Below, in pieces: positions 1 to 64,000 of a stretch of DNA of 64,000 bases. The notes under the pieces are model-generated. The model saw only the letters and a list, made by a program, of their open reading frames with translations. It did no database searches and was not told the origin of the DNA. A program made the position numbers and the translations under genes. The DNA is from an uncultured Cohaesibacter sp. Lineage in GTDB: Bacteria; Pseudomonadota; Alphaproteobacteria; Rhizobiales; Cohaesibacteraceae. The first letter of the stretch is position 1, and each line of letters opens with the position of its first letter. The DNA lies in contig NZ_OY781114.1 in assembly GCF_963676485.1 (NCBI RefSeq), positions 1,696,501-1,760,500 on the forward strand. Reading direction: 5' to 3'.

Positions 1-2
1 GA

Positions 3-1106
3 TTGGAGCAACACTTAGAGCAGCAAGTTCTCTCCCTCAGCGGTTCACTACAAACTGAAGATGGAGATATCCACTATCGCGGAACCGCCTCAATGGCATT
101 TAAAAATTCACTTTTTAATTGCTCAATTTCTATAGACAAAGATGGATTCGTCGTTATGTCGAATGAAGAACTTGTTTTGGAGAATCTACGCATCATGGAA
201 CGAAACCAAAAAGGTATGTTCCTTTATCCATATCAAACGCATATTCAAGGCTTGAACCAAGGCAAGCAAGTAACGAGCGAAAACATCCCAAAACCACTAG
301 AAGATCCTCAAATAACGGCGAAGAAAGTTAAGTATGTCCACTTATCATTTGGGCGCCCAACCCGACCACGGAATCAGCCTGCCGAACAATGGGCTATTGA
401 TCAAGCAGCCAACTTTGCCTCAGCCCAGTGGATAGACCAACCTATTGTTAAGTTTGATTGGCAAGACATCACTAGAACCTCCAAGGATTTTCAATCAACA
501 TTGGGTAAAGTTCATGAGGCAATAATCCAACAGCAAGTTGATATCGATATGCTCGCGGTTCATTGCAACGCTATTCGTGCCACTAACTTGGGTTTTTATC
601 CAGGCACACGTTTGGTGGAGATACAGTTATCAATGAAGGAAGAAAAAATAACACAAGCAATAATATCGTTGATGGTAAGTGAGAATGGAGCAACCATTCT
701 CGATGGTCTTTCCCCCATAGTATATGCACTCAACAAAGAAAACCTTTCTTTTCCGGATGAGACATCTCGCCTTCAATATCTGAAGTTTTTTAGTGCATAT
801 GTACGGGGGGAACAGGGACCCTTCCTCGTTGTTGAACATGCAAACGAAGTTCAGTTTGTCGATAACGCCGAACAAGCTCGCCTGTTGCCGATGATTGACC
901 CGATCAAGCCCATTCGGGAAAAAGCAAATGAATCGACACAGAGCTTTTCCACTTTCGTTATTTACGACGGTCACCTATTCCGCTGCTTATTCAATATTGG
1001 AATTAATGGCTTAATCGAAATGAAAGAAGACTACCCTGTAACTGATATAGCCCAAGTTAAACGTCGTCGTTATCGTGGACCACTTAGATGGGTTGAAATT
1101 AAATGA
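3..1106 (+). CDS. Hypothetical protein, probably 5'-truncated by the window edge
   Basis: I do not recognise this protein. The frame is open from the first bases, and the first possible start is a TTG at position 3, so the true start may lie upstream of the window. About 367 residues are visible. They are hydrophilic, with no signal peptide or membrane segment. The C-terminal third has alternating hydrophobic stretches (around FVIYDGHLFRCLFNIG) that look like beta strands, and the protein ends in a basic tail (KRRRYRGPLRWVEIK). Base composition is AT-rich compared with the core genes at the right of the window. Downstream lies a transposase remnant and the first intergenic repeats, so it sits at the edge of, or inside, the accessory region. 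No function is proposed. Confidence 0.6.
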   Translation: MEQHLEQQVLSLSGSLQTEDGDIHYRGTASMAFKNSLFNCSISIDKDGFVVMSNEELVLENLRIMERNQKGMFLYPYQTHIQGLNQGKQVTSENIPKPLEDPQITAKKVKYVHLSFGRPTRPRNQPAEQWAIDQAANFASAQWIDQPIVKFDWQDITRTSKDFQSTLGKVHEAIIQQQVDIDMLAVHCNAIRATNLGFYPGTRLVEIQLSMKEEKITQAIISLMVSENGATILDGLSPIVYALNKENLSFPDETSRLQYLKFFSAYVRGEQGPFLVVEHANEVQFVDNAEQARLLPMIDPIKPIREKANESTQSFSTFVIYDGHLFRCLFNIGINGLIEMKEDYPVTDIAQVKRRRYRGPLRWVEIK

Positions 1107-1293
1107 AAGCTATTCGCCACAGCCGAAGCGAACGCGCTCTCTTTGGACGTACTGTGGTAATGCGATTTTGAGTTTGATCAGAATTCAAAATGACGGCTAT
1201 TTACTCTTCATGATGTTGGTCTTTGTTTTGTATTGCAAAAAATGTCTCCCCCCCGCACAAAAAATAGCCAGTTGACGTGCTACCCAGACTGGT

Positions 1294-1425
1294 CTCTGAG
1301 GGCGATAGATCATAAGAGCGGCTTGCTTCTGATACCATCGTCTTGCCTTGAATGATCTCGATAACCAATGCGGATTTCCGCTTCGCTGTCCAGCATTTGA
1401 TCTTATCGTCCATCGTCGTACTCAT
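1294..1425 (-). pseudogene. IS3-family OrfA remnant (N-terminal 44 codons)
   Basis: The reverse strand encodes an N-terminal stretch with CWTAKRKSALVIEIIQGKT followed by VSEASRSYDLSPSE. This resembles the helix-turn-helix start of the OrfA protein of IS3-type insertion sequences in Rhizobiales. Similarity ends abruptly after about 44 residues (below position 1294) and the frame then continues into unrelated sequence, so only the 5' end of the gene survives. No OrfB follows on the left. The type differs from the OrfB left at 35.3-36.3 kb, so this is a separate dead element. Confidence 0.6.
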
Positions 1426-1489
1426 TGCTATTTTCCACTATCTATAGCATGCGCGGAGTTTCAATGGGTCAATACAAACGACCACTTCT

Positions 1490-1595
1490 GTCCGCAAACC
1501 CGGCAATGGCACGCTCAAAATGCTGCACTTCGTTCGAACGGCAGGAATAGGGAATCTGGCTTTTGGGATGTAGTCTCTGCCGAGTGCCCGCTTCG
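1490..1595 (-). repeat. Family 1 intergenic repeat, right module, reverse
   Basis: Read on the minus strand this stretch contains GGCTACATCCCAAAAGCC and then a CATTCGAA box and a GCAGCATTTT box. It closely resembles the forward copy at 7631-7740, including the unusual middle segment. Only the right module is present. It abuts the full copy that follows. Confidence 0.75.
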
Positions 1596-1775
1596 TCCGC
1601 TCATCCGTCTTGTGACCAAGGAAATTGCTGCACCTAGTTTGAATGGCAACAATGGGGAAGCGGATTTGCAGCAGATCTCGATAGCTGAACGCCCGCTTTG
1701 GGCCGCGATTGCTGATCTCGAGCCAAGATGCCTGTTGTCACCTGGCGATGCGTTGCACCAGACCGGATTGAGCCC
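1595..1775 (-). repeat. Family 1 intergenic repeat, full length, reverse
   Basis: This is a complete reverse copy: right module (GTCCGC edge, CCCCATTGTT segment, AGATCTGCTGCAAATCCGC) followed by GCAATCGCGGCCC and the left module ending at GGGCTC near 1775. The left module is the variant with TGACAACAGGCATCTTGGC, shared with the copies at 21.6 kb and 29.4 kb. Confidence 0.8.
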
Positions 1776-1833
1776 AAACACGTCATTGAAAATGTTGGGG
1801 GCCGTTCTCGGGTGTGAAAGAGGTGCGGAATTA

Positions 1834-1912
1834 GCGGCCCTGAGCCGACATTCGACAGTCCTCATCAGGGCAAATCCACTTCCTCATTGCTGTCATTCGA
1901 ACGAGGTTCAGC
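1834..1912 (+). repeat. Family 1 intergenic repeat, right module, overlapping an araC-type gene end
   Basis: The copy runs from GCGGCCC through CCGACATTCGACAG and CATTGCTGTCATTCGAACGAGG. It ends where the usual GCAGCATTTT would be. The stop codon of the AraC-family gene (TCA on this strand, 1908-1910) lies inside the last bases, so gene end and repeat end are fused. Confidence 0.7.
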
Positions 1913-2819
1913 GAGCGCGAACAGTTGTGGTTAAGAGTCGGATGTCTCTGCCAGGAGGAGCATCAAATAGGCGCCGGTATTCGCGGGTGAACTGAGGAAT
2001 ACTGGCGTAGCCGACAGCATTGGCTGCCTGAGCGATCTGGGTTCCTTCGCTAAGCATGAGCCTGCGGGCCTCGATCAGGCGAAGCTGTTTCTGGAACTGA
2101 AGTGGCGAAAGGGATGTGATGGCGCGGAAGTGTCTGTGAAACACGGGTTCGCTCATCCCGGCGGCGGCGGCCAACTCTTCCACCCGGATCTTGCGGGCAT
2201 AATCTCGCCTCAGGATGTCAACAGCGCGTCCGATCCGGCTTGCATGACTGTTCGGTGCTCCGAGCGCAGCGATGGCTGGGCCGTGGATACCCATCAGCAG
2301 CCAGTAGTGCAGCTCTCGCAACAGGCCCTCACCAAGCACCGACAGCGCATCGGGCTGATCCAGCAGCCGCACGAGTCGAAGCGCCGCATCGACTACCTCG
2401 GCAGCGATCGGCTCCACCCTTACTGTCTGCGCCTCGTCATGCCGCTGCGGGATTGCCGGGCTTAACTCTTCCAGTATTGCAGGGTCAATTTCCAGGACGA
2501 GAGCATAATAGGGTACCGCAATGCTGGCGCGAGTGATCTGGCTGACCGTCGGGACATCGGCCGAGACCACCATCGCTTCCCCTGGCGTGTATTCGAAGCT
2601 TGTCCCAAGTGTGCTTACACGTTTCCTGCCTTGCAGGAGCATGGCGATCACGGGCTTCTGAACATCAACTGTCAGCTCGCCCGGGCGCAGGGCGCGCACC
2701 ACCGTCAGGCCACGTACCGGAGTTGATACCACACCATCAAATCCAGCATTGGCCTCAGCGAACCTGCGGCAGGATTCCAGCAAATGAGCAAGCTTGTGAT
2801 CGGTTTGGGCAATATCCAT
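1908..2819 (-). CDS. AraC family transcriptional regulator
   Basis: This is a cytoplasmic DNA-binding regulator of 303 residues. Residues 25-180 match the AraC N-terminal ligand-sensing domain seen in regulators of oxidoreductase genes (VIAMLLQGRKRV, EYTPGEAMVVSADVP). Residues 200-295 form the paired helix-turn-helix domain, with IRVEELAAAAGMSEPVFHR and the second-helix signature IAQAANAVGYASIPQFTREY. The start is the ATG of MDIAQTDHK at 2819. The longer open frame upstream would run into the divergent SDR gene and is not family-like. It is divergent from the SDR gene at 2958, its most likely target, with 138 bp between the starts. The stop codon lies within a family 1 repeat. Confidence 0.88.
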   Translation of the reverse strand: MDIAQTDHKLAHLLESCRRFAEANAGFDGVVSTPVRGLTVVRALRPGELTVDVQKPVIAMLLQGRKRVSTLGTSFEYTPGEAMVVSADVPTVSQITRASIAVPYYALVLEIDPAILEELSPAIPQRHDEAQTVRVEPIAAEVVDAALRLVRLLDQPDALSVLGEGLLRELHYWLLMGIHGPAIAALGAPNSHASRIGRAVDILRRDYARKIRVEELAAAAGMSEPVFHRHFRAITSLSPLQFQKQLRLIEARRLMLSEGTQIAQAANAVGYASIPQFTREYRRLFDAPPGRDIRLLTTTVRAR

Positions 2820-2957
2820 GGAGTGGATATTGGATGTTTTCGCGGCTATTGGGAAGGAGAAAACAGAAACAGGCAAAAGATCGCGAGTTTTAGGCAACTT
2901 CGCGTACGGGAGAACGACTATATCCGATGGCACCACCAAACTTGAAAGGATACTCCC

Positions 2958-3713
2958 ATGAGCAAGATCGCTCTCGTCACCGGCGCCAATCGTGGCCTTG
3001 GCCGCATCACCGCTCTCGCCATTGCCAAAAGCGGCGGCGATGTCATCGTCACCTATCGCTCGAACGCCATGCAGGCAGAAGAGGTTGCTGCCGAGATACG
3101 CGCAATGGGGCGCTTGGCGGTGGCGCTGCCCCTCGACGTAGCGGACACAGCAAGTTTCCCCGACTTTGCGAGAACCCTGCGTGCCGAACTTGGGAAAGTT
3201 TGGGGCCGCGACACCTTCGATCATCTCGTCAACAATGCCGGACATGGTGAGTTCGCCATGATCGAGGAAACCAGCGAAGCCCAGTTTGATGGGCTGTTTC
3301 GGGTCCATGTGAAAGGGGTGTTCTTCCTGGCCCAGGCCCTTCTGCCGCTTTTGGCGGACCAAGGTCGGATCGTGAACTTCTCATCTGGATTGACTCGCAT
3401 TTCGTTCCCTGGCTTCGCGGCCTATTCCGCGGCGAAAGCGGCAGTCGAAGTGCTGACGGTCTATATGGCGCGGGAATTCGGGGGGCGCGGCATCACAGTA
3501 AACACAGTGGCGCCCGGTGCGATCGAGACCGATTTCGGTGGTGGGCTGGTCCGCGACAATGCCGAGGTGAACGCGCAGTTTGCGGGCATGACGGCGCTTG
3601 GACGCGTTGGCCTTCCTGACGATATAGGCCCGATGGTCGCTAGCTTGCTGCACGACGACAATCGCTGGGTCACTGCTCAGCGCATTGAAGTTTCGGGTGG
3701 CCAGTCAATCTGA
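2958..3713 (+). CDS. SDR family NAD(P)-dependent oxidoreductase
   Basis: A classical short-chain dehydrogenase/reductase of 251 residues, the usual family length. The nucleotide-binding motif TGANRGLG is at residues 8-15, the NNAG motif is near residue 92, and the catalytic Ser-Tyr-Lys set is visible at S142/S143, Y156 and K160 (AAYSAAK). The C-terminal VSGGQSI closes the Rossmann fold as expected. The substrate cannot be told from sequence. An ATG preceded by a purine-rich stretch (AAAGGATACTCCC) supports the start. It is divergent from the AraC-type regulator at 1908-2819, which probably controls it, and is followed by a family 1 right module. Confidence 0.9.
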   Translation: MSKIALVTGANRGLGRITALAIAKSGGDVIVTYRSNAMQAEEVAAEIRAMGRLAVALPLDVADTASFPDFARTLRAELGKVWGRDTFDHLVNNAGHGEFAMIEETSEAQFDGLFRVHVKGVFFLAQALLPLLADQGRIVNFSSGLTRISFPGFAAYSAAKAAVEVLTVYMAREFGGRGITVNTVAPGAIETDFGGGLVRDNAEVNAQFAGMTALGRVGLPDDIGPMVASLLHDDNRWVTAQRIEVSGGQSI

Positions 3714-3869
3714 CCCTGGATCACGAGTGACGCGTTGGTTCATCTGGCGCGTCGCCTGCAGCCTAGCCAATCTTGCCGTTAACGGCCGAGCTCCTAGATT
3801 GATCGCCATTTTTTGGCCCGAACCAGACGTGGGCGCCGCGTCAGAATTTGATGACAGTCCAGCGGCATA

Positions 3870-3993
3870 GATCTTTGCATTCGCGGCCCAATCCTAACTT
3901 TCGCCGGGGACGACAGCCCAAAAGCCTGCTTCCACATTGCCAACGTTCGACCGAGGTGCAGTATTTTCATGACCCCGGAGACAGGTCAGCGGA
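3870..3993 (+). repeat. Family 1 intergenic repeat, right module, forward
   Basis: A degenerate copy: TTCGCGGCCC, then CCAAAAGCCTGCTTCC, CATTGCCAACGTTCGACCGAGG and GCAGTATTTTCA. It separates the SDR gene from the Lrp-type regulator and is the only recognisable content of the 3714-4019 gap. Confidence 0.65.
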
Positions 3994-4019
3994 TACTTTT
4001 GACATTCACTATGCCACTG

Positions 4020-4514
4020 TCAGACAGTTGCACTCTTCTCTTCGTCAATTAGGTCAAGGGTTTCCGAGAGATCATTCCGAAAGACGCTTTCAAAGACAAT
4101 TGATGTTTCGATGCGGCCAATCTCTTTTCGTGATGAAAACTGTTCAACCACCAATCCATGTAGGTGGGTGGTATCTTTGGTGACAACCTCCACGACCGCA
4201 TCAAATCGGCCACTGATCATCCATCCAGCGAGAACCTCTGGAATCATCAAAACTTCCCTGAGGAACTGATCTAGATCAATCTTTTTGTGCTCCGCCATCT
4301 GAATGAACAACAGCGCTTTCAGGGACAGGCCGAGATGCTCCAAGCGAATGTTTGCATGCGCACCGGCTACAAAATCGCTTTCCTGAAGTCGTTTCAACCG
4401 CTCGTGGACACTTGATGCTGCCAAACCGACTTCATATGCGAGCTCTTTATTGGTCATCCGCACATTCTTCGACAGAAGTGCCAAAATCCGTCGATCCGTT
4501 CGGTCAATACCCAT
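4020..4514 (-). CDS. Lrp/AsnC family transcriptional regulator
   Basis: A 164-residue regulator of the feast/famine type. The N-terminal winged helix-turn-helix (IDRTDRRILALLSKNVRMTN, then VGLAASSVHERLKRLQESD) spans residues 3-48. The rest is the RAM-type ligand-binding domain (MIPEVLAGWMISGRFDAVVE). The ATG at 4514 is chosen because a GGAAG ribosome binding site lies about 6 bases upstream; an upstream GTG at 4559 would add 15 unlikely residues. It is divergent from the DUF2000 gene starting at 4695, which it probably regulates. Confidence 0.88.
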   Translation of the reverse strand: MGIDRTDRRILALLSKNVRMTNKELAYEVGLAASSVHERLKRLQESDFVAGAHANIRLEHLGLSLKALLFIQMAEHKKIDLDQFLREVLMIPEVLAGWMISGRFDAVVEVVTKDTTHLHGLVVEQFSSRKEIGRIETSIVFESVFRNDLSETLDLIDEEKSATV

Positions 4515-4694
4515 TGCTGCTTCCAAATTCCGAAAAAATTTCGTTAGATACCTAATCACACGAATGCTATACGAAATAAAGCATAAACGACAGAATATAC
4601 GTCACAAATTGCGAATATTTCCCGATGATTCATAGATGCTCGTCTTGAATCTCTACGCTTGCGCACGGCCAGCAAAAGGAAGGTGAGATCACAT

Positions 4695-5102
4695 ATGTTC
4701 AACACCAAAATCGCCATCATTGTTCGGGATGACCTTGCCACCTGGCAGAAGCTCAATGTCACCGCCTTCTTGATGAGTGGTATCACCGGCGCCAATCCTG
4801 GCATCATCGGATCCCCTTACAGAGACAGTGAGAACAACCTTCACTCGCCGATGTGTGTTCAACCCGTTATCGTTCTTTCGGCTGATGCCAGTGCCCTTCT
4901 CAACATTCGTAGGCGAGCGAGGGAAAGGGGCGTGGAAACCGTAGCCTATATCGAGGAGATGTTTGCAACGGGGCACGACGCCGCCAATCGCGCCGTTTTC
5001 GCCGAGCATGGCCCGGACGAGCTCAACACAGTTGGCATCGCCTTGAGAGCAGATAAAAAAGTCGCCGACAAGATCACCAAAGGGGCAAGGATGCACAGCT
5101 AG
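4695..5102 (+). CDS. DUF2000 family protein
   Basis: A 135-residue protein matching the DUF2000 family, which has a fold related to peptidyl-tRNA hydrolase II; its biochemical role is not established. Typical features are the N-terminal KIAIIVRDDLATWQKLNVTA, the central GIIGSPYRD segment with PVIVLSAD, and a C-terminal helix ending VADKITKGARMHS. A GGAAGGTGAG ribosome binding site ahead of the ATG at 4695 fixes the start. DUF2000 genes are commonly found beside Lrp/AsnC regulators, and here the regulator is directly divergent. Confidence 0.85.
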   Translation: MFNTKIAIIVRDDLATWQKLNVTAFLMSGITGANPGIIGSPYRDSENNLHSPMCVQPVIVLSADASALLNIRRRARERGVETVAYIEEMFATGHDAANRAVFAEHGPDELNTVGIALRADKKVADKITKGARMHS

Positions 5103-5249
5103 TTTTGGGCCTCAGGGCAACACTCAGAGCTCAATGGGCGAAGAATGCGATTTTTTGCGCAAAGCTGAAGCCTCGCGAGAATCCAGACCATCAATCTCCG
5201 CCTTGGCCTCCGAGCCCTCCAGTTGGCATATGGCGAATTAAATCCGCCA

Positions 5250-5335
5250 TCTAGGCTCGTGATTGGTATTCGCGGCCCCGACCCGACATTTGTCGATGGC
5301 AAGCGTCGCCGGACTGCTGCCTTTGTGGAATTCAA
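5250..5335 (+). repeat. Family 1 intergenic repeat, degenerate, forward
   Basis: Matches GGCTCGTGATTGG, ATTCGCGGCCC, CCCGACATTTGTCGATGG and CAAGCGTCGCCGGACTGC. The last part resembles the copy at 29576-29688. The 3' box is lost where it meets the end of the DUF1203 gene. Confidence 0.55.
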
Positions 5336-5802
5336 TCAACCCTATGAACAGACGCCGCAAAGCAACCCGGCTTCGCATTGTGAAGGTGAATATAGGCGAT
5401 CTCAGGCTTGTCAAAGGCTTTAGAGATTACAGACGACAACGTATTGCCTGGGACGACATCGGCATCAACCATCATGTGATTGCCGTCGAAAAGACGAATG
5501 GAAATCAACCGCGATCGAATGACTTCTGGAATGTCGTTCATTGCAATCTCAGCTTGTTTGGCATGTTCCCTTACAAAGATCGCATGGGTCGCTTGATACG
5601 GACTTTTCGCTGGCTGATGCACGTAGTTCAGAAGAATGACGGTTTCCCCGACCTCGGCATCCACCATACTTACGCGGCATGGTGTTCCGGGCTTTGCAGT
5701 CACGACTTGCCGACATGCCTTGCGTTCCGCGAGTTCTGCGTCAGTCAAACCAAAAAGGTCGGCGAATTCGGTTTCTGACAGGGCTTTGATTTGGAAGTTC
5801 AT
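5332..5802 (-). CDS. DUF1203 family protein
   Basis: A 156-residue soluble protein of the DUF1203 family, whose function is unknown. It starts with MNFQIKALSETEFADLF and has the conserved block CRVSMVDAEVGETVILLNY, the SPYQATHAIFVRE motif, and a C-terminal IAYIHLHNAKPGCFAA motif. Length is typical. The start ATG at 5802 is preceded by a GGAGCG-like site (AGGAGCGCTCAAC). It is a single-gene unit between two family 1 repeats, with no obvious partner or regulator. Confidence 0.88.
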   Translation of the reverse strand: MNFQIKALSETEFADLFGLTDAELAERKACRQVVTAKPGTPCRVSMVDAEVGETVILLNYVHQPAKSPYQATHAIFVREHAKQAEIAMNDIPEVIRSRLISIRLFDGNHMMVDADVVPGNTLSSVISKAFDKPEIAYIHLHNAKPGCFAASVHRVD

Positions 5803-5920
5803 GTTGAGCGCTCCTATTGCATATCAAACGCAATACCAAATCCAAGCCAGTCGGGACGACCCGATACTTGCGCTATCGTTCGTTTGCAGTCGTTGATACC
5901 AGGCGGCAACATCGTTCACT

Positions 5921-6040
5921 ATGGGCTCCAAGCGGTCGAGTGCGATGCATCATCATGCGAAAACGCTCATCCAGGTTTGTGATTTGCAATCGCGGCCCTT
6001 AGTTGCCATTGAATGAAGCGGCATTGAATGGCAACTTTGC
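5921..6040 (+). repeat. Family 1 intergenic repeat, left module plus truncated right, forward
   Basis: A clean left module: GGGCTCCAAGCGGTCGAG, GCATCATCATGCGAAAAC, GATTTGCAATCGCGGCCC. The right module is cut short and replaced by a short tandem of CATTGAATGAAGCGG and CATTGAATGGCAAC. Confidence 0.75.
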
Positions 6041-6160
6041 GCCCCCTAAGCGGACCTTGGCGCAGCACCGGGAGAAGTCAGCAATGCGCGACATTCCCTC
6101 GAAGAACGGACGAGAGAAAGTCGAGCTTTTTTATTCGAAGCAGTATTCCAATACGCCAGA

Positions 6161-6853
6161 TCATACTATCGATCTGGCAACGCGAAATCCAAGATCGTCA
6201 ATGGCGAAGGTTGGATGGCTTCTCCGCCTGTTTGTTGCGAGGCAGCCGCGTTCTTCGTCGGCCCATCCACCGCCTCGGAAAGTGCGGTAAGTCCCATACA
6301 CATTGGGATCATAGATATCTTCGCACCATTCCCAGACGTTGCCGAGCATATCATAAAGCCCCCATGGATTTGGCCGTTTCATCGCCACTGGTCTCGTGCT
6401 GCCTTCGGAGTTGGCACGATACCAAGCGATTTCTTCTATAGGGGCATAGCGTGGCGCATCGGTTCCCGCGCGGCATGCGAATTCCCATTCAGCTTCCGTC
6501 AAAAGCCTGAAACCAGTGCTTGCGTGCACAATACCGACATCGTTGCTTTCTACAGAAAAGAGGTAACGACATGGCAAGGCAGACCTTTCAGACAGACGAT
6601 TGCAGAAGCTCGCTGCGTCAAGCCATGACACGGAGTGCACGGGATGACTAGGTCCGGCATCGGAAGGCAAAGATATTTCCATGACCTGTGCATAACAATT
6701 CCAAGTGATAGGTACAGCGCAGCACAAGAATGGCTGAAGATTCGCGGTCCATTGTTTCCCCAATCGGTCGTCGCGCAGCTTGATCGAACCACCTGCAATG
6801 GGTTTCATGAGTTTTCCGAAAGTCTCTACGGGTAGTAAAGAGGTCGAGGTCAT
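6161..6853 (-). CDS. SUMF1/EgtB/PvdO family (formylglycine-generating-enzyme-like) protein
   Basis: A 230-residue single-domain protein of the FGE-sulfatase fold. The signatures are RLLTEAEWEFACRAG, NPWGLYDMLGNVWEWCED and FRGGGW near the C-terminus. Family members include the enzyme that makes formylglycine in sulfatases as well as EgtB-like iron enzymes. The paired cysteines of true formylglycine-generating enzymes are not obvious, so sulfatase activation is not claimed, and no sulfatase gene is nearby. The ATG directly follows the stop codon of the upstream helix-turn-helix gene, so the two form one transcript and the DNA-binding protein may control it or act with it. Confidence 0.85.
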   Translation of the reverse strand: MTSTSLLPVETFGKLMKPIAGGSIKLRDDRLGKQWTANLQPFLCCAVPITWNCYAQVMEISLPSDAGPSHPVHSVSWLDAASFCNRLSERSALPCRYLFSVESNDVGIVHASTGFRLLTEAEWEFACRAGTDAPRYAPIEEIAWYRANSEGSTRPVAMKRPNPWGLYDMLGNVWEWCEDIYDPNVYGTYRTFRGGGWADEERGCLATNRRRSHPTFAIDDLGFRVARSIV

Positions 6854-7276
6854 TTAAGTCCGCCCACTAAACTGAAGTTGCAGCAACTCCAGAAGTTTGC
6901 TGACGTCAAGTGGACTGCCAATGAACACAATCTTCAAAATGCCTGAGGATGGATCAAATGCGGTCTGAACTTGGAGCGGAGACGAATTTTCATTACCGGT
7001 CATTGCTATGGCTTGAAGGAATGTTGTGATTCTTTCCGCGTTACCCGCTTCCAACTCCGTCACTTCCGCGATGCAAGTGACGCGTACTTCCGTTCCGGTA
7101 GGCGTAGCGTGGCGTGCGTTTCCAATAAAGGCGTCCAGTTCCGCGCGAGGAATACGGTAAGACTTTCCAAGCCGGACAGCACGCAACTTTCCCTCGCGGA
7201 TATAGCGTTGAACGGTTTTCGGATGGAGGCTGAGTTCACTCGCAACTTCATCGACGGTCAGAGGAGGCTTCGACAT
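6854..7276 (-). CDS. Excisionase-family helix-turn-helix DNA-binding protein
   Basis: A 140-residue protein with an N-terminal MerR/Xis-type helix-turn-helix at about residues 6-52 (LTVDEVASELSLHPKTVQRY, VRLGKSYRIPRAELDAFIG). The C-terminal domain of about 75 residues is mixed alpha/beta (SSGILKIVFIGSPLDVSKLL) and was not recognised. Proteins annotated as excisionase-like often act as ordinary regulators; no integrase is present here, so a regulatory role is more likely. It is cotranscribed with the SUMF1-type gene with zero spacing. The start has a GGAGTAATATGG upstream sequence. Confidence 0.8.
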   Translation of the reverse strand: MSKPPLTVDEVASELSLHPKTVQRYIREGKLRAVRLGKSYRIPRAELDAFIGNARHATPTGTEVRVTCIAEVTELEAGNAERITTFLQAIAMTGNENSSPLQVQTAFDPSSGILKIVFIGSPLDVSKLLELLQLQFSGRT

Positions 7277-7348
7277 TCCATATTACTCCTATTTATTTCC
7301 AATTATTCCTAATATACAACTTATAAAGCCTCAATAGGGAATTTACTA

Positions 7349-7594
7349 ATGATCAAAGACACTGGATTGGAAATGCAGGAGCGGCTGCGCAAGGACCTTC
7401 GCGACGCTTGGGGGAAAAAGGAAGCTGAAAAGGTGACGCTATTGAGAACGCTTCTTGCTGCGCTCGACAACGCAGAGGCACCAAAGCTTGAGTCTGGAAA
7501 TGGTTTGGTCGAACATCAGTTCGTGGACGGCTCCGCGGAAATCGAGCGAAACATATTGTCCCGCGAGCAAAGAGCTTTCCGGCCTGATTGGTAG
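7349..7594 (+). pseudogene. GatB/YqeY-like protein, C-terminally truncated
   Basis: The 81-residue frame matches the N-terminal half of YqeY-like proteins, related to the C-terminal domain of GatB: ERLRKDLRDAWGKKEAEKVT, LLRTLLAALDNAEAP, GSAEIERNILSREQ. Family members normally continue for another 40-70 residues with a second helical subdomain. Here the frame stops at 7594, about 40 bp before a family 1 repeat, and no other frame continues the similarity. It is probably truncated by repeat-associated rearrangement. The alternative, a natural short form, cannot be excluded. Confidence 0.6.
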
Positions 7595-7630
7595 GCAAAA
7601 TAGGCTTCTCGTTGGCTCATCAAAAAATTT

Positions 7631-7740
7631 TTGCAATCGCGGCCCAAAGCGGGCGTTCGACAGAGGCTACATCCCAAAAGCCCACTTCCCCATTGCTGTC
7701 ATTCGAATGAAGCGCAGCATTCTCAGCTATCAGACGACGA
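7631..7740 (+). repeat. Family 1 intergenic repeat, right module, forward
   Basis: GCAATCGCGGCCC, GCGGGCGTTCGACAGAGG, CACTTCCCCATTGCTGTC, ATTCGAATGAAGCGCAGC. It is the forward counterpart of the reverse copy at 1490-1595. Confidence 0.85.
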
Positions 7741-7862
7741 GTTTGCGGATTTTTTTGCCACTCCCCACCGACGAGTGCGCCCAAAAGGACTTCAGTATGA
7801 GCAGCGAGCAGCGTCAGTAGATCCCAATGGTGCAAAAGGGACCAAGAGGTGCTGATCGGATG

Positions 7863-8852
<990 letters not shown>

Positions 8853-8942
8853 CCTTTTTCCTTTCATATGGTTGTGCGTCTTCTGGAAAGATGTCATTTT
8901 CCGATGGAGAGCAGTAGAAGAAAAAATGGGTACTTATTTTCC

Positions 8943-9854
8943 ATGAACGGAAATCATGACGTTGGCGGTAGTCTCGTCTGGGACGATCTGCGCATATTCT
9001 TGGCCATCAGCCGCGAAGGCACCTTGAGTGGTGCAGCCAAACGTCTGCGGCTTGGCTTGGCCACCGTATCGCGACGCATGGAGCGGCTGGAAGCGGCGGT
9101 CGGGCAGCCGCTCTTCTTGCGGCAACAGACCGGATATAGCTTGACTGAAGATGGCGCCGCGATGGTCGAACGCGCCGAGGAGATGGAAGCTGCTGCACGT
9201 TCCCTGACCTCCAGGATGGCGGAAAGCCCAGAGGTCTCGGGGATCGTCCGCTTGGCGACAGCAGAGAACCTTGCCACCGGGTTGCTCCTACCCAACTTGC
9301 GAGGTTTCCGAGCCAAGTATCCACGACTGACAATTGACATGGTGACGGATATCGCCACGGTGAACCTGCACCGACGGGATGCCGACCTCGCGCTACGCAT
9401 GGTCAAGCCAGACCGAGGGCATGTGTCGCTTCAGCGCTTGGGCACGTTGGGCTACGGCCTATATGCCTCGGACAGCTATCTGGCGCAAAGGGTTAGCAAC
9501 GTGGACGCTGCCGATTTTGACGCGGATGACTTTATCACCTGGGGCGAGGCGCAGGCCCATCTGCCCGCTGCACAATGGGTGGAAAGCCGCCTGCAAGGGC
9601 GTGTCCCGGCCTTGAGCACGTCAAGCGTTGCGACGCAGCTTGCGGCCTGCAGCGCCGGCGTGGGCTTTGCGATCCTGCCGCATTTCCTCGCAAGATCAAA
9701 AGGGCTGATCTGTTTGGATGGTGAGCTTGGCATCGATCAGACAATCTGGCTCGTCACCCAGTCAGATTTGGTACAGTCACGCCGCATCCAAGCCGTCTCA
9801 GAATTCTGCCGGAATATCATCCGACAGTATCGTGATGAGCTTGCAAATGCGTGA
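8943..9854 (+). CDS. LysR family transcriptional regulator
   Basis: A 303-residue LysR-type regulator. The N-terminal helix-turn-helix spans about residues 14-70 (WDDLRIFLAISREGTLSGAA, LGLATVSRRMERLEAAVG), followed by a substrate-binding domain (SGIVRLATAENLATGLLLPN). The WDDLR start and VTDIATVNLHRRDADLALRM block place it in the subgroup that regulates neighbouring oxidoreductases. The start at 8943 is chosen by family alignment; an in-frame ATG at 8904 is possible and neither has a strong ribosome binding site. It is divergent from the aldo/keto reductase gene. Confidence 0.88.
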   Translation: MNGNHDVGGSLVWDDLRIFLAISREGTLSGAAKRLRLGLATVSRRMERLEAAVGQPLFLRQQTGYSLTEDGAAMVERAEEMEAAARSLTSRMAESPEVSGIVRLATAENLATGLLLPNLRGFRAKYPRLTIDMVTDIATVNLHRRDADLALRMVKPDRGHVSLQRLGTLGYGLYASDSYLAQRVSNVDAADFDADDFITWGEAQAHLPAAQWVESRLQGRVPALSTSSVATQLAACSAGVGFAILPHFLARSKGLICLDGELGIDQTIWLVTQSDLVQSRRIQAVSEFCRNIIRQYRDELANA

Positions 9855-9913
9855 CGTACGCTCGTGTTCGATCAAAGCAGACGTTAGTAATCCGTGCTGC
9901 AATTCGCAAACTG

Positions 9914-10080
9914 AGCTCGGAGCGGACTGGTGCACTGCATCAGCATACGAAAACGCACATCCACGTTGGTGATTTGCAATCGGGGCCCACTGCTGACATT
10001 CGGCTGTCGGCGCCTGCTGAAAGGCAGCTTCCCCAACGCAGCCGTTCGAGCACAGCGCAATATCTCGGCACTCAGGGCGA
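9914..10080 (+). repeat. Family 1 intergenic repeat, full length, forward
   Basis: Left module (GAGCTCGGAGCGGACTGG, GCATACGAAAACGCACATCC, GATTTGCAATCGGGGCCC) and right module (GACATTCGGCTGTCGG, GCAGCTTCCCCAACGCAGCC, GTTCGAGCACAGCGCAATAT), moderately diverged. Confidence 0.75.
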
Positions 10081-10180
10081 CAACGCGAAGGAAGTAGAAG
10101 AAGACAGCGTGCCGGTGCTAAGATCTTATACCGATACCGCCGAGCATTGGACTGAGTCATCATCCATGCTTCGCCCTCGT

Positions 10181-10744
10181 ATGGAGACCAAGTTGACGAG
10201 AACTCTCGATGTGCGCCGGCATTCAATTCGCTCAAAACCCTCTCAGGAGCTGACAGAACAAGGCCGAATGCTAGCCGCCAAGTCGGCGGAAAGCCTGTCG
10301 CACGTCGATCAGGTTTTGGTTAGCGAGCTAGGCCGGGGTGCGAACACGGCAATTGCAATGGGCTATAAGGTGTCTCGCAGCATTCCGGGTCTGGGAGACA
10401 TAGATGGCGCTCTGATTGAGCAAATCTCTTGGCCCTCGCCACTTTCCTATATCGCAGAAGCGTGCCGGGAAAATGAACAATGCAGGGCGTTCGCTGAAGC
10501 CCAAAGAATGCACTGGCAACATGGCATCGAACGTCTGCCCGAAGCAACAAACACACTGTTGATCAGCCACGGCGGTATCATGGAGCTGGGGCTCATCGGG
10601 TGTGTTCCTGATGAAGACTTCGCAGCAATAGGCGATGTCTTTGCGTATTGTGAGGGATTTCGTCTCTCGTTTTGCAATGAAGTTTGGAGCCTGGAGCATA
10701 CATATCGCGTCGACCATGACCTCAGAATCGTTAACACAGACTAG
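10181..10744 (+). CDS. Histidine phosphatase family protein
   Basis: A protein of about 187 residues of the phosphoglycerate-mutase-like histidine phosphatase superfamily. The phosphate-binding arginine-histidine start motif is RRHS rather than the usual RHG, followed by the typical SKPSQELTEQGRMLAAKSAE segment. The second histidine motif is ISHGGIMELG. The central SELGRGANTAIAMG segment carries the expected arginine. The substrate is unknown. The start is uncertain: ATGs at 10166 and 10181 are both in frame and neither has a clear ribosome binding site. It is a single-gene unit between family 1 repeats. Confidence 0.78.
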   Translation: METKLTRTLDVRRHSIRSKPSQELTEQGRMLAAKSAESLSHVDQVLVSELGRGANTAIAMGYKVSRSIPGLGDIDGALIEQISWPSPLSYIAEACRENEQCRAFAEAQRMHWQHGIERLPEATNTLLISHGGIMELGLIGCVPDEDFAAIGDVFAYCEGFRLSFCNEVWSLEHTYRVDHDLRIVNTD

Positions 10745-10759
10745 AGCGCTCCCCAACAG

Positions 10760-10872
10760 AACGGCCCTAACCCGACATTCGCAGGTTGCCACAAGCCGCT
10801 AGGCAGCTTCCGCATTCCTGCCGTTCGAGCAAGCCGCAGCATTTTTAGTGGCTAGGTGACGGGTGGCGGACC
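10760..10872 (+). repeat. Family 1 intergenic repeat, right module, forward
   Basis: ACGGCCCTAACCCGACATTC, CAGCTTCCGCATTCCTGCC, GTTCGAGCAAGCCGCAGC, ATTTTTAGTGGCTAGGTGAC. The CTAGGTGAC right edge is the variant also found at 25.9, 29.3 and 29.7 kb. Confidence 0.75.
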
Positions 10873-10938
10873 TTCCGGTCATTCGCCGCACGAGCATGAG
10901 AAACGCAGCGTCCGACAGCAAGGCGACGGGGCCGCCGC

Positions 10939-11382
10939 TCACATAGGTGACTGATGCCGCAAATGAATGAGGGGATAAGGCCTTCCCTGCCCATCATGGG
11001 AAGACGTTCCCGTGCGGACGAAACCGACATGCTCATAGAACGCGAGCGCCTCTGGGTTTTGCTCATTCACATCGGTTGTCAGCTCAGGGTGGGCCGCGAT
11101 GGCTCGCGATATGAAGGCTTTGCCGATCCCTTTTCCATGTTGATCCGGGTCGATAAACAGTGCCTCCAGATGACCGTCATGCAGAAACATGAACCCCTGC
11201 GGCGTGCCTGTGGCATCGACTGCAAGTTGCAGGCTCACCTGTGGGAAGAACTCCATAAGCTCGGCCTCAATGGCCGACTTGTCGACGGGCGCAAGGAAGT
11301 GATGAGTGGCGTCGACCGCCCGACGCCATATCTCCATGACGCGCAGCAAGTCCTTATCTGTTGAAGGTCTGAAAGTAAGCAT
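10939..11382 (-). CDS. GNAT family N-acetyltransferase
   Basis: A 147-residue acetyltransferase of the GNAT superfamily, using acetyl-CoA; the substrate is unknown. It resembles the YjaB-like subgroup (LTFRPSTDKDLLRVMEIWRR, VDATHHFLAP). The acetyl-CoA pyrophosphate loop is DQHGKGIGKAF, and the typical NPEALAFYEHVGF motif near the C-terminus is present. The ATG at 11382 fits the family start; an upstream TTG at 11397 is less likely. It lies alone between two family 1 right modules. Confidence 0.85.
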   Translation of the reverse strand: MLTFRPSTDKDLLRVMEIWRRAVDATHHFLAPVDKSAIEAELMEFFPQVSLQLAVDATGTPQGFMFLHDGHLEALFIDPDQHGKGIGKAFISRAIAAHPELTTDVNEQNPEALAFYEHVGFVRTGTSSHDGQGRPYPLIHLRHQSPM

Positions 11383-11447
11383 GGTACTCGTTAACAAAAC
11401 TGTCCCACTGTCCGCAATGGCACTGAAGCAGATTTAAATCCAGATCC

Positions 11448-11559
11448 CTGCCCTAACCGGTCATTCAGCTATCGAGATCTGCTGCAAATCCGCTTCCCCA
11501 TTGCTGCCATTCGAATGAGGTGCAGCATTTTCAGCAAACAGATGACGGATGGGCCGACG
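11448..11559 (+). repeat. Family 1 intergenic repeat, right module, forward
   Basis: CCCTAACCGGTCATTCAG, TATCGAGATCTGCTGCAAAT, CGCTTCCCCATTGCTGCC, ATTCGAATGAGGTGCAGC. It is almost identical to the copy at 40810-40919, with only a handful of differences over about 110 bp, although they lie 29 kb apart. Confidence 0.85.
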
Positions 11560-11626
11560 AAGCCGACATCCGCTACAGGGGCGTACACTGACTATCGGAT
11601 TTGTTTGGCGCAAATCTATTGGCCGA

Positions 11627-12595
11627 TCAATCCTGAGAACTATAAGCGATCCAGTTCCTCATATCCTGCGCAGCGATATTTCCTCCACAGACAACCACCC
11701 CTACGACTGCGTCAGAGGGAAGTTTCTTGGCCACGTGAATAGCACCAGCGAGAGCGGCTCCGGACGCAAGCTCAACCCATTGCCCCGCATTTTCGCCGAA
11801 AGAGATCATTCCTGCTATGGCTTCTCGATCAGAAACAATCAAAACATCTTCAAGATAGGCTTGGGCGTGGCGCAGCATCCGATCACTCACTATCGGGACA
11901 CCGAGTGTCGAAATAATCGAGCTTACTTCGATTTCTACGGGTGTTTTTGCTCGTAGGGCTCGATCCATAGAAGCGGCTCCGTCGGTCTCAACACCCCAAA
12001 TCCGGATCTCCGGTTTGATGGCTTTCAAAGCTGTCGCGACACCCGCCAACATCGTGCCTCCTCCGATAGCCACAAAGACATCTGTCAAAGCCGGACAATC
12101 TTCGATGAACTCCTGCGCCAGTGTTCCGTGTCCTTCAGCGATTACCGTATCGTCGCAGTCGTCGAGGATGGTATAACCTTGTTGGGCGAGCAATTCTGAT
12201 TGCAAAAATGCTTCTCGAACGTCTTCGGTCACGATAACTGGGATACCAAGAGCACGGATTTTTGCGATGGACGAGGCAGGCGCCGTTTTCGGCATGATGA
12301 TTGTGACATGAGCGTTCAGGTTCGCAGCAGCTTGGGCTATCGCTATTCCGAAGTTACCGCCGCTCACCGCGGCGAAACGTTGGGACGGCAGCTCAGATTT
12401 GATTTCTGCGAATTTGTTTAGAACACCCCGAGCCTTGAAACTGCCACCAATCTGTGTGTTTTCAAGTTTGAGATAGACTGGCCGCTTGATAATCGAAGAT
12501 AAATTAGGACTTTCGATTGTTGCGGTGCGAATGATGTCTTTGCGGATGCGGTGTGCGGCAGAGTGGATTGCGCTCGCGTCGATAAGGGATTTCAT
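11627..12595 (-). CDS. Threonine/serine dehydratase-like PLP-dependent enzyme
   Basis: A 322-residue fold-type II pyridoxal-phosphate enzyme of the threonine/serine dehydratase group, which deaminates hydroxy-amino acids to 2-oxo acids. The cofactor lysine is K54 in GGSFKARG. SGGNFGIAIAQAA is the asparagine loop binding the cofactor, and VAIGGGTMLAGVATA is the phosphate-binding glycine loop. There is no C-terminal ACT domain, so it is of the catabolic or hydroxyaspartate-dehydratase-like type. The start is the ATG of MKSLIDAS; the longer open frame upstream overlaps the divergent promoter region. It is divergent from the SDR gene at 12755. Confidence 0.85.
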   Translation of the reverse strand: MKSLIDASAIHSAAHRIRKDIIRTATIESPNLSSIIKRPVYLKLENTQIGGSFKARGVLNKFAEIKSELPSQRFAAVSGGNFGIAIAQAAANLNAHVTIIMPKTAPASSIAKIRALGIPVIVTEDVREAFLQSELLAQQGYTILDDCDDTVIAEGHGTLAQEFIEDCPALTDVFVAIGGGTMLAGVATALKAIKPEIRIWGVETDGAASMDRALRAKTPVEIEVSSIISTLGVPIVSDRMLRHAQAYLEDVLIVSDREAIAGMISFGENAGQWVELASGAALAGAIHVAKKLPSDAVVGVVVCGGNIAAQDMRNWIAYSSQD

Positions 12596-12754
12596 TTGAA
12601 CTCGTGGAAATGATGCGGGATGATAGAAGCCTAATTTCACAAATGACACATCACTTCCAGCATGGCAAGCAAAGGGGCGATAGACCGCCAAGCGGCACCT
12701 GTGCACTTGATTCCATTCGGTTCGCTATTGAGATATTTACATAAGGACAAAAAC

Positions 12755-13516
12755 ATGAACGCTGTTTCGCAGAATCCTTTGATTTTGATAACAGGAGGGA
12801 GTCGTGGGGTGGGGGCAGCAACCGCCCGCCTTGCCGCAGCAAAGGGCTACGATGTCGTCATTACCTTTTTGTCCAACGACGATGCTGCACAAGGGGTTGT
12901 GGCTGATGTGGAAGCGGCCGGGCGCCGGGCTTTGGCGGTGCGCGCGGATAGCGCCGAGCCTAACCAGATTTCCGAGCTATTCTCCACGATAGATCGGGAA
13001 TTTGGCCGGATCGATGTCCTTGTGAACAATGCCGGGATCATCGCGCAGCAATCCCGGCTTGAAAACATCAGTTCCGAGCGTATGAAACGCATCTTTGCGG
13101 TCAACGCGATCGGTCCTATGCTTTGCGCCCAGCAGGCAGCTAAGCGAATGTCCTCTCGCAACAACGGGTCGGGCGGCGTGATAATCAATATCTCTTCGGC
13201 TTCGGCCAGGCTTGGCAGTCCGAATGAATATGTCGATTACGCCGCTTCAAAGGGTGCCTTGGAATCTTTCACCACTGGCTTTGCCAAGGAAGTGGCGCAG
13301 GAAGGAATACGCGTCTGCTGTATTCGGCCCGGTCACATCTATACCGAAATGCATGCCAGCGGTGGAGAGCCCGGACGGGTGGATCGCGTGAAAGACACAA
13401 TTCCTATGGGAAGAGGTGGTCAACCTGAAGAAGTAGCCCGTGCCATTCTTTGGCTAGCCAGTGAAGAGGCCTCCTTTATCACTGGAACGTTTCTAGACGT
13501 CACGGGTGGTAAATGA
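12755..13516 (+). CDS. SDR family oxidoreductase
   Basis: A 253-residue short-chain dehydrogenase/reductase. The cofactor motif TGGSRGVG is at residues 13-20, NNAG is present in VLVNNAGIIAQQSR, and the active-site tyrosine and lysine are in VDYAASKGALESF. The C-terminal ITGTFLDVTGGK is typical. An AAGGAC ribosome binding site precedes the ATG. It is divergent from the dehydratase gene with about 160 bp between starts. No regulator is encoded in this pair, unlike most neighbouring divergent pairs. Confidence 0.9.
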   Translation: MNAVSQNPLILITGGSRGVGAATARLAAAKGYDVVITFLSNDDAAQGVVADVEAAGRRALAVRADSAEPNQISELFSTIDREFGRIDVLVNNAGIIAQQSRLENISSERMKRIFAVNAIGPMLCAQQAAKRMSSRNNGSGGVIINISSASARLGSPNEYVDYAASKGALESFTTGFAKEVAQEGIRVCCIRPGHIYTEMHASGGEPGRVDRVKDTIPMGRGGQPEEVARAILWLASEEASFITGTFLDVTGGK

Positions 13517-13688
13517 TGAAAGGATGGCTGGAGGCCAATCGGGAAGACTGAATTGAAACGTACCATGCCAAGCTTCCACTGCCGATGTGGGATTCTACGG
13601 TTTTCAATCCACTTTACCGGCACTACAGGAAAACCCATTCTACAAATTTATCGAAAAATCTGACGCGGGCGCCTTTTTCAGCGAAAAC

Positions 13689-13862
13689 AGCTCAATCCGG
13701 ACTGGTGCACTGCATCAATGATTTAAAACGTGATTTAAAACGGCCATTCAGGCCGTGATTTGCAATGGCGGCCCATAGCTGCCGGTCGTCAATTATAAAT
13801 TGCAGCAAGGCCGCCGCCTCATTGCTGTCATTCAAACAAAGTGCAGCATTCTCACAAACTCA
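13689..13862 (+). repeat. Family 1 intergenic repeat, full length, forward (left edge of GNAT duplication)
   Basis: Left module (GGACTGGTGCACTGCATCA, then a short duplication of GTGATTTAAAACG) followed by GATTTGCAATGGCGGCCC and the right module (GCCGGTCGTCAATTATAAAT, CCTCATTGCTGTCATTCAAA, GTGCAGCATTCTCA). The right module is duplicated in inverted orientation near 23.2 kb. Confidence 0.8.
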
Positions 13863-13936
13863 GAGGCAGGTTGGTTGGACTTGGCTGTCGTTGGATGCCC
13901 CTGTCGAAATGGCCATTTGCACGAATTTCAACGCAA

Positions 13937-14407
13937 CTACTTTTTTTGAGGCACAACGTCGAACCGTTTGCAGATTAAACCTTCTGGCGTTCGATATGTT
14001 CGAAACCCCATAGCTTCATAGTAGGCTAGTGCTTCCAAGTTGTCTGCCGCAATGGTCGCATCAATCTGTGCAATTGAAGCCTCTCTGGCTAAGCTGCTGC
14101 TAACTTCAAAAAGCGCGCGTCCCACACCTCGGCGAGCAGAGGACGGTCGAATGTGCGTACCGATGATGCCCCAGCCTGTTTCAACCCCGTAGGGATTGCC
14201 AGCTACGGCACGTATCAGAGACTGAAAGCCAAGTACGGCACCATTTTCCTCGACCACCGTACAGCAAATCTTACTCGGACCTTCAATATAGTGCGCGCGT
14301 ACGAAACTCTCGTCGTCAGGGCTCTTTCGCTTTCCAGCCGCTGTCAGTTCTTTGAGAAATGCGCTCATTTGTTCGACGTCGCCAACCTCAGCAGTTCTAG
14401 TTTTCAC
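13937..14407 (-). CDS. GNAT family N-acetyltransferase, copy 1 of inverted duplicate
   Basis: A 156-residue GNAT acetyltransferase if the GTG at 14407 is used; a TTG at 14422 would add five residues. It has the RTAEVGDVEQMSAFLKEL start, the acetyl-CoA loop RPSSARRGVGRALF and the NLEALAYYEAMGFR motif, typical of phosphinothricin-acetyltransferase-like proteins. The substrate is unknown. It is identical to the gene at 22654-23124 except for two residues in the last eight (DVVPQKK here, GVVSQKK there). The gene and its flanking family 1 repeats are duplicated in opposite orientation. Confidence 0.88.
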   Translation of the reverse strand: MKTRTAEVGDVEQMSAFLKELTAAGKRKSPDDESFVRAHYIEGPSKICCTVVEENGAVLGFQSLIRAVAGNPYGVETGWGIIGTHIRPSSARRGVGRALFEVSSSLAREASIAQIDATIAADNLEALAYYEAMGFRTYRTPEGLICKRFDVVPQKK

Positions 14408-14506
14408 GATTGCATCTCTCAATAACTAAGTTAATTTCGACTGGAAATCTCACGAAAGCCATGTATGGCTTACTGATGACAAACGCTAGATCATGCTGCG
14501 ATATTG

Positions 14507-14696
14507 GTCAAGACGGGCTCCAAGCGGTCGAGTACGACGTGTCATGATGACAACCGCTCATCCAGATCCGCGCTTTGCAATCGGCGGCCCGAAGCCGGCA
14601 TTCGACAGCCATCATCTGGGGCAAGTCCACTTCCCCATTGCCGTCATTCGAATGAGGTGCAGCATTTCCATAGACGATGTGACCGGTGGGCGGACG
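14507..14696 (+). repeat. Family 1 intergenic repeat, full length, forward (reference copy)
   Basis: One of the best complete copies: AAGACGGGCTCCAAGCGGTC, CATGATGACAACCGCTCATC, TTTGCAATCGGCGGCCC, GCCGGCATTCGACAGCC, CTTCCCCATTGCCGTCATTC, GAATGAGGTGCAGCATTT, GTGGGCGGAC. The left part and half of the right module recur inverted at 22370-22556; the match breaks inside the CATTCG box. Confidence 0.9.
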
Positions 14697-14762
14697 ACGC
14701 GGACATTGGATTGGCTGCAAAAAAATGCTACTTAAAATGCGTTCACGGGGGGACAAACTATT

Positions 14763-15347
14763 ATGTATAGCTTCCTGCATTCTGTCTGGCACAGTCATCG
14801 AGCCAAAGTAGCGCTCAGCTTCTTTTGTTTACTGATCGCGGCTTTCGACACCTTCTGGCAAGAGATTTCACCAATTGCCGCCGGTGCATTGGCATTGGCC
14901 TTAGTGCCTTGGGTTGTTGGTCTAGTCGAACGAATTACTGCGCCAGGAGGCTTCGAGGTCGTTTTCGCAAAAGTGGAACGTCAGCTAGATCAATCTCACA
15001 CTGTCGCTGACGAGGAGGATTTAGCTGCGTTCAAGTACTTCGAAAGCAGCGACCCAAACTTAGCAATCGCAATGCTTCGTGTACAAGTTGAACGACGTCT
15101 CCGACAGATTGCAGAAGACGTAATGCTGGAGCCAGATTCGCGTGGGCGGCCACGTACGCTGAGAACTTTGGCAGATGCACTTGGTCAGCAAGGGGCGATA
15201 CCGAAGGAAGCAGTCATGCTGTTGCGTGACATAATGCCTGTCATGAACGAGGCTGTTCATGGCGTGGACTTGGGCTCTAGAGGATTGGATTTCGCACTGA
15301 CCTATGGACCGAGAATTCTTTCGCTGCTCAAGCGTACTGAAGACTAG
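14763..15347 (+). CDS. Hypothetical membrane protein with HEPN/DUF4145-like C-terminal helices
   Basis: The function is not recognised. The 194-residue product has two N-terminal hydrophobic segments (residues 15-30, VALSFFCLLIAAFDTF, and 37-55, IAAGALALALVPWVVGLVE) and a cytosolic helical C-terminus. The stretch LAIAMLRVQVERRLRQIAED followed by LMPVMNEAVHG-like spacing (RDIMPVMNEAVHG) resembles the DUF4145/HEPN-type helical pairs found in defence-related and signalling proteins, but the key RxxxH motif is not clear. It is a single-gene unit between two family 1 copies. Confidence 0.65.
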   Translation: MYSFLHSVWHSHRAKVALSFFCLLIAAFDTFWQEISPIAAGALALALVPWVVGLVERITAPGGFEVVFAKVERQLDQSHTVADEEDLAAFKYFESSDPNLAIAMLRVQVERRLRQIAEDVMLEPDSRGRPRTLRTLADALGQQGAIPKEAVMLLRDIMPVMNEAVHGVDLGSRGLDFALTYGPRILSLLKRTED

Positions 15348-15363
15348 GTCAACGTCGTAATTT

Positions 15364-15485
15364 GGGCTCGATCCGGACCGGCGCGGCGCAGCATGGGTTA
15401 AAAGCCGTTATCCAGGTCATGATTTGCAGTCGCGGCCTATCTCCTGCCGTTGATCAATGAAAGTCGGTGCCGCGATGCCTTCCTA
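15364..15485 (+). repeat. Family 1 intergenic repeat, left module and start of right, forward
   Basis: GGGCTCGATCCGGACCGGCG, AAAGCCGTTATCCAGGTCAT, GATTTGCAGTCGCGGCC. The right module is unrecognisable after CTGCCGTTGATC. Confidence 0.65.
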
Positions 15486-15516
15486 AACCTGCCCTTGAAA
15501 AGCCTTCCGAAACAAT

Positions 15517-16065
15517 CTAACGCGGACTGTCCATAACGAGTAGAAGTAGGGCTTCTCCGTCCTGCGCTTCATAAGAATGCTCTACATCGGCAGAATATCG
15601 ATAATAATCACCCGGACCGATTTCAGCCGGTTTATCGGCCGGGCCCAGTCGCACTCTCCCGCTACAGAGGAAGGCGTGCTCGACGGTTCCGCGCGGATGT
15701 GCCTCCGAGTGCCGGATCGAACCAGATCTTAATGTGACACGGTAGAGATCCCGCCTCCGATCCGGCGGACATTTATCCAGAAGCACTGTTGTCAAATCCG
15801 ATTGTTCGGCCGAGATACTGACACCTTCGGCCGCACGGATCAGCGCGCTATGGGACGATGCGCTTTCGAACAGAGAACTAAACGGAATTTCGAGAGCAGT
15901 TGCTATGGCCCAGAGCGTTTCGACATTCGGATTGCCTTTGCCTGTTTCAAGTTGCGACAGTGTCGATTTGGCAAGACCGGCCTTTGATGCAAGCGCTGAA
16001 AGGGTAAGTTGAGCCTGTTCCCTCTCGCGTCGGATTGCGGCGGCTATGATCGTATTTGGTGACAT
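15517..16065 (-). CDS. XRE family regulator with cupin domain
   Basis: A 182-residue transcription regulator with an N-terminal Cro/CI-type helix-turn-helix (residues 10-65: LTLSALASKAGLAKSTLSQL, GKGNPNVETLWAIATAL) and a C-terminal cupin sensor (HPRGTVEHAFLCSGRVRLGP, ADKPAEIGPGDYYRY). Regulators of this shape often stand beside AzlCD amino-acid exporters, and here azlC and azlD are directly divergent with 92 bp between the starts. An inverted repeat in that gap is a probable operator. Confidence 0.9.
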   Translation of the reverse strand: MSPNTIIAAAIRREREQAQLTLSALASKAGLAKSTLSQLETGKGNPNVETLWAIATALEIPFSSLFESASSHSALIRAAEGVSISAEQSDLTTVLLDKCPPDRRRDLYRVTLRSGSIRHSEAHPRGTVEHAFLCSGRVRLGPADKPAEIGPGDYYRYSADVEHSYEAQDGEALLLLVMDSPR

Positions 16066-16111
16066 GTGTTCATTATAGCTTCCAAATGTTCGATTTGACA
16101 AACGAATTTTT

Positions 16112-16133
16112 GTTGTTCATTATAAAGAACAAC
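16112..16133. promoter_or_regulatory. Probable operator for the XRE-cupin regulator, azlCD promoter region
   Basis: GTTGTTC and GAACAAC form a perfect 7-base inverted repeat separated by 8 bases (ATTATAAA). The sequence TGTTCATTATA of the left half recurs at about 16067, right at the regulator's own start, so a second site may control its own expression. The position between the two divergent starts fits autoregulated control of azlCD. Confidence 0.6.
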
Positions 16134-16157
16134 GTTCGATACGTTTGGGAAATAACT

Positions 16158-16871
16158 ATGTCCGAAGATTTTTCTAGTACCATTGCACTCGCTCATAGTG
16201 AGTTTCGCCGTGGCCTTAACGACGTCACTCCCCTATCTATTGGTGTTGCTGTTTATGGCGTTGCTTTCGGCCTTTTGGCCGCCAGCCAAGGTATGGCTGC
16301 TTTGACTACGGGTATTATGGGCGCGCTAGTATTCGCAGGATCATCACAGATTGTTGCTCTCGAACGAATAGCTTCAGATACCGGAGCATTGTTAGCAGTA
16401 GTTGCCGGACTAGCACTCAATCTGCGGATCTTGCTTATGACGGCATCTCTGCACAATGAACTCAGAGGCCGACCGCTTTGGCAAGTTCTGTTAGGCATCC
16501 ACCTGACCTCAGATGAAAATTGGGTGCTAATGCATGCGGCCCGCAACAAGGGAGAACCCTCCGGCTACTGGTACCTCGTCGGTGGTGGAAGCAGCCTGAT
16601 CATGATTTGGATCGTTTCGACTATGTTCGGCGCTGCCTTCGCCCAGTCGCTGCCCGATCTCTCTGAAAGTGGGTTGGATTTCGCCTTTACGGCTGCATTC
16701 ATCCTGCTTCTCACGAGCCTCTGGCAAGGCTCGCAAAGCCTGCCACCTTGGATCGTTGCGGCGGCTATTGCGGCTGGTTGCACATGGCTTTTACCGCTAG
16801 ACCCGTCCTGGGGCCTCATTGCTGGCGCAACGGCAGGAGCGGGTTTTGAAGGAATACGATACCATGGATGA
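16158..16871 (+). CDS. azlC: AzlC family branched-chain amino acid exporter, large subunit
   Basis: A 237-residue inner-membrane protein with about six to eight hydrophobic segments, matching AzlC, the large component of the AzlCD exporter that pumps branched-chain amino acids or analogues out of the cell. Family motifs are FRRGLNDVTPLSIGVAVYGV and ALVFAGSSQIVAL, followed by GLALNLRILLMTASL. The ATG at 16158 is preceded by TTGGGAAAT. The stop overlaps the start of azlD by 8 bases, indicating translational coupling. It is controlled by the divergent XRE-cupin regulator, by inference. Confidence 0.9.
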   Translation: MSEDFSSTIALAHSEFRRGLNDVTPLSIGVAVYGVAFGLLAASQGMAALTTGIMGALVFAGSSQIVALERIASDTGALLAVVAGLALNLRILLMTASLHNELRGRPLWQVLLGIHLTSDENWVLMHAARNKGEPSGYWYLVGGGSSLIMIWIVSTMFGAAFAQSLPDLSESGLDFAFTAAFILLLTSLWQGSQSLPPWIVAAAIAAGCTWLLPLDPSWGLIAGATAGAGFEGIRYHG

Positions 16872-17157
16872 AAAGCTGCTAGTTATAGCTGGTCTCGCGC
16901 TTGGAACCTTCGCAATACGAGTTGGAGGCTACTTGCTCGGTGCGAGCATACCAACTACCGGCCGATGGGCATCAGGACTAAAAGCACTGCCGGGCTGTTT
17001 GATCGCGGCGTTGTTGGCTGTGATATTAGTTCAGGGTAACCCCTCTGAGTGGGCAGCTGCGACGGTAGCACTAGTCGTCGCACTATCATCGAGAAGCCTG
17101 CCGCTAACTATGCTATCCGGGGTCGGAGCTATCTGGTTACTGCGTAGTATTGTCTGA
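16864..17157 (+). CDS. azlD: AzlD family branched-chain amino acid exporter, small subunit
   Basis: A 97-residue membrane protein with three to four hydrophobic segments (LLVIAGLALGTFAIRVGGYL, LPGCLIAALLAVILV, LPLTMLSGVGAIWLL), the expected size of AzlD. It partners AzlC in the exporter. The start overlaps the azlC stop. The two genes plus the divergent regulator make one complete, self-contained unit bounded by family 1 repeats on both sides. Confidence 0.88.
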   Translation: MDEKLLVIAGLALGTFAIRVGGYLLGASIPTTGRWASGLKALPGCLIAALLAVILVQGNPSEWAAATVALVVALSSRSLPLTMLSGVGAIWLLRSIV

Positions 17158-17189
17158 GAAGACTTGTATATTGCCCTATTGGACAAAAA

Positions 17190-17310
17190 CGTCCACCTTG
17201 GCTTGTCACTGACAGTCGCGGCCCATACCAGACGCTTGCCCGACGTCATCCTCTGAGAGACGATTTCCCCAATGCGCCCATTCAGGCAAAGCGCGGTATT
17301 GACGCGGAAT
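17190..17310 (+). repeat. Family 1 intergenic repeat, degenerate, forward
   Basis: GACAGTCGCGGCCC, GACGCTTGCCCGACGTCATC, GATTTCCCCAATGCGCCC, ATTCAGGCAAAGCGCGGTAT. It is the last forward copy before the run of reverse copies that begins near 20.6 kb. Confidence 0.65.
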
Positions 17311-17356
17311 GACTATGCAGCTGACCCCGAAGGGCCAGCCACGCGTTTCAAAAAGC

Positions 17357-20074
17357 CTAGAACTGGACCTTGAGACCAGCCTTGAAGCCGTGGTCTCTGG
17401 TGTTTTCGCTGAAATTGCCCTGATAGGCGACGTTGACGGAGAGGTCCGAGCCGCGGTTGAGCGAGAAGCCCGCCTCGACAAGGGCTGCGTCACGATCGAT
17501 GGGTGCACCGGAGACAGCAAAGCGGTTCCCGCCCGAAGCAAAGCGCATGTCCGTGGTGCTGTCTACATCACCCATGGCATGCTGCCAGGCGGCCGAGCCG
17601 TTGAGCGAAGCAGTCATGTCGCCCACTGCGCCAACCCTCACATCACCACGCACACCGAGCGTGGAAACGCCCAGAACCGTGTCCTTCGAGTCTGCTGTAA
17701 GAGCGCTGGCCCCGCCGGTCTCAGTGAAGCCATCGGTCCACTGGTGCATAACGGCAACGCCCGCAAAGGGCTGAAGTCGTGCCATATCGAATGCGTAGGT
17801 ATAGCCAAGTTCGGCAAAGGCCTGTGTGGTGGCCGCATCATAGTCAGCACTCAGGTTATTGCTCAGCCCGCCAAAGGATACCGTGCGGTCCGCGTCGACC
17901 TGATGCCAGATGACGTTGGCTCCCAGATTGAGATCGATGATCCCGCTTTCAGTGTCAAACTGGGTGCCGCCATAGATACCGGCGTGGAAATTGTCGATGT
18001 CACTTTGCGAGTTGATCGCGTTCGCCTTGTTGGTTGTGTTGGAATAGCCAGCAAAGGCACCGGTGCGCCAGCCGCTCCAGATCACTGCATCCATGCCGAC
18101 GAGGAAGCCCTTGCTATCATTCTTGATTTTGGCGGTGTTGGCGGTCGCGCCGGTCTCGCCCCACATGCCAAAGGCCTGTGCCCACATTTGCGGGGTGCGC
18201 GTCATGGCTGCTGTGATGTCGTCTTCATTGTGGAAGCCATAGGAGATCTGATGACCCGAGCCGCCAATGCCGCCCATGGTAGAGCGCAGGCGCTGGTTGG
18301 CGGCGTTGCGGTCTATGCTGCTGTTGGTGGTCATCGTCGTCTGAATGGTCGAATGCAGCTCACCGGTCAACTGGTTGAAGGCGCCTGCTGGCGCCCCATC
18401 CGGCAAGGTGAGGACCGCATCATAGACCGGATTGCCTGAACCCAGACCCTCAACCACATTGGCAACCATTTTCTGGTTGGACGTGTTGGCCTTATCGGCA
18501 AAGCTGCCGCCGCCGCTGCGGGTCAGCGTCAGGGTTGCTTCCTTGTCGGAATAGTCAACGGATGCATCAAGGAAAGCGAAACTCTCGGTGATCGTGCCAA
18601 ACTCACCAGTCAGTGTGTCCGCGGAGAGGATTGAATATTCGGTGTTGGCCGCATAGCTGGAGCCATCATCGGTGCCGTTTTCGGCCAGAACTGCAAGGGT
18701 GGCGCCAGTATCGATGCTGACGGAGCCGGTGGATACCAGCTTGTCGGAATGGCCATCCTTGTCCACTTCAACCTGATAGGTCGAGCCTGCAACAAAGTCC
18801 AGATCACCGTTCACATTCAGCATGCCGATGGAGTTGCCCGGTGCAAGGATGGCGCCCGAGGCGAGCGTCACATCGCTGACCGTGCCGGTGCCGCCAAGTG
18901 TTCCGCCATTCAACACGGTAATGGCTCGATTGAACGTGCTATTGACGGCCATCACACCGCCATTGACCGTCGCCGAGCCAGTAAATCCAGAATAATTCCC
19001 GGTTAGCTGGGTCGCTCCTGAATAGAAGGCCAGCGTTCCAGTTCCTTTCACGTCCGTATCAAATTCGTAATCCGTGTCTGTGTGGTTGAAGACGATTGTC
19101 CCAGTGCCTGATCCGAACGCAACAAATGCTGCTTTCAGGGTACCTGCACCAATCGCTGTTTTATTTGCAGCCGCGCCAATATTGAGTATGCCGGTCGAAC
19201 CATTTGAGTCACCGATAGTGAGGGTCCCGCTATAGTTGCCACCCGTTTCCGTGCCGACTGTTACCAAGCCGCCTTTGGCAATATTGAGCGTGCCATTGCC
19301 CCGACGACCGACGGTAAAATCGTCGCCAGTTACCTCCAAGGTCGAGTTGGTGCCGGAGACGCTTACTGTGCCCTCACCATCTAAATGATAGCCGATATAA
19401 CCCACAACACTGATGGTTCTGCCGCCATCTTCGATGGACAGCGTGCTAGTTTGATCACTGCCTACACCGATGGCTCTGCCGCCTCCTTCGATGGCCATTA
19501 TGCTCGATATACCTTCCCCCAAACCAATGGAGAGAGAGCCATGGTTGGTCCAAGTTGAACCGGGCCCCTTAACCACCACGTTCCCTACACCACCATAATA
19601 TGCGCCGATTTTTCCATTGGCATTGTGAACCGACCCACCATTCGTGACACTGAGTGAACCAGTGCCTTTCCCGCCGATGGAGAGGTCTCTGTAAGTTCCG
19701 GGCGCTCCGTTTACCCAGGACGAGCCCGCGCCACCCACCGTGACAGTGCCATTGCTTGTAGCATTTTGGCCGATGGTCGCATCATCATCATTGGTAACCG
19801 TTGCGCCCTTCGAGATGTTCAGGGTGCCAACGCCGTTTTCTCCGACAACGAGGACGGAATCATAGCTCACCGAACTGGTGATATCGCGAACTTCGTCTCC
19901 ATCGATATATTCTCCGAGGCGTCCAGCCTTCGCCGTGTATGGCAGCGCAGTCGCGAGGGCTGTTGTCGTCAACAAAACCGCACAAATGCTCGGCCGTGGT
20001 CGCCAGACGCTGCGGTTGTTTCGCTGTTTCGAGTGATGGGTTAAAGCTTTAGTCGATGGAAAGGTCATAGGCAT
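17357..20074 (-). CDS. Autotransporter outer membrane beta-barrel protein
   Basis: A type Va secretion protein of about 905 residues. The N-terminal basic region and hydrophobic segment (ICAVLLTTTALATALPYTAKA) form an extended signal peptide. The passenger, roughly residues 60-560, carries repeated GTGTLNI/GTVTVGG-type units of the T5SS/PEP-CTERM-associated kind (LSIGGKGTGSLSVTNGG, KGPGSTWTN) and then an autotransporter beta-strand region with GGTLGGTGTV. The last ~280 residues are the beta barrel ending in phenylalanine (HGFKAGLKVQF), the usual sorting signal. The ATG at 20074 (MPMTF) or 20068 fits; the frame begins further upstream. It is likely a surface adhesin; the ligand is unknown. It is the largest gene of the accessory half and carries no repeat inside. 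Confidence 0.9.
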   Translation of the reverse strand: MPMTFPSTKALTHHSKQRNNRSVWRPRPSICAVLLTTTALATALPYTAKAGRLGEYIDGDEVRDITSSVSYDSVLVVGENGVGTLNISKGATVTNDDDATIGQNATSNGTVTVGGAGSSWVNGAPGTYRDLSIGGKGTGSLSVTNGGSVHNANGKIGAYYGGVGNVVVKGPGSTWTNHGSLSIGLGEGISSIMAIEGGGRAIGVGSDQTSTLSIEDGGRTISVVGYIGYHLDGEGTVSVSGTNSTLEVTGDDFTVGRRGNGTLNIAKGGLVTVGTETGGNYSGTLTIGDSNGSTGILNIGAAANKTAIGAGTLKAAFVAFGSGTGTIVFNHTDTDYEFDTDVKGTGTLAFYSGATQLTGNYSGFTGSATVNGGVMAVNSTFNRAITVLNGGTLGGTGTVSDVTLASGAILAPGNSIGMLNVNGDLDFVAGSTYQVEVDKDGHSDKLVSTGSVSIDTGATLAVLAENGTDDGSSYAANTEYSILSADTLTGEFGTITESFAFLDASVDYSDKEATLTLTRSGGGSFADKANTSNQKMVANVVEGLGSGNPVYDAVLTLPDGAPAGAFNQLTGELHSTIQTTMTTNSSIDRNAANQRLRSTMGGIGGSGHQISYGFHNEDDITAAMTRTPQMWAQAFGMWGETGATANTAKIKNDSKGFLVGMDAVIWSGWRTGAFAGYSNTTNKANAINSQSDIDNFHAGIYGGTQFDTESGIIDLNLGANVIWHQVDADRTVSFGGLSNNLSADYDAATTQAFAELGYTYAFDMARLQPFAGVAVMHQWTDGFTETGGASALTADSKDTVLGVSTLGVRGDVRVGAVGDMTASLNGSAAWQHAMGDVDSTTDMRFASGGNRFAVSGAPIDRDAALVEAGFSLNRGSDLSVNVAYQGNFSENTRDHGFKAGLKVQF

Positions 20075-20125
20075 TGGCCACTCAATTTTGTGGGCATAGA
20101 GCTTGTTCCTGTTTTGTACATGCAT

Positions 20126-20458
20126 GAATTACATGTCTGGATCGAAACAAGTCGTGATTTTGAATTGGAAACTATCAAGGGTTGAAAGAGCCCAACAATC
20201 AGCAATTCCTGCAATAGGAACAATAACCTCTCGTGGTTAGCCAAATGGCTAAGCATTGGCGCTCCAAGAAAGCGAGATACTCTGGAAACACTCAAATCCA
20301 CGCCTAAACAGCGTCTGTCTAGGTTTTATGTATGGAAAGAACATTTTTGCGGAAAAGCTTACAATCTGGACCTCTGGGACGGGTGCTGCCGCCTAAACCA
20401 GCCACAATAGGACAAATGCCCTCAAAAGCTCATTTTGTATAAGCAAATGCAATCGATC
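20126..20458. other. Gap upstream of the autotransporter gene, no gene seen
   Basis: AT-rich non-coding sequence that should hold the autotransporter promoter on the minus strand. No convincing gene or family 1 copy is seen. It ends at a run of twelve G residues. Confidence 0.5.
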
Positions 20459-20470
20459 GGGGGGGGGGGG
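20459..20470. repeat. Homopolymeric tract of 12 G
   Basis: An uninterrupted run of twelve G, unusual for this sequence. It lies about 385 bp upstream of the autotransporter start and beside a dead transposase end. Slippage is possible, but it is too far away to be placed confidently in a promoter. Confidence 0.6.
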
Positions 20471-20485
20471 AGGCTCGACGCTCCC

Positions 20486-20640
20486 TCATGCTGGTGTTGG
20501 GAGCAGCTTTGCCATCTTGCGCAGGTTCTACGCTGTGGCTGCCAGTGTGAACTCGTCTTTCGCCCCATTTGGTCCTCGAAGACGCAGTCTATTCAGCCCC
20601 ATAATCTTCTTCATGTGAGTGAGGTCCACACCTACCGGAG
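20486..20640 (-). pseudogene. IS1182-like transposase C-terminal remnant
   Basis: The minus strand encodes PVGVDLTHMKKIMGLNRLRL, RGPNGAKDEFTLAATA, an in-frame TAG, then NLRKMAKLLPTPA and a stop. This is the conserved C-terminal end of IS1182-type transposases; the TAG replaces an expected glutamine codon. Nothing of the rest of the gene remains. To the right the sequence passes into a reverse family 1 left module. Confidence 0.7.
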
Positions 20641-20641
20641 A

Positions 20642-20725
20642 GAGGCGGCAAAGGGCCACGATCACCAATTAGATTGAAAGCTGCGAACCCGATGCTCTAG
20701 GCCGCGTCGAGTCCGATCAAGACCT
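20642..20725 (-). repeat. Family 1 intergenic repeat, left module, reverse, degenerate
   Basis: GGCGGCAAAGGGCCACGATC, ACCAATTAGA and GCGTCGAGTCCGATCAAGAC read in reverse as the left module with the GCGGCCC junction partly altered. It is the first of the reverse run that extends to 29.5 kb. Confidence 0.5.
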
Positions 20726-20824
20726 TGGTTCAGCGAATGGAGTTTACCAAAAGATGTCTTTTCTTAGTCTCGACTTTGCTCTTATAAAACACGACTGCGA
20801 GCAACAATTTAAAGGAAGATCGAC

Positions 20825-21487
20825 ATGACAGATGTTTCGAACTCTTACAATGAACAGGCCGCGATGTACGACAGTGTGATTGAAAAACTCGTTCCAGATT
20901 ACGAAGTGTTCAACACTCTGATATCTGAAGTCATAGGTTGCCCAGAAACAATTTTGGACGTTGGGTGCGGAACAGGAAACACATTGCTTCGGTTGTTGGA
21001 ACGCCATCCTTCTGCGAGACTAACAGGGTTGGATACATCATCTGCAATGATTGAAGCGGCTCGTATCAAGTTGGAAGGCCGTGTCGACCTGCATAATATA
21101 TCAGTGGAGGAGTTCCAGACAGAGCACTCGTTTGACGTCATTACATCAGTGATGGTCATGCACAATCTCAAAAGCTTGGACGCCAGACGCCTTGCTTATG
21201 GTTTGTTCCACAACGCGTTGGCAAATGGAGGCGTATACGCCACGGTTGATATCTTCAAAGGGGAGTGTGAGCGTTCGGAAAAACTGTTTTCTCAGATGTG
21301 GCGCGAGTTTCTTCTTGAAGACTTTAGCGAAGAGGAAGTAGACAACAAATGGTTGGCCCTTCACAAGGCAAAAGACATGCCTTTGCGGCTTTCGGATCAG
21401 ATAGCCTTGCTAAAGGAAGTCGGTTTTTCTAACGTTGACGTAGTGCACAAGCGGTTGGGTTTTGGCTTGATTTTGGCTCATCGTTAG
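20825..21487 (+). CDS. Class I SAM-dependent methyltransferase
   Basis: A 220-residue cytoplasmic methyltransferase with a Rossmann-type SAM-binding fold. Motif I is LDVGCGTGNT at about residues 44-53, followed by the acidic post-I residue in LTGLDTSSAMIEAAR and motif IV in FDVITSVMVMHNL. The substrate is unknown; the overall shape resembles small-molecule methyltransferases of the methyltransf_25 type. An AAAGGAAGATCGAC sequence gives a good ribosome binding site. It is a single-gene unit with reverse family 1 copies on both sides. Confidence 0.88.
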   Translation: MTDVSNSYNEQAAMYDSVIEKLVPDYEVFNTLISEVIGCPETILDVGCGTGNTLLRLLERHPSARLTGLDTSSAMIEAARIKLEGRVDLHNISVEEFQTEHSFDVITSVMVMHNLKSLDARRLAYGLFHNALANGGVYATVDIFKGECERSEKLFSQMWREFLLEDFSEEEVDNKWLALHKAKDMPLRLSDQIALLKEVGFSNVDVVHKRLGFGLILAHR

Positions 21488-21539
21488 ATCTCCGGCTGTG
21501 ACCAAACATCAGCTTTGTCCCGTAGTGCTGAAGTGCCGG

Positions 21540-21695
21540 AATTGAAATGCTACGGACCGAATGAACGTCAGCTTCCAGAAAGCCGAACTCAATATTCGAA
21601 TGTCTGCAGAGGGCCGCGATTGCTGATCACGAGCCAAGATGCCCGTTGTCACCTGGCGATGCGTTGCATCAGACCGCTTCGAGCCCTTTTTGACC
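21540..21695 (-). repeat. Family 1 intergenic repeat, full length, reverse
   Basis: Reverse copy with a degenerate right module (GAAATGCTACGGACCGAATG) and a very well kept left module (GGGCCGCGATTGCTGATC, ACGAGCCAAGATGCCCGTTG, CGCTTCGAGCCCTTTTTGAC). Confidence 0.8.
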
Positions 21696-21725
21696 GACGC
21701 CGCATGCAGTACAAATATCCGATAT

Positions 21726-22238
21726 TCAATCAATCAGGCTAAAGCGATACAACACAGAGCTTGGCAACCAAGATGGCGAAACTGCTTCGGCGTCCAGTTC
21801 ACCACCTAGGCGTTCAGCCAGACCTCGCGACGCAGAATTGTCGTGATGCACATGCGCAACTAGGCTTGAGAGTCCGAGTTCCTGAGTTGCATAGTTCATG
21901 AATGCAATACCAGCCTCTGTAGCAAATCCTTTGCCCTCATCATCCTCATTCCAAAGAGTCCAAGTGATTTCAGGAGGCTCAGTCGAGTTGAGTTGTAATG
22001 CACCGAAATGTCCCAGCGGCCGTTCAGTTTTGCGCTCCAAAAACACGAAACGACCGAACCCGCGCAACTCCCAATGTCCGATCATCGATGCCAATTTTTC
22101 AAACGCTTGTACCTCACTAAACGGGCCTCCCACGTACCTCGTTCGCTCGCTAAGGCAATATCTCGTATACAAAGGCAAGTCTGATCGACTAGGTGGCCGG
22201 AACAATAGCCGTTTGGTTTCTAATGGAAAGGTTTGCAC
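21726..22238 (-). CDS. GNAT family N-acetyltransferase, RimJ/RimL type
   Basis: A 170-residue acetyltransferase of the RimJ/RimL-like GNAT group (pfam Acetyltransf_3). It opens with TFPLETKRLLFRPPSRSDLP, has the conserved tryptophan-rich strand EITWTLWNEDDEGKGFATEA that includes the acetyl-CoA loop, and NSASRGLAERLGGELD near the end. Start: the GTG at 22238 has an AAAAGGA site 7 bases upstream and matches the family start, while the longer frame to 22340 reads through a repeat-like leader. Substrate not predictable. Confidence 0.85.
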   Translation of the reverse strand: MQTFPLETKRLLFRPPSRSDLPLYTRYCLSERTRYVGGPFSEVQAFEKLASMIGHWELRGFGRFVFLERKTERPLGHFGALQLNSTEPPEITWTLWNEDDEGKGFATEAGIAFMNYATQELGLSSLVAHVHHDNSASRGLAERLGGELDAEAVSPSWLPSSVLYRFSLID

Positions 22239-22369
22239 TGAAAAATCCTTTTGATCCTGACCTACAATGGCAGACTGACCCAACACAAGTATGACAAACG
22301 TGGATAGTACAAGGTTTTGCTTGTCCAACCAAAGCTGCACTTAGAACAACCGCAGCGAAAGTCGGCTTC

Positions 22370-22556
22370 GTCCACGCTCCTGTCACCTCGGCGCTAAAAA
22401 TGCTGCGGGTTGCACGAATGAAGGCAATGGGGAAGTGGACTTGCCCCAGATGATGGTTGTCGAATGCCCGCATTGGGCCGATTGCAAGCGCGGATCTGGA
22501 TGAGCGGTTGTCATCATGACACGTCGTATTCGACCGCTTGGAGCCCGTCTTGACCA
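22370..22556 (-). repeat. Family 1 intergenic repeat, full length, reverse (edge of GNAT duplication)
   Basis: Reverse copy with CTGTCACCTCGGCGCTAAAA, ATGCTGCGGGTTGCACGAAT and GAGCCCGTCTTGACCAATAT. From the CATTCG box through the left module it is nearly identical to the forward copy at 14507. Beyond the box it switches to the variant right edge seen at 29.6 kb. Confidence 0.85.
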
Positions 22557-22653
22557 ATATCGCAGCATGATCTAGCGTTTGTCATCATTAAGCCATACAT
22601 GGCTTTCGTGAGATTTCCAGTCGAAATTAACTTAGTTATTGAGAGATGCAATC

Positions 22654-23124
22654 GTGAAAACTAGAACTGCTGAGGTTGGCGACGTCGAACAAATGAGCGC
22701 ATTTCTCAAAGAACTGACAGCGGCTGGAAAGCGAAAGAGCCCTGACGACGAGAGTTTCGTACGCGCGCACTATATTGAAGGTCCGAGTAAGATTTGCTGT
22801 ACGGTGGTCGAGGAAAATGGTGCCGTACTTGGCTTTCAGTCTCTGATACGTGCCGTAGCTGGCAATCCCTACGGGGTTGAAACAGGCTGGGGCATCATCG
22901 GTACGCACATTCGACCGTCCTCTGCTCGCCGAGGTGTGGGACGCGCGCTTTTTGAAGTTAGCAGCAGCTTAGCCAGAGAGGCTTCAATTGCACAGATTGA
23001 TGCGACCATTGCGGCAGACAACTTGGAAGCACTAGCCTACTATGAAGCGATGGGGTTTCGAACATATCGAACGCCAGAAGGTTTAATCTGCAAACGGTTC
23101 GGCGTTGTGTCTCAAAAAAAGTAG
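22654..23124 (+). CDS. GNAT family N-acetyltransferase, copy 2 of inverted duplicate
   Basis: The same 156-residue acetyltransferase as at 13937-14407, in opposite orientation. The protein differs only near the C-terminus (FGVVSQKK against FDVVPQKK). The acetyl-CoA loop (RRGVGRALF) and all core motifs are intact in both, so both copies appear functional. The start is taken as GTG at 22654 with GAGAG upstream; TTG at 22639 is the alternative. Flanking non-coding sequence and parts of both bordering family 1 repeats are included in the duplication. Confidence 0.88.
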   Translation: MKTRTAEVGDVEQMSAFLKELTAAGKRKSPDDESFVRAHYIEGPSKICCTVVEENGAVLGFQSLIRAVAGNPYGVETGWGIIGTHIRPSSARRGVGRALFEVSSSLAREASIAQIDATIAADNLEALAYYEAMGFRTYRTPEGLICKRFGVVSQKK

Positions 23125-23199
23125 TTGCGTTGAAATTCGTGCAAATGGCCATTGCGACAGGGGCATCCAACGACAGCCAAGTCCAACCAACCTGCCTCT

Positions 23200-23287
23200 G
23201 AGTTTGTGAGAATGCTGCACTTTGTTTGAATGACAGCAATGAGGAGGCGGCCTTGTTGCAATTTTTAATTGACGACCGGCAGCAACG
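23200..23287 (-). repeat. Family 1 intergenic repeat, right module, reverse, interrupted by MITE
   Basis: AATGCTGCACTTTGTTTGAA, TGACAGCAATGAGGAGGCGG and GACGACCGGCAGCAACGGGC match the copy at 13.8 kb in reverse. The copy is broken at its GGCC by the MITE-like element; a few bases of its continuation (GTCATTTAAAT) resume at 23463. Confidence 0.8.
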
Positions 23288-23462
23288 GGCCGATTCCGTT
23301 GAAAAAGTCGATGGTCATGACTTCACGTCAGGTTTTGCAGGATTTGATTCCTGTGTTCTTGAAAATTTGGATTTCTATCCGCCTCAGAGCCATTGTGTGA
23401 AATCGAATTCTAGGATTTCGGTACGGAATTTTGAGTGCGACCCTTTTTCAACGGAATCGGCC
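23288..23462. mobile_element. MITE-like element, copy 1 (175 bp)
   Basis: The ends are perfect inverted repeats of GGCCGATTCCGTTGAAAAAG. There is no coding capacity. It is inserted in the GGCC of a reverse family 1 repeat, with GGCC present at both ends. If the element is taken as starting with GATTCCG, then GGCC is a 4-base target duplication. The inner sequence matches the copy at 37.9 kb. Confidence 0.85.
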
Positions 23463-23477
23463 GTCATTTAAATACCC

Positions 23478-23580
23478 CCCACTAGGATCTGTTGGCAAAC
23501 TGCTTTACCCAAAGCCTAGCTGATATGATCTGAATGAAGCCCAATTAGCTTTTGCCGTTTTGTCAACAGGTCCTAGTGGG
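23478..23580. mobile_element. Small inverted-repeat element (103 bp)
   Basis: The ends CCCACTAGGATCTGTTGGC and the reverse complement of GTCAACAGGTCCTAGTGGG form imperfect inverted repeats of about 22 bases. There is no open frame. It looks like a miniature or internally deleted insertion sequence and lies 15 bp from the previous MITE. Confidence 0.65.
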
Positions 23581-23994
23581 CATACCATTAGTGTGTGCGT
23601 TATATATGTACATGGTGGGTGGCTCGTCTCTGTACACCTTAAGTGTCGTCAGGGCCTTCCCATCCAGTCACACCAACAACGTCTGTGATACCGTGTGCCT
23701 GCTTCCCAATTTTGATTGTGATACTGACTGTCTGGCGCGTCCGTCAATATCCCTCCGAGAGTCTGAGATGCAGTCTGAGGGTCGTCAGCGCAGGTTAGCG
23801 ACAAGTATCACCTACGGCTACTTTTCTGTCCGTCATCGTCGCCTCAGCATTAACCCTATCGGTCTTCTACTATAGGCGCCGCATCGTCATAAGCCAATGA
23901 AATTGCAAATTAACTATATTGGTTATAGTTAGTGATTTATTAAATTCCCAGGTTGTATATTTCTAAAAGTTTCCATCAAATTGAGTTCAGTATT
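23581..23994. other. Gap upstream of the porin-like gene, no gene seen
   Basis: An open frame covers part of it (23552-23875), but its translation is cysteine-rich and has no family-like pattern or ribosome binding site, so it is not called. The last 100 bp are AT-rich (TTAACTATATTGGTTATAGT) and may hold the promoter of the outer membrane protein gene. Confidence 0.5.
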
Positions 23995-24627
23995 ATGCAA
24001 AACGGTTTAGCGATTGCTTCTCTTTTCCTTCTTTCTTCAACGGGTTTGTCCGCAGCAGCAGACCTTTCCCCCCCCATTATTGGCAATGATTCCGTAGAAA
24101 CCACTAGTAGCTGGCAAGGGGCTTATGCTGGCGTTCAGGGAGGATGGGCTTGGGTAACAGCCCATGACAACTCTGGTTTTCCAAACACAGACGTTGATGG
24201 TGGATCAATAGGCGCGTTCATCGGCTACAACCATACCTTCGAGCAACTCGTATTCGGCATGGAATTGGACGCAAGCTATTTCAACATCGAAAAAACTACG
24301 AGCTCGTCCACCATCCGAAGCAACTGGAGCGCGGGTTTGAGCGGCAGAATTGGTTATGCATTTGACACCTTTATGCCCTATGCGAGAGTTGGCTTGGGTT
24401 TGCAAGATGGGTATATGAAAGGACTTGGTTCCGGTCGGTCTGATTCTAACATTCATGCCTACGGAGAATTTGGTCTAGGCCTTGAAATGAAGCTTACCGA
24501 CAACACGAGCCTGCGAGGGGAAGTCCTCCGCCGCGCCTCGGACAAACAAACCTATCAACTGAACAATGACTATGAAGGCCATTTCGATAACACACTTGGC
24601 CGTGTAGGATTATCTTACCAGTTCTAA
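23995..24627 (+). CDS. Outer membrane beta-barrel protein, Omp25/Omp31 porin-like
   Basis: A 210-residue outer membrane protein with a cleavable signal peptide (LAIASLFLLSSTGLSAAADL) and an eight-stranded barrel of the OMP_b-brl type common in Rhizobiales. Features include SWQGAYAGVQGGWAWV at the first strand, GAFIGYNHTFEQLVFGMEL, GRIGYAFDTFMPYARVG, and a C-terminal aromatic residue (VGLSYQF) for BamA recognition. The ATG at 23995 begins the signal peptide. A strong terminator follows 38 bp after the stop. Confidence 0.85.
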   Translation: MQNGLAIASLFLLSSTGLSAAADLSPPIIGNDSVETTSSWQGAYAGVQGGWAWVTAHDNSGFPNTDVDGGSIGAFIGYNHTFEQLVFGMELDASYFNIEKTTSSSTIRSNWSAGLSGRIGYAFDTFMPYARVGLGLQDGYMKGLGSGRSDSNIHAYGEFGLGLEMKLTDNTSLRGEVLRRASDKQTYQLNNDYEGHFDNTLGRVGLSYQF

Positions 24628-24664
24628 TCGATAAATCATCAAGTCGATTGTAAAGACGTAGCAG

Positions 24665-24695
24665 GGCCCTCGGTTGAATACCAGGGCCCGCTTTT
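24665..24695 (+). terminator. Rho-independent terminator of the porin-like gene
   Basis: GGGCCCT and AGGGCCC form a perfect 7-base stem with a 12-base loop, followed by GCTTTTGC, starting 38 bp after the stop codon at 24627. Confidence 0.65.
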
Positions 24696-24703
24696 GCAAA
24701 AGA

Positions 24704-24788
24704 GCTGCGATTACAAAACATGGACGTGGATGAGCATTTTCGCATGATGATGCACTGCGTCAGGCTGGTTCGAGCCCTCTTGAGACCT
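24704..24788 (-). repeat. Family 1 intergenic repeat, left module, reverse
   Basis: GAGCTGCGATTACAAAACAT, GGATGAGCATTTTCGCATGA, TGATGCACTGCGTCAGGCTG and TTCGAGCCCTCTTGAGACC. Only the left module is present. Confidence 0.7.
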
Positions 24789-24879
24789 TCGACAATTGCA
24801 AAAACGAAGGTTTTGCAACGGTCTTTCACGCCCTGCTATTTCAACGGCTTAGGTGGCGCAAAATCTTGCGCAAAAAGAT

Positions 24880-25776
24880 TCAGATAAATTCTTGCGGTCC
24901 ATTGGGCATTGCACCGTAAACGCGATGCGCTAATTGCCAGCCTTCAATGCTAGAGGGTGCATTAAGTTGCTCGTTTGGCTCAAGCTTTACCAAGTGTCTG
25001 TAGAGAGAGTTGGCAACCATATCTACCGCGAGAATTAGTGGCTCCAATTTTCCCAAAATAGATATTTCCCCTAAATTCTGCGCATCCATCGGAAATTCCA
25101 AATCGGGTGCTGACATCTGAAACGTAAACTGCCTTTTCAGTGTCGATTTAGTTTTGGGATTGTATCCAGTCACAGTTTTAGTTGACGGTTTTCCGATGTT
25201 TTGGACGCGTTTGATGGACGCTTTATATTCATTTAGCAAATCCGTCTCATCAAAAAACATGTCTATGACCCTATAATCTGTATCATGACAAAGTGCGTCC
25301 AACTTAAGAGCCAATCCAACCATAAGCTCTGTTTCAATCCGCGTCCTATCCTTCTTGGGCTTGACTTTGTATTCAGAGCGAGCCGTCGCCTGAGCATTTT
25401 CTCGCATTTCTAATTTTTTTTCGAACGTGCTTCTTTGCACACGTGCACGCCGAGCTTCAAAAACAATAGGAATTTCTAAACTACCAATCAGACCAAAGAA
25501 TTCACTGCGGACCGCATGGGCAACATTTTTCCAGTGCTGATTATTAGACGCAAATGCTTTAGAAATGTGGGGTTGTGAGTTTGGAGGTGTAGCTTTTAGG
25601 AATTCATCAAAACCTCTTTGAAATTTTGGCCGCATCTCATGAAGTCGTTCTTCAGGCACTGAAATTGAGCACAGTAGCCCTAGTTCATCGTCTCGTGCGT
25701 CTGTGAGGTTTCTAGACAATCCCTTTGCGCCGCCTTCATCGATGAAGGCCAGTATTTTGTTCTTAATATCCGTCAT
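24880..25776 (-). CDS. Hypothetical protein with DUF3800-like N-terminal motif
   Basis: A 298-residue soluble protein not confidently recognised. It opens with ILAFIDEGGAKG, similar to the FIDESG start of DUF3800 proteins (RNase H-like fold), and has later acidic residues in YRVIDMFFDETD that could complete a metal site. A basic middle region (KPKKDRTRIETELM) and a C-terminal helical part follow. Composition is AT-rich and unlike its neighbours, suggesting recent acquisition. The ATG at 25776 has TGGAAAACC upstream. It is a single-gene unit between reverse family 1 modules. Confidence 0.6.
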   Translation of the reverse strand: MTDIKNKILAFIDEGGAKGLSRNLTDARDDELGLLCSISVPEERLHEMRPKFQRGFDEFLKATPPNSQPHISKAFASNNQHWKNVAHAVRSEFFGLIGSLEIPIVFEARRARVQRSTFEKKLEMRENAQATARSEYKVKPKKDRTRIETELMVGLALKLDALCHDTDYRVIDMFFDETDLLNEYKASIKRVQNIGKPSTKTVTGYNPKTKSTLKRQFTFQMSAPDLEFPMDAQNLGEISILGKLEPLILAVDMVANSLYRHLVKLEPNEQLNAPSSIEGWQLAHRVYGAMPNGPQEFI

Positions 25777-25880
25777 GGTTTTCCATCGCAATTTAAGGTC
25801 ATGTTAAAGTCGCATAATACGAATATATGGAAATGTCGCAAAACCCATCGTTTTTGCAACAGACCTTGAAGGTCTTAAAA

Positions 25881-25992
25881 GTCCGCGCTGCTGTCACCTA
25901 GGTGCTAAAAATGCTGCGCCTCGTTCGAACGGCTGCAATGGGGAAGCAATCTCTCAAAATTTGCTTGCCGACGAATGCCGGCCGCGATTGAT
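25881..25992 (-). repeat. Family 1 intergenic repeat, right module, reverse
   Basis: GTCCGCGCTGCTGTCACCTA, AATGCTGCGCCTCGTTCGAA, GGCTGCAATGGGGAAGC and GAATGCCGGCCGCGATTG. It has the CTAGGTGAC-type right edge. Confidence 0.75.
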
Positions 25993-25999
25993 CGATCCT

Positions 26000-26269
26000 T
26001 TACCTCTTAAATGGAAACACATTCTCACTGCCATTAACGAAGGCAGCGGGACCTTCTTTTCGAATGGCCTTAACGGCTTCTTCGAACGCTGCTTGGTCGT
26101 CATCAAATAGATCGTCCCAAACGATAGAGGTACCATCTGTAGTCACAACTTCAAGTGACCAGCCATCTCCGCCTTCAAGTTTATAAATACCTATCTTAAA
26201 CCGAACGCCATCTTCGACGATTTGTTGCGAAGCACTTGATATAATCAGGTTTGGTTCTCGTCCCATCAA
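26000..26269 (-). CDS. Small hypothetical protein (89 aa)
   Basis: The family was not recognised. The protein is acidic, with beta-rich sequence in the first half (FKIGIYKLEGGDGWSLEVV, TSIVWDDLFDDDQAAFEEAV) and an amphipathic helix after it. Coding composition and the clean position between a repeat and the EamA transporter gene support a real gene. No signal peptide or membrane segment is present. Confidence 0.6.
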   Translation of the reverse strand: MMGREPNLIISSASQQIVEDGVRFKIGIYKLEGGDGWSLEVVTTDGTSIVWDDLFDDDQAAFEEAVKAIRKEGPAAFVNGSENVFPFKR

Positions 26270-26380
26270 GAGGCCTCATTTACATGCTGAGAATATCTAC
26301 AACGGTTATGCTGCATGGGGCGACATTGTGAGTCAACTCAAGGTCCACAAAGGCCAGAACAGCCACCTTGTATTAGAGAA

Positions 26381-27253
26381 CTAACCTGCTCTTCCTGATC
26401 GGATAAGAAGTACACCACCCAATGCGATTACCATGCAGCCCAGCCAAGTTCCGTGTGTCGGAACTTCGTTAAAGACAATGAGCCCCAAGAGAGCAGAAAA
26501 GAAGAGCCATGAATAGTCAACCGGGGCGACGACAGACAGAGGGGCAGAACGGTAGCTCTTTATCGTGCAATATTGGCCGAGAATACCTAGCGGGCCGAGC
26601 ACAAGGCATAGAGCGAAAGTGGTAGGGCTGGCTGGCTGCCATTCCAGTAGAGCTGCCGGGAACATTAGGCAGCATCCGAAGAAGGAGACATACAGCATCA
26701 CCGTGAATGCTCTTTCAGAGCGTCCCAAGATGCTGATCAGCAAGCCTTCAATGGCCAGGAAAATGGCACTTATAACCGCGATGCAGATCGGCAGGGCTGC
26801 GATGTGCCCTTGAAACGCACCCTTGCTAACCATCACGATCGCGACCCCTGCCAGAGAGACCGCAACGGCCGTCCAATGGTGCAGGCGAATTGTCTCCTTG
26901 AGCACAATGGCCCCAAGCAAAACACCGAAAATCCCGTAGGACATGCTGATGGCAGTTGCGTCGACGAGCGGCATATTGGCCGACGCCCAGGTAATTGAGA
27001 TCGCAGCGCCACAGCCGCATAACGCCCGTGCGAAATGCGCTTTGGGTTGCCTGCTGATGTGCGCCCGAAACCCTCCCTTTGAAGGCAGCAAGGACAGCAG
27101 GGTCATTAACCCGCCTACATAGCGAAAGAAGGTGAGTTGAAAGACGCCGATGGTGCCATCGGCAAACTTTCCGGCGGAAAAAATTACGGTCCATATGAAG
27201 GTGCTAAGCAGCATCCAAAGAATGGCAGGAAGATAATTCTGAGTTGGAAGCAC
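26381..27253 (-). CDS. EamA/DMT family transporter
   Basis: A 290-residue inner-membrane protein with ten hydrophobic segments in two EamA repeats, characteristic of drug/metabolite exporters. Features are ILWMLLSTFIWTVIFSAGKF at the start, FFRYVGGLMTLLSLLP, and the second-repeat FFSALLGLIVFNEVPTHGTW. The start is a GTG at 27253 with a GAGGG ribosome binding site 6 bases upstream. It is divergent from the LysR regulator at 27341, with only 87 bp between them, so probably regulated by it. The substrate is unknown, perhaps an amino acid or metabolite. Confidence 0.88.
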   Translation of the reverse strand: MLPTQNYLPAILWMLLSTFIWTVIFSAGKFADGTIGVFQLTFFRYVGGLMTLLSLLPSKGGFRAHISRQPKAHFARALCGCGAAISITWASANMPLVDATAISMSYGIFGVLLGAIVLKETIRLHHWTAVAVSLAGVAIVMVSKGAFQGHIAALPICIAVISAIFLAIEGLLISILGRSERAFTVMLYVSFFGCCLMFPAALLEWQPASPTTFALCLVLGPLGILGQYCTIKSYRSAPLSVVAPVDYSWLFFSALLGLIVFNEVPTHGTWLGCMVIALGGVLLIRSGRAG

Positions 27254-27340
27254 GGAACCCTCACTTACATTTTTGCATAGTAAGGCTCATACTCATGCTA
27301 TAAGCAAACGAATATTTTTAATTCTGAATGAGAATTTATA

Positions 27341-28204
27341 ATGCAGAAAGCTCATACAATCTCGCTAAATGCTGTACGCGTATTCGCCCTTGCCGCGGAA
27401 CACCGCAGCTTCAAGCGAGCGGCGGAAAGCCTTGGAGTGACGCCGGGCGCGGTCAGCCGTCACGTCCAGGCGCTTGAAGAAGCAATGGGCTTGCAGTTAT
27501 TCATCAGGCGCAACAACTCGATTTATCTGACCGAGATCGGCGAAGCGTTTTTGCAGCAGGCTGTGCCTAACCTTCGATCTCTCAATCAAGCAATTGAAAA
27601 GGCCATGGGCGAGGGTCAAAGCCTGATCGTATCGGCTTCTACCACGTTTGCCATGCGTTGGCTTATCCCTCAGTTGAAAGCATTCAGGCAGCTTTGGCCA
27701 GACATTGCAGTCCGGATCGAAACCAAAGGTCCGACGTCGTCATCGCAAACGCAACATATCGACATTTCCATAGATTATGCTGCTGAAGGGAAGGCTATCG
27801 GACAGGCAGAGATTCTCTTTGAGGATAGATCCAGGCCCTATATGTCACCTGACCTTGCGTCCTCGGTCTCGAAATGGACGGACCTTTCGGCCATTCCCGC
27901 ATTGCAGAGTACGAGCAGCAATTGGGATTGGAAGACCTGGCTCAAAGAGGCTGGTCTCCCTGAGGCGCAAATCCGATATGGTGGGTATTTCGACCTCGAT
28001 GACGCAGCGCTCAGAGCGGCAATCGCCGGAATGGGAATGGCTCTGACATCCGAATTGATTATTGCCGACGATATTGCGGCTGGCAGACTGTGTGCTCTGC
28101 CCGAGAGCCCTTCGGTACTGTTGGGGCATTACACGATGACCCTACTGGAACCAAAGACATCGGCAGCAATGATCTTCGCAAAATGGCTACGATCATTGAA
28201 CTAA
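27341..28204 (+). CDS. LysR family transcriptional regulator, GcvA-like
   Basis: A 287-residue regulator with an N-terminal LysR helix-turn-helix (LNAVRVFALAAEHRSFKRAA, LGVTPGAVSRHVQALEEAMG) and a GcvA-type effector domain. The subgroup signature LNAVRVF and the aligned RYGGYFDLDDAALRAAIAGM block are typical of GcvA/AmpR-like regulators. It is divergent from the EamA transporter gene. The reverse left module of a family 1 repeat follows 80 bp after the stop. Confidence 0.9.
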   Translation: MQKAHTISLNAVRVFALAAEHRSFKRAAESLGVTPGAVSRHVQALEEAMGLQLFIRRNNSIYLTEIGEAFLQQAVPNLRSLNQAIEKAMGEGQSLIVSASTTFAMRWLIPQLKAFRQLWPDIAVRIETKGPTSSSQTQHIDISIDYAAEGKAIGQAEILFEDRSRPYMSPDLASSVSKWTDLSAIPALQSTSSNWDWKTWLKEAGLPEAQIRYGGYFDLDDAALRAAIAGMGMALTSELIIADDIAAGRLCALPESPSVLLGHYTMTLLEPKTSAAMIFAKWLRSLN

Positions 28205-28284
28205 GCAATAAACGGTAGATTTGTTTCTAATGGCAGCTTTGAGAGCGAGCCTCTGCGGGATTATCAATCCGTGAATGACCGCAG

Positions 28285-28361
28285 TGGGCCGCGAACACCA
28301 ATCACCCTCCCAGATGAGCAATTTCGGGCAATGATGCGGCGCATTAGGCCTTTTGGACCCC
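28285..28361 (-). repeat. Family 1 intergenic repeat, left module, reverse
   Basis: GGGCCGCGAACACCAATCAC, CCCAGATGAGCAATTTCGGG, AATGATGCGGCGCATTAGGC and TTTTGGACCCC. Left module only. Confidence 0.65.
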
Positions 28362-28419
28362 TTTTGCGACATTGTCCTCCTGTCGCAGGGGTGTCACTCA
28401 ACAATGCTACCAGAGCTGC

Positions 28420-29304
28420 ATGATGAAACAGCCTGATGAAATTGCCGTGGACGAGGCATTTGTCGCTCGCTTGATCGAAGAACAGGTGCCGCAGTGGTCG
28501 GATCTTTCGCTTCGCCGCATACCCTCGTCCGGAACGGACAACGCTATTTTTAGATTGGGAAATCACCTCTCGGTCAGAGTGCCGCGTCGATCTTCTGCCA
28601 TTGCTCTTCTATCAAAGGAGCTAGAATGGCTTCCTCAGCTAAACGGCCTTCCTCTGGCGACCCCGTTTCTTAGGTACAGAGGGCATACAGAACACGGCTT
28701 CGATTTCGGTATCTTTGATTGGATGGAGGGCCAAAATGCCGCACCCGATCACATTGCTGACTGGCAGATCGCAGCCCGAGACCTAGCTGACTTCCTCAAG
28801 GCATTGCATCTCAAAAGCGGATCCGGAGCTCCGCTCGCAGGTGCTATCAACAATCGACGAGGAATCGCGATTGGTGGCTTAACAGATGTTGCTATTCCAG
28901 CCATTCGTGCTGTTTCCGACGAGATCGACGTAGCGCAAGCAACGTCACTTTGGCAGGCTGCATGTGAGACTGAATTCCACAAACCGACGGTTTGGCTACA
29001 TGGCGATCTGAAAGCCGACAATCTGATAGCAAAAGAAGGCCAACTTGTCGGTGTAATTGACTGGGGGTTATCAGCAGTCGGAGATCCCGCCGCTGATTAT
29101 GCAGCTGCGTGGTCTTGGATCGCTCCAGAGGCTCGGGACGCGTTCCTGGACCGTCTCGATCTTGATCATTCTGACAGAACAAGAGCAAAAGGTTGGGCGC
29201 TTTATGGAGCAGTCATCGCACTGAGCTACTATCGCAACGGGAGGAATGAAGCCCTATGTCGTCAATCTCGGTTGACGCTCTCCAGACTGAAGTTGCTGCT
29301 TTAG
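28420..29304 (+). CDS. Aminoglycoside phosphotransferase family protein
   Basis: A 294-residue kinase-like protein of the APH family. The catalytic loop is WLHGDLKADNLI (aspartate and asparagine of the Brenner motif) and the metal-binding motif is GVIDWGLSAVGDPAADYAAA. The N-terminal SGTDNAIFRLGNHLSVRVPR carries the nucleotide-binding strand. Many family members phosphorylate small metabolites rather than antibiotics, so resistance cannot be inferred. The start is ATG at 28420 or the adjacent 28423. It is a single-gene unit between family 1 modules. Confidence 0.88.
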   Translation: MMKQPDEIAVDEAFVARLIEEQVPQWSDLSLRRIPSSGTDNAIFRLGNHLSVRVPRRSSAIALLSKELEWLPQLNGLPLATPFLRYRGHTEHGFDFGIFDWMEGQNAAPDHIADWQIAARDLADFLKALHLKSGSGAPLAGAINNRRGIAIGGLTDVAIPAIRAVSDEIDVAQATSLWQAACETEFHKPTVWLHGDLKADNLIAKEGQLVGVIDWGLSAVGDPAADYAAAWSWIAPEARDAFLDRLDLDHSDRTRAKGWALYGAVIALSYYRNGRNEALCRQSRLTLSRLKLLL

Positions 29305-29337
29305 CTGGCGGCAGCAAATGTCTGAAACGTCGCCGTT

Positions 29338-29528
29338 GTCCGCCCACCTGTCACCTAGCCATTGAAAATGCTGCGGTTTACTCGAACGGCAGGAATGCGG
29401 ACGCTGCCTAGCGGCAAGTACCGACTGGCGAAAGTCTCCTTTGGGCCGCGATTGCTGATCACGAGCCAAGATGCCCGTTGTCACCTAGCGATGCGTTGCA
29501 CCAGACCGCTTCGAGCCCTTTTAGGACC
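29338..29528 (-). repeat. Family 1 intergenic repeat, full length, reverse
   Basis: GTCCGCCCACCTGTCACCTA, AATGCTGCGGTTTACTCGAA, GGGCCGCGATTGCTGATC, ACGAGCCAAGATGCCCGTTG and CGCTTCGAGCCCTTTTAGGA. It is the last copy of the long reverse run and is nearly identical in its left module to the copy at 21.6 kb. Confidence 0.85.
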
Positions 29529-29575
29529 TTCAACATGAAGGACCATTCTATGACGCAACAAACAGCTTCGGAAAC

Positions 29576-29688
29576 CACGGCCCTAAGGCGACATTCATCG
29601 ATGGACAAGCGTTGCCAGACTGCTCCCCCATTCCTGCCATTCATGCAACCCGCAGCATTTTTAGCGCCTAGGTGACAGGAGCGCGGAC
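29576..29688 (+). repeat. Family 1 intergenic repeat, right module, forward
   Basis: ACGGCCCTAAGGCGACATTC, ATCGATGGACAAGCGTTGCC, CCCCATTCCTGCCATTCATG, CAACCCGCAGCATTTTTAGC, GCCTAGGTGACAGG. It faces the preceding reverse copy head to head, 48 bp away, and marks an orientation switch. Confidence 0.85.
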
Positions 29689-29738
29689 TTTCGAGGCATT
29701 TGCGACAGTCGTGGCAATAGCCGCTTTCTCTGTTTTGG

Positions 29739-30614
29739 TCAGCGGAACAAATCTGTTTCACCCAACCACTTTACAATGGCATCGACGCGTTCGATGCCGC
29801 GCATGTCAGTATGACGGAGAAGCCAAACATCACGTGCCATATCCGGCATCTCCGGAAGTGGTGGAAGCTCAATCAAGCGGGGGTCTCGGCGCGCGACTGT
29901 GACTGGCAATACAGCGCGGGATGGTGTCGCAACGACAGTTTCAAACGCGGTCTCAAGGTCGTGCATCTGAAGCTGAGATCGTGATCCGTTGGTCTTCCGC
30001 GCGAGTTCTTCTGTCCAAACGGCCTGGGGAAGGTGCGCGAGGACAGGATCATAAACAAGCCAAGGACGCTCCTGTGGAACAATTTCCGTGAAGCTTTTGG
30101 CGGTGAAGACGGCAAAAGTGACTTGACCGATCTTCTGCGCCAGAACCGCGCTACCTCCACTGCGCGGCTCGCCGAACCGCAAGGCCACGTCCACTTCGCG
30201 TCTGGTCAGGCTGAGATTCTGACTGTCTGGTATCAAGCTGACAATCAGGTTGGGATGAAGCAGGTAAAATTCCGCAAGCCGTGGAGCAAGCAGGCGGTTC
30301 AACAGGAATGGAACCGTTGTAAGCCGCACCGTGCCGCTTAGTGGGGTATCCTTGCCAATTAGTGCATGCGCCGCGTTGGCGTGCTGCTCCATTTGCTCTG
30401 CATGGTTAGCAAGTTGTTCGCCGAATTGTGTCAGTTGGCTGTGGCCCGATCTGTCACGATTGATCAGCACCGCCCCGGCACGTTTCTCTAATCGCTTGAT
30501 CCGGCGAGAGACAGTTGTCGCATCTAGCCTCAAAAGATCCGATGCCCTGGCAAGGCTTTCGGCACGCGCGATCGCTAGTAACACACGTAGATCATCCCAA
30601 TTCATATGCTGCAT
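29739..30614 (-). CDS. LysR family transcriptional regulator
   Basis: A 291-residue LysR-type regulator with the N-terminal helix-turn-helix (MNWDDLRVLLAIARAESLAR, LLRLDATTVSRRIKRLEKRA) and an effector-binding domain (SGTVRLTTVPFLLNRLLAPR). The start is the ATG at 30614, or 30605 three codons later. It is divergent from the YciI-like and TauE-like genes beginning at 30699, which it probably regulates. The gap of 84 bp contains an AT-rich promoter stretch. Confidence 0.9.
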   Translation of the reverse strand: MQHMNWDDLRVLLAIARAESLARASDLLRLDATTVSRRIKRLEKRAGAVLINRDRSGHSQLTQFGEQLANHAEQMEQHANAAHALIGKDTPLSGTVRLTTVPFLLNRLLAPRLAEFYLLHPNLIVSLIPDSQNLSLTRREVDVALRFGEPRSGGSAVLAQKIGQVTFAVFTAKSFTEIVPQERPWLVYDPVLAHLPQAVWTEELARKTNGSRSQLQMHDLETAFETVVATPSRAVLPVTVARRDPRLIELPPLPEMPDMARDVWLLRHTDMRGIERVDAIVKWLGETDLFR

Positions 30615-30698
30615 AATTGCAGTTTATAGCTGCATATATGAGCATTGTAAATGCATTAGCGCCGCAATAGATCTAGCCAGATCTGAACGGAGGCTAAT

Positions 30699-30995
30699 AT
30701 GCTCTACACAATTCACTTTCATGACAATGCGAATGCGGACCCCGACATTCGCCCACGCTTTATGCAGCAACACCTCGCCTTTCTAAACGACAACAACACC
30801 GCTATCCTCGCCGCCGGTCCACTGAAAGAGGACGATGGTACGGTGAAGAGTGGTCTTTGGCTGGTTGATGTCGCAACTGTCGATGAAGCGTGGACGCTGG
30901 TTAAGACAGACCCCTTCTGGCCAACAGGTCTGCGTGACAAGGTTGAAATCAAGCAATGGGCGCAGGTCTTTGCAGGCGGGCGGACACTTGGTTGA
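30699..30995 (+). CDS. YciI family protein
   Basis: A 98-residue protein of the YciI family (ferredoxin-like dimeric alpha-beta barrel), thought to have a small catalytic or stress role that is not well defined. It has the conserved YTIHFHDNANADPDIRP start, HLAFLNDNNTAILAAGPL with the usual glycine-proline, and WTLVKTDPFWPTGLRDKVEI. The frame ends 7 bp before the next gene, and the two are probably cotranscribed. It is divergent from the LysR regulator. Confidence 0.87.
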   Translation: MLYTIHFHDNANADPDIRPRFMQQHLAFLNDNNTAILAAGPLKEDDGTVKSGLWLVDVATVDEAWTLVKTDPFWPTGLRDKVEIKQWAQVFAGGRTLG

Positions 30996-31002
30996 TCCTG
31001 TC

Positions 31003-31752
31003 ATGTTCGCGGGTTTGACAGCATGGGAATGGGGTTCCTGTTGCAGCGCAGTGTTTTTAGCTGGCTGTGTCAGGGGGTTTTCAGGCTTTGGCCTATCTGC
31101 TGTGGCCATGGCGGGCCTTGTGTTGATCCTGCCCCCCGTCGAGCTGATCCCGATCTTTTATATTCTGGAAGGCGCGGCGAGCCTCGCGATGTTCCGCGGT
31201 GGCATCCGTGATGCGGATATGGGCCATGTCTGGCCATTGGCTATCGGGTCGTTTGTTGGGGTGCCGATTGGTCTGTTGGCGACAATCACTGTTTCGCCGG
31301 AAATATCAAAACTGATCGCTGTTGCGGTGATCCTCATTCTCACGATTCTGCAGTTCTTCAGAACCATGCCTGCGGTTCTGACTTCCCCATCTGGACGTTA
31401 TGGTGTCGGCACGACTGCCGGGATTGTAACGGGTCTTGCGTCTGTCGGGGGCATGGTCGTGGCCCTCTATGTGCTGACAAGCCGCACACCGCCGGCCCAA
31501 ATGCGCGCTGCTCTGACCATGTTTCTGTTCATTAGCATGTTTACTTCATTAGGACACATGCTCCTCTATGGTGTCATGACAGATGTGGCCTTCATTCGCG
31601 GTACAATCTTGATCCCGGTTACACTGGCTGGCGTGCTCCTTGGAACGTGGGCGTTCAAACCCGCATGGCAAGTCTACTACAGGAGATTTTGCCTGTTACT
31701 TCTGGTCGTGATTTGCTTAGCTAGTCTAGGCGGCCTCACCTCAGGTAGTTGA
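31003..31752 (+). CDS. TauE/SafE family sulfite/organosulfonate-type exporter
   Basis: A 249-residue membrane protein with about eight hydrophobic segments, matching the TauE/SafE family of anion exporters. FLAGCVRGFSGFGLSAVAMA near the start and the repeated pattern in FVGVPIGLLATITVSPEI are family features. The substrate is not known; sulfoacetate, sulfite or other anions are possible. The ATG at 31003 lies just after the yciI-like stop; a longer upstream frame overlapping yciI is not family-like. Probably one operon under the divergent LysR. Confidence 0.85.
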   Translation: MFAGLTAWEWGSCCSAVFLAGCVRGFSGFGLSAVAMAGLVLILPPVELIPIFYILEGAASLAMFRGGIRDADMGHVWPLAIGSFVGVPIGLLATITVSPEISKLIAVAVILILTILQFFRTMPAVLTSPSGRYGVGTTAGIVTGLASVGGMVVALYVLTSRTPPAQMRAALTMFLFISMFTSLGHMLLYGVMTDVAFIRGTILIPVTLAGVLLGTWAFKPAWQVYYRRFCLLLLVVICLASLGGLTSGS

Positions 31753-31854
31753 TTTCACAGCGCCAAAGCGGTCATTCGTCACCGACTAGAGCTCAAAGAC
31801 AGTTTCCGAATTCCGGGCATTCGATAGAAGTGCAGCATTTTCGAAGGTGGGCGA
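31750..31854 (+). repeat. Family 1 intergenic repeat, right module, forward
   Basis: CCAAAGCGGTCATTCGTC, AGTTTCCGAATTCCGGGC, ATTCGATAGAAGTGCAGCAT and GAAGGTGGGCG. It shares the CATTCGATAGAAGTGCAGC variant with the copy at 33.5 kb. Confidence 0.75.
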
Positions 31855-31926
31855 ACAAAGCGGCTTAATACCGAAGCAAAAAAGCTATCACGTTCAAATC
31901 GGATCGCAATGATGACGCACCAATTT

Positions 31927-32490
31927 TCAGCATTTTAGGCTTGAATTGTTTTCAAGTGAATACAACAGCTTTCGGAGTAAATCCGAGAGGGAAGCAATCT
32001 CTTCATCGGTTAATCCCTCTAATAGAGATTGCTCGCGAAAGAGAATAGTTTCAACGCTAGCTTCCAGTTTTTTTTGTCCTTTTGGGGTCAATATGACCCA
32101 AGCAGCACGGCCATCTCCCCCTTTTTCATCAGAAGTTGAAGCCAAGCCCTTTTCAGCCATTTCTTTTGAACTCAATTTTCTCACCAAGCCAGAAAGCTCT
32201 GCACGCAATACTCGTTGTGTGATAGCTCCCTTGCTAACCCGGCACAGGTTTGCCAATTCTCCCACCCTTAAACAATAAGGATGACCGGCTCTTCTTAAAT
32301 TCGCCAATAAATCACGAAGTGCTGGTTCCATTTGCAGCCCCTTCATTGTCCTGCGCCGATCATCTGAAAAAATTTTCTGGATATGCCAAATGCGGGTGAA
32401 AATCCCTATTGATTGTGTTGGCAGGCTAGGGTCTTCGCGTTCCCATGCCTGTTGGATGAGATCTGTATCGTCAGGTTTCATGGGTTTCAT
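31927..32490 (-). CDS. MarR family transcriptional regulator
   Basis: A 187-residue MarR-type winged-helix regulator. The DNA-binding part is YCLRVGELANLCRVSKGAI, TQRVLRAELSGLVRKLSS followed by the wing with DGRAAWVILTPKGQKKLE. The ATG at 32490 is preceded by GAGGG. It is divergent from the SDR gene at 32590 with 99 bp between the starts, so that gene is its probable target. Codon use is AT-rich, as in its partner. Confidence 0.87.
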   Translation of the reverse strand: MKPMKPDDTDLIQQAWEREDPSLPTQSIGIFTRIWHIQKIFSDDRRRTMKGLQMEPALRDLLANLRRAGHPYCLRVGELANLCRVSKGAITQRVLRAELSGLVRKLSSKEMAEKGLASTSDEKGGDGRAAWVILTPKGQKKLEASVETILFREQSLLEGLTDEEIASLSDLLRKLLYSLENNSSLKC

Positions 32491-32589
32491 TTGGCCCTCA
32501 TACTCTAGCGAAAGATTGACATTTGAGAACTCTATCACAATAATGATTAGGCCTAAACTAATTTTTGATTTATGAATTGGGAGATTTTC

Positions 32590-33342
32590 ATGTCGCGTAC
32601 CGTTGTTATCACCGGCGCAAGTTCAGGTATCGGCCAAGCTTGTGCCAAGTATTTCTGTGATAAAAAGGACAAAGTTTTTATAACTGGGCGCCGCGCCAGT
32701 TTGCTAAATGAAATCGCTAAAGAAATTGGTGCGACGCCAGTGGCATTTGATGCTACGGATACAGGTATGGTTGTAGCGGCATTAAACGAGTTGCCAGAGA
32801 CAGTCGATGTCCTAATCAACAATGCGGGCGGAAATACAGATCTATCTCCCAACACAGCGACAAGCATCAACGGTTACGACGACTTACCGTCTCAACTGTT
32901 TGAGACAGAGAAGAGTTGGCGAACAAATTTTGAAACCAATCTGTTGACCGCTGTACTTATCACAGAAGGTTTTTCTGACCGCTTTGCAAAAAATGCTCGC
33001 ATTGTCACCATTGGTTCTATTGCAGGACGCACCGGTGGAGGAGGATCCTATGGTGCAGCAAAAGCAGCACTTGAAGCATGGACAGCTGATATCGCGCGAA
33101 AATTTGGACCAAGAGGTATTACTGCCAATGTTATTGCTCCGGGATTGATCGAAGACACAGAATTCTTTAAAGGTAAGCTTTCCGATGACCGTCGAAAAAA
33201 TCTGATTGAAGCGACATTCACCAAACGCGCTGGCAAGCCAAGTGATGTTGTGGCTGCTATCGCATTTTTGGCTTCGCCAGATGCTGGGCATATTACTGGG
33301 CAAGTACTGCCCGTTAACGGCGGGGCGCATTTAGCACGATAA
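32590..33342 (+). CDS. SDR family NAD(P)-dependent oxidoreductase
   Basis: A 250-residue short-chain dehydrogenase/reductase with TGASSGIGQA at the nucleotide site, VLINNAGGNTDL, and the catalytic residues in IGSIAGRTGGGGSYGAAKAA. The C-terminal GHITGQVLPVNGG is typical. A GGGAG ribosome binding site precedes the ATG at 32590. It is divergent from the MarR regulator. A perfect 15-bp terminator hairpin follows 33 bp after the stop. Confidence 0.9.
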   Translation: MSRTVVITGASSGIGQACAKYFCDKKDKVFITGRRASLLNEIAKEIGATPVAFDATDTGMVVAALNELPETVDVLINNAGGNTDLSPNTATSINGYDDLPSQLFETEKSWRTNFETNLLTAVLITEGFSDRFAKNARIVTIGSIAGRTGGGGSYGAAKAALEAWTADIARKFGPRGITANVIAPGLIEDTEFFKGKLSDDRRKNLIEATFTKRAGKPSDVVAAIAFLASPDAGHITGQVLPVNGGAHLAR

Positions 33343-33375
33343 ATATTTCTATTTGCCCCCTTTTACACTAAATAG

Positions 33376-33413
33376 GTCTTCTAGGGGGCATCCATGCCCC
33401 CTAGAAGACTTTT
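33376..33413 (+). terminator. Strong rho-independent terminator after the SDR gene
   Basis: GTCTTCTAGGGGGCA pairs perfectly with TGCCCCCTAGAAGAC across a four-base loop (TCCA), followed by TTTT. Confidence 0.88.
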
Positions 33414-33490
33414 CAGTCTGTCGGTTGTAAAACTCATCATTGTATAGCGAGTGTTTTTTGGTGCCGTGCAAGGGTCGAAACCAGAAACAG

Positions 33491-33608
33491 AGCAATCGCG
33501 GACGAAGCTGACATTCGTCGATGAAAATGAGCAGCAAGCCCGCTTCTCCATTCCTGGCATTCGATAGAAGTGCAGCATTTTCAGTAATCTGATGACGGAT
33601 GGGCGGAC
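33491..33608 (+). repeat. Family 1 intergenic repeat, right module, forward
   Basis: GCAATCGCGGACGAAGCTG, ACATTCGTCGATGAAAATGA, GCCCGCTTCTCCATTCCTGG, CATTCGATAGAAGTGCAGC and GATGACGGATGGGCGGAC. In this copy GAAAATG and CATTTTC can pair to close a long hairpin. Confidence 0.8.
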
Positions 33609-33835
33609 AAACCGACGGATGCCGCAGCGAGTTCAAGCAGCAGCTATGCGCCGCTATCCCGGGCGCTCGCCGTCGACACAACCCATCGTTTCAACACCAC
33701 AACTGCTCTTTCGTCGATCAGTGCTCATCACACAAATCTCCACGCTATCGCATCCGGGACTGCATCACTGATCAGCCCATCCGGGTCTTGTCCTTTATGT
33801 CGGAGACCCATTGACTGAACACGTCTCACACATTA

Positions 33836-33854
33836 ATACTAACGCTGTTAGTAT
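33836..33854. promoter_or_regulatory. Palindromic operator of the TetR-type regulator
   Basis: ATACTAACGCTGTTAGTAT is a perfect palindrome around GCT, the size and form of a TetR-family operator. It ends 14 bp before the start of the membrane protein gene, over its ribosome binding region, and the TetR gene is downstream in the same transcript, giving an autorepression loop. Confidence 0.75.
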
Positions 33855-33868
33855 TTAGGAGTCTCATC

Positions 33869-34381
33869 ATGCCAATCGCCTCCATCCTCTCGCATACCCC
33901 GATCTGGGTCTGGATTCTGCTCGCCTATCTGCTGCTGCGCGGGATCAAAGCATTGCAGCCGCGCGAGACTCGGCCATCCCGAGTGCTTGTCTTGCCGGTG
34001 ATCTTTTTCGTTTGGGCGCTTTTTGGAATATTCGGCGAACTGACCGACTGGCCGACCGCGTTGATCGCCTTTGCCGTCGGGCTCGCGATTGGATTTGCTG
34101 GCGGATGGGCCAATGCAACACGGCTTCCGGTCGCGACCTTGGATCGGGCGACGGGGCTGATGTGGCGGCCCGGATCGGCCACGACGCTGGTGCTGGTAAT
34201 CGTGGCGTTCGTCGCAAAATATGTCCTCAGCGTGCTGCTTGCCGTGCAGCCGCACCTCGGCGCAGAAGTGATGTTTGCTGCACTCTTCGGTGGAGTGTCG
34301 GGACTCGCCGACGGCGCGTTCTGGGGCGGAACCGCGCTGCACTTCCGCAGGGCGTTTGCCTCTCGGGCCGCAGTAGACTGA
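33869..34381 (+). CDS. DUF6622-like integral membrane protein
   Basis: A 170-residue inner-membrane protein with about five hydrophobic segments (PIWVWILLAYLLLRGIKAL, VLVLPVIFFVWALFGIF, LIAFAVGLAIGFAGGWA, TTLVLVIVAFVAKYVLSVLL). The pattern matches membrane proteins now grouped as DUF6622, of unknown function. The composition is clearly more GC-rich than the surrounding repeats. It is followed 4 bp later by a TetR-type gene, and the palindromic operator lies in front, so the two form an autoregulated pair. Confidence 0.75.
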   Translation: MPIASILSHTPIWVWILLAYLLLRGIKALQPRETRPSRVLVLPVIFFVWALFGIFGELTDWPTALIAFAVGLAIGFAGGWANATRLPVATLDRATGLMWRPGSATTLVLVIVAFVAKYVLSVLLAVQPHLGAEVMFAALFGGVSGLADGAFWGGTALHFRRAFASRAAVD

Positions 34382-34385
34382 CCCT

Positions 34386-34907
34386 ATGGCCAAGCGTCCT
34401 TACCACCACGGAAACCTACGCGCCGCCCTGCTCGCCGCCGGGCGGCAGGCTCTGGAAGCGAACGGTCCCGCTTCGCTCAGTCTGCGCGGTTTGGCGCGTG
34501 CCGCAGGCGTCGCGGCGCCTTCTGTCTACAACCATTTTGCCAGTCTCGAAGCACTAACTTTGGCGCTTGCTGAAGAAGGGTTCTCCGAAATTGGGGCTGC
34601 ACTGAGTGAGGCGGGCCAAGATCCAATGTCTGTCGGCCTCGCCTATCTTGGGTTCGCGCGCCGTAACCCGGGGCTCTACCGGCTGATGTTCGGTGAAGGT
34701 CGCCGCAACGATAGCCCCGAAGGCGCAATCCTTCGCGCACGTCGTCAAGCCGCCTTTGCTCCACTGATGGTGCTGGTCGGCAGGCACGAAACGGCGCTCC
34801 ATCACTGGGCGCTGGTCCATGGTCTTGCCTCCCTCGTGATCGACGGCCACATCCCACTCGGCCCGGACCCAGAAGCCCGCCTACGTGAAATCCTCGCGGG
34901 AGGTTAA
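34386..34907 (+). CDS. TetR/AcrR family transcriptional regulator
   Basis: A 173-residue TetR-type repressor with the N-terminal helix-turn-helix (YHHGNLRAALLAAGRQALEA, LSLRGLARAAGVAAPSVYNH) and a C-terminal domain of the WHG type, with FARRNPGLYRLMFGEG and HWALVHGLASLVIDGHIPLG. It is in one operon with the membrane protein gene, and the perfect palindrome upstream is its likely binding site. Both genes share high GC content, marking this as a unit acquired from a GC-rich source. Confidence 0.9.
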   Translation: MAKRPYHHGNLRAALLAAGRQALEANGPASLSLRGLARAAGVAAPSVYNHFASLEALTLALAEEGFSEIGAALSEAGQDPMSVGLAYLGFARRNPGLYRLMFGEGRRNDSPEGAILRARRQAAFAPLMVLVGRHETALHHWALVHGLASLVIDGHIPLGPDPEARLREILAGG

Positions 34908-35303
34908 CCTGGAAGCGTGCGGCTGCGCCGATCTCTTGGTTCACCATCGCGGAAACCGGACCGTTGCGAAAGCGCGTGCATCGGCAAAGCTTGGTACGAC
35001 GACAACATTGGGGGGATTGGCGCTATAGTATCAAGGTCAATCCTGATATAATTATCTTTCCGTTAAGTGGACTTTCAAGCAACGCGCGGTATCCGCAACT
35101 TCGGGCTCCAAGCGGTTGATTGCGAAGCAAACAAAATGCCATTTTGCTGCGGCTGCACCTAAAGCAGCTTTCGTAGATGAGGCTACGGTGCTATTTTTCG
35201 CTCAATACCGCTATTGCGTTGCCGATGATTGTCCGTCGTCGAATGATTTGGGACTGATGTCGATGATTTTGACTGTAGGATTCAGCTCATCAGGTTTTTC
35301 AAT
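34908..35303. other. Gap between TetR gene and IS3 remnant
   Basis: No gene is supported. A short fragment of a family 1 left module (CGGGCTCCAAGCGGTTGA) lies at about 35098-35135, and the rest is unassigned, including the likely outer edge of the IS3 element next to 35300. Confidence 0.5.
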
Positions 35304-36341
35304 TTAAGCGGCTTGTGATTGATGTAGCAAGCGGCGGCGTTTGATTGTCTTGTGTTTGATCCTTTCCCTTTGGTCCAGAATTGCCTGTCCTCTTCCGAAG
35401 TAGGCGTCGGCTGGTGTGAGATTTCCAAGGCTCTCATGGTATCGGCAATTGTTATAGTGGTCGATGAATGCCGCGATCTCATTTTCCAGATCGCTGGGGA
35501 AGAAGTAGTTCTCCAGCAGGATCCGGTTCTTGAGTGTCTGATGCCAACGTTCGATTTTACCCTGTGTTTGCGGATGACCAGGCGCACCATGTATCTGTTT
35601 CATTGACCGGTCTTCCAGCCAATTTCCCAGATCCTCAGCGATGTAACATGGGCCATTGTCCGACAATAGGCGCGGTTTATGTTCGACCTTCACGCTATCA
35701 CAGCCAGAAGTCTCAAGGGCCAGATTGAGGGTGTCAGTAACATCATGGACCTTCATGGTGGTGCACAACTTCCAAGCCACGACATAGCGCGAGAAGTCAT
35801 CGAGAATGGTGGACAAGTAAAGCCACCCCCAGCCGATAACCTTGAGATAAGTGAAGTCGGTTTGCCACATCTCGTTGGGACGGGTTGTCTTGTCCCGGAA
35901 TTCATTATCAGCTTTCATGACGATAAATGCCGGAGACGTGATCAGGTCATGAGCTTTCAGAAGGCGATAGACCGAAGCCTCTGAGACAAAATAACTTTCC
36001 TTGTCTGTGAAGGTCACCGCCAGCTCCCGAGGAGACAATTCGGTTTCCTCCAGAGCCAGCTCGACGATCTTGTCACGAACATCATCCTCAATCCGGTTCC
36101 AGACCCGTGAAGGTGCAGAACTGCGATCTTCCAGCCCTTCAACGCCATCGATCAGGAAACGGTCGTACCAACGATAAAATGTTGATTTAAGAATGCCCAA
36201 CATCTTCAATGCCCGTGTTACCGGCAGATGAGATTCCTCGACAAGGCGAATGTGTCTCCAAACCATCGCTGACAAGAAATACCAGCGTTGGGGCCCAATG
36301 ACATCACGCGTACCGGAGGAGTAGCCGGCCCTCTCAATCAA
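35304..36341 (-). mobile_element. IS3-family transposase OrfB, element lacking OrfA
   Basis: A 345-residue IS3-type integrase-core transposase. The catalytic DDE residues are visible in MWQTDFTYLKVIG, RLLSDNGPCYIAED and GKIERWHQTLKNR, with the C-terminal YHESLGNLTPADAYFGR. The first 30 or so residues (ERAGYSSGTRDVIGPQRW) do not fit the family, and no OrfA lies upstream: the regulator gene at 36354 begins its stop codon only 12 bp away. The insertion sequence is therefore 5'-truncated and probably immobile. Confidence 0.85.
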
Positions 36342-36353
36342 ACCTTAAGGAGG

Positions 36354-36929
36354 TCACGCCGCTCCATTGGTCTTGATCAGGATTACTGCATAGACACAGG
36401 GCAGGTCTGTTGCATTTTCAAAGATACAATCAGATGGAGGTCCCAGTTCCAGACAGTCACCGGTATGGAGAGAGTGGGTCTCGTTCCCCTCCTTGAACAT
36501 CAGTTCACCCTGCATTACCCAGATCAGCTGCTTCAAAAAGGCATAGGCCGAAGAGGGCATGTGAATTTTGGCTCCTGCTGGCAGGGTAACCTCTATGACA
36601 TCCATCGGCAGTTCGGAGACGGGGGAGACCTGACGTCTTACGTAACCGGTCTCGGGATCAACCCACACCTGCTGATCTTCAAAGCGCGACAACCGGCCCT
36701 TCTGCATTTCCGCTCGTGCGATTAGCGTTGACATACTCAAGCGAAATGCCCCGGAGAGTTTCCCCAGCAATGCTGCGGTTGGGCTGCTTTCCCCGCGTTC
36801 GATTTTGTGGAGCATGGCACGTGACACACCGGAGTAATTTGCAAGGTCGGAATAGGTCCAGCCGCGGCTTTCTCGCTCGATTCTTATTCTCTCGCCAAGG
36901 CGTTTATCTAGGTTGTTCGTCATTTTCAT
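36354..36929 (-). CDS. XRE family regulator with cupin domain
   Basis: A 191-residue regulator with an N-terminal helix-turn-helix (LDKRLGERIRIERESRGWTY, ANYSGVSRAMLHKIERGESS) and a C-terminal cupin (IHMPSSAYAFLKQLIWVMQG, THSLHTGDCLELGPPSDC). Such proteins usually sense a small metabolite and control a neighbour. It is divergent from the acetyltransferase gene at 37117, 187 bp away, which is its likely target, as in other XRE-cupin/GNAT pairs. The ATG at 36929 lacks a strong ribosome binding site. Confidence 0.88.
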   Translation of the reverse strand: MKMTNNLDKRLGERIRIERESRGWTYSDLANYSGVSRAMLHKIERGESSPTAALLGKLSGAFRLSMSTLIARAEMQKGRLSRFEDQQVWVDPETGYVRRQVSPVSELPMDVIEVTLPAGAKIHMPSSAYAFLKQLIWVMQGELMFKEGNETHSLHTGDCLELGPPSDCIFENATDLPCVYAVILIKTNGAA

Positions 36930-37116
36930 GGTGAAACTATAGTGGACATGTTCACTGAGTGCAATGTGGAGCACGTTGGCTTGGATATTCTCTTCCCGGG
37001 CAGGCTCAGTGCCATCAAGAAAGTTAGCTATTTCGGTTGACGTAATAATTTTGAACAGATTATATTGAATTATCAAAATTAAATCGTAACTATAGTAACG
37101 AATCATGGAGAATACA

Positions 37117-37626
37117 ATGATCATACGAGATGCAGAAATCGGCGATGCAGAAAATATCAACCGGATCCACAACGAAGCTGTCGCGAATTCGACGGCTATC
37201 TGGACTAACTTCTCGACCAGCGTCACGGAGCGACGTAACTTTATTGAAAGCCAACAAGCCGAGAACTTGCCCCTGATTGTGGCAATCAACGACGATGGAA
37301 GCCTGCTGGGCTATGCGTCATTTGGCAAGTGGAAGCAGAAAGAAGGATACAGATTCACGGTCGAAAACTCGATATATATCGACACCATGTTTCGTGGTCG
37401 TGGCATTGGGACAAAGCTGCTCGAAGCTTTGGTTGAAAGAGCAAGGCAATCGAATGTTCACGCTATGATTGCGGCGATTGAGGCCAGCAATGCGAGTTCC
37501 ATTAGGCTTCATCAGAAACTGGGTTTTAACAGGGTGGGCTTGCTGCCTCAGGTCGGTACGAAATTCGGGAAATGGCTTGATCTTGCCTATCTGCAATTGA
37601 CCCTTGATGAGCGGGAAGAAGCCTAA
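37117..37626 (+). CDS. GNAT family N-acetyltransferase, phosphinothricin-acetyltransferase-like
   Basis: A 169-residue acetyltransferase close in pattern to the Pat/MddA (YncA-like) group that acetylates phosphinothricin, methionine sulfoximine and similar amino-acid analogues. Motifs are IRDAEIGDAENINRIHNEAV, the acetyl-CoA loop FRGRGIGTKLLEAL, and ASNASSIRLHQKLGFNRVG. A GGAGA site 6 bases ahead selects the ATG at 37117 over that at 37105. The substrate is inferred from family only. It is divergent from an XRE-cupin regulator. Confidence 0.87.
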   Translation: MIIRDAEIGDAENINRIHNEAVANSTAIWTNFSTSVTERRNFIESQQAENLPLIVAINDDGSLLGYASFGKWKQKEGYRFTVENSIYIDTMFRGRGIGTKLLEALVERARQSNVHAMIAAIEASNASSIRLHQKLGFNRVGLLPQVGTKFGKWLDLAYLQLTLDEREEA

Positions 37627-37683
37627 ATGGATTTGTTGTAAAAACTTATTGAGCCGGTATTGCCATGCTGCGTCTCTCTGGGA

Positions 37684-37780
37684 TGTTAAAATGCTGCAAT
37701 TCGCACGAATGGTAGGGATCTGGAAGCAGCACCGCGGTATTTAAAATCTGGCGACAGCCGCATTGGGTCGGATTGCCGGC
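37684..37780 (-). repeat. Family 1 intergenic repeat, right module, reverse, degenerate
   Basis: AAAATGCTGCAATTCGCACG, AATGGTAGGGATCTGGAAGC and GACAGCCGCATTGGGTCGGA. It lies 50 bp from a forward left module and marks another orientation switch. Confidence 0.6.
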
Positions 37781-37829
37781 CGCCTTGTTTTGGGGGTTGC
37801 GAACGATCCTTCAATTTCGAGGTCTCCAA

Positions 37830-37904
37830 CGGGCTCGAACCAGCCTAACGCGGTGCATCATCATGCGAAAACGCTCTTCAGGGGCCGGGATTAGAAATCG
37901 CGGC
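37830..37904 (+). repeat. Family 1 intergenic repeat, left module, forward, interrupted by MITE
   Basis: GGGCTCGAACCAGCCTAACG, GGTGCATCATCATGCGAAAA, and GAAATCGCGGCC, where the MITE begins. The right module resumes at 39424 after the MITE and the IS inside it. Confidence 0.85.
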
Positions 37905-38065
37905 CGATTCCGTTGAAAAAGTCGATGGTCATTACTTCACGTCAGATTTTGTGGAACTTTATTCCCGTGTTCTTGAAAATCTGGATTTCAATCCGCTTCA
38001 GAGTGATTGTGAGAAATCGAATTCTAGGATCTCGGCAAGAAATTTGAGTGCGGCCCTTTTTCAAC
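37901..38065. mobile_element. MITE-like element, copy 2, left part (split by IS110)
   Basis: It starts with GGCCGATTCCGTTGAAAAAG and matches copy 1 (23288-23462) along its length (CGTGTTCTTGAAAATCTGGA, ATCGAATTCTAGGATCTCGG). It breaks off at TTTTTCAAC. The missing end (ACGGAATCGGCC) is found at 39416-39427. Confidence 0.85.
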
Positions 38066-39415
38066 ATGGCGTAATTCCTAGTTCGTGCAAGTCGGACAGC
38101 CAAGTGCAGCCTGCTAAAATGCAATTTGGCAATCGAACAGGAGGGAACCGATGACGACCTATGTTGGACTGGATGTATCCTTGAAAGAAACATCTATCTG
38201 TATCGTTGACGAGAATGGCATGCGGATCAAGGAAGGCATTGTCCCCTCTGATCCTGACGAGATCGCCGGATATCTGGACAAGCATGCACCATCGGTTCAC
38301 CGCGTCGGTTTGGAATCTGGCCCAACGTCCAGTTGGCTTTGGCGTGAACTGAAGGCAAGGCATCTGCCGGTGATCTGCATTGATGCTCGCCATGCCAGTG
38401 CTGCTCTGTCGATGCAGATCAACAAATCGGACCGCAATGACGCCTTGGGTCTCGCCCGTATCATGCAGACTGGCTGGTTTCGCCAGGTTCAGATCAAAAG
38501 CGAAGAAAGCCACCGCATTCGTTCCCTCTTGAATGCACGCAGTCTTCTGGTTCAGATGCGCCGAGATATCGAGAACCAGATACGCGGTCTGTTCAAGTCC
38601 TTTGGCCTCGTGATTGGGCGAGCCAATGGTGGTGTCTTTTTGAAACGGGCACAAGATGTCGTCCGACAGGCTCCGGAACTTGCCGATATTGTATCACCGT
38701 TGCTAACCGCTCGCGAAGACATTGATCAGCAGCGCCTGTGCCTGGAAAACAAGATCAAACGCCTTGCTCGCTCCAATGAGCAATCCCGGGCTTTCATGAC
38801 TGTACCCGGCGTTGGCCCCATGACCGCGCTTGCCTATCTGTCATGCATTGATGATCCAACCCGCTTTACACGATCCCGGACGGTTGGTGCCTATATCGGC
38901 CTGACACCAAGGCGGTATGCATCCGGAGAAATGGATTGGTCCGGTCGCATATCCAAATGTGGGGATGCAATGCTGCGCAGCTATTTGTTCGAGGCGGCCA
39001 ATGTTGTGCTGACCCGCACTAAACACACCTGTTCGCTAAAGGAATGGGGCATGGAAATTGCTGGCCGATCTGGTGGAAAAAAGGCCAGGGTCGCAATAGC
39101 TAGAAAATTGGCCACCATTCTTCACCGAATGTGGCGTGATGGAACATCTTTTAAATGGGAAACCGCTTGATTGGGAATTACTGAGGCAATACGAGATCGC
39201 CCGGATATAGGGTGAAGAATGTCCCTGCCGGGACGAATGGCGGTGATGAGATCGACCAATTCCGTGCGAAGAGAAAGTAATCTTAAACGCGGTTTCAACA
39301 TTGATCTATCAACGCTCTCTTGCGCCACAATGCAGAGGCAATACACCTACTGCGAAGAGAACGATGGAACCGGCAGGAACAAAATACAACTCAGAGCATC
39401 TTGCGGAATTAGAGA
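38065..39415 (+). mobile_element. IS110/IS1111-family insertion sequence, complete (~1.35 kb)
   Basis: Its ends are deduced from the reconstructed target: the MITE sequence TTTTTCAAC stops at 38065 and resumes as AACGGAATCGGCC at 39415-39427. The element carries one transposase gene (38151-39170), about 85 bp of non-coding sequence on the left and about 245 bp on the right. GTAATTCC near the left end (38070) and GGAATTAC (about 39175) form a subterminal inverted match. Long non-coding sequence after the transposase is the IS1111-type layout. A GTCCC-TGCC-GGGAC hairpin at 39221-39234 may belong to its guide RNA. Confidence 0.75.
38151..39170 (+). CDS. IS110 family transposase (DEDD)
   Basis: A 339-residue transposase with the N-terminal RuvC-like DEDD domain (VGLDVSLKETSICIVDENG, VGLESGPTSSWLW, KSDRNDALGLARIMQTGWF) and the C-terminal transposase_20 domain with the catalytic-serine region (MTVPGVGPMTALAYLSCIDD, GAYIGLTPRRYASGEMDWSG). 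The length is complete and no stop or frameshift is seen, so the element may be active. An AGGAGGGAACCG ribosome binding site precedes the ATG. Members use a structured non-coding RNA to choose donor and target DNA. Confidence 0.92.
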   Translation: MTTYVGLDVSLKETSICIVDENGMRIKEGIVPSDPDEIAGYLDKHAPSVHRVGLESGPTSSWLWRELKARHLPVICIDARHASAALSMQINKSDRNDALGLARIMQTGWFRQVQIKSEESHRIRSLLNARSLLVQMRRDIENQIRGLFKSFGLVIGRANGGVFLKRAQDVVRQAPELADIVSPLLTAREDIDQQRLCLENKIKRLARSNEQSRAFMTVPGVGPMTALAYLSCIDDPTRFTRSRTVGAYIGLTPRRYASGEMDWSGRISKCGDAMLRSYLFEAANVVLTRTKHTCSLKEWGMEIAGRSGGKKARVAIARKLATILHRMWRDGTSFKWETA

Positions 39416-39505
39416 ACGGAATCGGCCCAAAGCTGTCGTTGGCTGCGGAAATATGCCTCAATGCAGCTCCCCTATTCCTGCCATTCGCAACTAAGCGACA
39501 GTGCC
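39416..39505 (+). repeat. MITE right end plus family 1 right module, forward (continuation)
   Basis: ACGGAATCGGCC closes the MITE at 39427. It is followed directly by CAAAGCTGTCGTTGGCTGCG, GCAGCTCCCCTATTCCTGCC and ATTCGCAACTAAGCGACAG, the right module belonging to the left module at 37830-37904. Confidence 0.8.
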
Positions 39506-39572
39506 GGTCGTTGCTAATTACTCGAAGCTGTGTCAAAGCTCTCCAAAACCATCTTCAACCTTGGAAAATCTT

Positions 39573-40130
39573 ATGTCCTGTATCATCGCCTTTCATGGAT
39601 CTGGTCAGACTGAAGCATCACTGGATCCATTTGTTGATGCTATTGCTCCTGGCTGTGATAGATTTTTGCCGAGAGGTGGGCTGGTCGAGAAAGACGGCTT
39701 CACTTTTTTTAGACGGGATGATGACCTTCGGATTGATCCTGAGAGTTTGCTGGAACAGGCAAGATTGTGGCTCGTTAAGCAACACCTCAGCGAGATGATG
39801 CTTGTTGGCTATTCCAGCGGTGCCATCTTTTCTGAAGCACTGCTGTCTTTTGAACCTGATCGATTTTCTGGTGCAATCCTATTGCGCCCAGAACCGATAG
39901 CAACAGATTTTCGATTTCCAGACATGGGCCGCAAGCCAATCCTTATCTTGTCCGGACAGAGAGACGAAAGGCGAACGGTCGAGGCGGCCATAATCCTTAA
40001 AGATCAACTCGCAAATGCCAATGCCCAAGTAACCTTGCATAATCTCAATGCAGGTCATGGTTGGGCGGACGATGCCGAAGACATACGCTTATCCCGTCAA
40101 TGGTTGTTGGATACTGGAATATTGGCTTAA
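39573..40130 (+). CDS. Alpha/beta hydrolase (carboxylesterase/phospholipase-like)
   Basis: A 185-residue small alpha/beta hydrolase similar to the phospholipase/carboxylesterase group. It begins with IIAFHGSGQTEASLDPF (the oxyanion HG motif). The nucleophile elbow is GYSSGA, the aspartate lies in LILSGQRDERR, and the histidine is in LNAGHGWADDAEDI. The ATG at 39573 starts the first strand. The substrate is unknown. It is a single-gene unit after the nested insertion and before a degraded family 1 fragment. Confidence 0.85.
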   Translation: MSCIIAFHGSGQTEASLDPFVDAIAPGCDRFLPRGGLVEKDGFTFFRRDDDLRIDPESLLEQARLWLVKQHLSEMMLVGYSSGAIFSEALLSFEPDRFSGAILLRPEPIATDFRFPDMGRKPILILSGQRDERRTVEAAIILKDQLANANAQVTLHNLNAGHGWADDAEDIRLSRQWLLDTGILA

Positions 40131-40140
40131 GCAAGGGACT

Positions 40141-40200
40141 TTCAGTCGCGGCCCAATGGAGACCTTCGGTACTTGAATTCGAAAATCTGAAAGCCGCCAT
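40141..40200 (+). repeat. Family 1 intergenic repeat, fragment, forward
   Basis: TTCAGTCGCGGCCC with GACCTTCGGTACTTG following. Only the central junction is recognisable. Confidence 0.45.
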
Positions 40201-40327
40201 TGGTTCAGTTCGCAACAATTCCATCGCTTGCGAGACTGCAAGCGCACAAAACAGTCATCTGATTTGTCAAATGATTGCTTCGGGCTGCTTGGGGGAGCAA
40301 GCCGCGCGTTTGAAGCAAAGTTTTTGT

Positions 40328-40714
40328 CTACTTTGGATCATCTAGCCCGTTTGTAAGCGAGATCCAAAGAACCAGTTGAGGCCCCGGTGAGTGGCGAGAG
40401 AGGTGCCCTTTGCCATGCGTATCTTCTACAAGAGCAAACTCACCGGCTTCTACTTTTCGAACATCTCCATCGCTCGTTTCATATTCTACAGAACCATTTA
40501 GTCTTACGGTTAGCTCTCGACCGGGTACCGTGTGCCAATCAACCTGATTCATTCCAGCAGGAATGCTAGTGAAGCGGACTCTATTGGCGGGATAGCTCGC
40601 AGAGACCTCAAACGGGGTCGCGGCATGATGAACCCGAACTTGGCTCGTCGGAATTTCTATCTCATCAAAATGGCTCTCTCCATCTGGAGTGGCATAAATC
40701 CGTAAGCATTTCAC
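40328..40714 (-). CDS. Cupin-like hypothetical protein
   Basis: A 128-residue soluble protein with a cupin-like pattern: LRIYATPDGESHFDEIEIP at the start, NQVDWHTVPGRELTVRLNGS, VEYETSDGDVRKVEAGEFAL, DTHGKGHLSRHSP. Histidines in the second half could bind a metal. Related small proteins are annotated as cupin-domain or hypothetical, with no assigned reaction. It is a single-gene unit between family 1 copies. Confidence 0.7.
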   Translation of the reverse strand: MKCLRIYATPDGESHFDEIEIPTSQVRVHHAATPFEVSASYPANRVRFTSIPAGMNQVDWHTVPGRELTVRLNGSVEYETSDGDVRKVEAGEFALVEDTHGKGHLSRHSPGPQLVLWISLTNGLDDPK

Positions 40715-40809
40715 TGTGGCGTCTCCATTGGCTTGGTTAATACCGATTGCTGATACGCGGCAACCCTATATCACTATTCAAAAATTTGTCCCTTTCCCCG
40801 TTCTTCAAC

Positions 40810-40919
40810 TGCCCTAACCGGTCATTCAGTTATCGAGATCTGCTGCAAATCCGCTTCCCCATTGCAGCCATTCGAATGAGGTGCAGCATTTTCAGCAAAC
40901 AGATGACGGATGGGCGGAC
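40810..40919 (+). repeat. Family 1 intergenic repeat, right module, forward
   Basis: Nearly identical to the copy at 11448-11559: CCCTAACCGGTCATTCAG, TATCGAGATCTGCTGCAAAT, ATTCGAATGAGGTGCAGC, GATGACGGATGGGCGGAC. TGCTGCA and TGCAGCA can pair to close a hairpin. Confidence 0.85.
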
Positions 40920-40986
40920 TAAGGAGACGTTGCAAAACGTACCTTTTCTGATCAAATACCAAGTGTCGAAAAGTTAGGATAAAGAT

Positions 40987-41655
40987 ATGGTTTTCTTTTG
41001 TGGTGTGACAAGTGATCAACGGTTGGGTGACCGGCCGGGGCTACGTGCAAAGTTCTATGGCGAGCCCTGGGAGGCTCCATATGAACAACACGCGACGCCT
41101 TTGTGGTCAGAAAAAATCATCTCAAGGATGGATCGCTGTATCAGGGGAGAAGTCTTGCCACGACAGGACTTTCCAGAAGCCTTTGCCGTTTATGACGAAA
41201 CCAGATTCAAGAAAATGAAATCTCTTTTTTGGGTCGCGGGCTTCCTAGCCGTGAAACAGGATTTGGCTGATATTTTCTCTCGATTCGATATGGGGCAGGG
41301 TGGACTAGTACCATTCCCGATCTACCAAGCCGATGAAACAACACTCTACCCAGGCAGCTACTATTTTCTGCATTTTGGCAACCAAAAAGATACGTTCGTG
41401 GCCGAGCAAAGCCAAAAGGTCTTCCCGTCCTATTTTGATAAGGAACGGAACCTTCAACCTTGGAAGGTTTATCCGGAAGCGGATGGTGATGTCGTCGTAA
41501 CGGTGAGGGCTGAGGAAGGACCAAACATTTGGATAGAGCCCACTGTGCCTGGCAAGCTGTTCATGAGCGATGGCTTGGCGATGGCCTTATGGGAAGCAAA
41601 GATTAAACCAAAAATTGATTGGCAGCTTACGAAATGCCGGATCGTGGATGAATAG
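40987..41655 (+). CDS. Imm11 (DUF1629)-like protein
   Basis: A 222-residue soluble protein whose layout fits the Imm11 family (DUF1629), known as immunity proteins for polymorphic toxins. Features are LFWVAGFLAVKQDLADIFSR, VPFPIYQADETTLYPGSYYF, GPNIWIEPTVPGKLFMSDGL and a final LTKCRIV. No toxin gene is visible on either side, so it would be an orphan immunity gene, a common passenger of gene-capture regions. The assignment rests on pattern alone. Confidence 0.6.
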   Translation: MVFFCGVTSDQRLGDRPGLRAKFYGEPWEAPYEQHATPLWSEKIISRMDRCIRGEVLPRQDFPEAFAVYDETRFKKMKSLFWVAGFLAVKQDLADIFSRFDMGQGGLVPFPIYQADETTLYPGSYYFLHFGNQKDTFVAEQSQKVFPSYFDKERNLQPWKVYPEADGDVVVTVRAEEGPNIWIEPTVPGKLFMSDGLAMALWEAKIKPKIDWQLTKCRIVDE

Positions 41656-41798
41656 GGGATGAGCCGATGTCTTGGTCAAATTTTTGCATCATCTCAGCTC
41701 TAGCTGCAGGCACTATTTTGATTGGTCAAGAACTCCAAAAATATTGCTGCCGCTAAGCACCTAATGCGTGTCCTCGCCATGGTTTCAACGTCTACCTT

Positions 41799-41972
41799 GG
41801 GCTCGAAGCAATCTAGTGCAGCGCATCATCATCTGAATTCGCTCATCCAGATTGGTGATTTGCAATGGCGGCCCAAAGGCGACATACTGCAACAGATAAA
41901 CCCTGTGCGTTCCCTCCCCATTGCTGTCATTCGCGCAAAGCGCAGCATTTCCTGTAGCCCTGTGACCGTTAG
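41799..41972 (+). repeat. Family 1 intergenic repeat, full length, forward
   Basis: GGGCTCGAAGCAATCTAGTG, GCATCATCATCTGAATTCGC, GATTTGCAATGGCGGCCC, CTCCCCATTGCTGTCATTCG, GCAAAGCGCAGCATTTCC. About 240 bp of unassigned sequence follow before the next gene. Confidence 0.85.
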
Positions 41973-42213
41973 ATAGCCAGAACGAGCTCTCGAGACACTC
42001 GCTAAGCCTCTATCGATCTGGTGAGTTGATTGGATTGAAGGGGGAATGTGGGGCAAAGATAACACAACGCTATTTACTTGGTGGGATAGACAGTTCGAAG
42101 GGCTGCATGCTTGTATCGTTCCCCACCAATCCGCTCATTCTCTTGATACATCTATTTGAATGCCAACGGATTTGGACATATGTTTCTATGAGAGAAATTG
42201 GAGGGGAGCTCTC

Positions 42214-43101
42214 ATGCGTATTTTATTTACTGGCGGTTCTGGCAAGGCCGGGCGTCATGCCATCGCTTATCTCGTCAAAAAGGGCCATCGCGTGCTCAAT
42301 GTAGACCGTGTTCCACTGGAACTTCCCGGCGTCGAGAACCGTTTGGCTGATGTCACTAATGCAGGGCAAATGTTCGATGTCATGGCGAGTTATGCCGGAT
42401 TTGACGAACTGGAGCCGGGCGAAGGGGTGCCGAAGTTCGATGCTGTTGTACACTTCGCAGCGATACCGCGCCTGCTACTGACCTCGGACAATGAATGCTA
42501 TCGGGTCAATACGATTGGCACATATAATGTCATCGACGCGGCAGTAAAATTCGGTGTGCGCAAGATCATCTTTGCATCCTCCGAGACGACCTATGGCATC
42601 TGTTTTGCCGACGGGGAGCGCAAACCGGACTATCTGCCGATTGATGAAGAGCATCCTGTCATTCCCGAAGACAGCTATGCCATGTCGAAGGTTGCCAATG
42701 AAGTGACGGCTCGGTCGTTTCAGCGGCGCAGCGGTTTCGATATTTATGGGCTGCGCATCAACAATGTGATCGAGCCCCACGAATATGAGCAGGATTTCCC
42801 AGCTTATCTGGCCGACGCTTCGCTGCGGCGGCGCAATATTTTTGCCTATATAGATGCGCGGGATCTGGGTCAGATGGTTGACCGCTGCCTTAAAACTGAC
42901 GGGCTCGGCTTCGAGATCTTCAACGTATCAAATGACGATCATTCGGTTGCTGCAAGCACATCTGAACTGATCGAAACATATTATCAGGGCGTGCCTTGTG
43001 GAGAGATGGGCCCCACGGAGACCTTCTATTCCAACGAAAAGGCCAAGAGATTGCTTGGCTTCCGGCCCGAATATAGTTGGCGCATGTATCTGGGAGGCTA
43101 G
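42214..43101 (+). CDS. NAD-dependent epimerase/dehydratase family protein
   Basis: A 295-residue extended short-chain dehydrogenase. The glycine motif is FTGGSGKAGRHA, VVHFAAIPRL is the second conserved block, and the active-site tyrosine and lysine are in EDSYAMSKVANEV. It probably acts on a sugar or related polyol; proteins of this pattern include uronate dehydrogenase-like enzymes. A GAGGGGAGC ribosome binding site supports the ATG at 42214. A hairpin (TAGGCAGC and GCTGCCTA) overlaps the stop codon and may terminate transcription. GC content is higher than its surroundings. Confidence 0.87.
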   Translation: MRILFTGGSGKAGRHAIAYLVKKGHRVLNVDRVPLELPGVENRLADVTNAGQMFDVMASYAGFDELEPGEGVPKFDAVVHFAAIPRLLLTSDNECYRVNTIGTYNVIDAAVKFGVRKIIFASSETTYGICFADGERKPDYLPIDEEHPVIPEDSYAMSKVANEVTARSFQRRSGFDIYGLRINNVIEPHEYEQDFPAYLADASLRRRNIFAYIDARDLGQMVDRCLKTDGLGFEIFNVSNDDHSVAASTSELIETYYQGVPCGEMGPTETFYSNEKAKRLLGFRPEYSWRMYLGG

Positions 43102-43243
43102 GCAGCAAGGGAGGCTGCCTACAGCCCCTTGAAATCCGTCTTGGTCAACTGCGATATCAAGAGACCTTCAGAGCCACTGCTGGGATTGGGCTCGTCATCA
43201 AGAAAATGGCTACAATCCGCTCGATGAAAGGATGCCGAAGGGT

Positions 43244-43753
43244 TTATCTTTGAGGAATTTCCTCGGCAAGAGCCGATAGAGCATCTGCATCAAGACGGTA
43301 GAATACCTTGCTCTCATCTGCCTTTGCCCCGATGCCATCGTAGAATGCTCGAGCCTTCGCATTTTCATAGGTTGTAACCAAATCTATGCGCGGGAACCCC
43401 CTTGAGCAAGCAGAACGTGCCAAGGCATTCATGAGTGCGTGCCCTACTCCGCTTCGCCGTGAAGCAGATACAACAAAAAGCTCCTTAAGATAAAGCCCTT
43501 TGGCTATGCCGGGGCCTGGGTAGATAGCCACAAGGGCGAGCCCTAAAACTTCATCATTCTCATTTTCGGCTATCCAAGCTTCAAAGGAAGCTGGCATTTG
43601 CTCAATATCTCTAGTGATTTCCCGTTGAGTTTGACGAGGCAGGTGATGGAATTCCTGAAGCTGAACAATTAGGTTGACCAGAATTTCTTTATCTTCAGAT
43701 CTTGCAACACGGCAATGGATACTCATAGGGAGATTGCTTTCTGCTATTGTCAT
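43244..43753 (-). CDS. GNAT family N-acetyltransferase
   Basis: A 169-residue acetyltransferase with CRVARSEDKEILVNLIVQLQ at the start, the LYLKELFVVSASRRSGVGHA segment that contains the acetyl-CoA loop, and YENAKARAFYDGIGAKADES. The substrate is unknown. The start may be at 43753 or at the internal ATG at 43726. It is a single-gene unit next to the third MITE-like element. Confidence 0.83.
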   Translation of the reverse strand: MTIAESNLPMSIHCRVARSEDKEILVNLIVQLQEFHHLPRQTQREITRDIEQMPASFEAWIAENENDEVLGLALVAIYPGPGIAKGLYLKELFVVSASRRSGVGHALMNALARSACSRGFPRIDLVTTYENAKARAFYDGIGAKADESKVFYRLDADALSALAEEIPQR

Positions 43754-43846
43754 CTCGAGTGCAACTTAGCCGACTTTAAGTGAGACGCTTCTCCTCTGAG
43801 TAGCTATAGACAGAGTATTCGTCAACTGGGAATGAAAGAGAAATTC

Positions 43847-44018
43847 GGCCAATTTTGTTGAGAAGTCTAGGGTCAATACTTGGCGTCCGGTTTTGTAGAT
43901 CTTAATTCCTGAGTTCTGGAAAATCCGAATTTCTATCCGTCCCAGCACTGCTACGAGAAGTCGTATTCCAAAATTTCGGCAAGAAATTTGTGACGGGCAC
44001 TTTTTCAAAGGAACGGCT
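43847..44018. mobile_element. MITE-like element, copy 3, degenerate
   Basis: CGGCCAATTTTGTTGAGAAG at the left and TTTTTCAAAGGAACGGC at the right are diverged versions of the MITE ends; inner matches include CAAAATTTCGGCAAGAAATT. It abuts the left edge of the next family 1 repeat rather than its GGCC centre. Confidence 0.65.
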
Positions 44019-44165
44019 CGGAGCGGACTTGGGCAGGGCAATAATCTGCGACGGTCACGCTGGTCCTGTTTAGCAATGGCGGCCCAAAGCCGCCGTTCGT
44101 TAGCGGATCTACGCGGCAAGCCCGCTTCCCCATTGCCGCCATTCGTTCAGTTTGCAGCATTTTGA
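44015..44165 (+). repeat. Family 1 intergenic repeat, full length, forward
   Basis: GGCTCGGAGCGGACTTGGGC, GCAATGGCGGCCC, GCCGCCGTTCGTTAGCGG, CTTCCCCATTGCCGCCATTC, GTTTGCAGCATTTTG. Confidence 0.8.
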
Positions 44166-44243
44166 TATAGGGAACTTCAGTAACGCGTACTTTCGAGACA
44201 TGCACTGCAAAATCGACAATGAGAAATTCAGCCACACCAAGTT

Positions 44244-44719
44244 ATGGTGGTGAAAATATTAACAGCCCCTAGTGGACGCAATGATTGTAAATGCAGTGGT
44301 AGGACAAAGCGCTCGTTCGCGTGGCTTGCAGCTCTCTTCTTTTGCAACTGGCTAGCAGTTGAATTGTATATGCCGTGGCGCAGTGTCCATTACCGCCTTG
44401 ATGTGACTTTTGAAGTGGATGGCGTTACTGTCACTGGTAGTGGTGTGCAGAAGTTCTTCATAATTCGCGACAGAGTTCCGTTGAGCCCCGGCGCGTTGAG
44501 CATGCGGACATCTTGTTAGGCTTGTCGGCAGGCACTCTGGAACATGTCAAATCCCTCGTAGCAAGCCTAATGATTACATTCGAGCTGTTAACGAAGGGGA
44601 TCAAGCAACGGTTGCCGTGGTTATCAGACTATCAAGAGCCACATTTAGGATACGGGCCATATGCATCTGATCCACCTCATTATCAATTTCTAGTTCATGG
44701 CCATTACAGGAAAAAATAA
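44244..44719 (+). pseudogene. Frameshifted membrane-anchored hypothetical protein
   Basis: The first part (44244-44519) encodes a single membrane segment (FAWLAALFFCNWLAVELYMP) and the start of a beta-rich domain (YRLDVTFEVDGVTVTGSGVQ). It then reads into a stop. From about 44450 the coding sense continues in another frame (EVLHNSRQSSVEPRRVEHAD, then LSDYQEPHLGYGPYASDP) to a stop at 44719. A loss of one base in CAGGAAGTT, now CAGAAGTT, would explain this. The family is of unknown function and is often followed by a gene like the next one. Confidence 0.6.
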
Positions 44720-44720
44720 A

Positions 44721-45239
44721 ATGCAACCCAAAAGGAGATCACCATTACTGCTTCTGCTTTGTTTGGCAGCATTTCTCATTTTCCGCCAAATACTTATCTA
44801 TAACGATTTCTGTACTGACCAGAGAAGATGGTTACAAGATCAAGAATTTTTCGAGGCTGCCATGCGATCTGTCTACGAACACTACCCTCCCCAAAGATTT
44901 CGCATTCCGGGATTTTTCTCGAAAAAAATTGTTAACCACGTCGAGTATCAGAGTTATGAGGATTTTGTTCAGAAAAATCTAAATTGTTGTGAGATGTCTC
45001 CAACCGGTTGGAAAGGTATATCAATTGGTATTTTTCGTAGATTGACTGGCTATTCCGTTGGCTTTGTAAAAGTCGAATTTCGGGCTGATGCAGATGGGCT
45101 TACAGCGGAAGACCGGGCTTGGATTTTGGAAAATAGAGGCCCCTCTGGATTTAAGTCAGAGCAATTCCGCAATTTGAGTTCAAAGAATTTGGCTTTCGTC
45201 CCCATGACTAACTGCGGCAAAATTTGGCGTGGTTATTAA
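44721..45239 (+). CDS. Membrane-anchored hypothetical protein
   Basis: A 172-residue protein with one N-terminal membrane segment (LLLLLCLAAFLIFRQILIY) and an extracytoplasmic or periplasmic domain containing two adjacent cysteines (KNLNCCEMSPTGWKG). The family is not named. The ATG lies one base after the end of the frameshifted upstream gene, with AGGAAAAAATAA as a weak ribosome binding site, so the two formed one transcript. Composition is AT-rich. Confidence 0.65.
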   Translation: MQPKRRSPLLLLLCLAAFLIFRQILIYNDFCTDQRRWLQDQEFFEAAMRSVYEHYPPQRFRIPGFFSKKIVNHVEYQSYEDFVQKNLNCCEMSPTGWKGISIGIFRRLTGYSVGFVKVEFRADADGLTAEDRAWILENRGPSGFKSEQFRNLSSKNLAFVPMTNCGKIWRGY

Positions 45240-45244
45240 AAACG

Positions 45245-45353
45245 AAATTTTTAGGCTCTGATGTTGTTGACGCCCGCCGCTGGCTCTGATGTGCGAAGGT
45301 GGGATTTTTTGTTGATCCTTTAGGAGGCGCCTACAGCATCAGAGCCTAAATTT
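45245..45353. mobile_element. Small inverted-repeat element (~109 bp)
   Basis: AAATTTTTAGGCTCTGATG at the left and CATCAGAGCCTAAATTT at the right are near-perfect inverted ends. GGCTCTGATG occurs a second time inside (about 45282). It lacks coding capacity and is probably a miniature or internally deleted insertion sequence, lying just after the preceding gene's stop. Confidence 0.65.
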
Positions 45354-45381
45354 CATGCGCCGATGTACTCTTCTGGCAAAG

Positions 45382-45606
45382 AGGGCTCCCTACCGTCTGG
45401 AGCACCGCGTCATCATCGAAAACACTCATCCTAGCTTGCGTTTAGCAATCGCGGCCCAATGCGGCCATTCGCGGTCCGATTGATGCTGTGTCGCAACATC
45501 CCACTAGCCGACATTCGGCGGCGAGCATACGCGCAATGCGGCTTCCCCATGGCAGCCGTTCGAACGAAGCGCTGCATTTCTTCGGCCTGACGACGGGCGG
45601 GCGGCC
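45382..45606 (+). repeat. Family 1 intergenic repeat, full length with spacer, forward (last copy)
   Basis: Left module (GAGGGCTCCCTACCGTCTGG, GCGTCATCATCGAAAACACT, TTTAGCAATCGCGGCCC), about 30 bp of spacer, then right module (TAGCCGACATTCGGCGG, GGCTTCCCCATGGCAGCC, GTTCGAACGAAGCGCTGC). No further copy was found to the right. Confidence 0.8.
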
Positions 45607-45840
45607 TTGCGACGTACAATGTAGAAAAAGTGTATCGACCTTCTAAGTTTAAGCCGGTAATTTGAATGCCTCGACAGGCGTGCGCATGGCAAGAGCCTGA
45701 TGAGGGTGGCAGTCCTTAATGCAACAGGTTGTAGAAATTCATTTAACCGCTCACCTGAGGTCTTTTCTCACCTAGGAAAAGCTGAAAATTTTTTCATCGA
45801 GAGTTTTCTTGATCGCTTGTACGGACAAAAAGGTAAGACA

Positions 45841-47769
45841 ATGGAAATTACATTTGACAGGAAGAATATCAATGCCTGCCTGCAGCAGAGATTTGAATTA
45901 CCAACCTATCAACGAGAATATCGCTGGCAATCGAACCATTTGAGGGAATTGCTGAATGACATTCAGGATGAGTTTTCTTCAAACTATGATGTGTCACACG
46001 GTCGGCCGAAGGTGGCGGAGTACTCCCCTTATTTTTTAGGGACGATTATCACAACAACGGGTGCAGACGGCGCAAGAGCAATCATCGATGGTCAGCAAAG
46101 GATAACGACGATCACACTAATCCTAGCGTACATAAATCGCTACGCGAAGAACAATCAGCATCAAGCGGTTTCAAACACTGAGCAGCTTATTCGGAGGTCT
46201 GCATACGGCTTAAGCCAGTTTAATATCGATTTGGATGAAGATCGAGCCGCGTTGCTGGGGCTGCTCTTGGATCGCCATGACCTTTCTGGCGGAGACTTAG
46301 ATGATGCCGTTGAAACCATTGAAGGGCTCTCCGAGGGGGCTCGCGATATGTATAAGAGGTTCTGCGAAATTGAAGATTTGATCGCCCCAGATATAAAAGG
46401 CGACGTGTTTCCGAGGTTTGTTGATTATATTATTGAACGAGTTTATCTATTCGAGATTGGCGTGCCGAGCGAGCAGGACGGGCACAGAGTATTCGTCACC
46501 ATGAATGATAGAGGATTGCGTCTCTCACCTCTTGACCTCCTTAAAGGGTACCTGCTCTCTAACATTAATGACAGTAGCTCCAACAGCGAGGCCAATAAGA
46601 AGTGGTCTGAGTGCATCCGCTCTTTGCGAGATATCGGGCGCGACGAAGAAAGTGCATTCTTTAAAAATTGGCTTCGCGCTCAATATGCGGTGACAACGCG
46701 TGGAAAATCGCGCGGCGACGCACCTGCTGACTTTGAGGTGATTGGGGATGCATACCATAGATGGTTTGTCAGCAAAGCCGCAGACATCGGCCTAAGAGAC
46801 TCCGACGATTTCTACAACCTTGTTAGCAAGGATATTCCGTTTTTTGTAAACCAGTATAAAAGAATAAAAACCTTTGAAGAAACCTTCTCACTAGATTTCG
46901 CGCACGTATTCTACAATGGAGCAAAAGGTGTGGCGCTTCAGTATATGGTGATATTGGCGACGCTAGATCCAAATGATACGAGCTCAACGATTGACAGAAA
47001 GATAAAGCTGGCAAGCTTCTATATCGACGCAATCCTTACATCACGAGTAATTGAAGGTAAGTACAACAATTACGACAATACCAAATCGCTATTTTTCGAC
47101 CTAGCCAAAGACCTCCGAGGCAAAAGTCCCGCGGAAATACGTCAATACATCGAACCCAAAATGCGAAATATCTGTTCCGCGATATCGCAGATCGCAGACG
47201 TATCGTATAAGACTGCTAAACGGCAAGACTTGCTCCACCTGCTGGCCCGACTAGCCGCTCACCTCGAAGATAGCCTTGAACTCACCAACAAAGTTGGCTT
47301 TCCGGAATACATCAGCAGGGTGAAGGGACCGAAAACGTTTGATATCGAGCACATTGTAACCGCGAAGCAAGGCGTGAAAATTGGCGCCGCAGATGATGGT
47401 GCCCCAATTGTGACGGACACAACCACTAACGGTTGGAGAGACCGAATTGGATCACTTATTCTTTTGCCGCGTGGGCGCAATAGATCCCTACAGGACAAGG
47501 GATTTCTGGACAAGTTGCCCGTTTACGCGACTGAAAGCATCTTGGCTTCTTCGTTGTCTGCTGACTTTTACGAGAATCATCCGAACGTAGACGCCCATAT
47601 TTCCACTACTAATCTGCCAATGACACCAATAGTGTCATTCTCTGAAAGCTCTCTCGAGTTGAGGGAAGAATTGTATAGGACCTTGGCCGATAGAATTTGG
47701 AACGCCAGGAACCTCGATTCTATTTGCCCGACTATGCCCCTCGCGCCTGATCCGGGCCAAAGTGCCTGA
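45841..47769 (+). CDS. DUF262 and DUF1524 (HNH-type) domain protein, GmrSD-like restriction enzyme
   Basis: A 642-residue protein. The N-terminal DUF262 domain has PTYQREYRWQ at about residues 21-30 and the nucleotide-motor motif IIDGQQRITTI at 81-91. The C-terminal DUF1524 nuclease domain has FDIEHIVTAKQ near residue 500 and RIGSLILLPRGRNRSLQD near 540. This is the single-chain form of GmrS/GmrD, type IV modification-dependent restriction enzymes that cut glucosylated or otherwise modified phage DNA. The ATG at 45841 has AAAGGTAAGACA upstream; the longer frame from 45700 begins in repeat-flank sequence. It is the last accessory gene before the tRNA boundary. Confidence 0.87.
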   Translation: MEITFDRKNINACLQQRFELPTYQREYRWQSNHLRELLNDIQDEFSSNYDVSHGRPKVAEYSPYFLGTIITTTGADGARAIIDGQQRITTITLILAYINRYAKNNQHQAVSNTEQLIRRSAYGLSQFNIDLDEDRAALLGLLLDRHDLSGGDLDDAVETIEGLSEGARDMYKRFCEIEDLIAPDIKGDVFPRFVDYIIERVYLFEIGVPSEQDGHRVFVTMNDRGLRLSPLDLLKGYLLSNINDSSSNSEANKKWSECIRSLRDIGRDEESAFFKNWLRAQYAVTTRGKSRGDAPADFEVIGDAYHRWFVSKAADIGLRDSDDFYNLVSKDIPFFVNQYKRIKTFEETFSLDFAHVFYNGAKGVALQYMVILATLDPNDTSSTIDRKIKLASFYIDAILTSRVIEGKYNNYDNTKSLFFDLAKDLRGKSPAEIRQYIEPKMRNICSAISQIADVSYKTAKRQDLLHLLARLAAHLEDSLELTNKVGFPEYISRVKGPKTFDIEHIVTAKQGVKIGAADDGAPIVTDTTTNGWRDRIGSLILLPRGRNRSLQDKGFLDKLPVYATESILASSLSADFYENHPNVDAHISTTNLPMTPIVSFSESSLELREELYRTLADRIWNARNLDSICPTMPLAPDPGQSA

Positions 47770-48324
47770 GAGAGTATTTCACAAGGTTAGTTGTTAAATG
47801 AGCATCTCGCTTCCAGCCAAATGGACGGTTCCGTCGGACAGGAAGTCTGCCATTCCAAGATTATATCCTGAAAGGCAGTGTGGGGCCAGTTGCGTTAGGT
47901 GAGGTGCCATCTTTCGTTCTAGAAGCAAAGCCCGTTTGCTGCTCGAACGGGCGGCGATGGCCAGGATGAGCTTTGAGGTCCCACGAATGTCTGCTTCCAC
48001 TGGCGGCATCAGAACTCTCGCAGTTGCAGGAAATGTCAGCAATCCGCCCGGAACAGACCTGCGTGAAGCTGGCACGAAACCGCTCGTTGCAATTCGCGTA
48101 AATCGACCAGCGCCGAGCTACTTGGTTTGAATACATCCATTGCCGATTGAAGCGTACCGTCAGCTCCACTCAACATGAAAGAATTGAAGAAAACCGTGGA
48201 AAGGACCATAGACCTTTGCATAGGTTTGTGTAGCAAAATGTGTAGCAAATTTGGGGGATCTTGCGGGAGCACTAGCACCAAGCGATTGAATTTACTATAT
48301 AAATTCCAATTTTCGCTTGAAAAA
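47770..48324. other. Non-coding boundary between accessory region and tRNA-Ser
   Basis: Several short overlapping frames exist but none looks like a protein. A GCCCGTT/AACGGGC hairpin lies at 47930-47952. Just before the tRNA, from about 48175, a plus-strand frame with GLCSKMCSKFGGSCGS reads toward and into the tRNA, resembling the ragged C-terminal tail of an integrase gene next to its tRNA attachment site. This is a weak hint only; no integrase core motif is present. Confidence 0.4.
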
Positions 48325-48414
48325 TGGCGGAGAGACAGGGATTCGAACCCTGGAGACGGTTACCCGCCTACACGCGTTCCAGGCGTGCGCCTTCGACCAC
48401 TCGGCCACCTCTCC
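48325..48414 (-). tRNA. tRNA-Ser(GGA)
   Basis: A 90-nt class II tRNA on the minus strand with acceptor stem GGAGAGG/CTCTCC, D arm GGCCGAGTGG, anticodon loop CTGGAAC (anticodon GGA), a long variable arm, T arm GGGTTCGAATCCC and an encoded CCA. Its 3' end faces the accessory half, the side on which integrative elements insert. Confidence 0.95.
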
Positions 48415-48781
48415 GTACCGTAAGTGTGGGCGCACTATAGCCAAAAAAAACGCGAACGCAAGCCACTAAACTTCAATCTGTTGACAGAAAACACAGCTTC
48501 CTTTGTGAACATGGCTAAAATTCTGTTTTCCCTTTGGTTTCCTAAGATTAGGACGACCAGTCACGCCATGGATCATTCGGGTCCGAGCCGGATTGCGTTT
48601 CTGAATTGTAAGCTACAGAAGTATGCTGGCTTGTCGATTTTACTGATTTTCTTCAGAAGCAAAAAATTTCAAACCGATTTGTAACAAATATGATATTTAT
48701 GCGTTCATTCTTTGGAGTATTTTGCTTTGAGGGAAGAATCTCGCTCTGGCTGCAAGGCAATGATTTGGAAAGGCTGGCTCA
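48415..48781. other. Gap between tRNA-Ser and the small membrane protein gene
   Basis: No gene is supported. The stretch just right of the tRNA should contain the tRNA promoter on the minus strand. Family 1 repeats are absent. Confidence 0.5.
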
Positions 48782-49102
48782 ATGAGAATCATTCGGTTTT
48801 TGTTTTCCTTTATCGGCCTCTGGATCTGCGCCCTGTCCCTCTTGGCGCTGGTGCTTGATGGTGTTCGCTCGATTGCGGCCAATATGATTGTTATGAAATC
48901 CCTCAAGGATACCTGGTTTGAAATCAATCGGGAGAGCCTCGTTGTGGCTCAGGATTTCGTTCAACGCACGCTTCACCCTCTGGTCTGGGATCCTGTTATG
49001 CAATGGATTCTGATGGCACCAGCATGGCTGGTCGTGGGCGTGATCGGATTGCTCTTTGTCTATCTGGGGCGGAAGCGGCGCCCGAAAGTGATCCGTATCT
49101 AA
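48782..49102 (+). CDS. Small conserved membrane protein
   Basis: A 106-residue inner-membrane protein with an N-terminal segment (FLFSFIGLWICALSLLALVL) and a C-terminal one (MAPAWLVVGVIGLLFVYLG), followed by a basic tail (RKRRPKVIRI). Between them, DGVRSIAANMIVMKSLKDTW is a pattern I associate with small uncharacterised proteins of Hyphomicrobiales. Its function is unknown. It sits 118 bp upstream of msrA in the same direction. Confidence 0.75.
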   Translation: MRIIRFLFSFIGLWICALSLLALVLDGVRSIAANMIVMKSLKDTWFEINRESLVVAQDFVQRTLHPLVWDPVMQWILMAPAWLVVGVIGLLFVYLGRKRRPKVIRI

Positions 49103-49219
49103 ATACGAGCCCTACAAGGCATTGTATTGAAATGGCGTGAGCGAACACTTGTTTCAGAGCCTCTAGGAGCCCATTTGAAGTGTTCAGAGGCCTATGCCTG
49201 TCCCTTCGAGGAGATGATC

Positions 49220-49861
49220 ATGTTCGGATTTCAACGTGCGAAAGCGACAATGCCCAATCAGGAAGAAGCGCTGCCCGGGCGCTCCACTCCGCTCAAGACA
49301 GCTCAGACCCACTTTGTGCTTGGCCAACCTCTGCAGCCGCCATTCCCGGCGGGATGTGAGCAGGTGCAATTCGGCATGGGATGCTTCTGGGGGGCCGAAC
49401 GTGTGTTCTGGCCATTGGAAGGTGTATATGTAACGGCTGTAGGCTATAGCGGAGGCTATACGCCCAATCCCACCTATGAAGAGGTGTGCAGTGGCAGAAC
49501 CGGCCATACCGAGACCGTTCTGGTGGTTTATAACCCCAAGCTTTTGCCTTTTGAAGCGCTTCTCAAGCATTTCTGGGAAAATCACGACCCGACGCAAGGG
49601 ATGCGGCAGGGCAATGATATCGGCACGCAATATCGTTCGGCCATCTATGTCAGCTCTGATGAACAACTCATGACTGCAGAACATGCGCGTCAGGATTATC
49701 AGAATGCGCTGGCCGGCCAAGGCTTTGGCACCATCAGCAGCGAGATCAAACGCAGCGGCCCCTTCTACTATGCCGAGGACTATCATCAGCAATATCTGGC
49801 GAAGAATCCAAACGGTTATTGTGGCCTTGGCGGCACCGGCGTCAGCTGTCCCGGCCAATAG
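49220..49861 (+). CDS. msrA: Peptide-methionine (S)-S-oxide reductase MsrA
   Basis: A 213-residue MsrA, which reduces methionine-S-sulfoxide in proteins and protects against oxidative damage. The catalytic cysteine is C55 in [28 protein letters not shown] and the conserved HAETVLV-like block ([10 protein letters not shown]) follow, with [11 protein letters not shown]. The C-terminal region has the recycling cysteines in [13 protein letters not shown]. The ATG at 49220 is chosen because GAGGAG lies at proper spacing. An N-terminal extension of about 45 residues is common for this form. Confidence 0.95.
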
Positions 49862-49914
49862 CTCCACCGGCACGGGACAATCTACGCAGTCAAGGTCGCA
49901 AGTAGCCCTTCATC

Positions 49915-50988
49915 TCAATAATAGAGCGGACGCGGCTTTGGCAGAACCGTCAGGGTCCTGTCCGATTCGATGGGAACATAAGCTGCGCTGCCAACCTTTG
50001 CAGAGGCGACAACTGCGCCCGGCGTAGGAGCTGCAGCCAACACAGCGCGGCAGGCATCAGGCAGATCAGCCAGTGTTACAGCGCGTTTCTTGACCGGCGG
50101 CTTCTTCGGATCGGGCTTTTTCGGTTTCCATGGTGCATCTGATAGCCACCATGCCAGATCCTTGCCGCAACCGTCTCCTGCAGGTGGAGGGGCCTGATTC
50201 TTGCAGCCAGAATATCCCGGAGGGCAAGCGAGCCTCACATGGAAGTGGTAATAGTGGCCATACCACGGGCGCACCTGTCGCAGCCAGCTGCGATCAGAGC
50301 CGGCCATGCTGCACAAGGCTTTCTTGATACCGGGATGCACAAAAATCCGCGCCACCCCCGGCGTCGAAGCGGCTCTTTTGATCAGGCGAAAATGCGCCGC
50401 CGTGAACTTGTTGGGATCCACAGTGCGCGTTCCACTCTTCAGCATAGAAATGGCGGAGACGCTTTCGCGCTCTCCCTTCGAGAAGCGACGCTCGGGCATG
50501 GGGCGTAGCCAGATATCGGCATCCAGACCGATCTGATGCGACGCATGGCCGGATGTCATGGGGCCACCACGCGGCTGGGCGATGTCTCCCACCAGAAGAC
50601 CATTCCAACCATCATAAGCCTTGGCATCGGCAGCAAGCTTTTCCAGAAAATCAATGAGAACAGGTTGCCCCCAATTGCGATTGCGCGACAGGCGCATGGC
50701 CTGCCATGCGGGCCCATCTACGGGTAGAGCGACTGCGCCGGCCTGACACCCCTTGGCATAGGAGCCAATGGATCGGGCCTGCAAATTAGCAGGGAGTCTT
50801 ACCTTGCCAAACAGCACCTTGGCCGGCGTTTGCGCCAGGGCTTCATCCATGCCGCCAACAACAATTGACAGGGACAGACAGCCAATCAAAAAGGCGAACC
50901 GATGGGCCCATTGGGACGCAAAAGGCCCCACCTGCCTGACAGTTGTTCTGGATCCATCCCTTTTTCTTGCTGCTCGATATGATTGCAT
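49915..50988 (-). CDS. mepA: Penicillin-insensitive murein endopeptidase (MepA family)
   Basis: A 357-residue periplasmic peptidoglycan endopeptidase that cuts D-alanyl-meso-diaminopimelyl cross-links. An N-terminal hydrophobic segment (FAFLIGCLSLSIVVGG) serves as signal. The zinc-binding LAS-type motifs are visible in TSGHASHQIGLDADIWL and YYHFHVRLACPPG. The C-terminal part is proline- and lysine-rich (KPKKPDPKKPPVKKRA) and then a short domain not found in E. coli MepA. The start is the ATG at 50988 with GGAG 7 bases upstream; upstream ATGs are in frame. Confidence 0.9.
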   Translation of the reverse strand: MQSYRAARKRDGSRTTVRQVGPFASQWAHRFAFLIGCLSLSIVVGGMDEALAQTPAKVLFGKVRLPANLQARSIGSYAKGCQAGAVALPVDGPAWQAMRLSRNRNWGQPVLIDFLEKLAADAKAYDGWNGLLVGDIAQPRGGPMTSGHASHQIGLDADIWLRPMPERRFSKGERESVSAISMLKSGTRTVDPNKFTAAHFRLIKRAASTPGVARIFVHPGIKKALCSMAGSDRSWLRQVRPWYGHYYHFHVRLACPPGYSGCKNQAPPPAGDGCGKDLAWWLSDAPWKPKKPDPKKPPVKKRAVTLADLPDACRAVLAAAPTPGAVVASAKVGSAAYVPIESDRTLTVLPKPRPLYY

Positions 50989-51186
50989 GATGCAACTCCG
51001 CCTCATGAAGGTTTCCATGTTTGCGATCCTATACATAAATTGTTAACCATATATGGAGCGAGGAAAAATTCCTTTGGACTTGACACATTTGCGCTTCAAG
51101 CAGAGCATCAGCTATGAGATCTGTCTGAAATGCAACTGATTTATCGCTTCCTAGCCTTGAATAAATTTAAATGACGAGAAACGACC

Positions 51187-51762
51187 ATGCGTAGCCTTCC
51201 CGCCCTTTTCTTGCTGCTACCGCTGCTGGCTGGCTGCGCAAGTCTGTCTCAAGAAGAGTGTCAGTCTGGAGATTGGAGCGCTGTTGGCACCAATGATGCC
51301 ATGGAAGGGCGAGACGCATCACGCTTTTCCGACCATATCAAAGCCTGCTCCAAATATGATATCTCACCAGACAAAAATCTCTATCAAATTGGCTACCAAA
51401 AAGGCCTGAGAAGCTATTGCACTCCGTCAAACGGTTTTTCCGTGGGACGGAACGGATATTCCTATCGCCAGATCTGCCCGCCCGCCAGCGAGCCGGAATT
51501 CATGCGCGGCTATTTGCGCGGCAACGCCTTGCATGAGACAGAAACCGAAATTGCTGAAAAAGAGCATGACATTGCACAGCTCAAAAGTGAGAGGGCCAAG
51601 CTTCGGTCTTCTAAAAAAGATGACAAAAAACGAAAAAGCCTGAGGCGCCTTTCTCACGAGATCAATGCTTTGGAGTGGGATTTGCATCGTTTGCGTTTCA
51701 AAAGAGATCGCGACCTTGCTGAAGCCGATCTCTTTCTACAAACGATAGAACCCGCCATCTAA
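51187..51762 (+). CDS. DUF2799 family lipoprotein
   Basis: A 191-residue lipoprotein with signal peptide and lipobox LLAGCAS (cysteine 18). The DUF2799 pattern follows: CQSGDWSAVGTNDAMEGRDA, DKNLYQIGYQKGLRSYC, CPPASEPEFMRGYLRGNA. The C-terminal part, about residues 115-180, is a charged coiled coil. The function of the family is unknown; it is probably anchored to the outer or inner membrane facing the periplasm. Confidence 0.85.
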   Translation: MRSLPALFLLLPLLAGCASLSQEECQSGDWSAVGTNDAMEGRDASRFSDHIKACSKYDISPDKNLYQIGYQKGLRSYCTPSNGFSVGRNGYSYRQICPPASEPEFMRGYLRGNALHETETEIAEKEHDIAQLKSERAKLRSSKKDDKKRKSLRRLSHEINALEWDLHRLRFKRDRDLAEADLFLQTIEPAI

Positions 51763-52042
51763 GCTTCAAAACATTTCGAATGCGAAATGAAGGCTAGGCG
51801 TCGCCTTGATTAAGGTTAGTAATCCCATAAAGTTCTGTTGCGAAATTCTTCATTGAATTTGGCATTTGCAAGTTTTTCTTTATTTTATTCGGGTTTTATA
51901 CATTTGCGACGGCATTTCCGCAGCTCTGTTCAGAATTTCTTGTAAAATTTCCAGTAGTCTCTGAGAAACGCGGGAGCATTTGTCCTGGAGTGAGCCTGCG
52001 AAGACCTAAAGGGAAAATTGGCAAAAGGGCGTTGCGGTCTAT

Positions 52043-52963
52043 ATGAAAATCGTGCTGGTTGAAGATAGTAACGGAGATCGCGAAGCGATCCGCGCCATTC
52101 TCGAGCAGAGACGAGAGAATGTGTTTGTCTTTCAGTCTGGCCACAGCGCTTTGAAATTCGTGCAGAAAACGCCGGATATTGACGTCGTTATTGTCTCCCA
52201 GAATCTGGAAGATGCATCCGGACTGGAAATTTGCTGGAACTGCCGCATTCTGGCTGCAGAGCGCAAAGCCATGTATGTGATTGCCATTTCGGACTATATC
52301 AACGACGCGATGCTGGTAGAGGCTCTGGACAGCGGCGCTGATGACTTTCTGAACAAACCACTGCAGGAAGACATTCTTCTGGCCCGTTTGCGCGTAGCCG
52401 AACGCGTTGTCATGCTTCAGAGGCAACTGGTGCAATTGGCAAGCCGTGATTCCTTGACCAATCTCTATAACCGGCGGGCCTTTTTTGAAAAGGCCCAAGC
52501 CTTTATGGAGTCACGGCCGGACGGCCATCCCATATCAGCGATCATGTTCGACATTGATCACTTCAAATCCGTCAATGACCGCTTTGGTCATGATGTGGGT
52601 GATCAGGTGATCAAAACCGTTGCCAAGATCGCTTTGGACGAAGGCGATTTTGTCGGCAGGATCGGCGGCGAAGAATTCGCCATGATCATAGAGGGGGAAA
52701 GCTTCCGTGCTGCGGCCTGCGCAGCCAATCGCATTCGGGAATCCATAGAACACACCACCATTGTGACCGAAGACAAAAGGGTTCAGGTCACGTCCAGCTT
52801 TGGCGTCGCGCGTGCTCAGAGCGGAGACGATGTCTACACCCTGCTCAAACGAGCAGATCTGGCACTTTATCAATCCAAGGATAATGGGCGCAACATGGTA
52901 ACGGTGGAACGGCCGCACGCCGTCAAAACAGACTTAGTCGCCATTAGCTATGCAGCCCGATAG
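52043..52963 (+). CDS. Diguanylate cyclase with degenerate receiver domain
   Basis: A 306-residue protein with an N-terminal receiver-like domain (1-120) and a C-terminal GGDEF domain (130-295), making the second messenger cyclic di-GMP from GTP. The active-site loop is GGEEF at residues 208-212, with SLTNLYNRRAF and FDIDHFKSVNDRFGH intact, so catalysis is expected. The receiver keeps the acidic pair (E7, D8) and lysine (K105), but the phosphoacceptor aspartate is replaced, with VIVSQNL in that position, so S52 stands where Asp is normal. The product-inhibition RxxD site before GGEEF is also absent (DEGD). It is a single gene with a terminator behind. Confidence 0.9.
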   Translation: MKIVLVEDSNGDREAIRAILEQRRENVFVFQSGHSALKFVQKTPDIDVVIVSQNLEDASGLEICWNCRILAAERKAMYVIAISDYINDAMLVEALDSGADDFLNKPLQEDILLARLRVAERVVMLQRQLVQLASRDSLTNLYNRRAFFEKAQAFMESRPDGHPISAIMFDIDHFKSVNDRFGHDVGDQVIKTVAKIALDEGDFVGRIGGEEFAMIIEGESFRAAACAANRIRESIEHTTIVTEDKRVQVTSSFGVARAQSGDDVYTLLKRADLALYQSKDNGRNMVTVERPHAVKTDLVAISYAAR

Positions 52964-53041
52964 GGGCCAATAAGGCTCGCACTTTCGCGCCAGTTGCAGC
53001 ATTCCAGAGCGACTGGTCGCCTTCCATCTGGTTACCCCAAT

Positions 53042-53070
53042 AAAAACGGGCCCTGATGAGTCCGTTTTTT
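53042..53070 (+). terminator. Rho-independent terminator, probably bidirectional
   Basis: AAAAACGG pairs with CCGTTTTT across a 12-base loop and ends in a T run. The A run on the other side lets it also serve lepA, which ends at 53121 on the minus strand. Confidence 0.7.
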
Positions 53071-53120
53071 CCAATTGGCAATTCCAAAAGCCCAATTTTA
53101 AGAGAGATGGCTGTCGCCGC

Positions 53121-54926
53121 TCAGCTGTCCATCTTGAGCGCGGCAATGAAGGCTTCCTGCGGGATCTCGACCTTGCCGAACTGACGCATCTTCTTCTTAC
53201 CAGCCTTCTGCTTATCCAGTAGCTTGCGCTTACGGGTGGCATCACCACCATAGCATTTGGCCGTCACGTCCTTACGCATTGCGGAAATCGTCTCACGGGC
53301 GATCACGCGGCCACCGATGGCAGCCTGAATGGGAATCTTGAACATATGGCGCGGGATGAGATCCTTGAGCTTTTCACACATGGAACGCCCGCGGATTTCG
53401 GCCTGAGAGCGATGCACCAGCACGGAAAGCGCATCCACCGGCTCATCATTGACCAGTATCGACATCTTGACCAGATCGCCAGCGCGATAATCAGCCAACT
53501 GATAGTCAAAGCTGGCATAGCCCTTGGAGATGGATTTCAGACGATCATAGAAATCAAACACCACTTCATTGAGCGGCAGATCATATTGCACCATGGCACG
53601 GGACCCGACATAGCTGAGGTCGGTTTGCACGCCGCGACGTTCCTGACACAGCTTCAGAATGGCGCCCAGATATTCATCCGGCGTCATGATGTTCGCCTTG
53701 ATCCATGGCTCGCGTATTTCCCTGATACGCACCACGTCTGGCATATCAGCCGGATTATGCAGGGTGATCATTTCATCGTTGGTCATCTCCATCTCATAAA
53801 CCACGCTCGGAGCGGTGGCGATGAGATCAAGATCGAACTCGCGGGAAAGACGCTCCTGAATGATTTCCAGATGCAGAAGCCCAAGGAAGCCACAACGGAA
53901 GCCGAATCCGAGCGCGGCCGAAGTTTCCATCTCGAATGAAAAACTCGCATCATTGAGCCGCAGCTTGCCCATGGCAGCGCGCAGATCTTCAAAATCGTTG
54001 GCATCCACCGGGAACAGGCCACAGAAGACCACCGGTTGCGCCGGACGGAAGCCGGGCAGCATGGTTTCGCAAGGACGCTTGACGTTGGTGATCGTATCGC
54101 CAACGCGCGTATCAGCCACTTCCTTGATCGAGGCGATCAGGAAACCGACCTCCCCGGGCGCAAGAACAGACACATCCGTCATCTTGGGGCGGAAAATACC
54201 GATGCGATCAACGTCATAGGATGCGTCAGTACCCATCATGCGGATCCTGTCGCCCTTCTTGAGTTCACCATCGATGATGCGCACGATGACGACAACGCCC
54301 AGATAGACATCATAATAGCTATCAACCAGCAAAGCCTTCAGCGGAGCCTCTTTATCGCCCACAGGTGCCGGAAGGCGCTTCACAATCGCTTCCAGAGTTT
54401 CCTTGATGCCAATACCGGATTTGGCACTGGCTTCAATAGCCTCCGAGGCGTCAATACCGATCACGTCTTCGATCTGAGAGCGCACACGCTCCGGCTCAGC
54501 CGCTGGCAGGTCGATCTTGTTGAGCACCGGCACGATCTCGTGATCATTGTCGATGGCCTGATAGACGTTGGCCAATGTCTGGGCCTCAACCCCTTGGGAG
54601 GCGTCGACAACCAGCAGGGAGCCCTCACAGGCGGCCAGCGAACGGCTCACCTCATAGGCAAAGTCAACATGGCCCGGCGTATCCATCAGATTGAGCGTAT
54701 AGGTCTCTCCGTCGTCCGCCTCATATTTCAGCGAAACGGTCTGGGCCTTGATGGTGATGCCGCGTTCCTGCTCGATATCCATGCTATCGAGCACCTGTTC
54801 GCGCATCTCGCGCTCGGTGAGCCCTCCAGTATACTGGATCAAGCGGTCGGCGAGCGTGGACTTCCCATGATCGATATGCGCGATAATGGAAAAGTTGCGG
54901 ATTTTGTCGAAGCTTTGTTTGGTCAT
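53121..54926 (-). CDS. lepA: Elongation factor 4 (LepA)
   Basis: A 601-residue translational GTPase that back-translocates or remodels stalled ribosomes and aids initiation-complex biogenesis. G1 is AHIDHGKST at residues 16-24, G3 is DTPGHVDF and G4 is NKIDLP. The C-terminal LepA-specific domain ends with [19 protein letters not shown], the hallmark region. The length is normal. It is monocistronic, between two terminators. Confidence 0.97.
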
Positions 54927-55016
54927 GGCAGCGCTTATACCCTTAGCTCTTCTATGAGAGAAGAGGCTTTTTGATGCCTATGTCATGGCTTGGGCAAAAT
55001 ATCCAGTCAGAAATGC

Positions 55017-55044
55017 AAAAACCCGGCCATAAAAGACCGGGTTT
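55017..55044 (-). terminator. Rho-independent terminator of the TRAP binding-protein gene
   Basis: On the minus strand AAACCCGG pairs with CCGGGTTT across a 10-base loop followed by TTTTG. It begins about 45 bp after the stop at 55088. Confidence 0.75.
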
Positions 55045-55087
55045 ATACAATTTCCAATCTCTAAAGAGAGCCGATGAGGCGAAATGA

Positions 55088-56200
55088 TCAGATCAGTCCT
55101 TTTTCAATCGCCATATTGCGCACGCGCACGATTTCCCATTCGGCATCAATGATATATTCGTTCGCGATGTTGCGATATTTGATAAAGCTGTCATAGATCT
55201 CGCCAGCAAGAGGAGAAGACTCGGCAATCTCCTTGAGAACCACAGCGGATTCCTTGGCCATGGCCATCATCATCTCATCTGGAAGCTTGCGCAGCTTGAC
55301 GCCTTCCTTGGCCAGAAGAGGCCGCAGGGACATGGCGTTGTGATACTGATAGTCTGCCATGGTTTCGAGCGCCGTGGACTGGGCAGCTTCCTTGACAATG
55401 GCCTGAAGATCTTCAGGCAGTTCCTTATATTTGTCTTTGTTGACGATGATCTCAAGGCCGGCACCGGGCTCATGGAAAGCGGGCATGTAATAATTTGGCA
55501 CCACCTTGTAAAGGCCGAAAGCCAGATCGTTCCAGGGGCCAACCCATTCAGCCGCATCAATGGTTCCGTTCTGAAGAGCGGTAAAGATGTCGGTTGCCGG
55601 TAGCATGATGACCGAGGCACCAAGGCGACGCAGCACCTCGCCACCCAGACCCGCGATACGCATCTTCAGTCCCTTGAGATCATCAAGGGACTTCAGTTCC
55701 TTGGCGAACCAGCCGCCCGCCTGAGTACCCGAAGCCCCGGCATAGAAGGGAAGGACGTTGAAAGGTTCGTAGGCGCGCTCCCACAGCTCCTGACCACCGC
55801 CAAAACGCAGCCATGCGGCATGCTCGATCTGGGTAAGGCCGAAGGGAACACCGGTATAGAAATGGAAAGAAGGATCTTTGCCCTGCCAGTAATAGGATGT
55901 TGCATGGCCGACTTCTGCCGCGCCACTGGAAACGGAATCAAACACTTCCAGAGGGGGCACGAATTCGCCAGCGCCAAAGACCTTGATGGTCAGGCGGCCG
56001 CCAGACATCTTGCCGACACGCTCGGCAAAGCGCACACCATTGATCCCGACGCCGGGCAACTGTTTGGGCCAGGACATGGGCATTTTCCAGACGATCGACT
56101 CGCTGGCTTTGACGACGGCAGGGCTGGCCAGCGTCGCTGCGCCACCGACCGCGAGCCCGGTCAGGACCGAACGGCGATCAAGTGATCCACCTTTTCTCAT
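55088..56200 (-). CDS. TRAP transporter substrate-binding protein (DctP family)
   Basis: A 370-residue periplasmic solute-binding protein exported by the Tat pathway: twin-arginine signal DRRSVLTGLAVGGAATLASP. The DctP fold is seen in VWKMPMSWPKQLPGVGINGV, LKGLKMRIAGLGGEVLRRLG and GTIDAAEWVGPWNDLAFGLY. The tryptophan-containing WVGPWND region is shared with TakP-like proteins that bind 2-oxo acids as a calcium or sodium complex. No membrane subunits (DctQ/DctM) are adjacent, so it is an orphan here. Confidence 0.92.
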   Translation of the reverse strand: MRKGGSLDRRSVLTGLAVGGAATLASPAVVKASESIVWKMPMSWPKQLPGVGINGVRFAERVGKMSGGRLTIKVFGAGEFVPPLEVFDSVSSGAAEVGHATSYYWQGKDPSFHFYTGVPFGLTQIEHAAWLRFGGGQELWERAYEPFNVLPFYAGASGTQAGGWFAKELKSLDDLKGLKMRIAGLGGEVLRRLGASVIMLPATDIFTALQNGTIDAAEWVGPWNDLAFGLYKVVPNYYMPAFHEPGAGLEIIVNKDKYKELPEDLQAIVKEAAQSTALETMADYQYHNAMSLRPLLAKEGVKLRKLPDEMMMAMAKESAVVLKEIAESSPLAGEIYDSFIKYRNIANEYIIDAEWEIVRVRNMAIEKGLI

Positions 56201-56505
56201 TAAATTATCCTCCGACTGTGAGATGAAAGAGATACTATTGTTCTTTTGTAAAGCATGCTTGCACGACCTAGAGGCGAGCGCAAGATCTGGTCAGTGCCAA
56301 CTATTTCATTTTCTCATACAAAGGCCCGAATGGACTTTTTGCTATCGTCTTTTCGTTTAAAACACGAACAAATGAGTGGATTACCCAATAATATGCGCCG
56401 CAATATCGCACTGAGTTGGTTTGATTAACGCGTAATTTCCTGTAGCTAGTTAGGCTATTATGGAATAATGTTTCGTATTCCCATTTGAAACAAGGATCTA
56501 AAAGC

Positions 56506-56997
56506 GTGCCGCGCAAAAGCTCCAAACTCGATCGAATTGATCTTCATATTCTGGATGAACTCCAGAAAAACGCCCGTATCACCAACAAGGCGCTCTCGGA
56601 AATCGTGGGGTTGTCACCCAGCCCCTGCCTACAGCGGGTCAAGCGGCTGGAAGATATCGGCTTGATCAGTGGCTATCTGGGCCTGATCAATCTGGAGGCT
56701 CTGTGCCGCCATGTCACCGTGATCGCGACAATCACGATACGAGATCACGATCACTCCATTTTCTCGACCTTCGAGAAGGCCATCGCCGAGCTGCCAGACG
56801 TTGTTGAATGCCTCAAGATGAGTGGTTCGTTTGATTATCTGGTGCGGTTTGTTTGCACTGACATCCAGCGCTATCATGCCGTAACCGAGGATCTTCTGGT
56901 GCAAGTGGGCGGCAAGATGCAGATCGCCAGCCATGTTGTTCTGGATCAGACCAAACAATATCATGGGGTGGATCTGGAAGAACTCGTGCACGGATAA
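56506..56997 (+). CDS. Lrp/AsnC family transcriptional regulator
   Basis: A 163-residue regulator. The helix-turn-helix is LDRIDLHILDELQKNARITN, then LSPSPCLQRVKRLEDIG, followed by the RAM effector domain (ELPDVVECLKMSGSFDYLVR). The GTG at 56506 is preceded by AAGGA at 9 bases; an in-frame TTG at 56485 is the alternative. It is about 300 bp from the divergently placed TRAP binding protein, which it may control, and about 250 bp before feoA. Confidence 0.88.
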   Translation: MPRKSSKLDRIDLHILDELQKNARITNKALSEIVGLSPSPCLQRVKRLEDIGLISGYLGLINLEALCRHVTVIATITIRDHDHSIFSTFEKAIAELPDVVECLKMSGSFDYLVRFVCTDIQRYHAVTEDLLVQVGGKMQIASHVVLDQTKQYHGVDLEELVHG

Positions 56998-57252
56998 GTG
57001 TTTGTTTTTGGCTAACTTTAGAATAAATATAAACTACAATAAGTGAATACACTTAAATCGATAGTCGTTATCAAATGATTCAGCAATAATTTGTATCCTT
57101 TTTTCAAGTTTTTTACTTCTTTTGATCTAAATCGGTTGACATTAAACCCAATTAGCAGGATGACTTTGCAAGTCATTCTCAATTATTCGAACATCTGCCG
57201 TTTGGGGAAGCCGACAGAAGGTCCGATCCAAGTGAAGAAATGGAGTCAGTCA
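56998..57252. promoter_or_regulatory. feo promoter region
   Basis: AT-rich leader before feoA. TAAGTG-AATA-CACTTA (57040-57055) is a perfect inverted repeat, and TTTAGAATAAATATAAA (about 57017) is loosely similar to the iron-control-element half site. Either could bind an iron regulator such as Irr or RirA, but neither is a clean match. Confidence 0.35.
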
Positions 57253-57492
57253 ATGATTGCTACTCTCAATGATCTCACGACTGGAGATCATGGTCGTATC
57301 ACCAAGCTGGATGTATCCAACCGAGCCTATAAACAGCAATTGATGGCCATGGGTTTGACCCGTGGTGCAGAATTCACGGTTATGCGCATCGCGCCTCTTG
57401 GTGATCCAATCGAAATCAAAGTCCGCGGCAGTGCGCTGTCCTTGCGCAAATCCGATACCATCGGTGTCCAGATCGAGACCGAAGACCGCTAG
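57253..57492 (+). CDS. feoA: Ferrous iron transport protein A
   Basis: A 79-residue SH3-like cytosolic protein, part of the ferrous iron uptake system and thought to assist FeoB. The pattern GDHGRITKLDVSNRAYKQQL, MAMGLTRGAEFTVMRIAPLG and PIEIKVRGSALSLRKSD is typical. The ATG at 57253 is the family start with GGAG 9 bases upstream; a GTG seven codons earlier is possible. It is the first gene of feoABC, 108 bp before feoB. Confidence 0.93.
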   Translation: MIATLNDLTTGDHGRITKLDVSNRAYKQQLMAMGLTRGAEFTVMRIAPLGDPIEIKVRGSALSLRKSDTIGVQIETEDR

Positions 57493-57600
57493 ACCTCAGG
57501 CTGCTAGACCACGCGCCTCCATTTGCTCAAAACCCATGCGCATCCCAACGTTGCCCCCCTATAGGGCAGCGAACAAAGTTTCATATTCAAGAGACCGCTT

Positions 57601-59937
57601 ATGACAGATATCCGGATCGCTTTTGCAGGAAATCCTAACTGCGGCAAGACCACTCTTTTCAATGCCCTGACAGGTGCACGCCAACATGTGGGCAACTGGC
57701 CCGGCGTTACGATCGACCGGAAAGAAGGGCATTACACGCACAATGGGCAAGAGATCACCATTGTCGACCTACCCGGAACCTACTCACTCGATACGACCTA
57801 TTCAAGCGGCCTGGATGAGGCCATCGCCCGGGACTATATCCTGGAGGGCGAAGCGGATCTGGTGGTCAATATCGTTGATGCTGCCAATCTTGAACGCAAC
57901 CTCTTCCTGACCTCCCAGTTGCTTGACATGCGCGTGCCGATGATCGTCGCCTTGACGAAAACAGGCCTTGCCCGCAAGGAAGGCATCGAAATTGATGCGG
58001 ACCAGCTTTCCAGACGCCTCAAGGTTCCGGTGATCGCGGTTGATCGCAAGGATCGCGTCAATCAGGGGCGTTTGAAGGATCTGGTCGAACAGGCTGCAAA
58101 AGCAAAAGCCATCAGCGATGTCGCGATCGATTACGATCCGTGCCTTGAAGAGGTTCTGGAACGTCTGGAAAGAAAATTCGCCGATCTGGCCAAGGCCAAT
58201 GGCGTGCATGCCCGCTGGCTGGCGGTCAAATCCCTTGGCGGGGATGGCAAGGCCCTCTCCTTTCTCGATCAGGGCGCCAAAACTCTACTCGATCATGAAT
58301 TGCACCAGATTCAGGAGCTGAATGACGAAGATGCGGATCTGCTGATCGCAGACGGTCGCTATGGCTTTGCCAATATGCTGGCGCAAGATGTCATCCGCCA
58401 TATACGGCAGGTGCCGCGCACCTGGACCGAGCGCATCGACAGCATTGCTCTCAGCCGGATTCTAGGCATTCCGATCTTTCTGCTGATCATGTATTTCATG
58501 TTCCTTCTGACCATCAATCTGGCAAGCGCCTTCATCGATTTTTTCGATATTCTGGCAGGGACCGTGATTGTAGATGGTCCGGCGCACTGGATGGCCAGCA
58601 TGGGGATGCCGGAATGGCTCATCGCGCTTCTGCCAAACGGGGTTGGCGTGGGCATTCAGACCGTAGCCACCTTTGTGCCCGTTGTGGCCTTCCTGTTTCT
58701 GTTTCTCACCTTCCTTGAGGAAAGCGGCTATATGGCGCGTGCTGCCTTTGTGGTTGACCGTGCGATGATTTCCATCGGCCTGCCCGGCAAGAGCTTTGTT
58801 CCTATGCTGCTCGGCTTTGGCTGCAACGTGCCGGCCATTATGGCGTCGCGCACGCTCGATAATCCACGCGACCGCATTGTTACGGCATTAATGGCTCCCT
58901 TCATGTCCTGTGGAGCCCGCCTGCCGGTCTATGCGCTGTTTGCGGCGGCATTCTTCCCGACGGGTGGCCAGAATCTTGTCTTCCTGCTCTATATCATCGG
59001 CATCCTCTTTGCCGTCTTCACCGGCCTCGTGCTCAAGAAGGCCGTGTTCGGCGGCAAGGCACTGCCGTTCCTGATGGAATTGCCCCCCTATCAGCTCCCA
59101 AGCCTTTCTTCGGCCCTAATCCGTACCTGGGACAGGGTGAAGCAGTTCATCCTTGGTGCGGGCAAGGTGATTGTAGCCGTGGTCTTCGTGCTTAGTATTC
59201 TCAATTCCATGGGCACGGATGGCAGCTTTGGTCATGACGACAGCGAGCATTCCGTATTGGCCAATATCGGCAAAGCACTGACCCCTGTCGTTGAACCGCT
59301 CGGGATTACAGAAGCCAACTGGCCTGCCACCGTTGGCCTCTTTACCGGCGTGTTTGCCAAGGAAGCCGTTGTAGGCACCCTCAATTCGCTTTACAGCCAG
59401 ATTGATGCCACCAACGCAGAACTTGCTGCCGTAAAAGAGGACGAGTTTGACTTCTTCGGTGGCGTGGTGGAAGCCTTTGCGAGCATTCCGGCCAATCTGA
59501 GTGACATGACGAGTGCCTTTGAAGATCCATTGGGCATCAGCGTTGGTGATGTTTCGACATTGGATAGCGCTGCCACCGAGCTGGATGTTGACAACAGCAC
59601 TTTTGCTGCAATGATCACGCGCTTTGACGGCAAGGTCGGTGCCTTCGCCTATCTGCTCCTGATCCTGCTTTACGTGCCTTGTGTGGCAGCGGTGGGCGCC
59701 TTGTTCCGTGAGATCGGGCGGAAATGGACCCTGTTCGGTGTCGGCTGGACGACCATGCTTGGCTATTGCACAAGCGTCTTCGCCTATCAGGCAGGAACCA
59801 TTGCACGCCACCCGCAAAGCTCCATCATCTGGATGATCTCAATGGTCGCAGCCGTCGCGGTCGTCGTTGCCCTGCTGCATATTGTCAGCCGCAACACACA
59901 ACAAGGCCCCGGCAAACTGGCAAGGAGTTCGCTATGA
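57601..59937 (+). CDS. feoB: Ferrous iron transporter B
   Basis: A 778-residue inner-membrane ferrous iron transporter. The N-terminal G domain (1-170) has GNPNCGKTT at residues 10-18 and DLPGTYSL; then comes a GDI-like linker and a membrane part with two Gate motifs, with FGCNVPAIMASRTLDNPRDR and FMSCGARLPVYALFAAAFFP carrying the conserved cysteines and ending near LLYVPCVAAVGALFREIG. The length is full. The stop overlaps feoC by 4 bases (ATGA). Confidence 0.97.
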   Translation: MTDIRIAFAGNPNCGKTTLFNALTGARQHVGNWPGVTIDRKEGHYTHNGQEITIVDLPGTYSLDTTYSSGLDEAIARDYILEGEADLVVNIVDAANLERNLFLTSQLLDMRVPMIVALTKTGLARKEGIEIDADQLSRRLKVPVIAVDRKDRVNQGRLKDLVEQAAKAKAISDVAIDYDPCLEEVLERLERKFADLAKANGVHARWLAVKSLGGDGKALSFLDQGAKTLLDHELHQIQELNDEDADLLIADGRYGFANMLAQDVIRHIRQVPRTWTERIDSIALSRILGIPIFLLIMYFMFLLTINLASAFIDFFDILAGTVIVDGPAHWMASMGMPEWLIALLPNGVGVGIQTVATFVPVVAFLFLFLTFLEESGYMARAAFVVDRAMISIGLPGKSFVPMLLGFGCNVPAIMASRTLDNPRDRIVTALMAPFMSCGARLPVYALFAAAFFPTGGQNLVFLLYIIGILFAVFTGLVLKKAVFGGKALPFLMELPPYQLPSLSSALIRTWDRVKQFILGAGKVIVAVVFVLSILNSMGTDGSFGHDDSEHSVLANIGKALTPVVEPLGITEANWPATVGLFTGVFAKEAVVGTLNSLYSQIDATNAELAAVKEDEFDFFGGVVEAFASIPANLSDMTSAFEDPLGISVGDVSTLDSAATELDVDNSTFAAMITRFDGKVGAFAYLLLILLYVPCVAAVGALFREIGRKWTLFGVGWTTMLGYCTSVFAYQAGTIARHPQSSIIWMISMVAAVAVVVALLHIVSRNTQQGPGKLARSSL

Positions 59938-60170
59938 TTCTGTCAGACGTCAATCGCTATCTCCGCGAGCGGGGAAGAGCCAACACTTCCGATATTGCCA
60001 CCCATTTTGGGGTGGCCCCTGAGGCTGTTGAAGGCATGCTGCAAATGCTTGAGGCCAGAGGCCGCGTCCGGGCTCTGCCTGCGGAAACCTCTCCATGCGG
60101 CAGCAGCTGCTGCAGTTGCTCCATCAGCAAATGCGCCAGCCAGATGTGGGAAACGATGCAACGTCACTAA
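59934..60170 (+). CDS. feoC: FeoC-like regulator of ferrous iron transport
   Basis: A 78-residue winged-helix protein (LSDVNRYLRERGRANTSDIA, FGVAPEAVEGMLQMLEARGR) with a cysteine-rich tail (C55, C59, C60, C62, C67 in PCGSSCCSCSISKC). FeoC proteins use such cysteines to bind an iron-sulfur cluster and stabilise FeoB. The start overlaps the feoB stop, giving translational coupling. The tail has five cysteines in thirteen residues, denser than in the enterobacterial protein. Confidence 0.88.
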   Translation: MILSDVNRYLRERGRANTSDIATHFGVAPEAVEGMLQMLEARGRVRALPAETSPCGSSCCSCSISKCASQMWETMQRH

Positions 60171-60191
60171 GCGCTCACGTTGCATGAAGGC

Positions 60192-60863
60192 TCAAGGCCT
60201 TTCATCAAGCAGCTCAGGGCGCACCGGTTCACCGCTGTCCCAATGCAGGATTTTCAATTCAGGCCAAAGGCGAGACATGCGTCTCGCCTTTTCTGCATAA
60301 TGGGTCCTGTTGCTTTCCAACTTGTGGCACGGGCGGATAGTGAGCGCAAAGATATCCGCAAGCCCGAAGGGCGCGGCAATGGAGAGGCGACCATCCGCCT
60401 CCAGCCGGACGGCAACGGCATGCGTCCTACACATGTAATTCTCAAGACTCTCATCCGTGCCCGTCAGTTCAGGATAGGCCCCGCCGAACTTTTCGCTGTA
60501 CCAGAGATGCACCCGCGCCTGATTGCGCACTTCCAGGCGTCCCTTCCAGGCTGGCAGGGCAGCATCCACCCGCTTTATAACCGCGTCCTCAGCGTCCCAT
60601 GAGCGGTCTAGAGGATCGAAATAGGCAATGTCATAATCCTTGATGCCATGGCCCTGTGGTCGCCCTGTGAGGCGGTTCCACACCGTTTGGTAGATGGCGC
60701 CGGAGACCAGACGCCAATCGGGCAGCTCCAACGCGCGCAGACCTTCAAGGATATCCATCAGCTGGCTGTCTTCACGAATGAAGTGCTCAAGCAGGCTTTG
60801 TCTATGCTCTTCACCCAGCGCCTCAGACTCTGTGCCCTTGCGCACAACAAACGGACTATCCAT
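60192..60863 (-). CDS. Nucleotidyltransferase family protein (DUF925 type)
   Basis: A 223-residue protein of the NTP_transf_6/DUF925 family, predicted nucleotidyltransferases with unknown substrate. The signature is WRLVSGAIYQTVWNRLTG, then GHGIKDYDIAYFDPLDRSWD with the metal-binding aspartates, and RNQARVHLWYSEKFG. It is convergent with feoC with 21 bp between the stops; the feo terminator lies inside its 3' coding sequence. Confidence 0.88.
   Translation of the reverse strand: MDSPFVVRKGTESEALGEEHRQSLLEHFIREDSQLMDILEGLRALELPDWRLVSGAIYQTVWNRLTGRPQGHGIKDYDIAYFDPLDRSWDAEDAVIKRVDAALPAWKGRLEVRNQARVHLWYSEKFGGAYPELTGTDESLENYMCRTHAVAVRLEADGRLSIAAPFGLADIFALTIRPCHKLESNRTHYAEKARRMSRLWPELKILHWDSGEPVRPELLDERP
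60266..60292 (+). terminator. Terminator of feoABC, embedded in the convergent gene
   Basis: AAAGGCGAGAC pairs perfectly with GTCTCGCCTTT around ATGC, followed by T. It lies 96 bp after feoC and within the end of the nucleotidyltransferase reading frame. Confidence 0.6.
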
Positions 60864-60998
60864 GCCCCACCCATCTCTTCATCAAAAGAAGAAACCAAGG
60901 TCATCGATTCTCATGCATTTGGCAAAGAATTGGCGCGGATATGAACATATTTGCCACGTAAAATGGGCATATTCCTGCATGGCAGGCTCTGGCGCTGG

Positions 60999-61391
60999 CT
61001 ATCGATCCAGCACTTCGCACAGGCGGAAGCGTTCACAGACCAGTTTCATGTCTTCGGAAAAGCCGCCATTGCGACTGAAATAGTCCTTATGCCCCTGCCG
61101 CCAATATTCGTAGGAGAGATCGCCCTCTCCTTCTGCGCAGGCAAAAGTCTCATCGACCTCATCAAACCGGCAAATGGTAACGGCAACCGTTTCAATCACC
61201 GCAGCCGGCTTCTGGCGACCATCGAGCAGCATATATTTGTCCCCTACCTTGGGCAGCGGAATATTGTCCTTCTCCATCGTTTGAAGGGACTCGCAGGACG
61301 CTGTTTTCTTGCCCTCTATAATCAGCGCAAGAAGCTCGTCGGCCAATTCGGGCGTGTCGCCCATGGCATAGGAATCAACAATGTCATGCAT
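60999..61391 (-). CDS. ASCH domain protein
   Basis: A 130-residue protein with the ASCH fold (beta barrel related to PUA). Motifs are ADELLALIIEGKKTASCESL at the start, VGDKYMLLDGRQKPAAVIET, and the CRFDEVDETFACAEGEGDLS segment with YEYWRQGHKDYF. ASCH proteins are thought to bind RNA, and some are amidohydrolases on modified nucleosides. It lies between the nucleotidyltransferase and pheT genes, on the same strand. Confidence 0.88.
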   Translation of the reverse strand: MHDIVDSYAMGDTPELADELLALIIEGKKTASCESLQTMEKDNIPLPKVGDKYMLLDGRQKPAAVIETVAVTICRFDEVDETFACAEGEGDLSYEYWRQGHKDYFSRNGGFSEDMKLVCERFRLCEVLDR

Positions 61392-61420
61392 GGCTCTCTC
61401 CCCTGAAGCCAGATAAAGGA

Positions 61421-61448
61421 ATCCCGCGATCCTTATGAACCGCGGGAT
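61421..61448 (-). terminator. Probable terminator of pheST
   Basis: ATCCCGCG pairs with CGCGGGAT across 12 bases, 15 bp after the pheT stop on the minus strand, followed by TCCTTT. Confidence 0.55.
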
Positions 61449-61462
61449 ATGGAATGTTTCAA

Positions 61463-63883
61463 TCAGCCACGCAGTTCGCCGCCGGTTGCCTTGGCAACGG
61501 CTGCGACGATCTTTTTGGAGATCGCTTCGAGGTCTTCGTCTGTCAGCGTCTTGTCCTTCGGCTGCAGGGTCACTTCGAAGGCAACGGACTTTTTGCCCGG
61601 CTCCATATGTTCCCCTTCATAAACGTCAAACAGGTTGACGCCTGTGATCAGCTTCTTGTCGGCGCTGGCAGCTGCCTTGAGAACCGTTGCTGCGGTCACC
61701 TCATGTGCCACGACAAAGGCAAAGTCGCGGCTGAGTGGCTGCAGGTCGGAAAGCTGCAGAGCAGCACGGGACTTGACTGCCTTCTTCTTGGGCTCCGGAG
61801 CGGCTTCAATGGCAATTTCGAAGGCGCAGACAGGGCCGTCCACCTTCAGCTCATCGAGAACTTTTGGATGAAGCTCACCAAAGCTGCCCAGCACCACTTT
61901 CGGGCCGAGCTGGATCTTGCCGGACCGTCCCGGATGATACCAGTCCGGACCACCTGCCACGATCTGCAGCTTGGAGCTGTCCATTCCCATGGCTTCCAGC
62001 ACGGCCATAGCATCCGCCCGCACATCAAAGACGTCGGCAGCCTTGGCCGGATCGCGCCAATGGCGACCATTGCCGCCAATCTGGACAGCCCCACGGCGCA
62101 TGCCAGTGGCATGGGTGAACTGTTCATCAGGCTTGTCGCCAAGGAAGATCTGACCAATCTCGAACAGGGCAAGATCATCAAAGCCACGGTCAACGTTGCG
62201 TTGGGCTGCCTGCAAAAGGCCGGGCAGAAGGCTCGGACGCATGTCCGACAGCTCGGCAGAGATCGGGTTGGTCAGAGCCAATTCCGGTTTGCCGCCACCG
62301 AACATTTCGGCCATCTTCTTGTCAACAAAGGACCAGGTAACCGCTTCCACCATGCCGCGTGCAGCAAGCTGGCGGCGGGCATTGCGAATGCGCTTCTGGC
62401 GCTCGGTCAGTGGAGGCTGGGTGACCGCGTTGAGACGCGGCAGAGCAACATTCGGCACGCGGTCCACGCCAACGATACGCGCCACTTCTTCCACGATGTC
62501 CGCCTTGCCATACACGTCGGGACGGAAGGACGGTACAGCAACCTTCACATGGTCGCTGGCACCTGACACCCAGAAGCCAAGGCGCTTGAGCACCGTCTTG
62601 ATTTCCAGATCAGGCACATCAAGGCCGGCTAGACGTTTCACTTCGGAAAGCGGGAAGTCGATGATCTTGTCTTCAAGCGGCGCTTCACCGGCAACAACCA
62701 TGTTGGAAGGCTCACCGCCACAAAGGTCCATCACCATCTGGGCTGCCAGATAACCGCCAGGAATGACAAAGGCCGGATCGCAGGTACGCTCGAAGCGATA
62801 GCGCGCATCGGACTGGATGCCCAATGCACGACCGGCACGAGCCGTCTTGATCGGATCGAACCATGCGCATTCCACGAAGACATTGGTGGTTTCGGGCTGG
62901 GAGCCAGTGCCCTCGCCGCCCATGATGCCGCCAAATCCGACAGGACCATTGTCGTCAGCAATAACGCAAATTTCCTCGCCTGCCTTGATTTCATATTCCT
63001 TGCCGTCAAGCGCAACCAGCTTTTCGCCCGGCTTGCCAAGGCGCACATGGATGTCACCGGCCACCTTGTCTGCATCATACACATGCAACGGGCGACCGCG
63101 GTCGTAGGAAATATAGTTGGTGATGTCCACCAGCGCATTGATCGGCCTAAGGCCAATGGCCAGCAGACGGCGCTGCAGCCATTCCGGGCTCGGGCCATTC
63201 TTGACGCCCCTGATATAGACACCGGTGAAGACCGGACAAATCGGATTGTCGCCCTCTTCCTTCAGCGTCACATTGATCGGGCTGTCAAAGCTGCCAGCGA
63301 CTTCCTTGGGATGATGCTCCTTGAGCGTACCGATGCCAGCACCGGCAAGATCGCGGGCCACCCCATAAACACCCAATGCGTCACCACGGTTTGGCGTGAT
63401 GGCGATATCAATGACAGGATCATCAAGGCCGAGAACCGGAGCAAATGGCTCACCGATTGGCGCATCTTCGGGCAGTTCTATGATACCGTTATGCTCATCG
63501 GACATCCCCATTTCCCGCTCGGAACACATCATGCCGTTGGATTCAACCCCACGGATGGTCGTCGGCTTCAATTTCATGCCGTTGGCCGGAATAACAGACC
63601 CGTTCTGAGCCAGAACGACCTTGATGCCAGCGCGGGCATTGGGCGCGCCACAGACGATCTGCAACACTTCTTTGCCGGTGTTGACCTTGCAGACGCGCAG
63701 ACGGTCAGCATCTGGATGCTGCTCGGCTTCTTCAACATAGGCGACGGTGAAATCCTTCAGATCCGCAGCCTTGTCGATGACTTCCTCGACCTCAAGGCCG
63801 ATGATGGTGAGCTTGTCGAGAATTTCTTCCAGAGACGCATCCGTGTCGAGATAATCCTTCAACCAGGAGAGTGTGAATTTCAT
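61463..63883 (-). CDS. pheT: Phenylalanyl-tRNA synthetase beta subunit
   Basis: An 806-residue subunit of the alpha2-beta2 enzyme that charges tRNA-Phe. In order, it has the N-terminal tRNA-binding OB fold ([20 protein letters not shown]), B3/B4 editing domain (PISAEL-type blocks and CSEREMGMS), B5 domain ([20 protein letters not shown]), the core catalytic-like domain and the C-terminal FDX-ACB anticodon-binding domain ([36 protein letters not shown]). The ATG overlaps the pheS stop by 4 bases (ATGA), showing coupled translation. Confidence 0.97.
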
Positions 63884-64000
63884 GAGGAGAGCCCTCCTAC
63901 CAGAGAAGGAATGTCAAGGGGACGGAAACCGTAATGATCGAGCCAGCGTTTGTCGCCGTTGAAGAAGGCCCGAAGATCCGGCATGCCATATTTCAGCATG
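63880..64000 (-). CDS. pheS: Phenylalanyl-tRNA synthetase alpha subunit, C-terminal end (partial)
   Basis: The last 39 codons of pheS enter from the right edge: [35 protein letters not shown]. These are the final residues of the catalytic domain. The stop overlaps the pheT start (ATGA), so pheST is one operon transcribed leftwards. Most of the gene lies outside the window. Confidence 0.93.

What the first reader, a model, noticed from the sequence alone, without database searches (positions are those of the whole stretch)
1490..45606. About 30 copies of one mosaic intergenic repeat bracket almost every accessory gene unit
A repeat with a left module (GGGCTC...GCAATCGCGGCCC, ~80 bp) and a right module (CCGACATTCG..., CCCCATTGCTGTCATTCGAA, GCAGCATTTT, ~110 bp) occurs between nearly all gene units from 1.5 to 45.6 kb. 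I found none from 48.4 to 64 kb. Modules occur together or alone, like the mosaic RIME/ABC elements or Bru-RS repeats of Rhizobiales, but the sequence is not one I recognise. The units between copies are one to three unrelated genes, usually self-regulated. This layout is like a gene-cassette array, yet no integrase or attC consensus is seen. It may be an undescribed repeat-based gene capture or shuffling system.
Basis: partly seen in the sequence, partly recalled or inferred. Interest (0 to 1): 0.88.

Follow-up and report, generated by a model that had tools for sequence, protein, structure and literature searches.

The report
Non-integron mobile gene-cassette array
The repeat marks the joints of a gene-cassette array in a marine bacterium: single genes or small operons appear to be swapped in and out at an exact six-base site, in a way that resembles an integron but with different sites and, most likely, a different and much smaller recombinase.

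Summary
In detail: 33 copies lie at 1.5-45.6 kb, clustered in the genome (76 of 85 within 5 kb of another; random mean 13.5). Neither the copy folded nor the alignment shows structure, and attC boxes are absent. Units between copies behave as mobile cassettes: they recur in other contexts and species at 85-100% identity, and in the junctions examined identity starts and stops at the repeat's CGGCCC core. The flank is matched in 18/18 genus genomes; the array only in pieces. A ~210-residue tyrosine recombinase lies in related clusters, and in Rhodobacterales plasmids its 3' end carries the same core (10 of 11 loci). In Phaeobacter inhibens, cassettes X (with the recombinase) and Y occur as X-Y, Y-X, X alone and Y alone, also at shared left flanks; with one Tritonibacter plasmid, all 17 junctions are CGGCCC. 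Best reading: an integron-like, non-integron capture system using double-stranded sites. Mobility is strongly supported by sequence; that this recombinase is the catalyst is inferred, and seven relatives have sites without it.

The parts
1501..1594 (-). site (right module only)
1605..1774 (-). site, full
1827..1912 (+). site (right module); left end of the block shared with G013
3815..3984 (+). site, full
5234..5321 (+). site, partial
5924..6067 (+). site
7629..7739 (+). site (right module)
9915..10065 (+). site
10762..10862 (+). site (right module; left side unrelated to the repeat)
11445..11548 (+). site (right module)
13690..13868 (+). site, full
14516..14684 (+). site, full
15365..15500 (+). 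site
17153..17300 (+). site
21541..21685 (-). site
22380..22545 (-). site, full
23193..23294 (-). site (right module; left side unrelated)
24691..24776 (-). site (left module)
25891..25990 (-). site (right module)
28225..28359 (-). site
29348..29517 (-). site, full (best-scoring copy)
29570..29678 (+). site (right module); orientation switch
31763..31844 (+). site, partial
33491..33598 (+). site (right module; core changed)
37679..37777 (-). site (right module)
37832..37911 (+). site (left module plus core)
39421..39496 (+). site (right module) at the end of the IS110-carrying unit
40128..40236 (+). site
40811..40909 (+). site (right module)
41800..41967 (+). site, full
44015..44167 (+). site
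45384..45517 (+). site
45505..45595 (+). site (right module), last copy
1836..3885 (+). cassette (AraC-type regulator gene on -)
   Evidence: 2050 of 2050 bp 99.2% identical in G013; Pfam
3885..5274 (+). cassette (AsnC regulator and DUF2000, divergent)
   Evidence: 1390 of 1390 bp 99.8% in G013, 81% over 78% of the unit in G003, 91% piece in G004
5274..5994 (+). cassette (DUF1203)
   Evidence: 721 of 721 bp 100% in G013
7864..9854 (+). cassette body (aldo/keto reductase and LysR, divergent)
   Evidence: 88% in G006, 84% in G008
10763..11448 (+). cassette (GNAT)
   Evidence: 98.3% copy at G000 1667303, 95% in G013; junction alignment
13770..14586 (+). cassette (GNAT), copy 1
   Evidence: 98.5% to 22479-23291 and 96% to a third copy in cluster N, full length
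22479..23291 (-). cassette (GNAT), copy 2, inverted
17210..20465 (+). block with an autotransporter gene; its left end lies in a site, its right end (20465) is not at a site
   Evidence: 99.2% over 3256 bp at G000 367847-364592
37901..39424 (+). unit with an IS110 transposase; right end at CGGCC in three places of the genome
40150..40809 (+). cassette
   Evidence: 660 of 660 bp 99.4% in G004
40809..41870 (+). cassette
   Evidence: 88.7% copy over 92% of its length in cluster N
48325..48414 (-). tRNA-Ser(GGA): boundary between array island and conserved flank

Best explanation
The repeat is the attachment site of a site-specific gene-cassette system. Each cassette begins at the core CGGCCC with a ~100 bp right module (two direct copies of a GCnGnCATTCG motif about 46 bp apart, then GCAGCATTTT), carries one gene or a small operon in either orientation, probably with its own promoter, and ends in a cassette-specific left part that runs into the next CGGCCC. 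A ~210-residue tyrosine recombinase, which in Phaeobacter is itself carried on a cassette whose 3' hairpin ends in the same core, most likely cuts and rejoins double-stranded DNA within the core. It would excise one or several cassettes as circles and insert them at other CGGCCC sites, such as the recombinase's own 3' end, other cassettes, or the end of the T4SS operon on conjugative plasmids. Shown by sequence: exact boundaries, re-use of one site by different cassettes, permuted order, presence and absence, occurrence in several species, and the recombinase-adjacent core. Inferred: that this recombinase is the catalyst, the circular intermediate, the crossover within the six bases, and own promoters. 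In this window the array sits beside tRNA-Ser with no recombinase of its own.
For: Junctions: three GNAT copies and three copies of a second unit are about 95-98.5% identical from the core onward; to the left they are unrelated or alike only at the level of the repeat, and two (at window 23193 and 10762) have no left module at all. Full-length cassettes are shared by G000 with G013 or G004 at 99.2-100%, although flanking DNA in those genomes is 68-83% identical, the tRNA aside. 50 of 108 endpoints of homologous blocks fall in a repeat against 6.25 expected (maximum 14 of 301 randomisations), 20 of those 50 at HMM positions 60-79. P. inhibens: X-Y in P92a and P54, Y-X in P92b, X alone in M623, Y alone in M634 and M625. 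M623 and M634 share 1.5 kb of left flank and P54 its last ~450 bp; P92a and M625 share the end of a 77% identical T4SS gene. X and Y are over 99% identical between P92a and P92b; with Tritonibacter L129, 17 of 17 junctions are CGGCCC. A McrBC cassette is 99.94% identical over 3090 bp, core to core, in two plasmid contexts. T4SS 3' end: stop codon directly followed by CGGCCC in 7 of 9 plasmids. Recombinase: core within about 40 bp of its stop in 10 of 11 Rhodobacterales plasmid loci, with a different annotated gene next in all 11. In the genus 11 of 15 recombinase loci have a site in their ~1.5 kb flanks. A class-wide search found two more with a site within 20 bp of the gene's 3' end (G262, and G292 whose gene has two stops). 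Sites at E<=1e-7 occur in 5 of 12 recombinase-positive against 4 of 372 negative genomes, own genome excluded (p=1.4e-6).
Against: No experiment. Seven well-completed relatives (G002, G003, G004, G007, G008, G014, G016) carry 8-49 sites but no recombinase hit at 1e-20, and this window has none. Several Cohaesibacter recombinase genes are broken by a stop or partial. 7 of 12 recombinase-positive class genomes lack strong sites; their recombinases are all more distant (54-64%). 65 of 173 Cohaesibacter copies lack an exact GGCCC within 14 bp of the predicted core. 58 of 108 block endpoints are not in a repeat. Of 9 Cohaesibacter recombinase loci whose 3' sequence was printed, only L060, L061 and L062 (gene broken) have core plus right module directly 3'; L055 and L056 have the core alone, L057-L059 a degenerate hairpin, L068 a changed 3' end. 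No inverted arms flanking the core are evident by eye, and the conserved left module of many Cohaesibacter cassettes is unexplained.
Confidence: 0.82

Rival explanations
1. The cassettes are real and site-specific, but another recombinase (XerC/XerD or an unrelated integrase) does the work, as for pdif modules of Acinetobacter.
For: Seven genus genomes have many sites but no small recombinase. The nearest solved structures are XerC/XerA/XerD-like. Other PF00589 genes exist in the genome.
Against: The small recombinase gene carries the core at its own 3' end in 10 of 11 Rhodobacterales loci, travels as cassette X and co-occurs with sites. The core does not resemble dif as I recall it, and sites in arrays are co-oriented (106 of 118).
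Confidence: 0.1
2. The repeats are passive homology: recombination between 170-bp repeats shuffles accessory genes.
For: Copies are roughly 60-98% alike and some shared blocks span several repeats. 58 of 108 block endpoints are outside repeats.
Against: Junctions examined are exact at CGGCCC with unrelated DNA on one side, including T4SS gene ends and left flanks without repeat homology. Endpoints inside repeats concentrate at HMM positions 60-79 (20 of 50).
Confidence: 0.04
3. The units are transposons or IS110-driven elements, with CGGCCC as a target duplication.
For: An IS110 unit ends at CGGCC in three places, and six-base copies stand at both ends of a unit. Two of 40 array ORFs scanned are transposases.
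Against: 38 of the 40 array ORFs scanned gave no transposase family. None of 10 units tested has terminal inverted repeats beyond chance. Adjacent units share a single core, and Y-X against X-Y order is what circles of two cassettes would give.
Confidence: 0.03
4. It is a degenerate integron array (CALIN) with divergent attC sites.
For: Array layout, unit size and functions (GNAT, small regulators, DUFs) resemble a chromosomal integron.
Against: No fold (one copy: z +0.38 and +1.45; alignment: 0 consensus pairs), 0 of 39 copies with R-box pairs, recombinase far below the IntI cut-off (24 of 265 bits), genes 38 co-oriented against 47 opposite.
Confidence: 0.01

Closest known systems
Integrons / CALINs
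   Same: A tyrosine recombinase with an adjacent attachment site; arrays of short, mostly one-gene units with co-oriented sites; unrelated cargo; the same cassettes in different species; arrays without a recombinase.
   Different: Recombinase scores far below the IntI model and is little more than the catalytic domain; sites show no fold and no R boxes; cassette boundary at a CGGCCC core inside the site; the recombinase can itself be a cassette, with the site at its 3' end; genes lie in both orientations.
pdif modules (XerC/XerD, Acinetobacter plasmids)
   Same: Genes or operons between short double-stranded recombination sites, thought to be moved between plasmids by a tyrosine recombinase (search listing and abstract starts only).
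   Different: A dedicated recombinase travels with cassettes; long sites with a CGGCCC core and arm-like repeats rather than 28-bp dif (length recalled); sites co-oriented.
TnpR / simple tyrosine recombinases (Smyshlyaev et al. 2021, PMC8138268, passages seen)
   Same: Short recombinase without a recognised arm-binding domain.
   Different: TnpR proteins bear DUF3701 (passage); the four of ours scanned match only PF00589.
RIME/ABC, Bru-RS interspersed repeats (recalled)
   Same: Mosaic intergenic repeats in Rhizobiales.
   Different: Here the repeat is the joint of mobile cassettes, clustered and with a defined core.

Membership tests
Integron | IntI-type integrase | tested here: not met
   Best TIGR02249 score 24 bits against a cut-off of 265, two proteins scanned; only PF00589 in Pfam, four scanned; no PF00589 hit in the window
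Integron | attC sites: R boxes and a folded single strand | tested here: not met
   0 of 39 full copies with an R-box pair (0.44 expected; consensus recalled); one copy folded, z +0.38 as DNA and +1.45 as RNA; 0 consensus pairs in 24 copies. No attC covariance model at hand
Integron | attachment site next to the integrase gene | tested here: met
   CGGCCC within about 40 bp of the stop in 10 of 11 Rhodobacterales loci, but at the 3' end; core plus right module there in 3 of 9 Cohaesibacter loci printed
Integron | array of discrete, exchangeable gene cassettes | tested here: met
Integron | mostly promoterless, co-oriented genes | tested here: not met
   38 genes co-oriented and 47 opposite to the site; promoters themselves not tested
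pdif modules | 28-bp dif-like XerC/XerD sites bounding the module | tested here: inconclusive
   Core and arms do not look like dif as recalled; no dif model was run
Transposon / MITE | terminal inverted repeats and own transposase | tested here: not met
   0 of 10 units with terminal inverted repeats beyond shuffles (smallest count 40 of 300); transposase families in 2 of 40 array ORFs
Ordinary interspersed repeat | spread between core genes with conserved synteny | tested here: not met

The most novel reading that the evidence does not exclude
This is a second, independently evolved class of integron-like gene-capture platform, spread through marine Alphaproteobacteria and carried by conjugative plasmids. 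It uses double-stranded attachment sites and a nearly catalytic-domain-only tyrosine recombinase, and each recombinase subfamily carries its own core in the 3' arm of its hairpin. Related recombinases with other hairpins would define further, still unseen cassette families.
Probability: 0.6. Interest if true: 0.94.

Novelty: new variant of a known kind. Interest (0 to 1): 0.88.

Why it matters
Integrons are the textbook route by which bacteria store and swap single genes. A separate system that does the same with unfolded sites, genes that are probably self-expressed, operons up to at least 6.6 kb, and a ~210-residue enzyme would explain accessory-gene shuffling in marine Alphaproteobacteria, including defence (McrBC), metal and transport genes on conjugative plasmids. 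Tools that look for IntI and attC would be expected to miss it. The Phaeobacter strains make it directly testable.

Tried and rejected
Secondary structure: none in the one copy folded or in the alignment. Rfam at gathering threshold: only the tRNA. Plasmid megablast of window 1-25000: no match. Exact-pattern scan of genome contigs: 4 stretches, 2 in Cohaesibacter marisflavi and 2 in a Paracoccaceae MAG. My first gene finder saw mainly long genes and was replaced. I first read the recombinase as TnpR-like from memory; the passage in PMC8138268 (DUF3701) and Pfam ruled that out. I first noted the IS110 as inserted in the repeat at positions 72-80; one search shows instead a unit whose right end is at the core. 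Strict IUPAC patterns were too insensitive in Rhodobacterales loci, hence model R2. R2 scored only 10 candidates per genome with strict filters, so its counts are lower bounds. The own-genome and genus DNA searches also scored only part of their candidates. Megablast with the TM1040 array found no other plasmid holding most of it. A search with the McrBC surroundings found no plasmid with the two flanks and no cassette. Terminal inverted repeats: none beyond chance in 10 units. Literature: all 10 searches listed nothing that I recognised as this system; subscription papers are not held.
Full report
WHAT IS THERE. The repeat is real. In the whole genome (5.08 Mb) a sequence-only model finds 86 places at E<=1e-3, 33 of them in this window. 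Of the 85 on contig C1, 76 lie within 5 kb of another, against a random mean of 13.5 and maximum of 28 in 1000 trials, and they fill 24 of 244 bins of 20 kb. In 41 genomes (own plus 40 relatives), 16 of 17 same-genus relatives have 1-49 hits at E<=1e-3; only G005 (64% complete) has none. Of the 23 others, 3 have one hit each. More divergent relatives of the site occur in Rhodobacterales (below). Exact-pattern hits in named genomes are Cohaesibacter marisflavi and a Paracoccaceae MAG. L012 (C. marisflavi) gives the same site scores and spacing as L059 from relative G010, so the genus is probably Cohaesibacter; this is an inference.

WHAT LIES BETWEEN COPIES. A gene finder trained on the fetched genome stretches with Pfam on 40 ORFs gives single genes or small sets, often a divergent regulator-target pair: LysR with aldo/keto reductase, EamA and TauE; AsnC with DUF2000; XRE-cupin with AzlC; a weakly MarR-like protein with an SDR; also TetR with DUF6622, several GNAT genes, an APH-like kinase, DUF1203 and an autotransporter. 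Two of the 40 are transposases (35304-36341, rve; 38151-39170, IS110). In G000 clusters 38 genes point with the sites and 47 against. Over the fetched Cohaesibacter clusters, 118 units of 250-6000 bp have a median of 1389 bp, and 106 lie between co-oriented sites.

THE UNITS ARE MOBILE CASSETTES. To the right, the DNA from about the tRNA-Ser at 48325 to the window's end is matched in 18 of 18 genus genomes, own included; G003, G002 and G010 match it as one block of about 15.7-15.9 kb, the others in pieces (list cut). Many matches begin within 3 bp of the tRNA 3' end; G003's runs 280 bp beyond it. The array DNA 1831-21700 has matches in 14 of 18 genomes (own included), but only as pieces at scattered places, several of cassette size. 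For example 7864-9854 (reductase plus LysR) occurs in G006 at 88% and G008 at 84%, and 10867-11421 in G006 at 96%. Three consecutive units (1831-6015) are 99.4% identical in G013, though the flank is 68-82% identical there, the tRNA aside. Fourteen unit families have more than one copy, 38 units in all. Among homologous blocks of >=85% identity and >=300 bp (56 used; 7 in-gene tandem matches in one G013 locus dropped; endpoints near locus edges dropped), 50 of 108 endpoints lie in a repeat on at least one side, against 6.25 expected, and 20 of those 50 at HMM positions 60-79. The other 58 endpoints are not in a repeat.

THE BOUNDARY IS CGGCCC. Base-level alignments of three copies of a GNAT unit and three of another unit show high identity beginning at the core. 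On the left the copies are unrelated or alike only at repeat level, and in two cases there is no left module at all. At the far end of the GNAT unit identity runs through GCAATCGGCCC and then stops. The far ends of the second unit are less clean: the three copies diverge before the next core. So the left module belongs to the cassette before the core and the right module to the cassette after it, which explains the mosaic look. In 30 sites from Cohaesibacter and Rhodobacterales, CGGCCC, GCnGnCATT and GCAGCATT are the conserved stretches (one of the 30 has a changed core). In Cohaesibacter two copies of the GCnGnCATTCG motif lie about 46 bp apart. 108 of 173 copies have an exact GGCCC within 14 bp of the predicted core.

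A RECOMBINASE BESIDE THE SITES. PF00589 hits in frames of 221 and 227 residues lie in two other repeat clusters of this genome; relatives have genes 80-96% identical in the fuller matches, several broken by a stop. Of 15 such genus loci, 11 have a site in their flanks of about 1.5 kb. The four proteins scanned match only PF00589, and two scanned score far below XerC, XerD and IntI cut-offs. In the alignment of 19 proteins R73, K101, R173, H196 and Y205 are invariant and H170 nearly so; L084 lacks it. That these are the catalytic residues is my reading against XerC-like structures. The 30 best plasmid hits, which I recognise as Rhodobacterales (taxonomy lines seen for the regions fetched), carry genes 73-82% identical. 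In 11 such loci the stop codon is followed within about 40 bp by a hairpin whose 3' arm ends in CGGCCC (10 of 11; CGGCCT in L084), then in most a right-module-like stretch; the site model itself scores it at E<=0.05 in 8 of 11. The next annotated gene differs in all 11. Two genomes found without using this association, G262 and G292 (whose gene has two stops), have a site within 20 bp of the gene's 3' end. Over 384 class genomes (own excluded), strong sites occur in 5 of 12 with and 4 of 372 without the recombinase, Fisher p=1.4e-6. The test ignores shared ancestry, model R2 was built partly from Rhodobacterales sites, and only 10 candidates per genome were scored.

THE NATURAL EXPERIMENT. Two plasmids of P. 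inhibens P92 carry the same two cassettes, X (hydrolase plus recombinase, 1.78 kb, 99.5%) and Y (metallophosphoesterase, sugar ABC transporter, LysR, 6.65 kb, 99.3%), in opposite order. In seven plasmid loci, left flanks ending in the same sequence carry X-Y in P54, X in M623 and Y in M634; M623 and M634 share 1.5 kb of it and P54 the last ~450 bp. The 3' end of a T4SS gene (77% identical between the two) carries X-Y in P92 and Y in M625. X also stands in another context in Tritonibacter, with an IS110 inserted. All 17 X and Y junctions read CGGCCC, and the seven right neighbours all differ and look right-module-like by eye. The T4SS stop codon is directly followed by CGGCCC in 7 of 9 plasmids (two of the seven identical there; L122 has CGGTCC, L119 none). 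A McrBC cassette is 99.94% identical over 3090 bp between two Paracoccus plasmid contexts; a third plasmid shares the second context. A plasmid with those flanks and no McrBC cassette was not found.

WHAT IT WORKS LIKE AND WHAT IT IS NOT. It works like an integron: recombinase, adjacent site, co-oriented array, exchangeable cassettes. It is not a member by the tests run: IntI score far below cut-off, no fold, no R boxes, no orientation bias. It differs from pdif modules as described in listed abstracts, though no dif model was run. Ten units tested have no terminal inverted repeats beyond chance. The step from site and neighbour to catalyst is inference. Seven well-completed relatives have sites without this recombinase, so arrays either persist without it, as CALINs do (recalled), or another enzyme can act.

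LITERATURE. Ten searches listed no paper that I recognised as describing this system; I saw listings and abstract starts. Only PMC8138268 was opened, in passages. Subscription papers are outside the library, so prior description cannot be excluded.

Noticed in passing
window 48325-48414: tRNA-Ser(GGA) marks the edge of the conserved flank in the genus; the array is an island beside its 3' end. A stretch of about 300 bp next to it (48017-48324) recurs at several other places in relatives.
   Followed up: partly
window 37901-39424; G000 clusters N and O; L129 1560-2910: An IS110 unit ends at CGGCC in three places of the genome; in Tritonibacter an insertion carrying an IS110 gene splits cassette X about 58 bp into its right module. 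IS110 elements may target these sites.
   Followed up: partly
L055, L056, L058, L059 downstream of the recombinase; L024:2684-3007: ORFs that read like a Phd/YefM-type antitoxin and a Doc/Fic-like protein follow the recombinase in Cohaesibacter, perhaps stabilising the array. Reading by eye, no family search.
   Followed up: no
L063, L096-L099, L103, L104 and others: Recombinases of about 51-65% identity have other hairpins after the stop codon (for example GGGCAGAG..CTCTGCC), perhaps their own cores.
   Followed up: partly
L084:14959-15588: This recombinase lacks the near-invariant H170 and its adjacent core reads CGGCCT: perhaps a decayed pair.
   Followed up: no
window 45700-47769: GmrSD-type restriction endonuclease gene between the last site and tRNA-Ser.
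   Followed up: no
window 35304-37289: rve-type transposase gene directly beside an XRE-cupin regulator ORF, inside the array.
   Followed up: no
window 1605-1912, 29348-29678, 37679-37911: Three head-to-head site pairs about 53-55 bp apart where array orientation flips.
   Followed up: no
Rhodobacterales plasmids L083, L084, L086, L124: Genes near these sites include McrBC, a viperin-type gene, nrdHIEF and a mercury reductase, as annotated.
   Followed up: no
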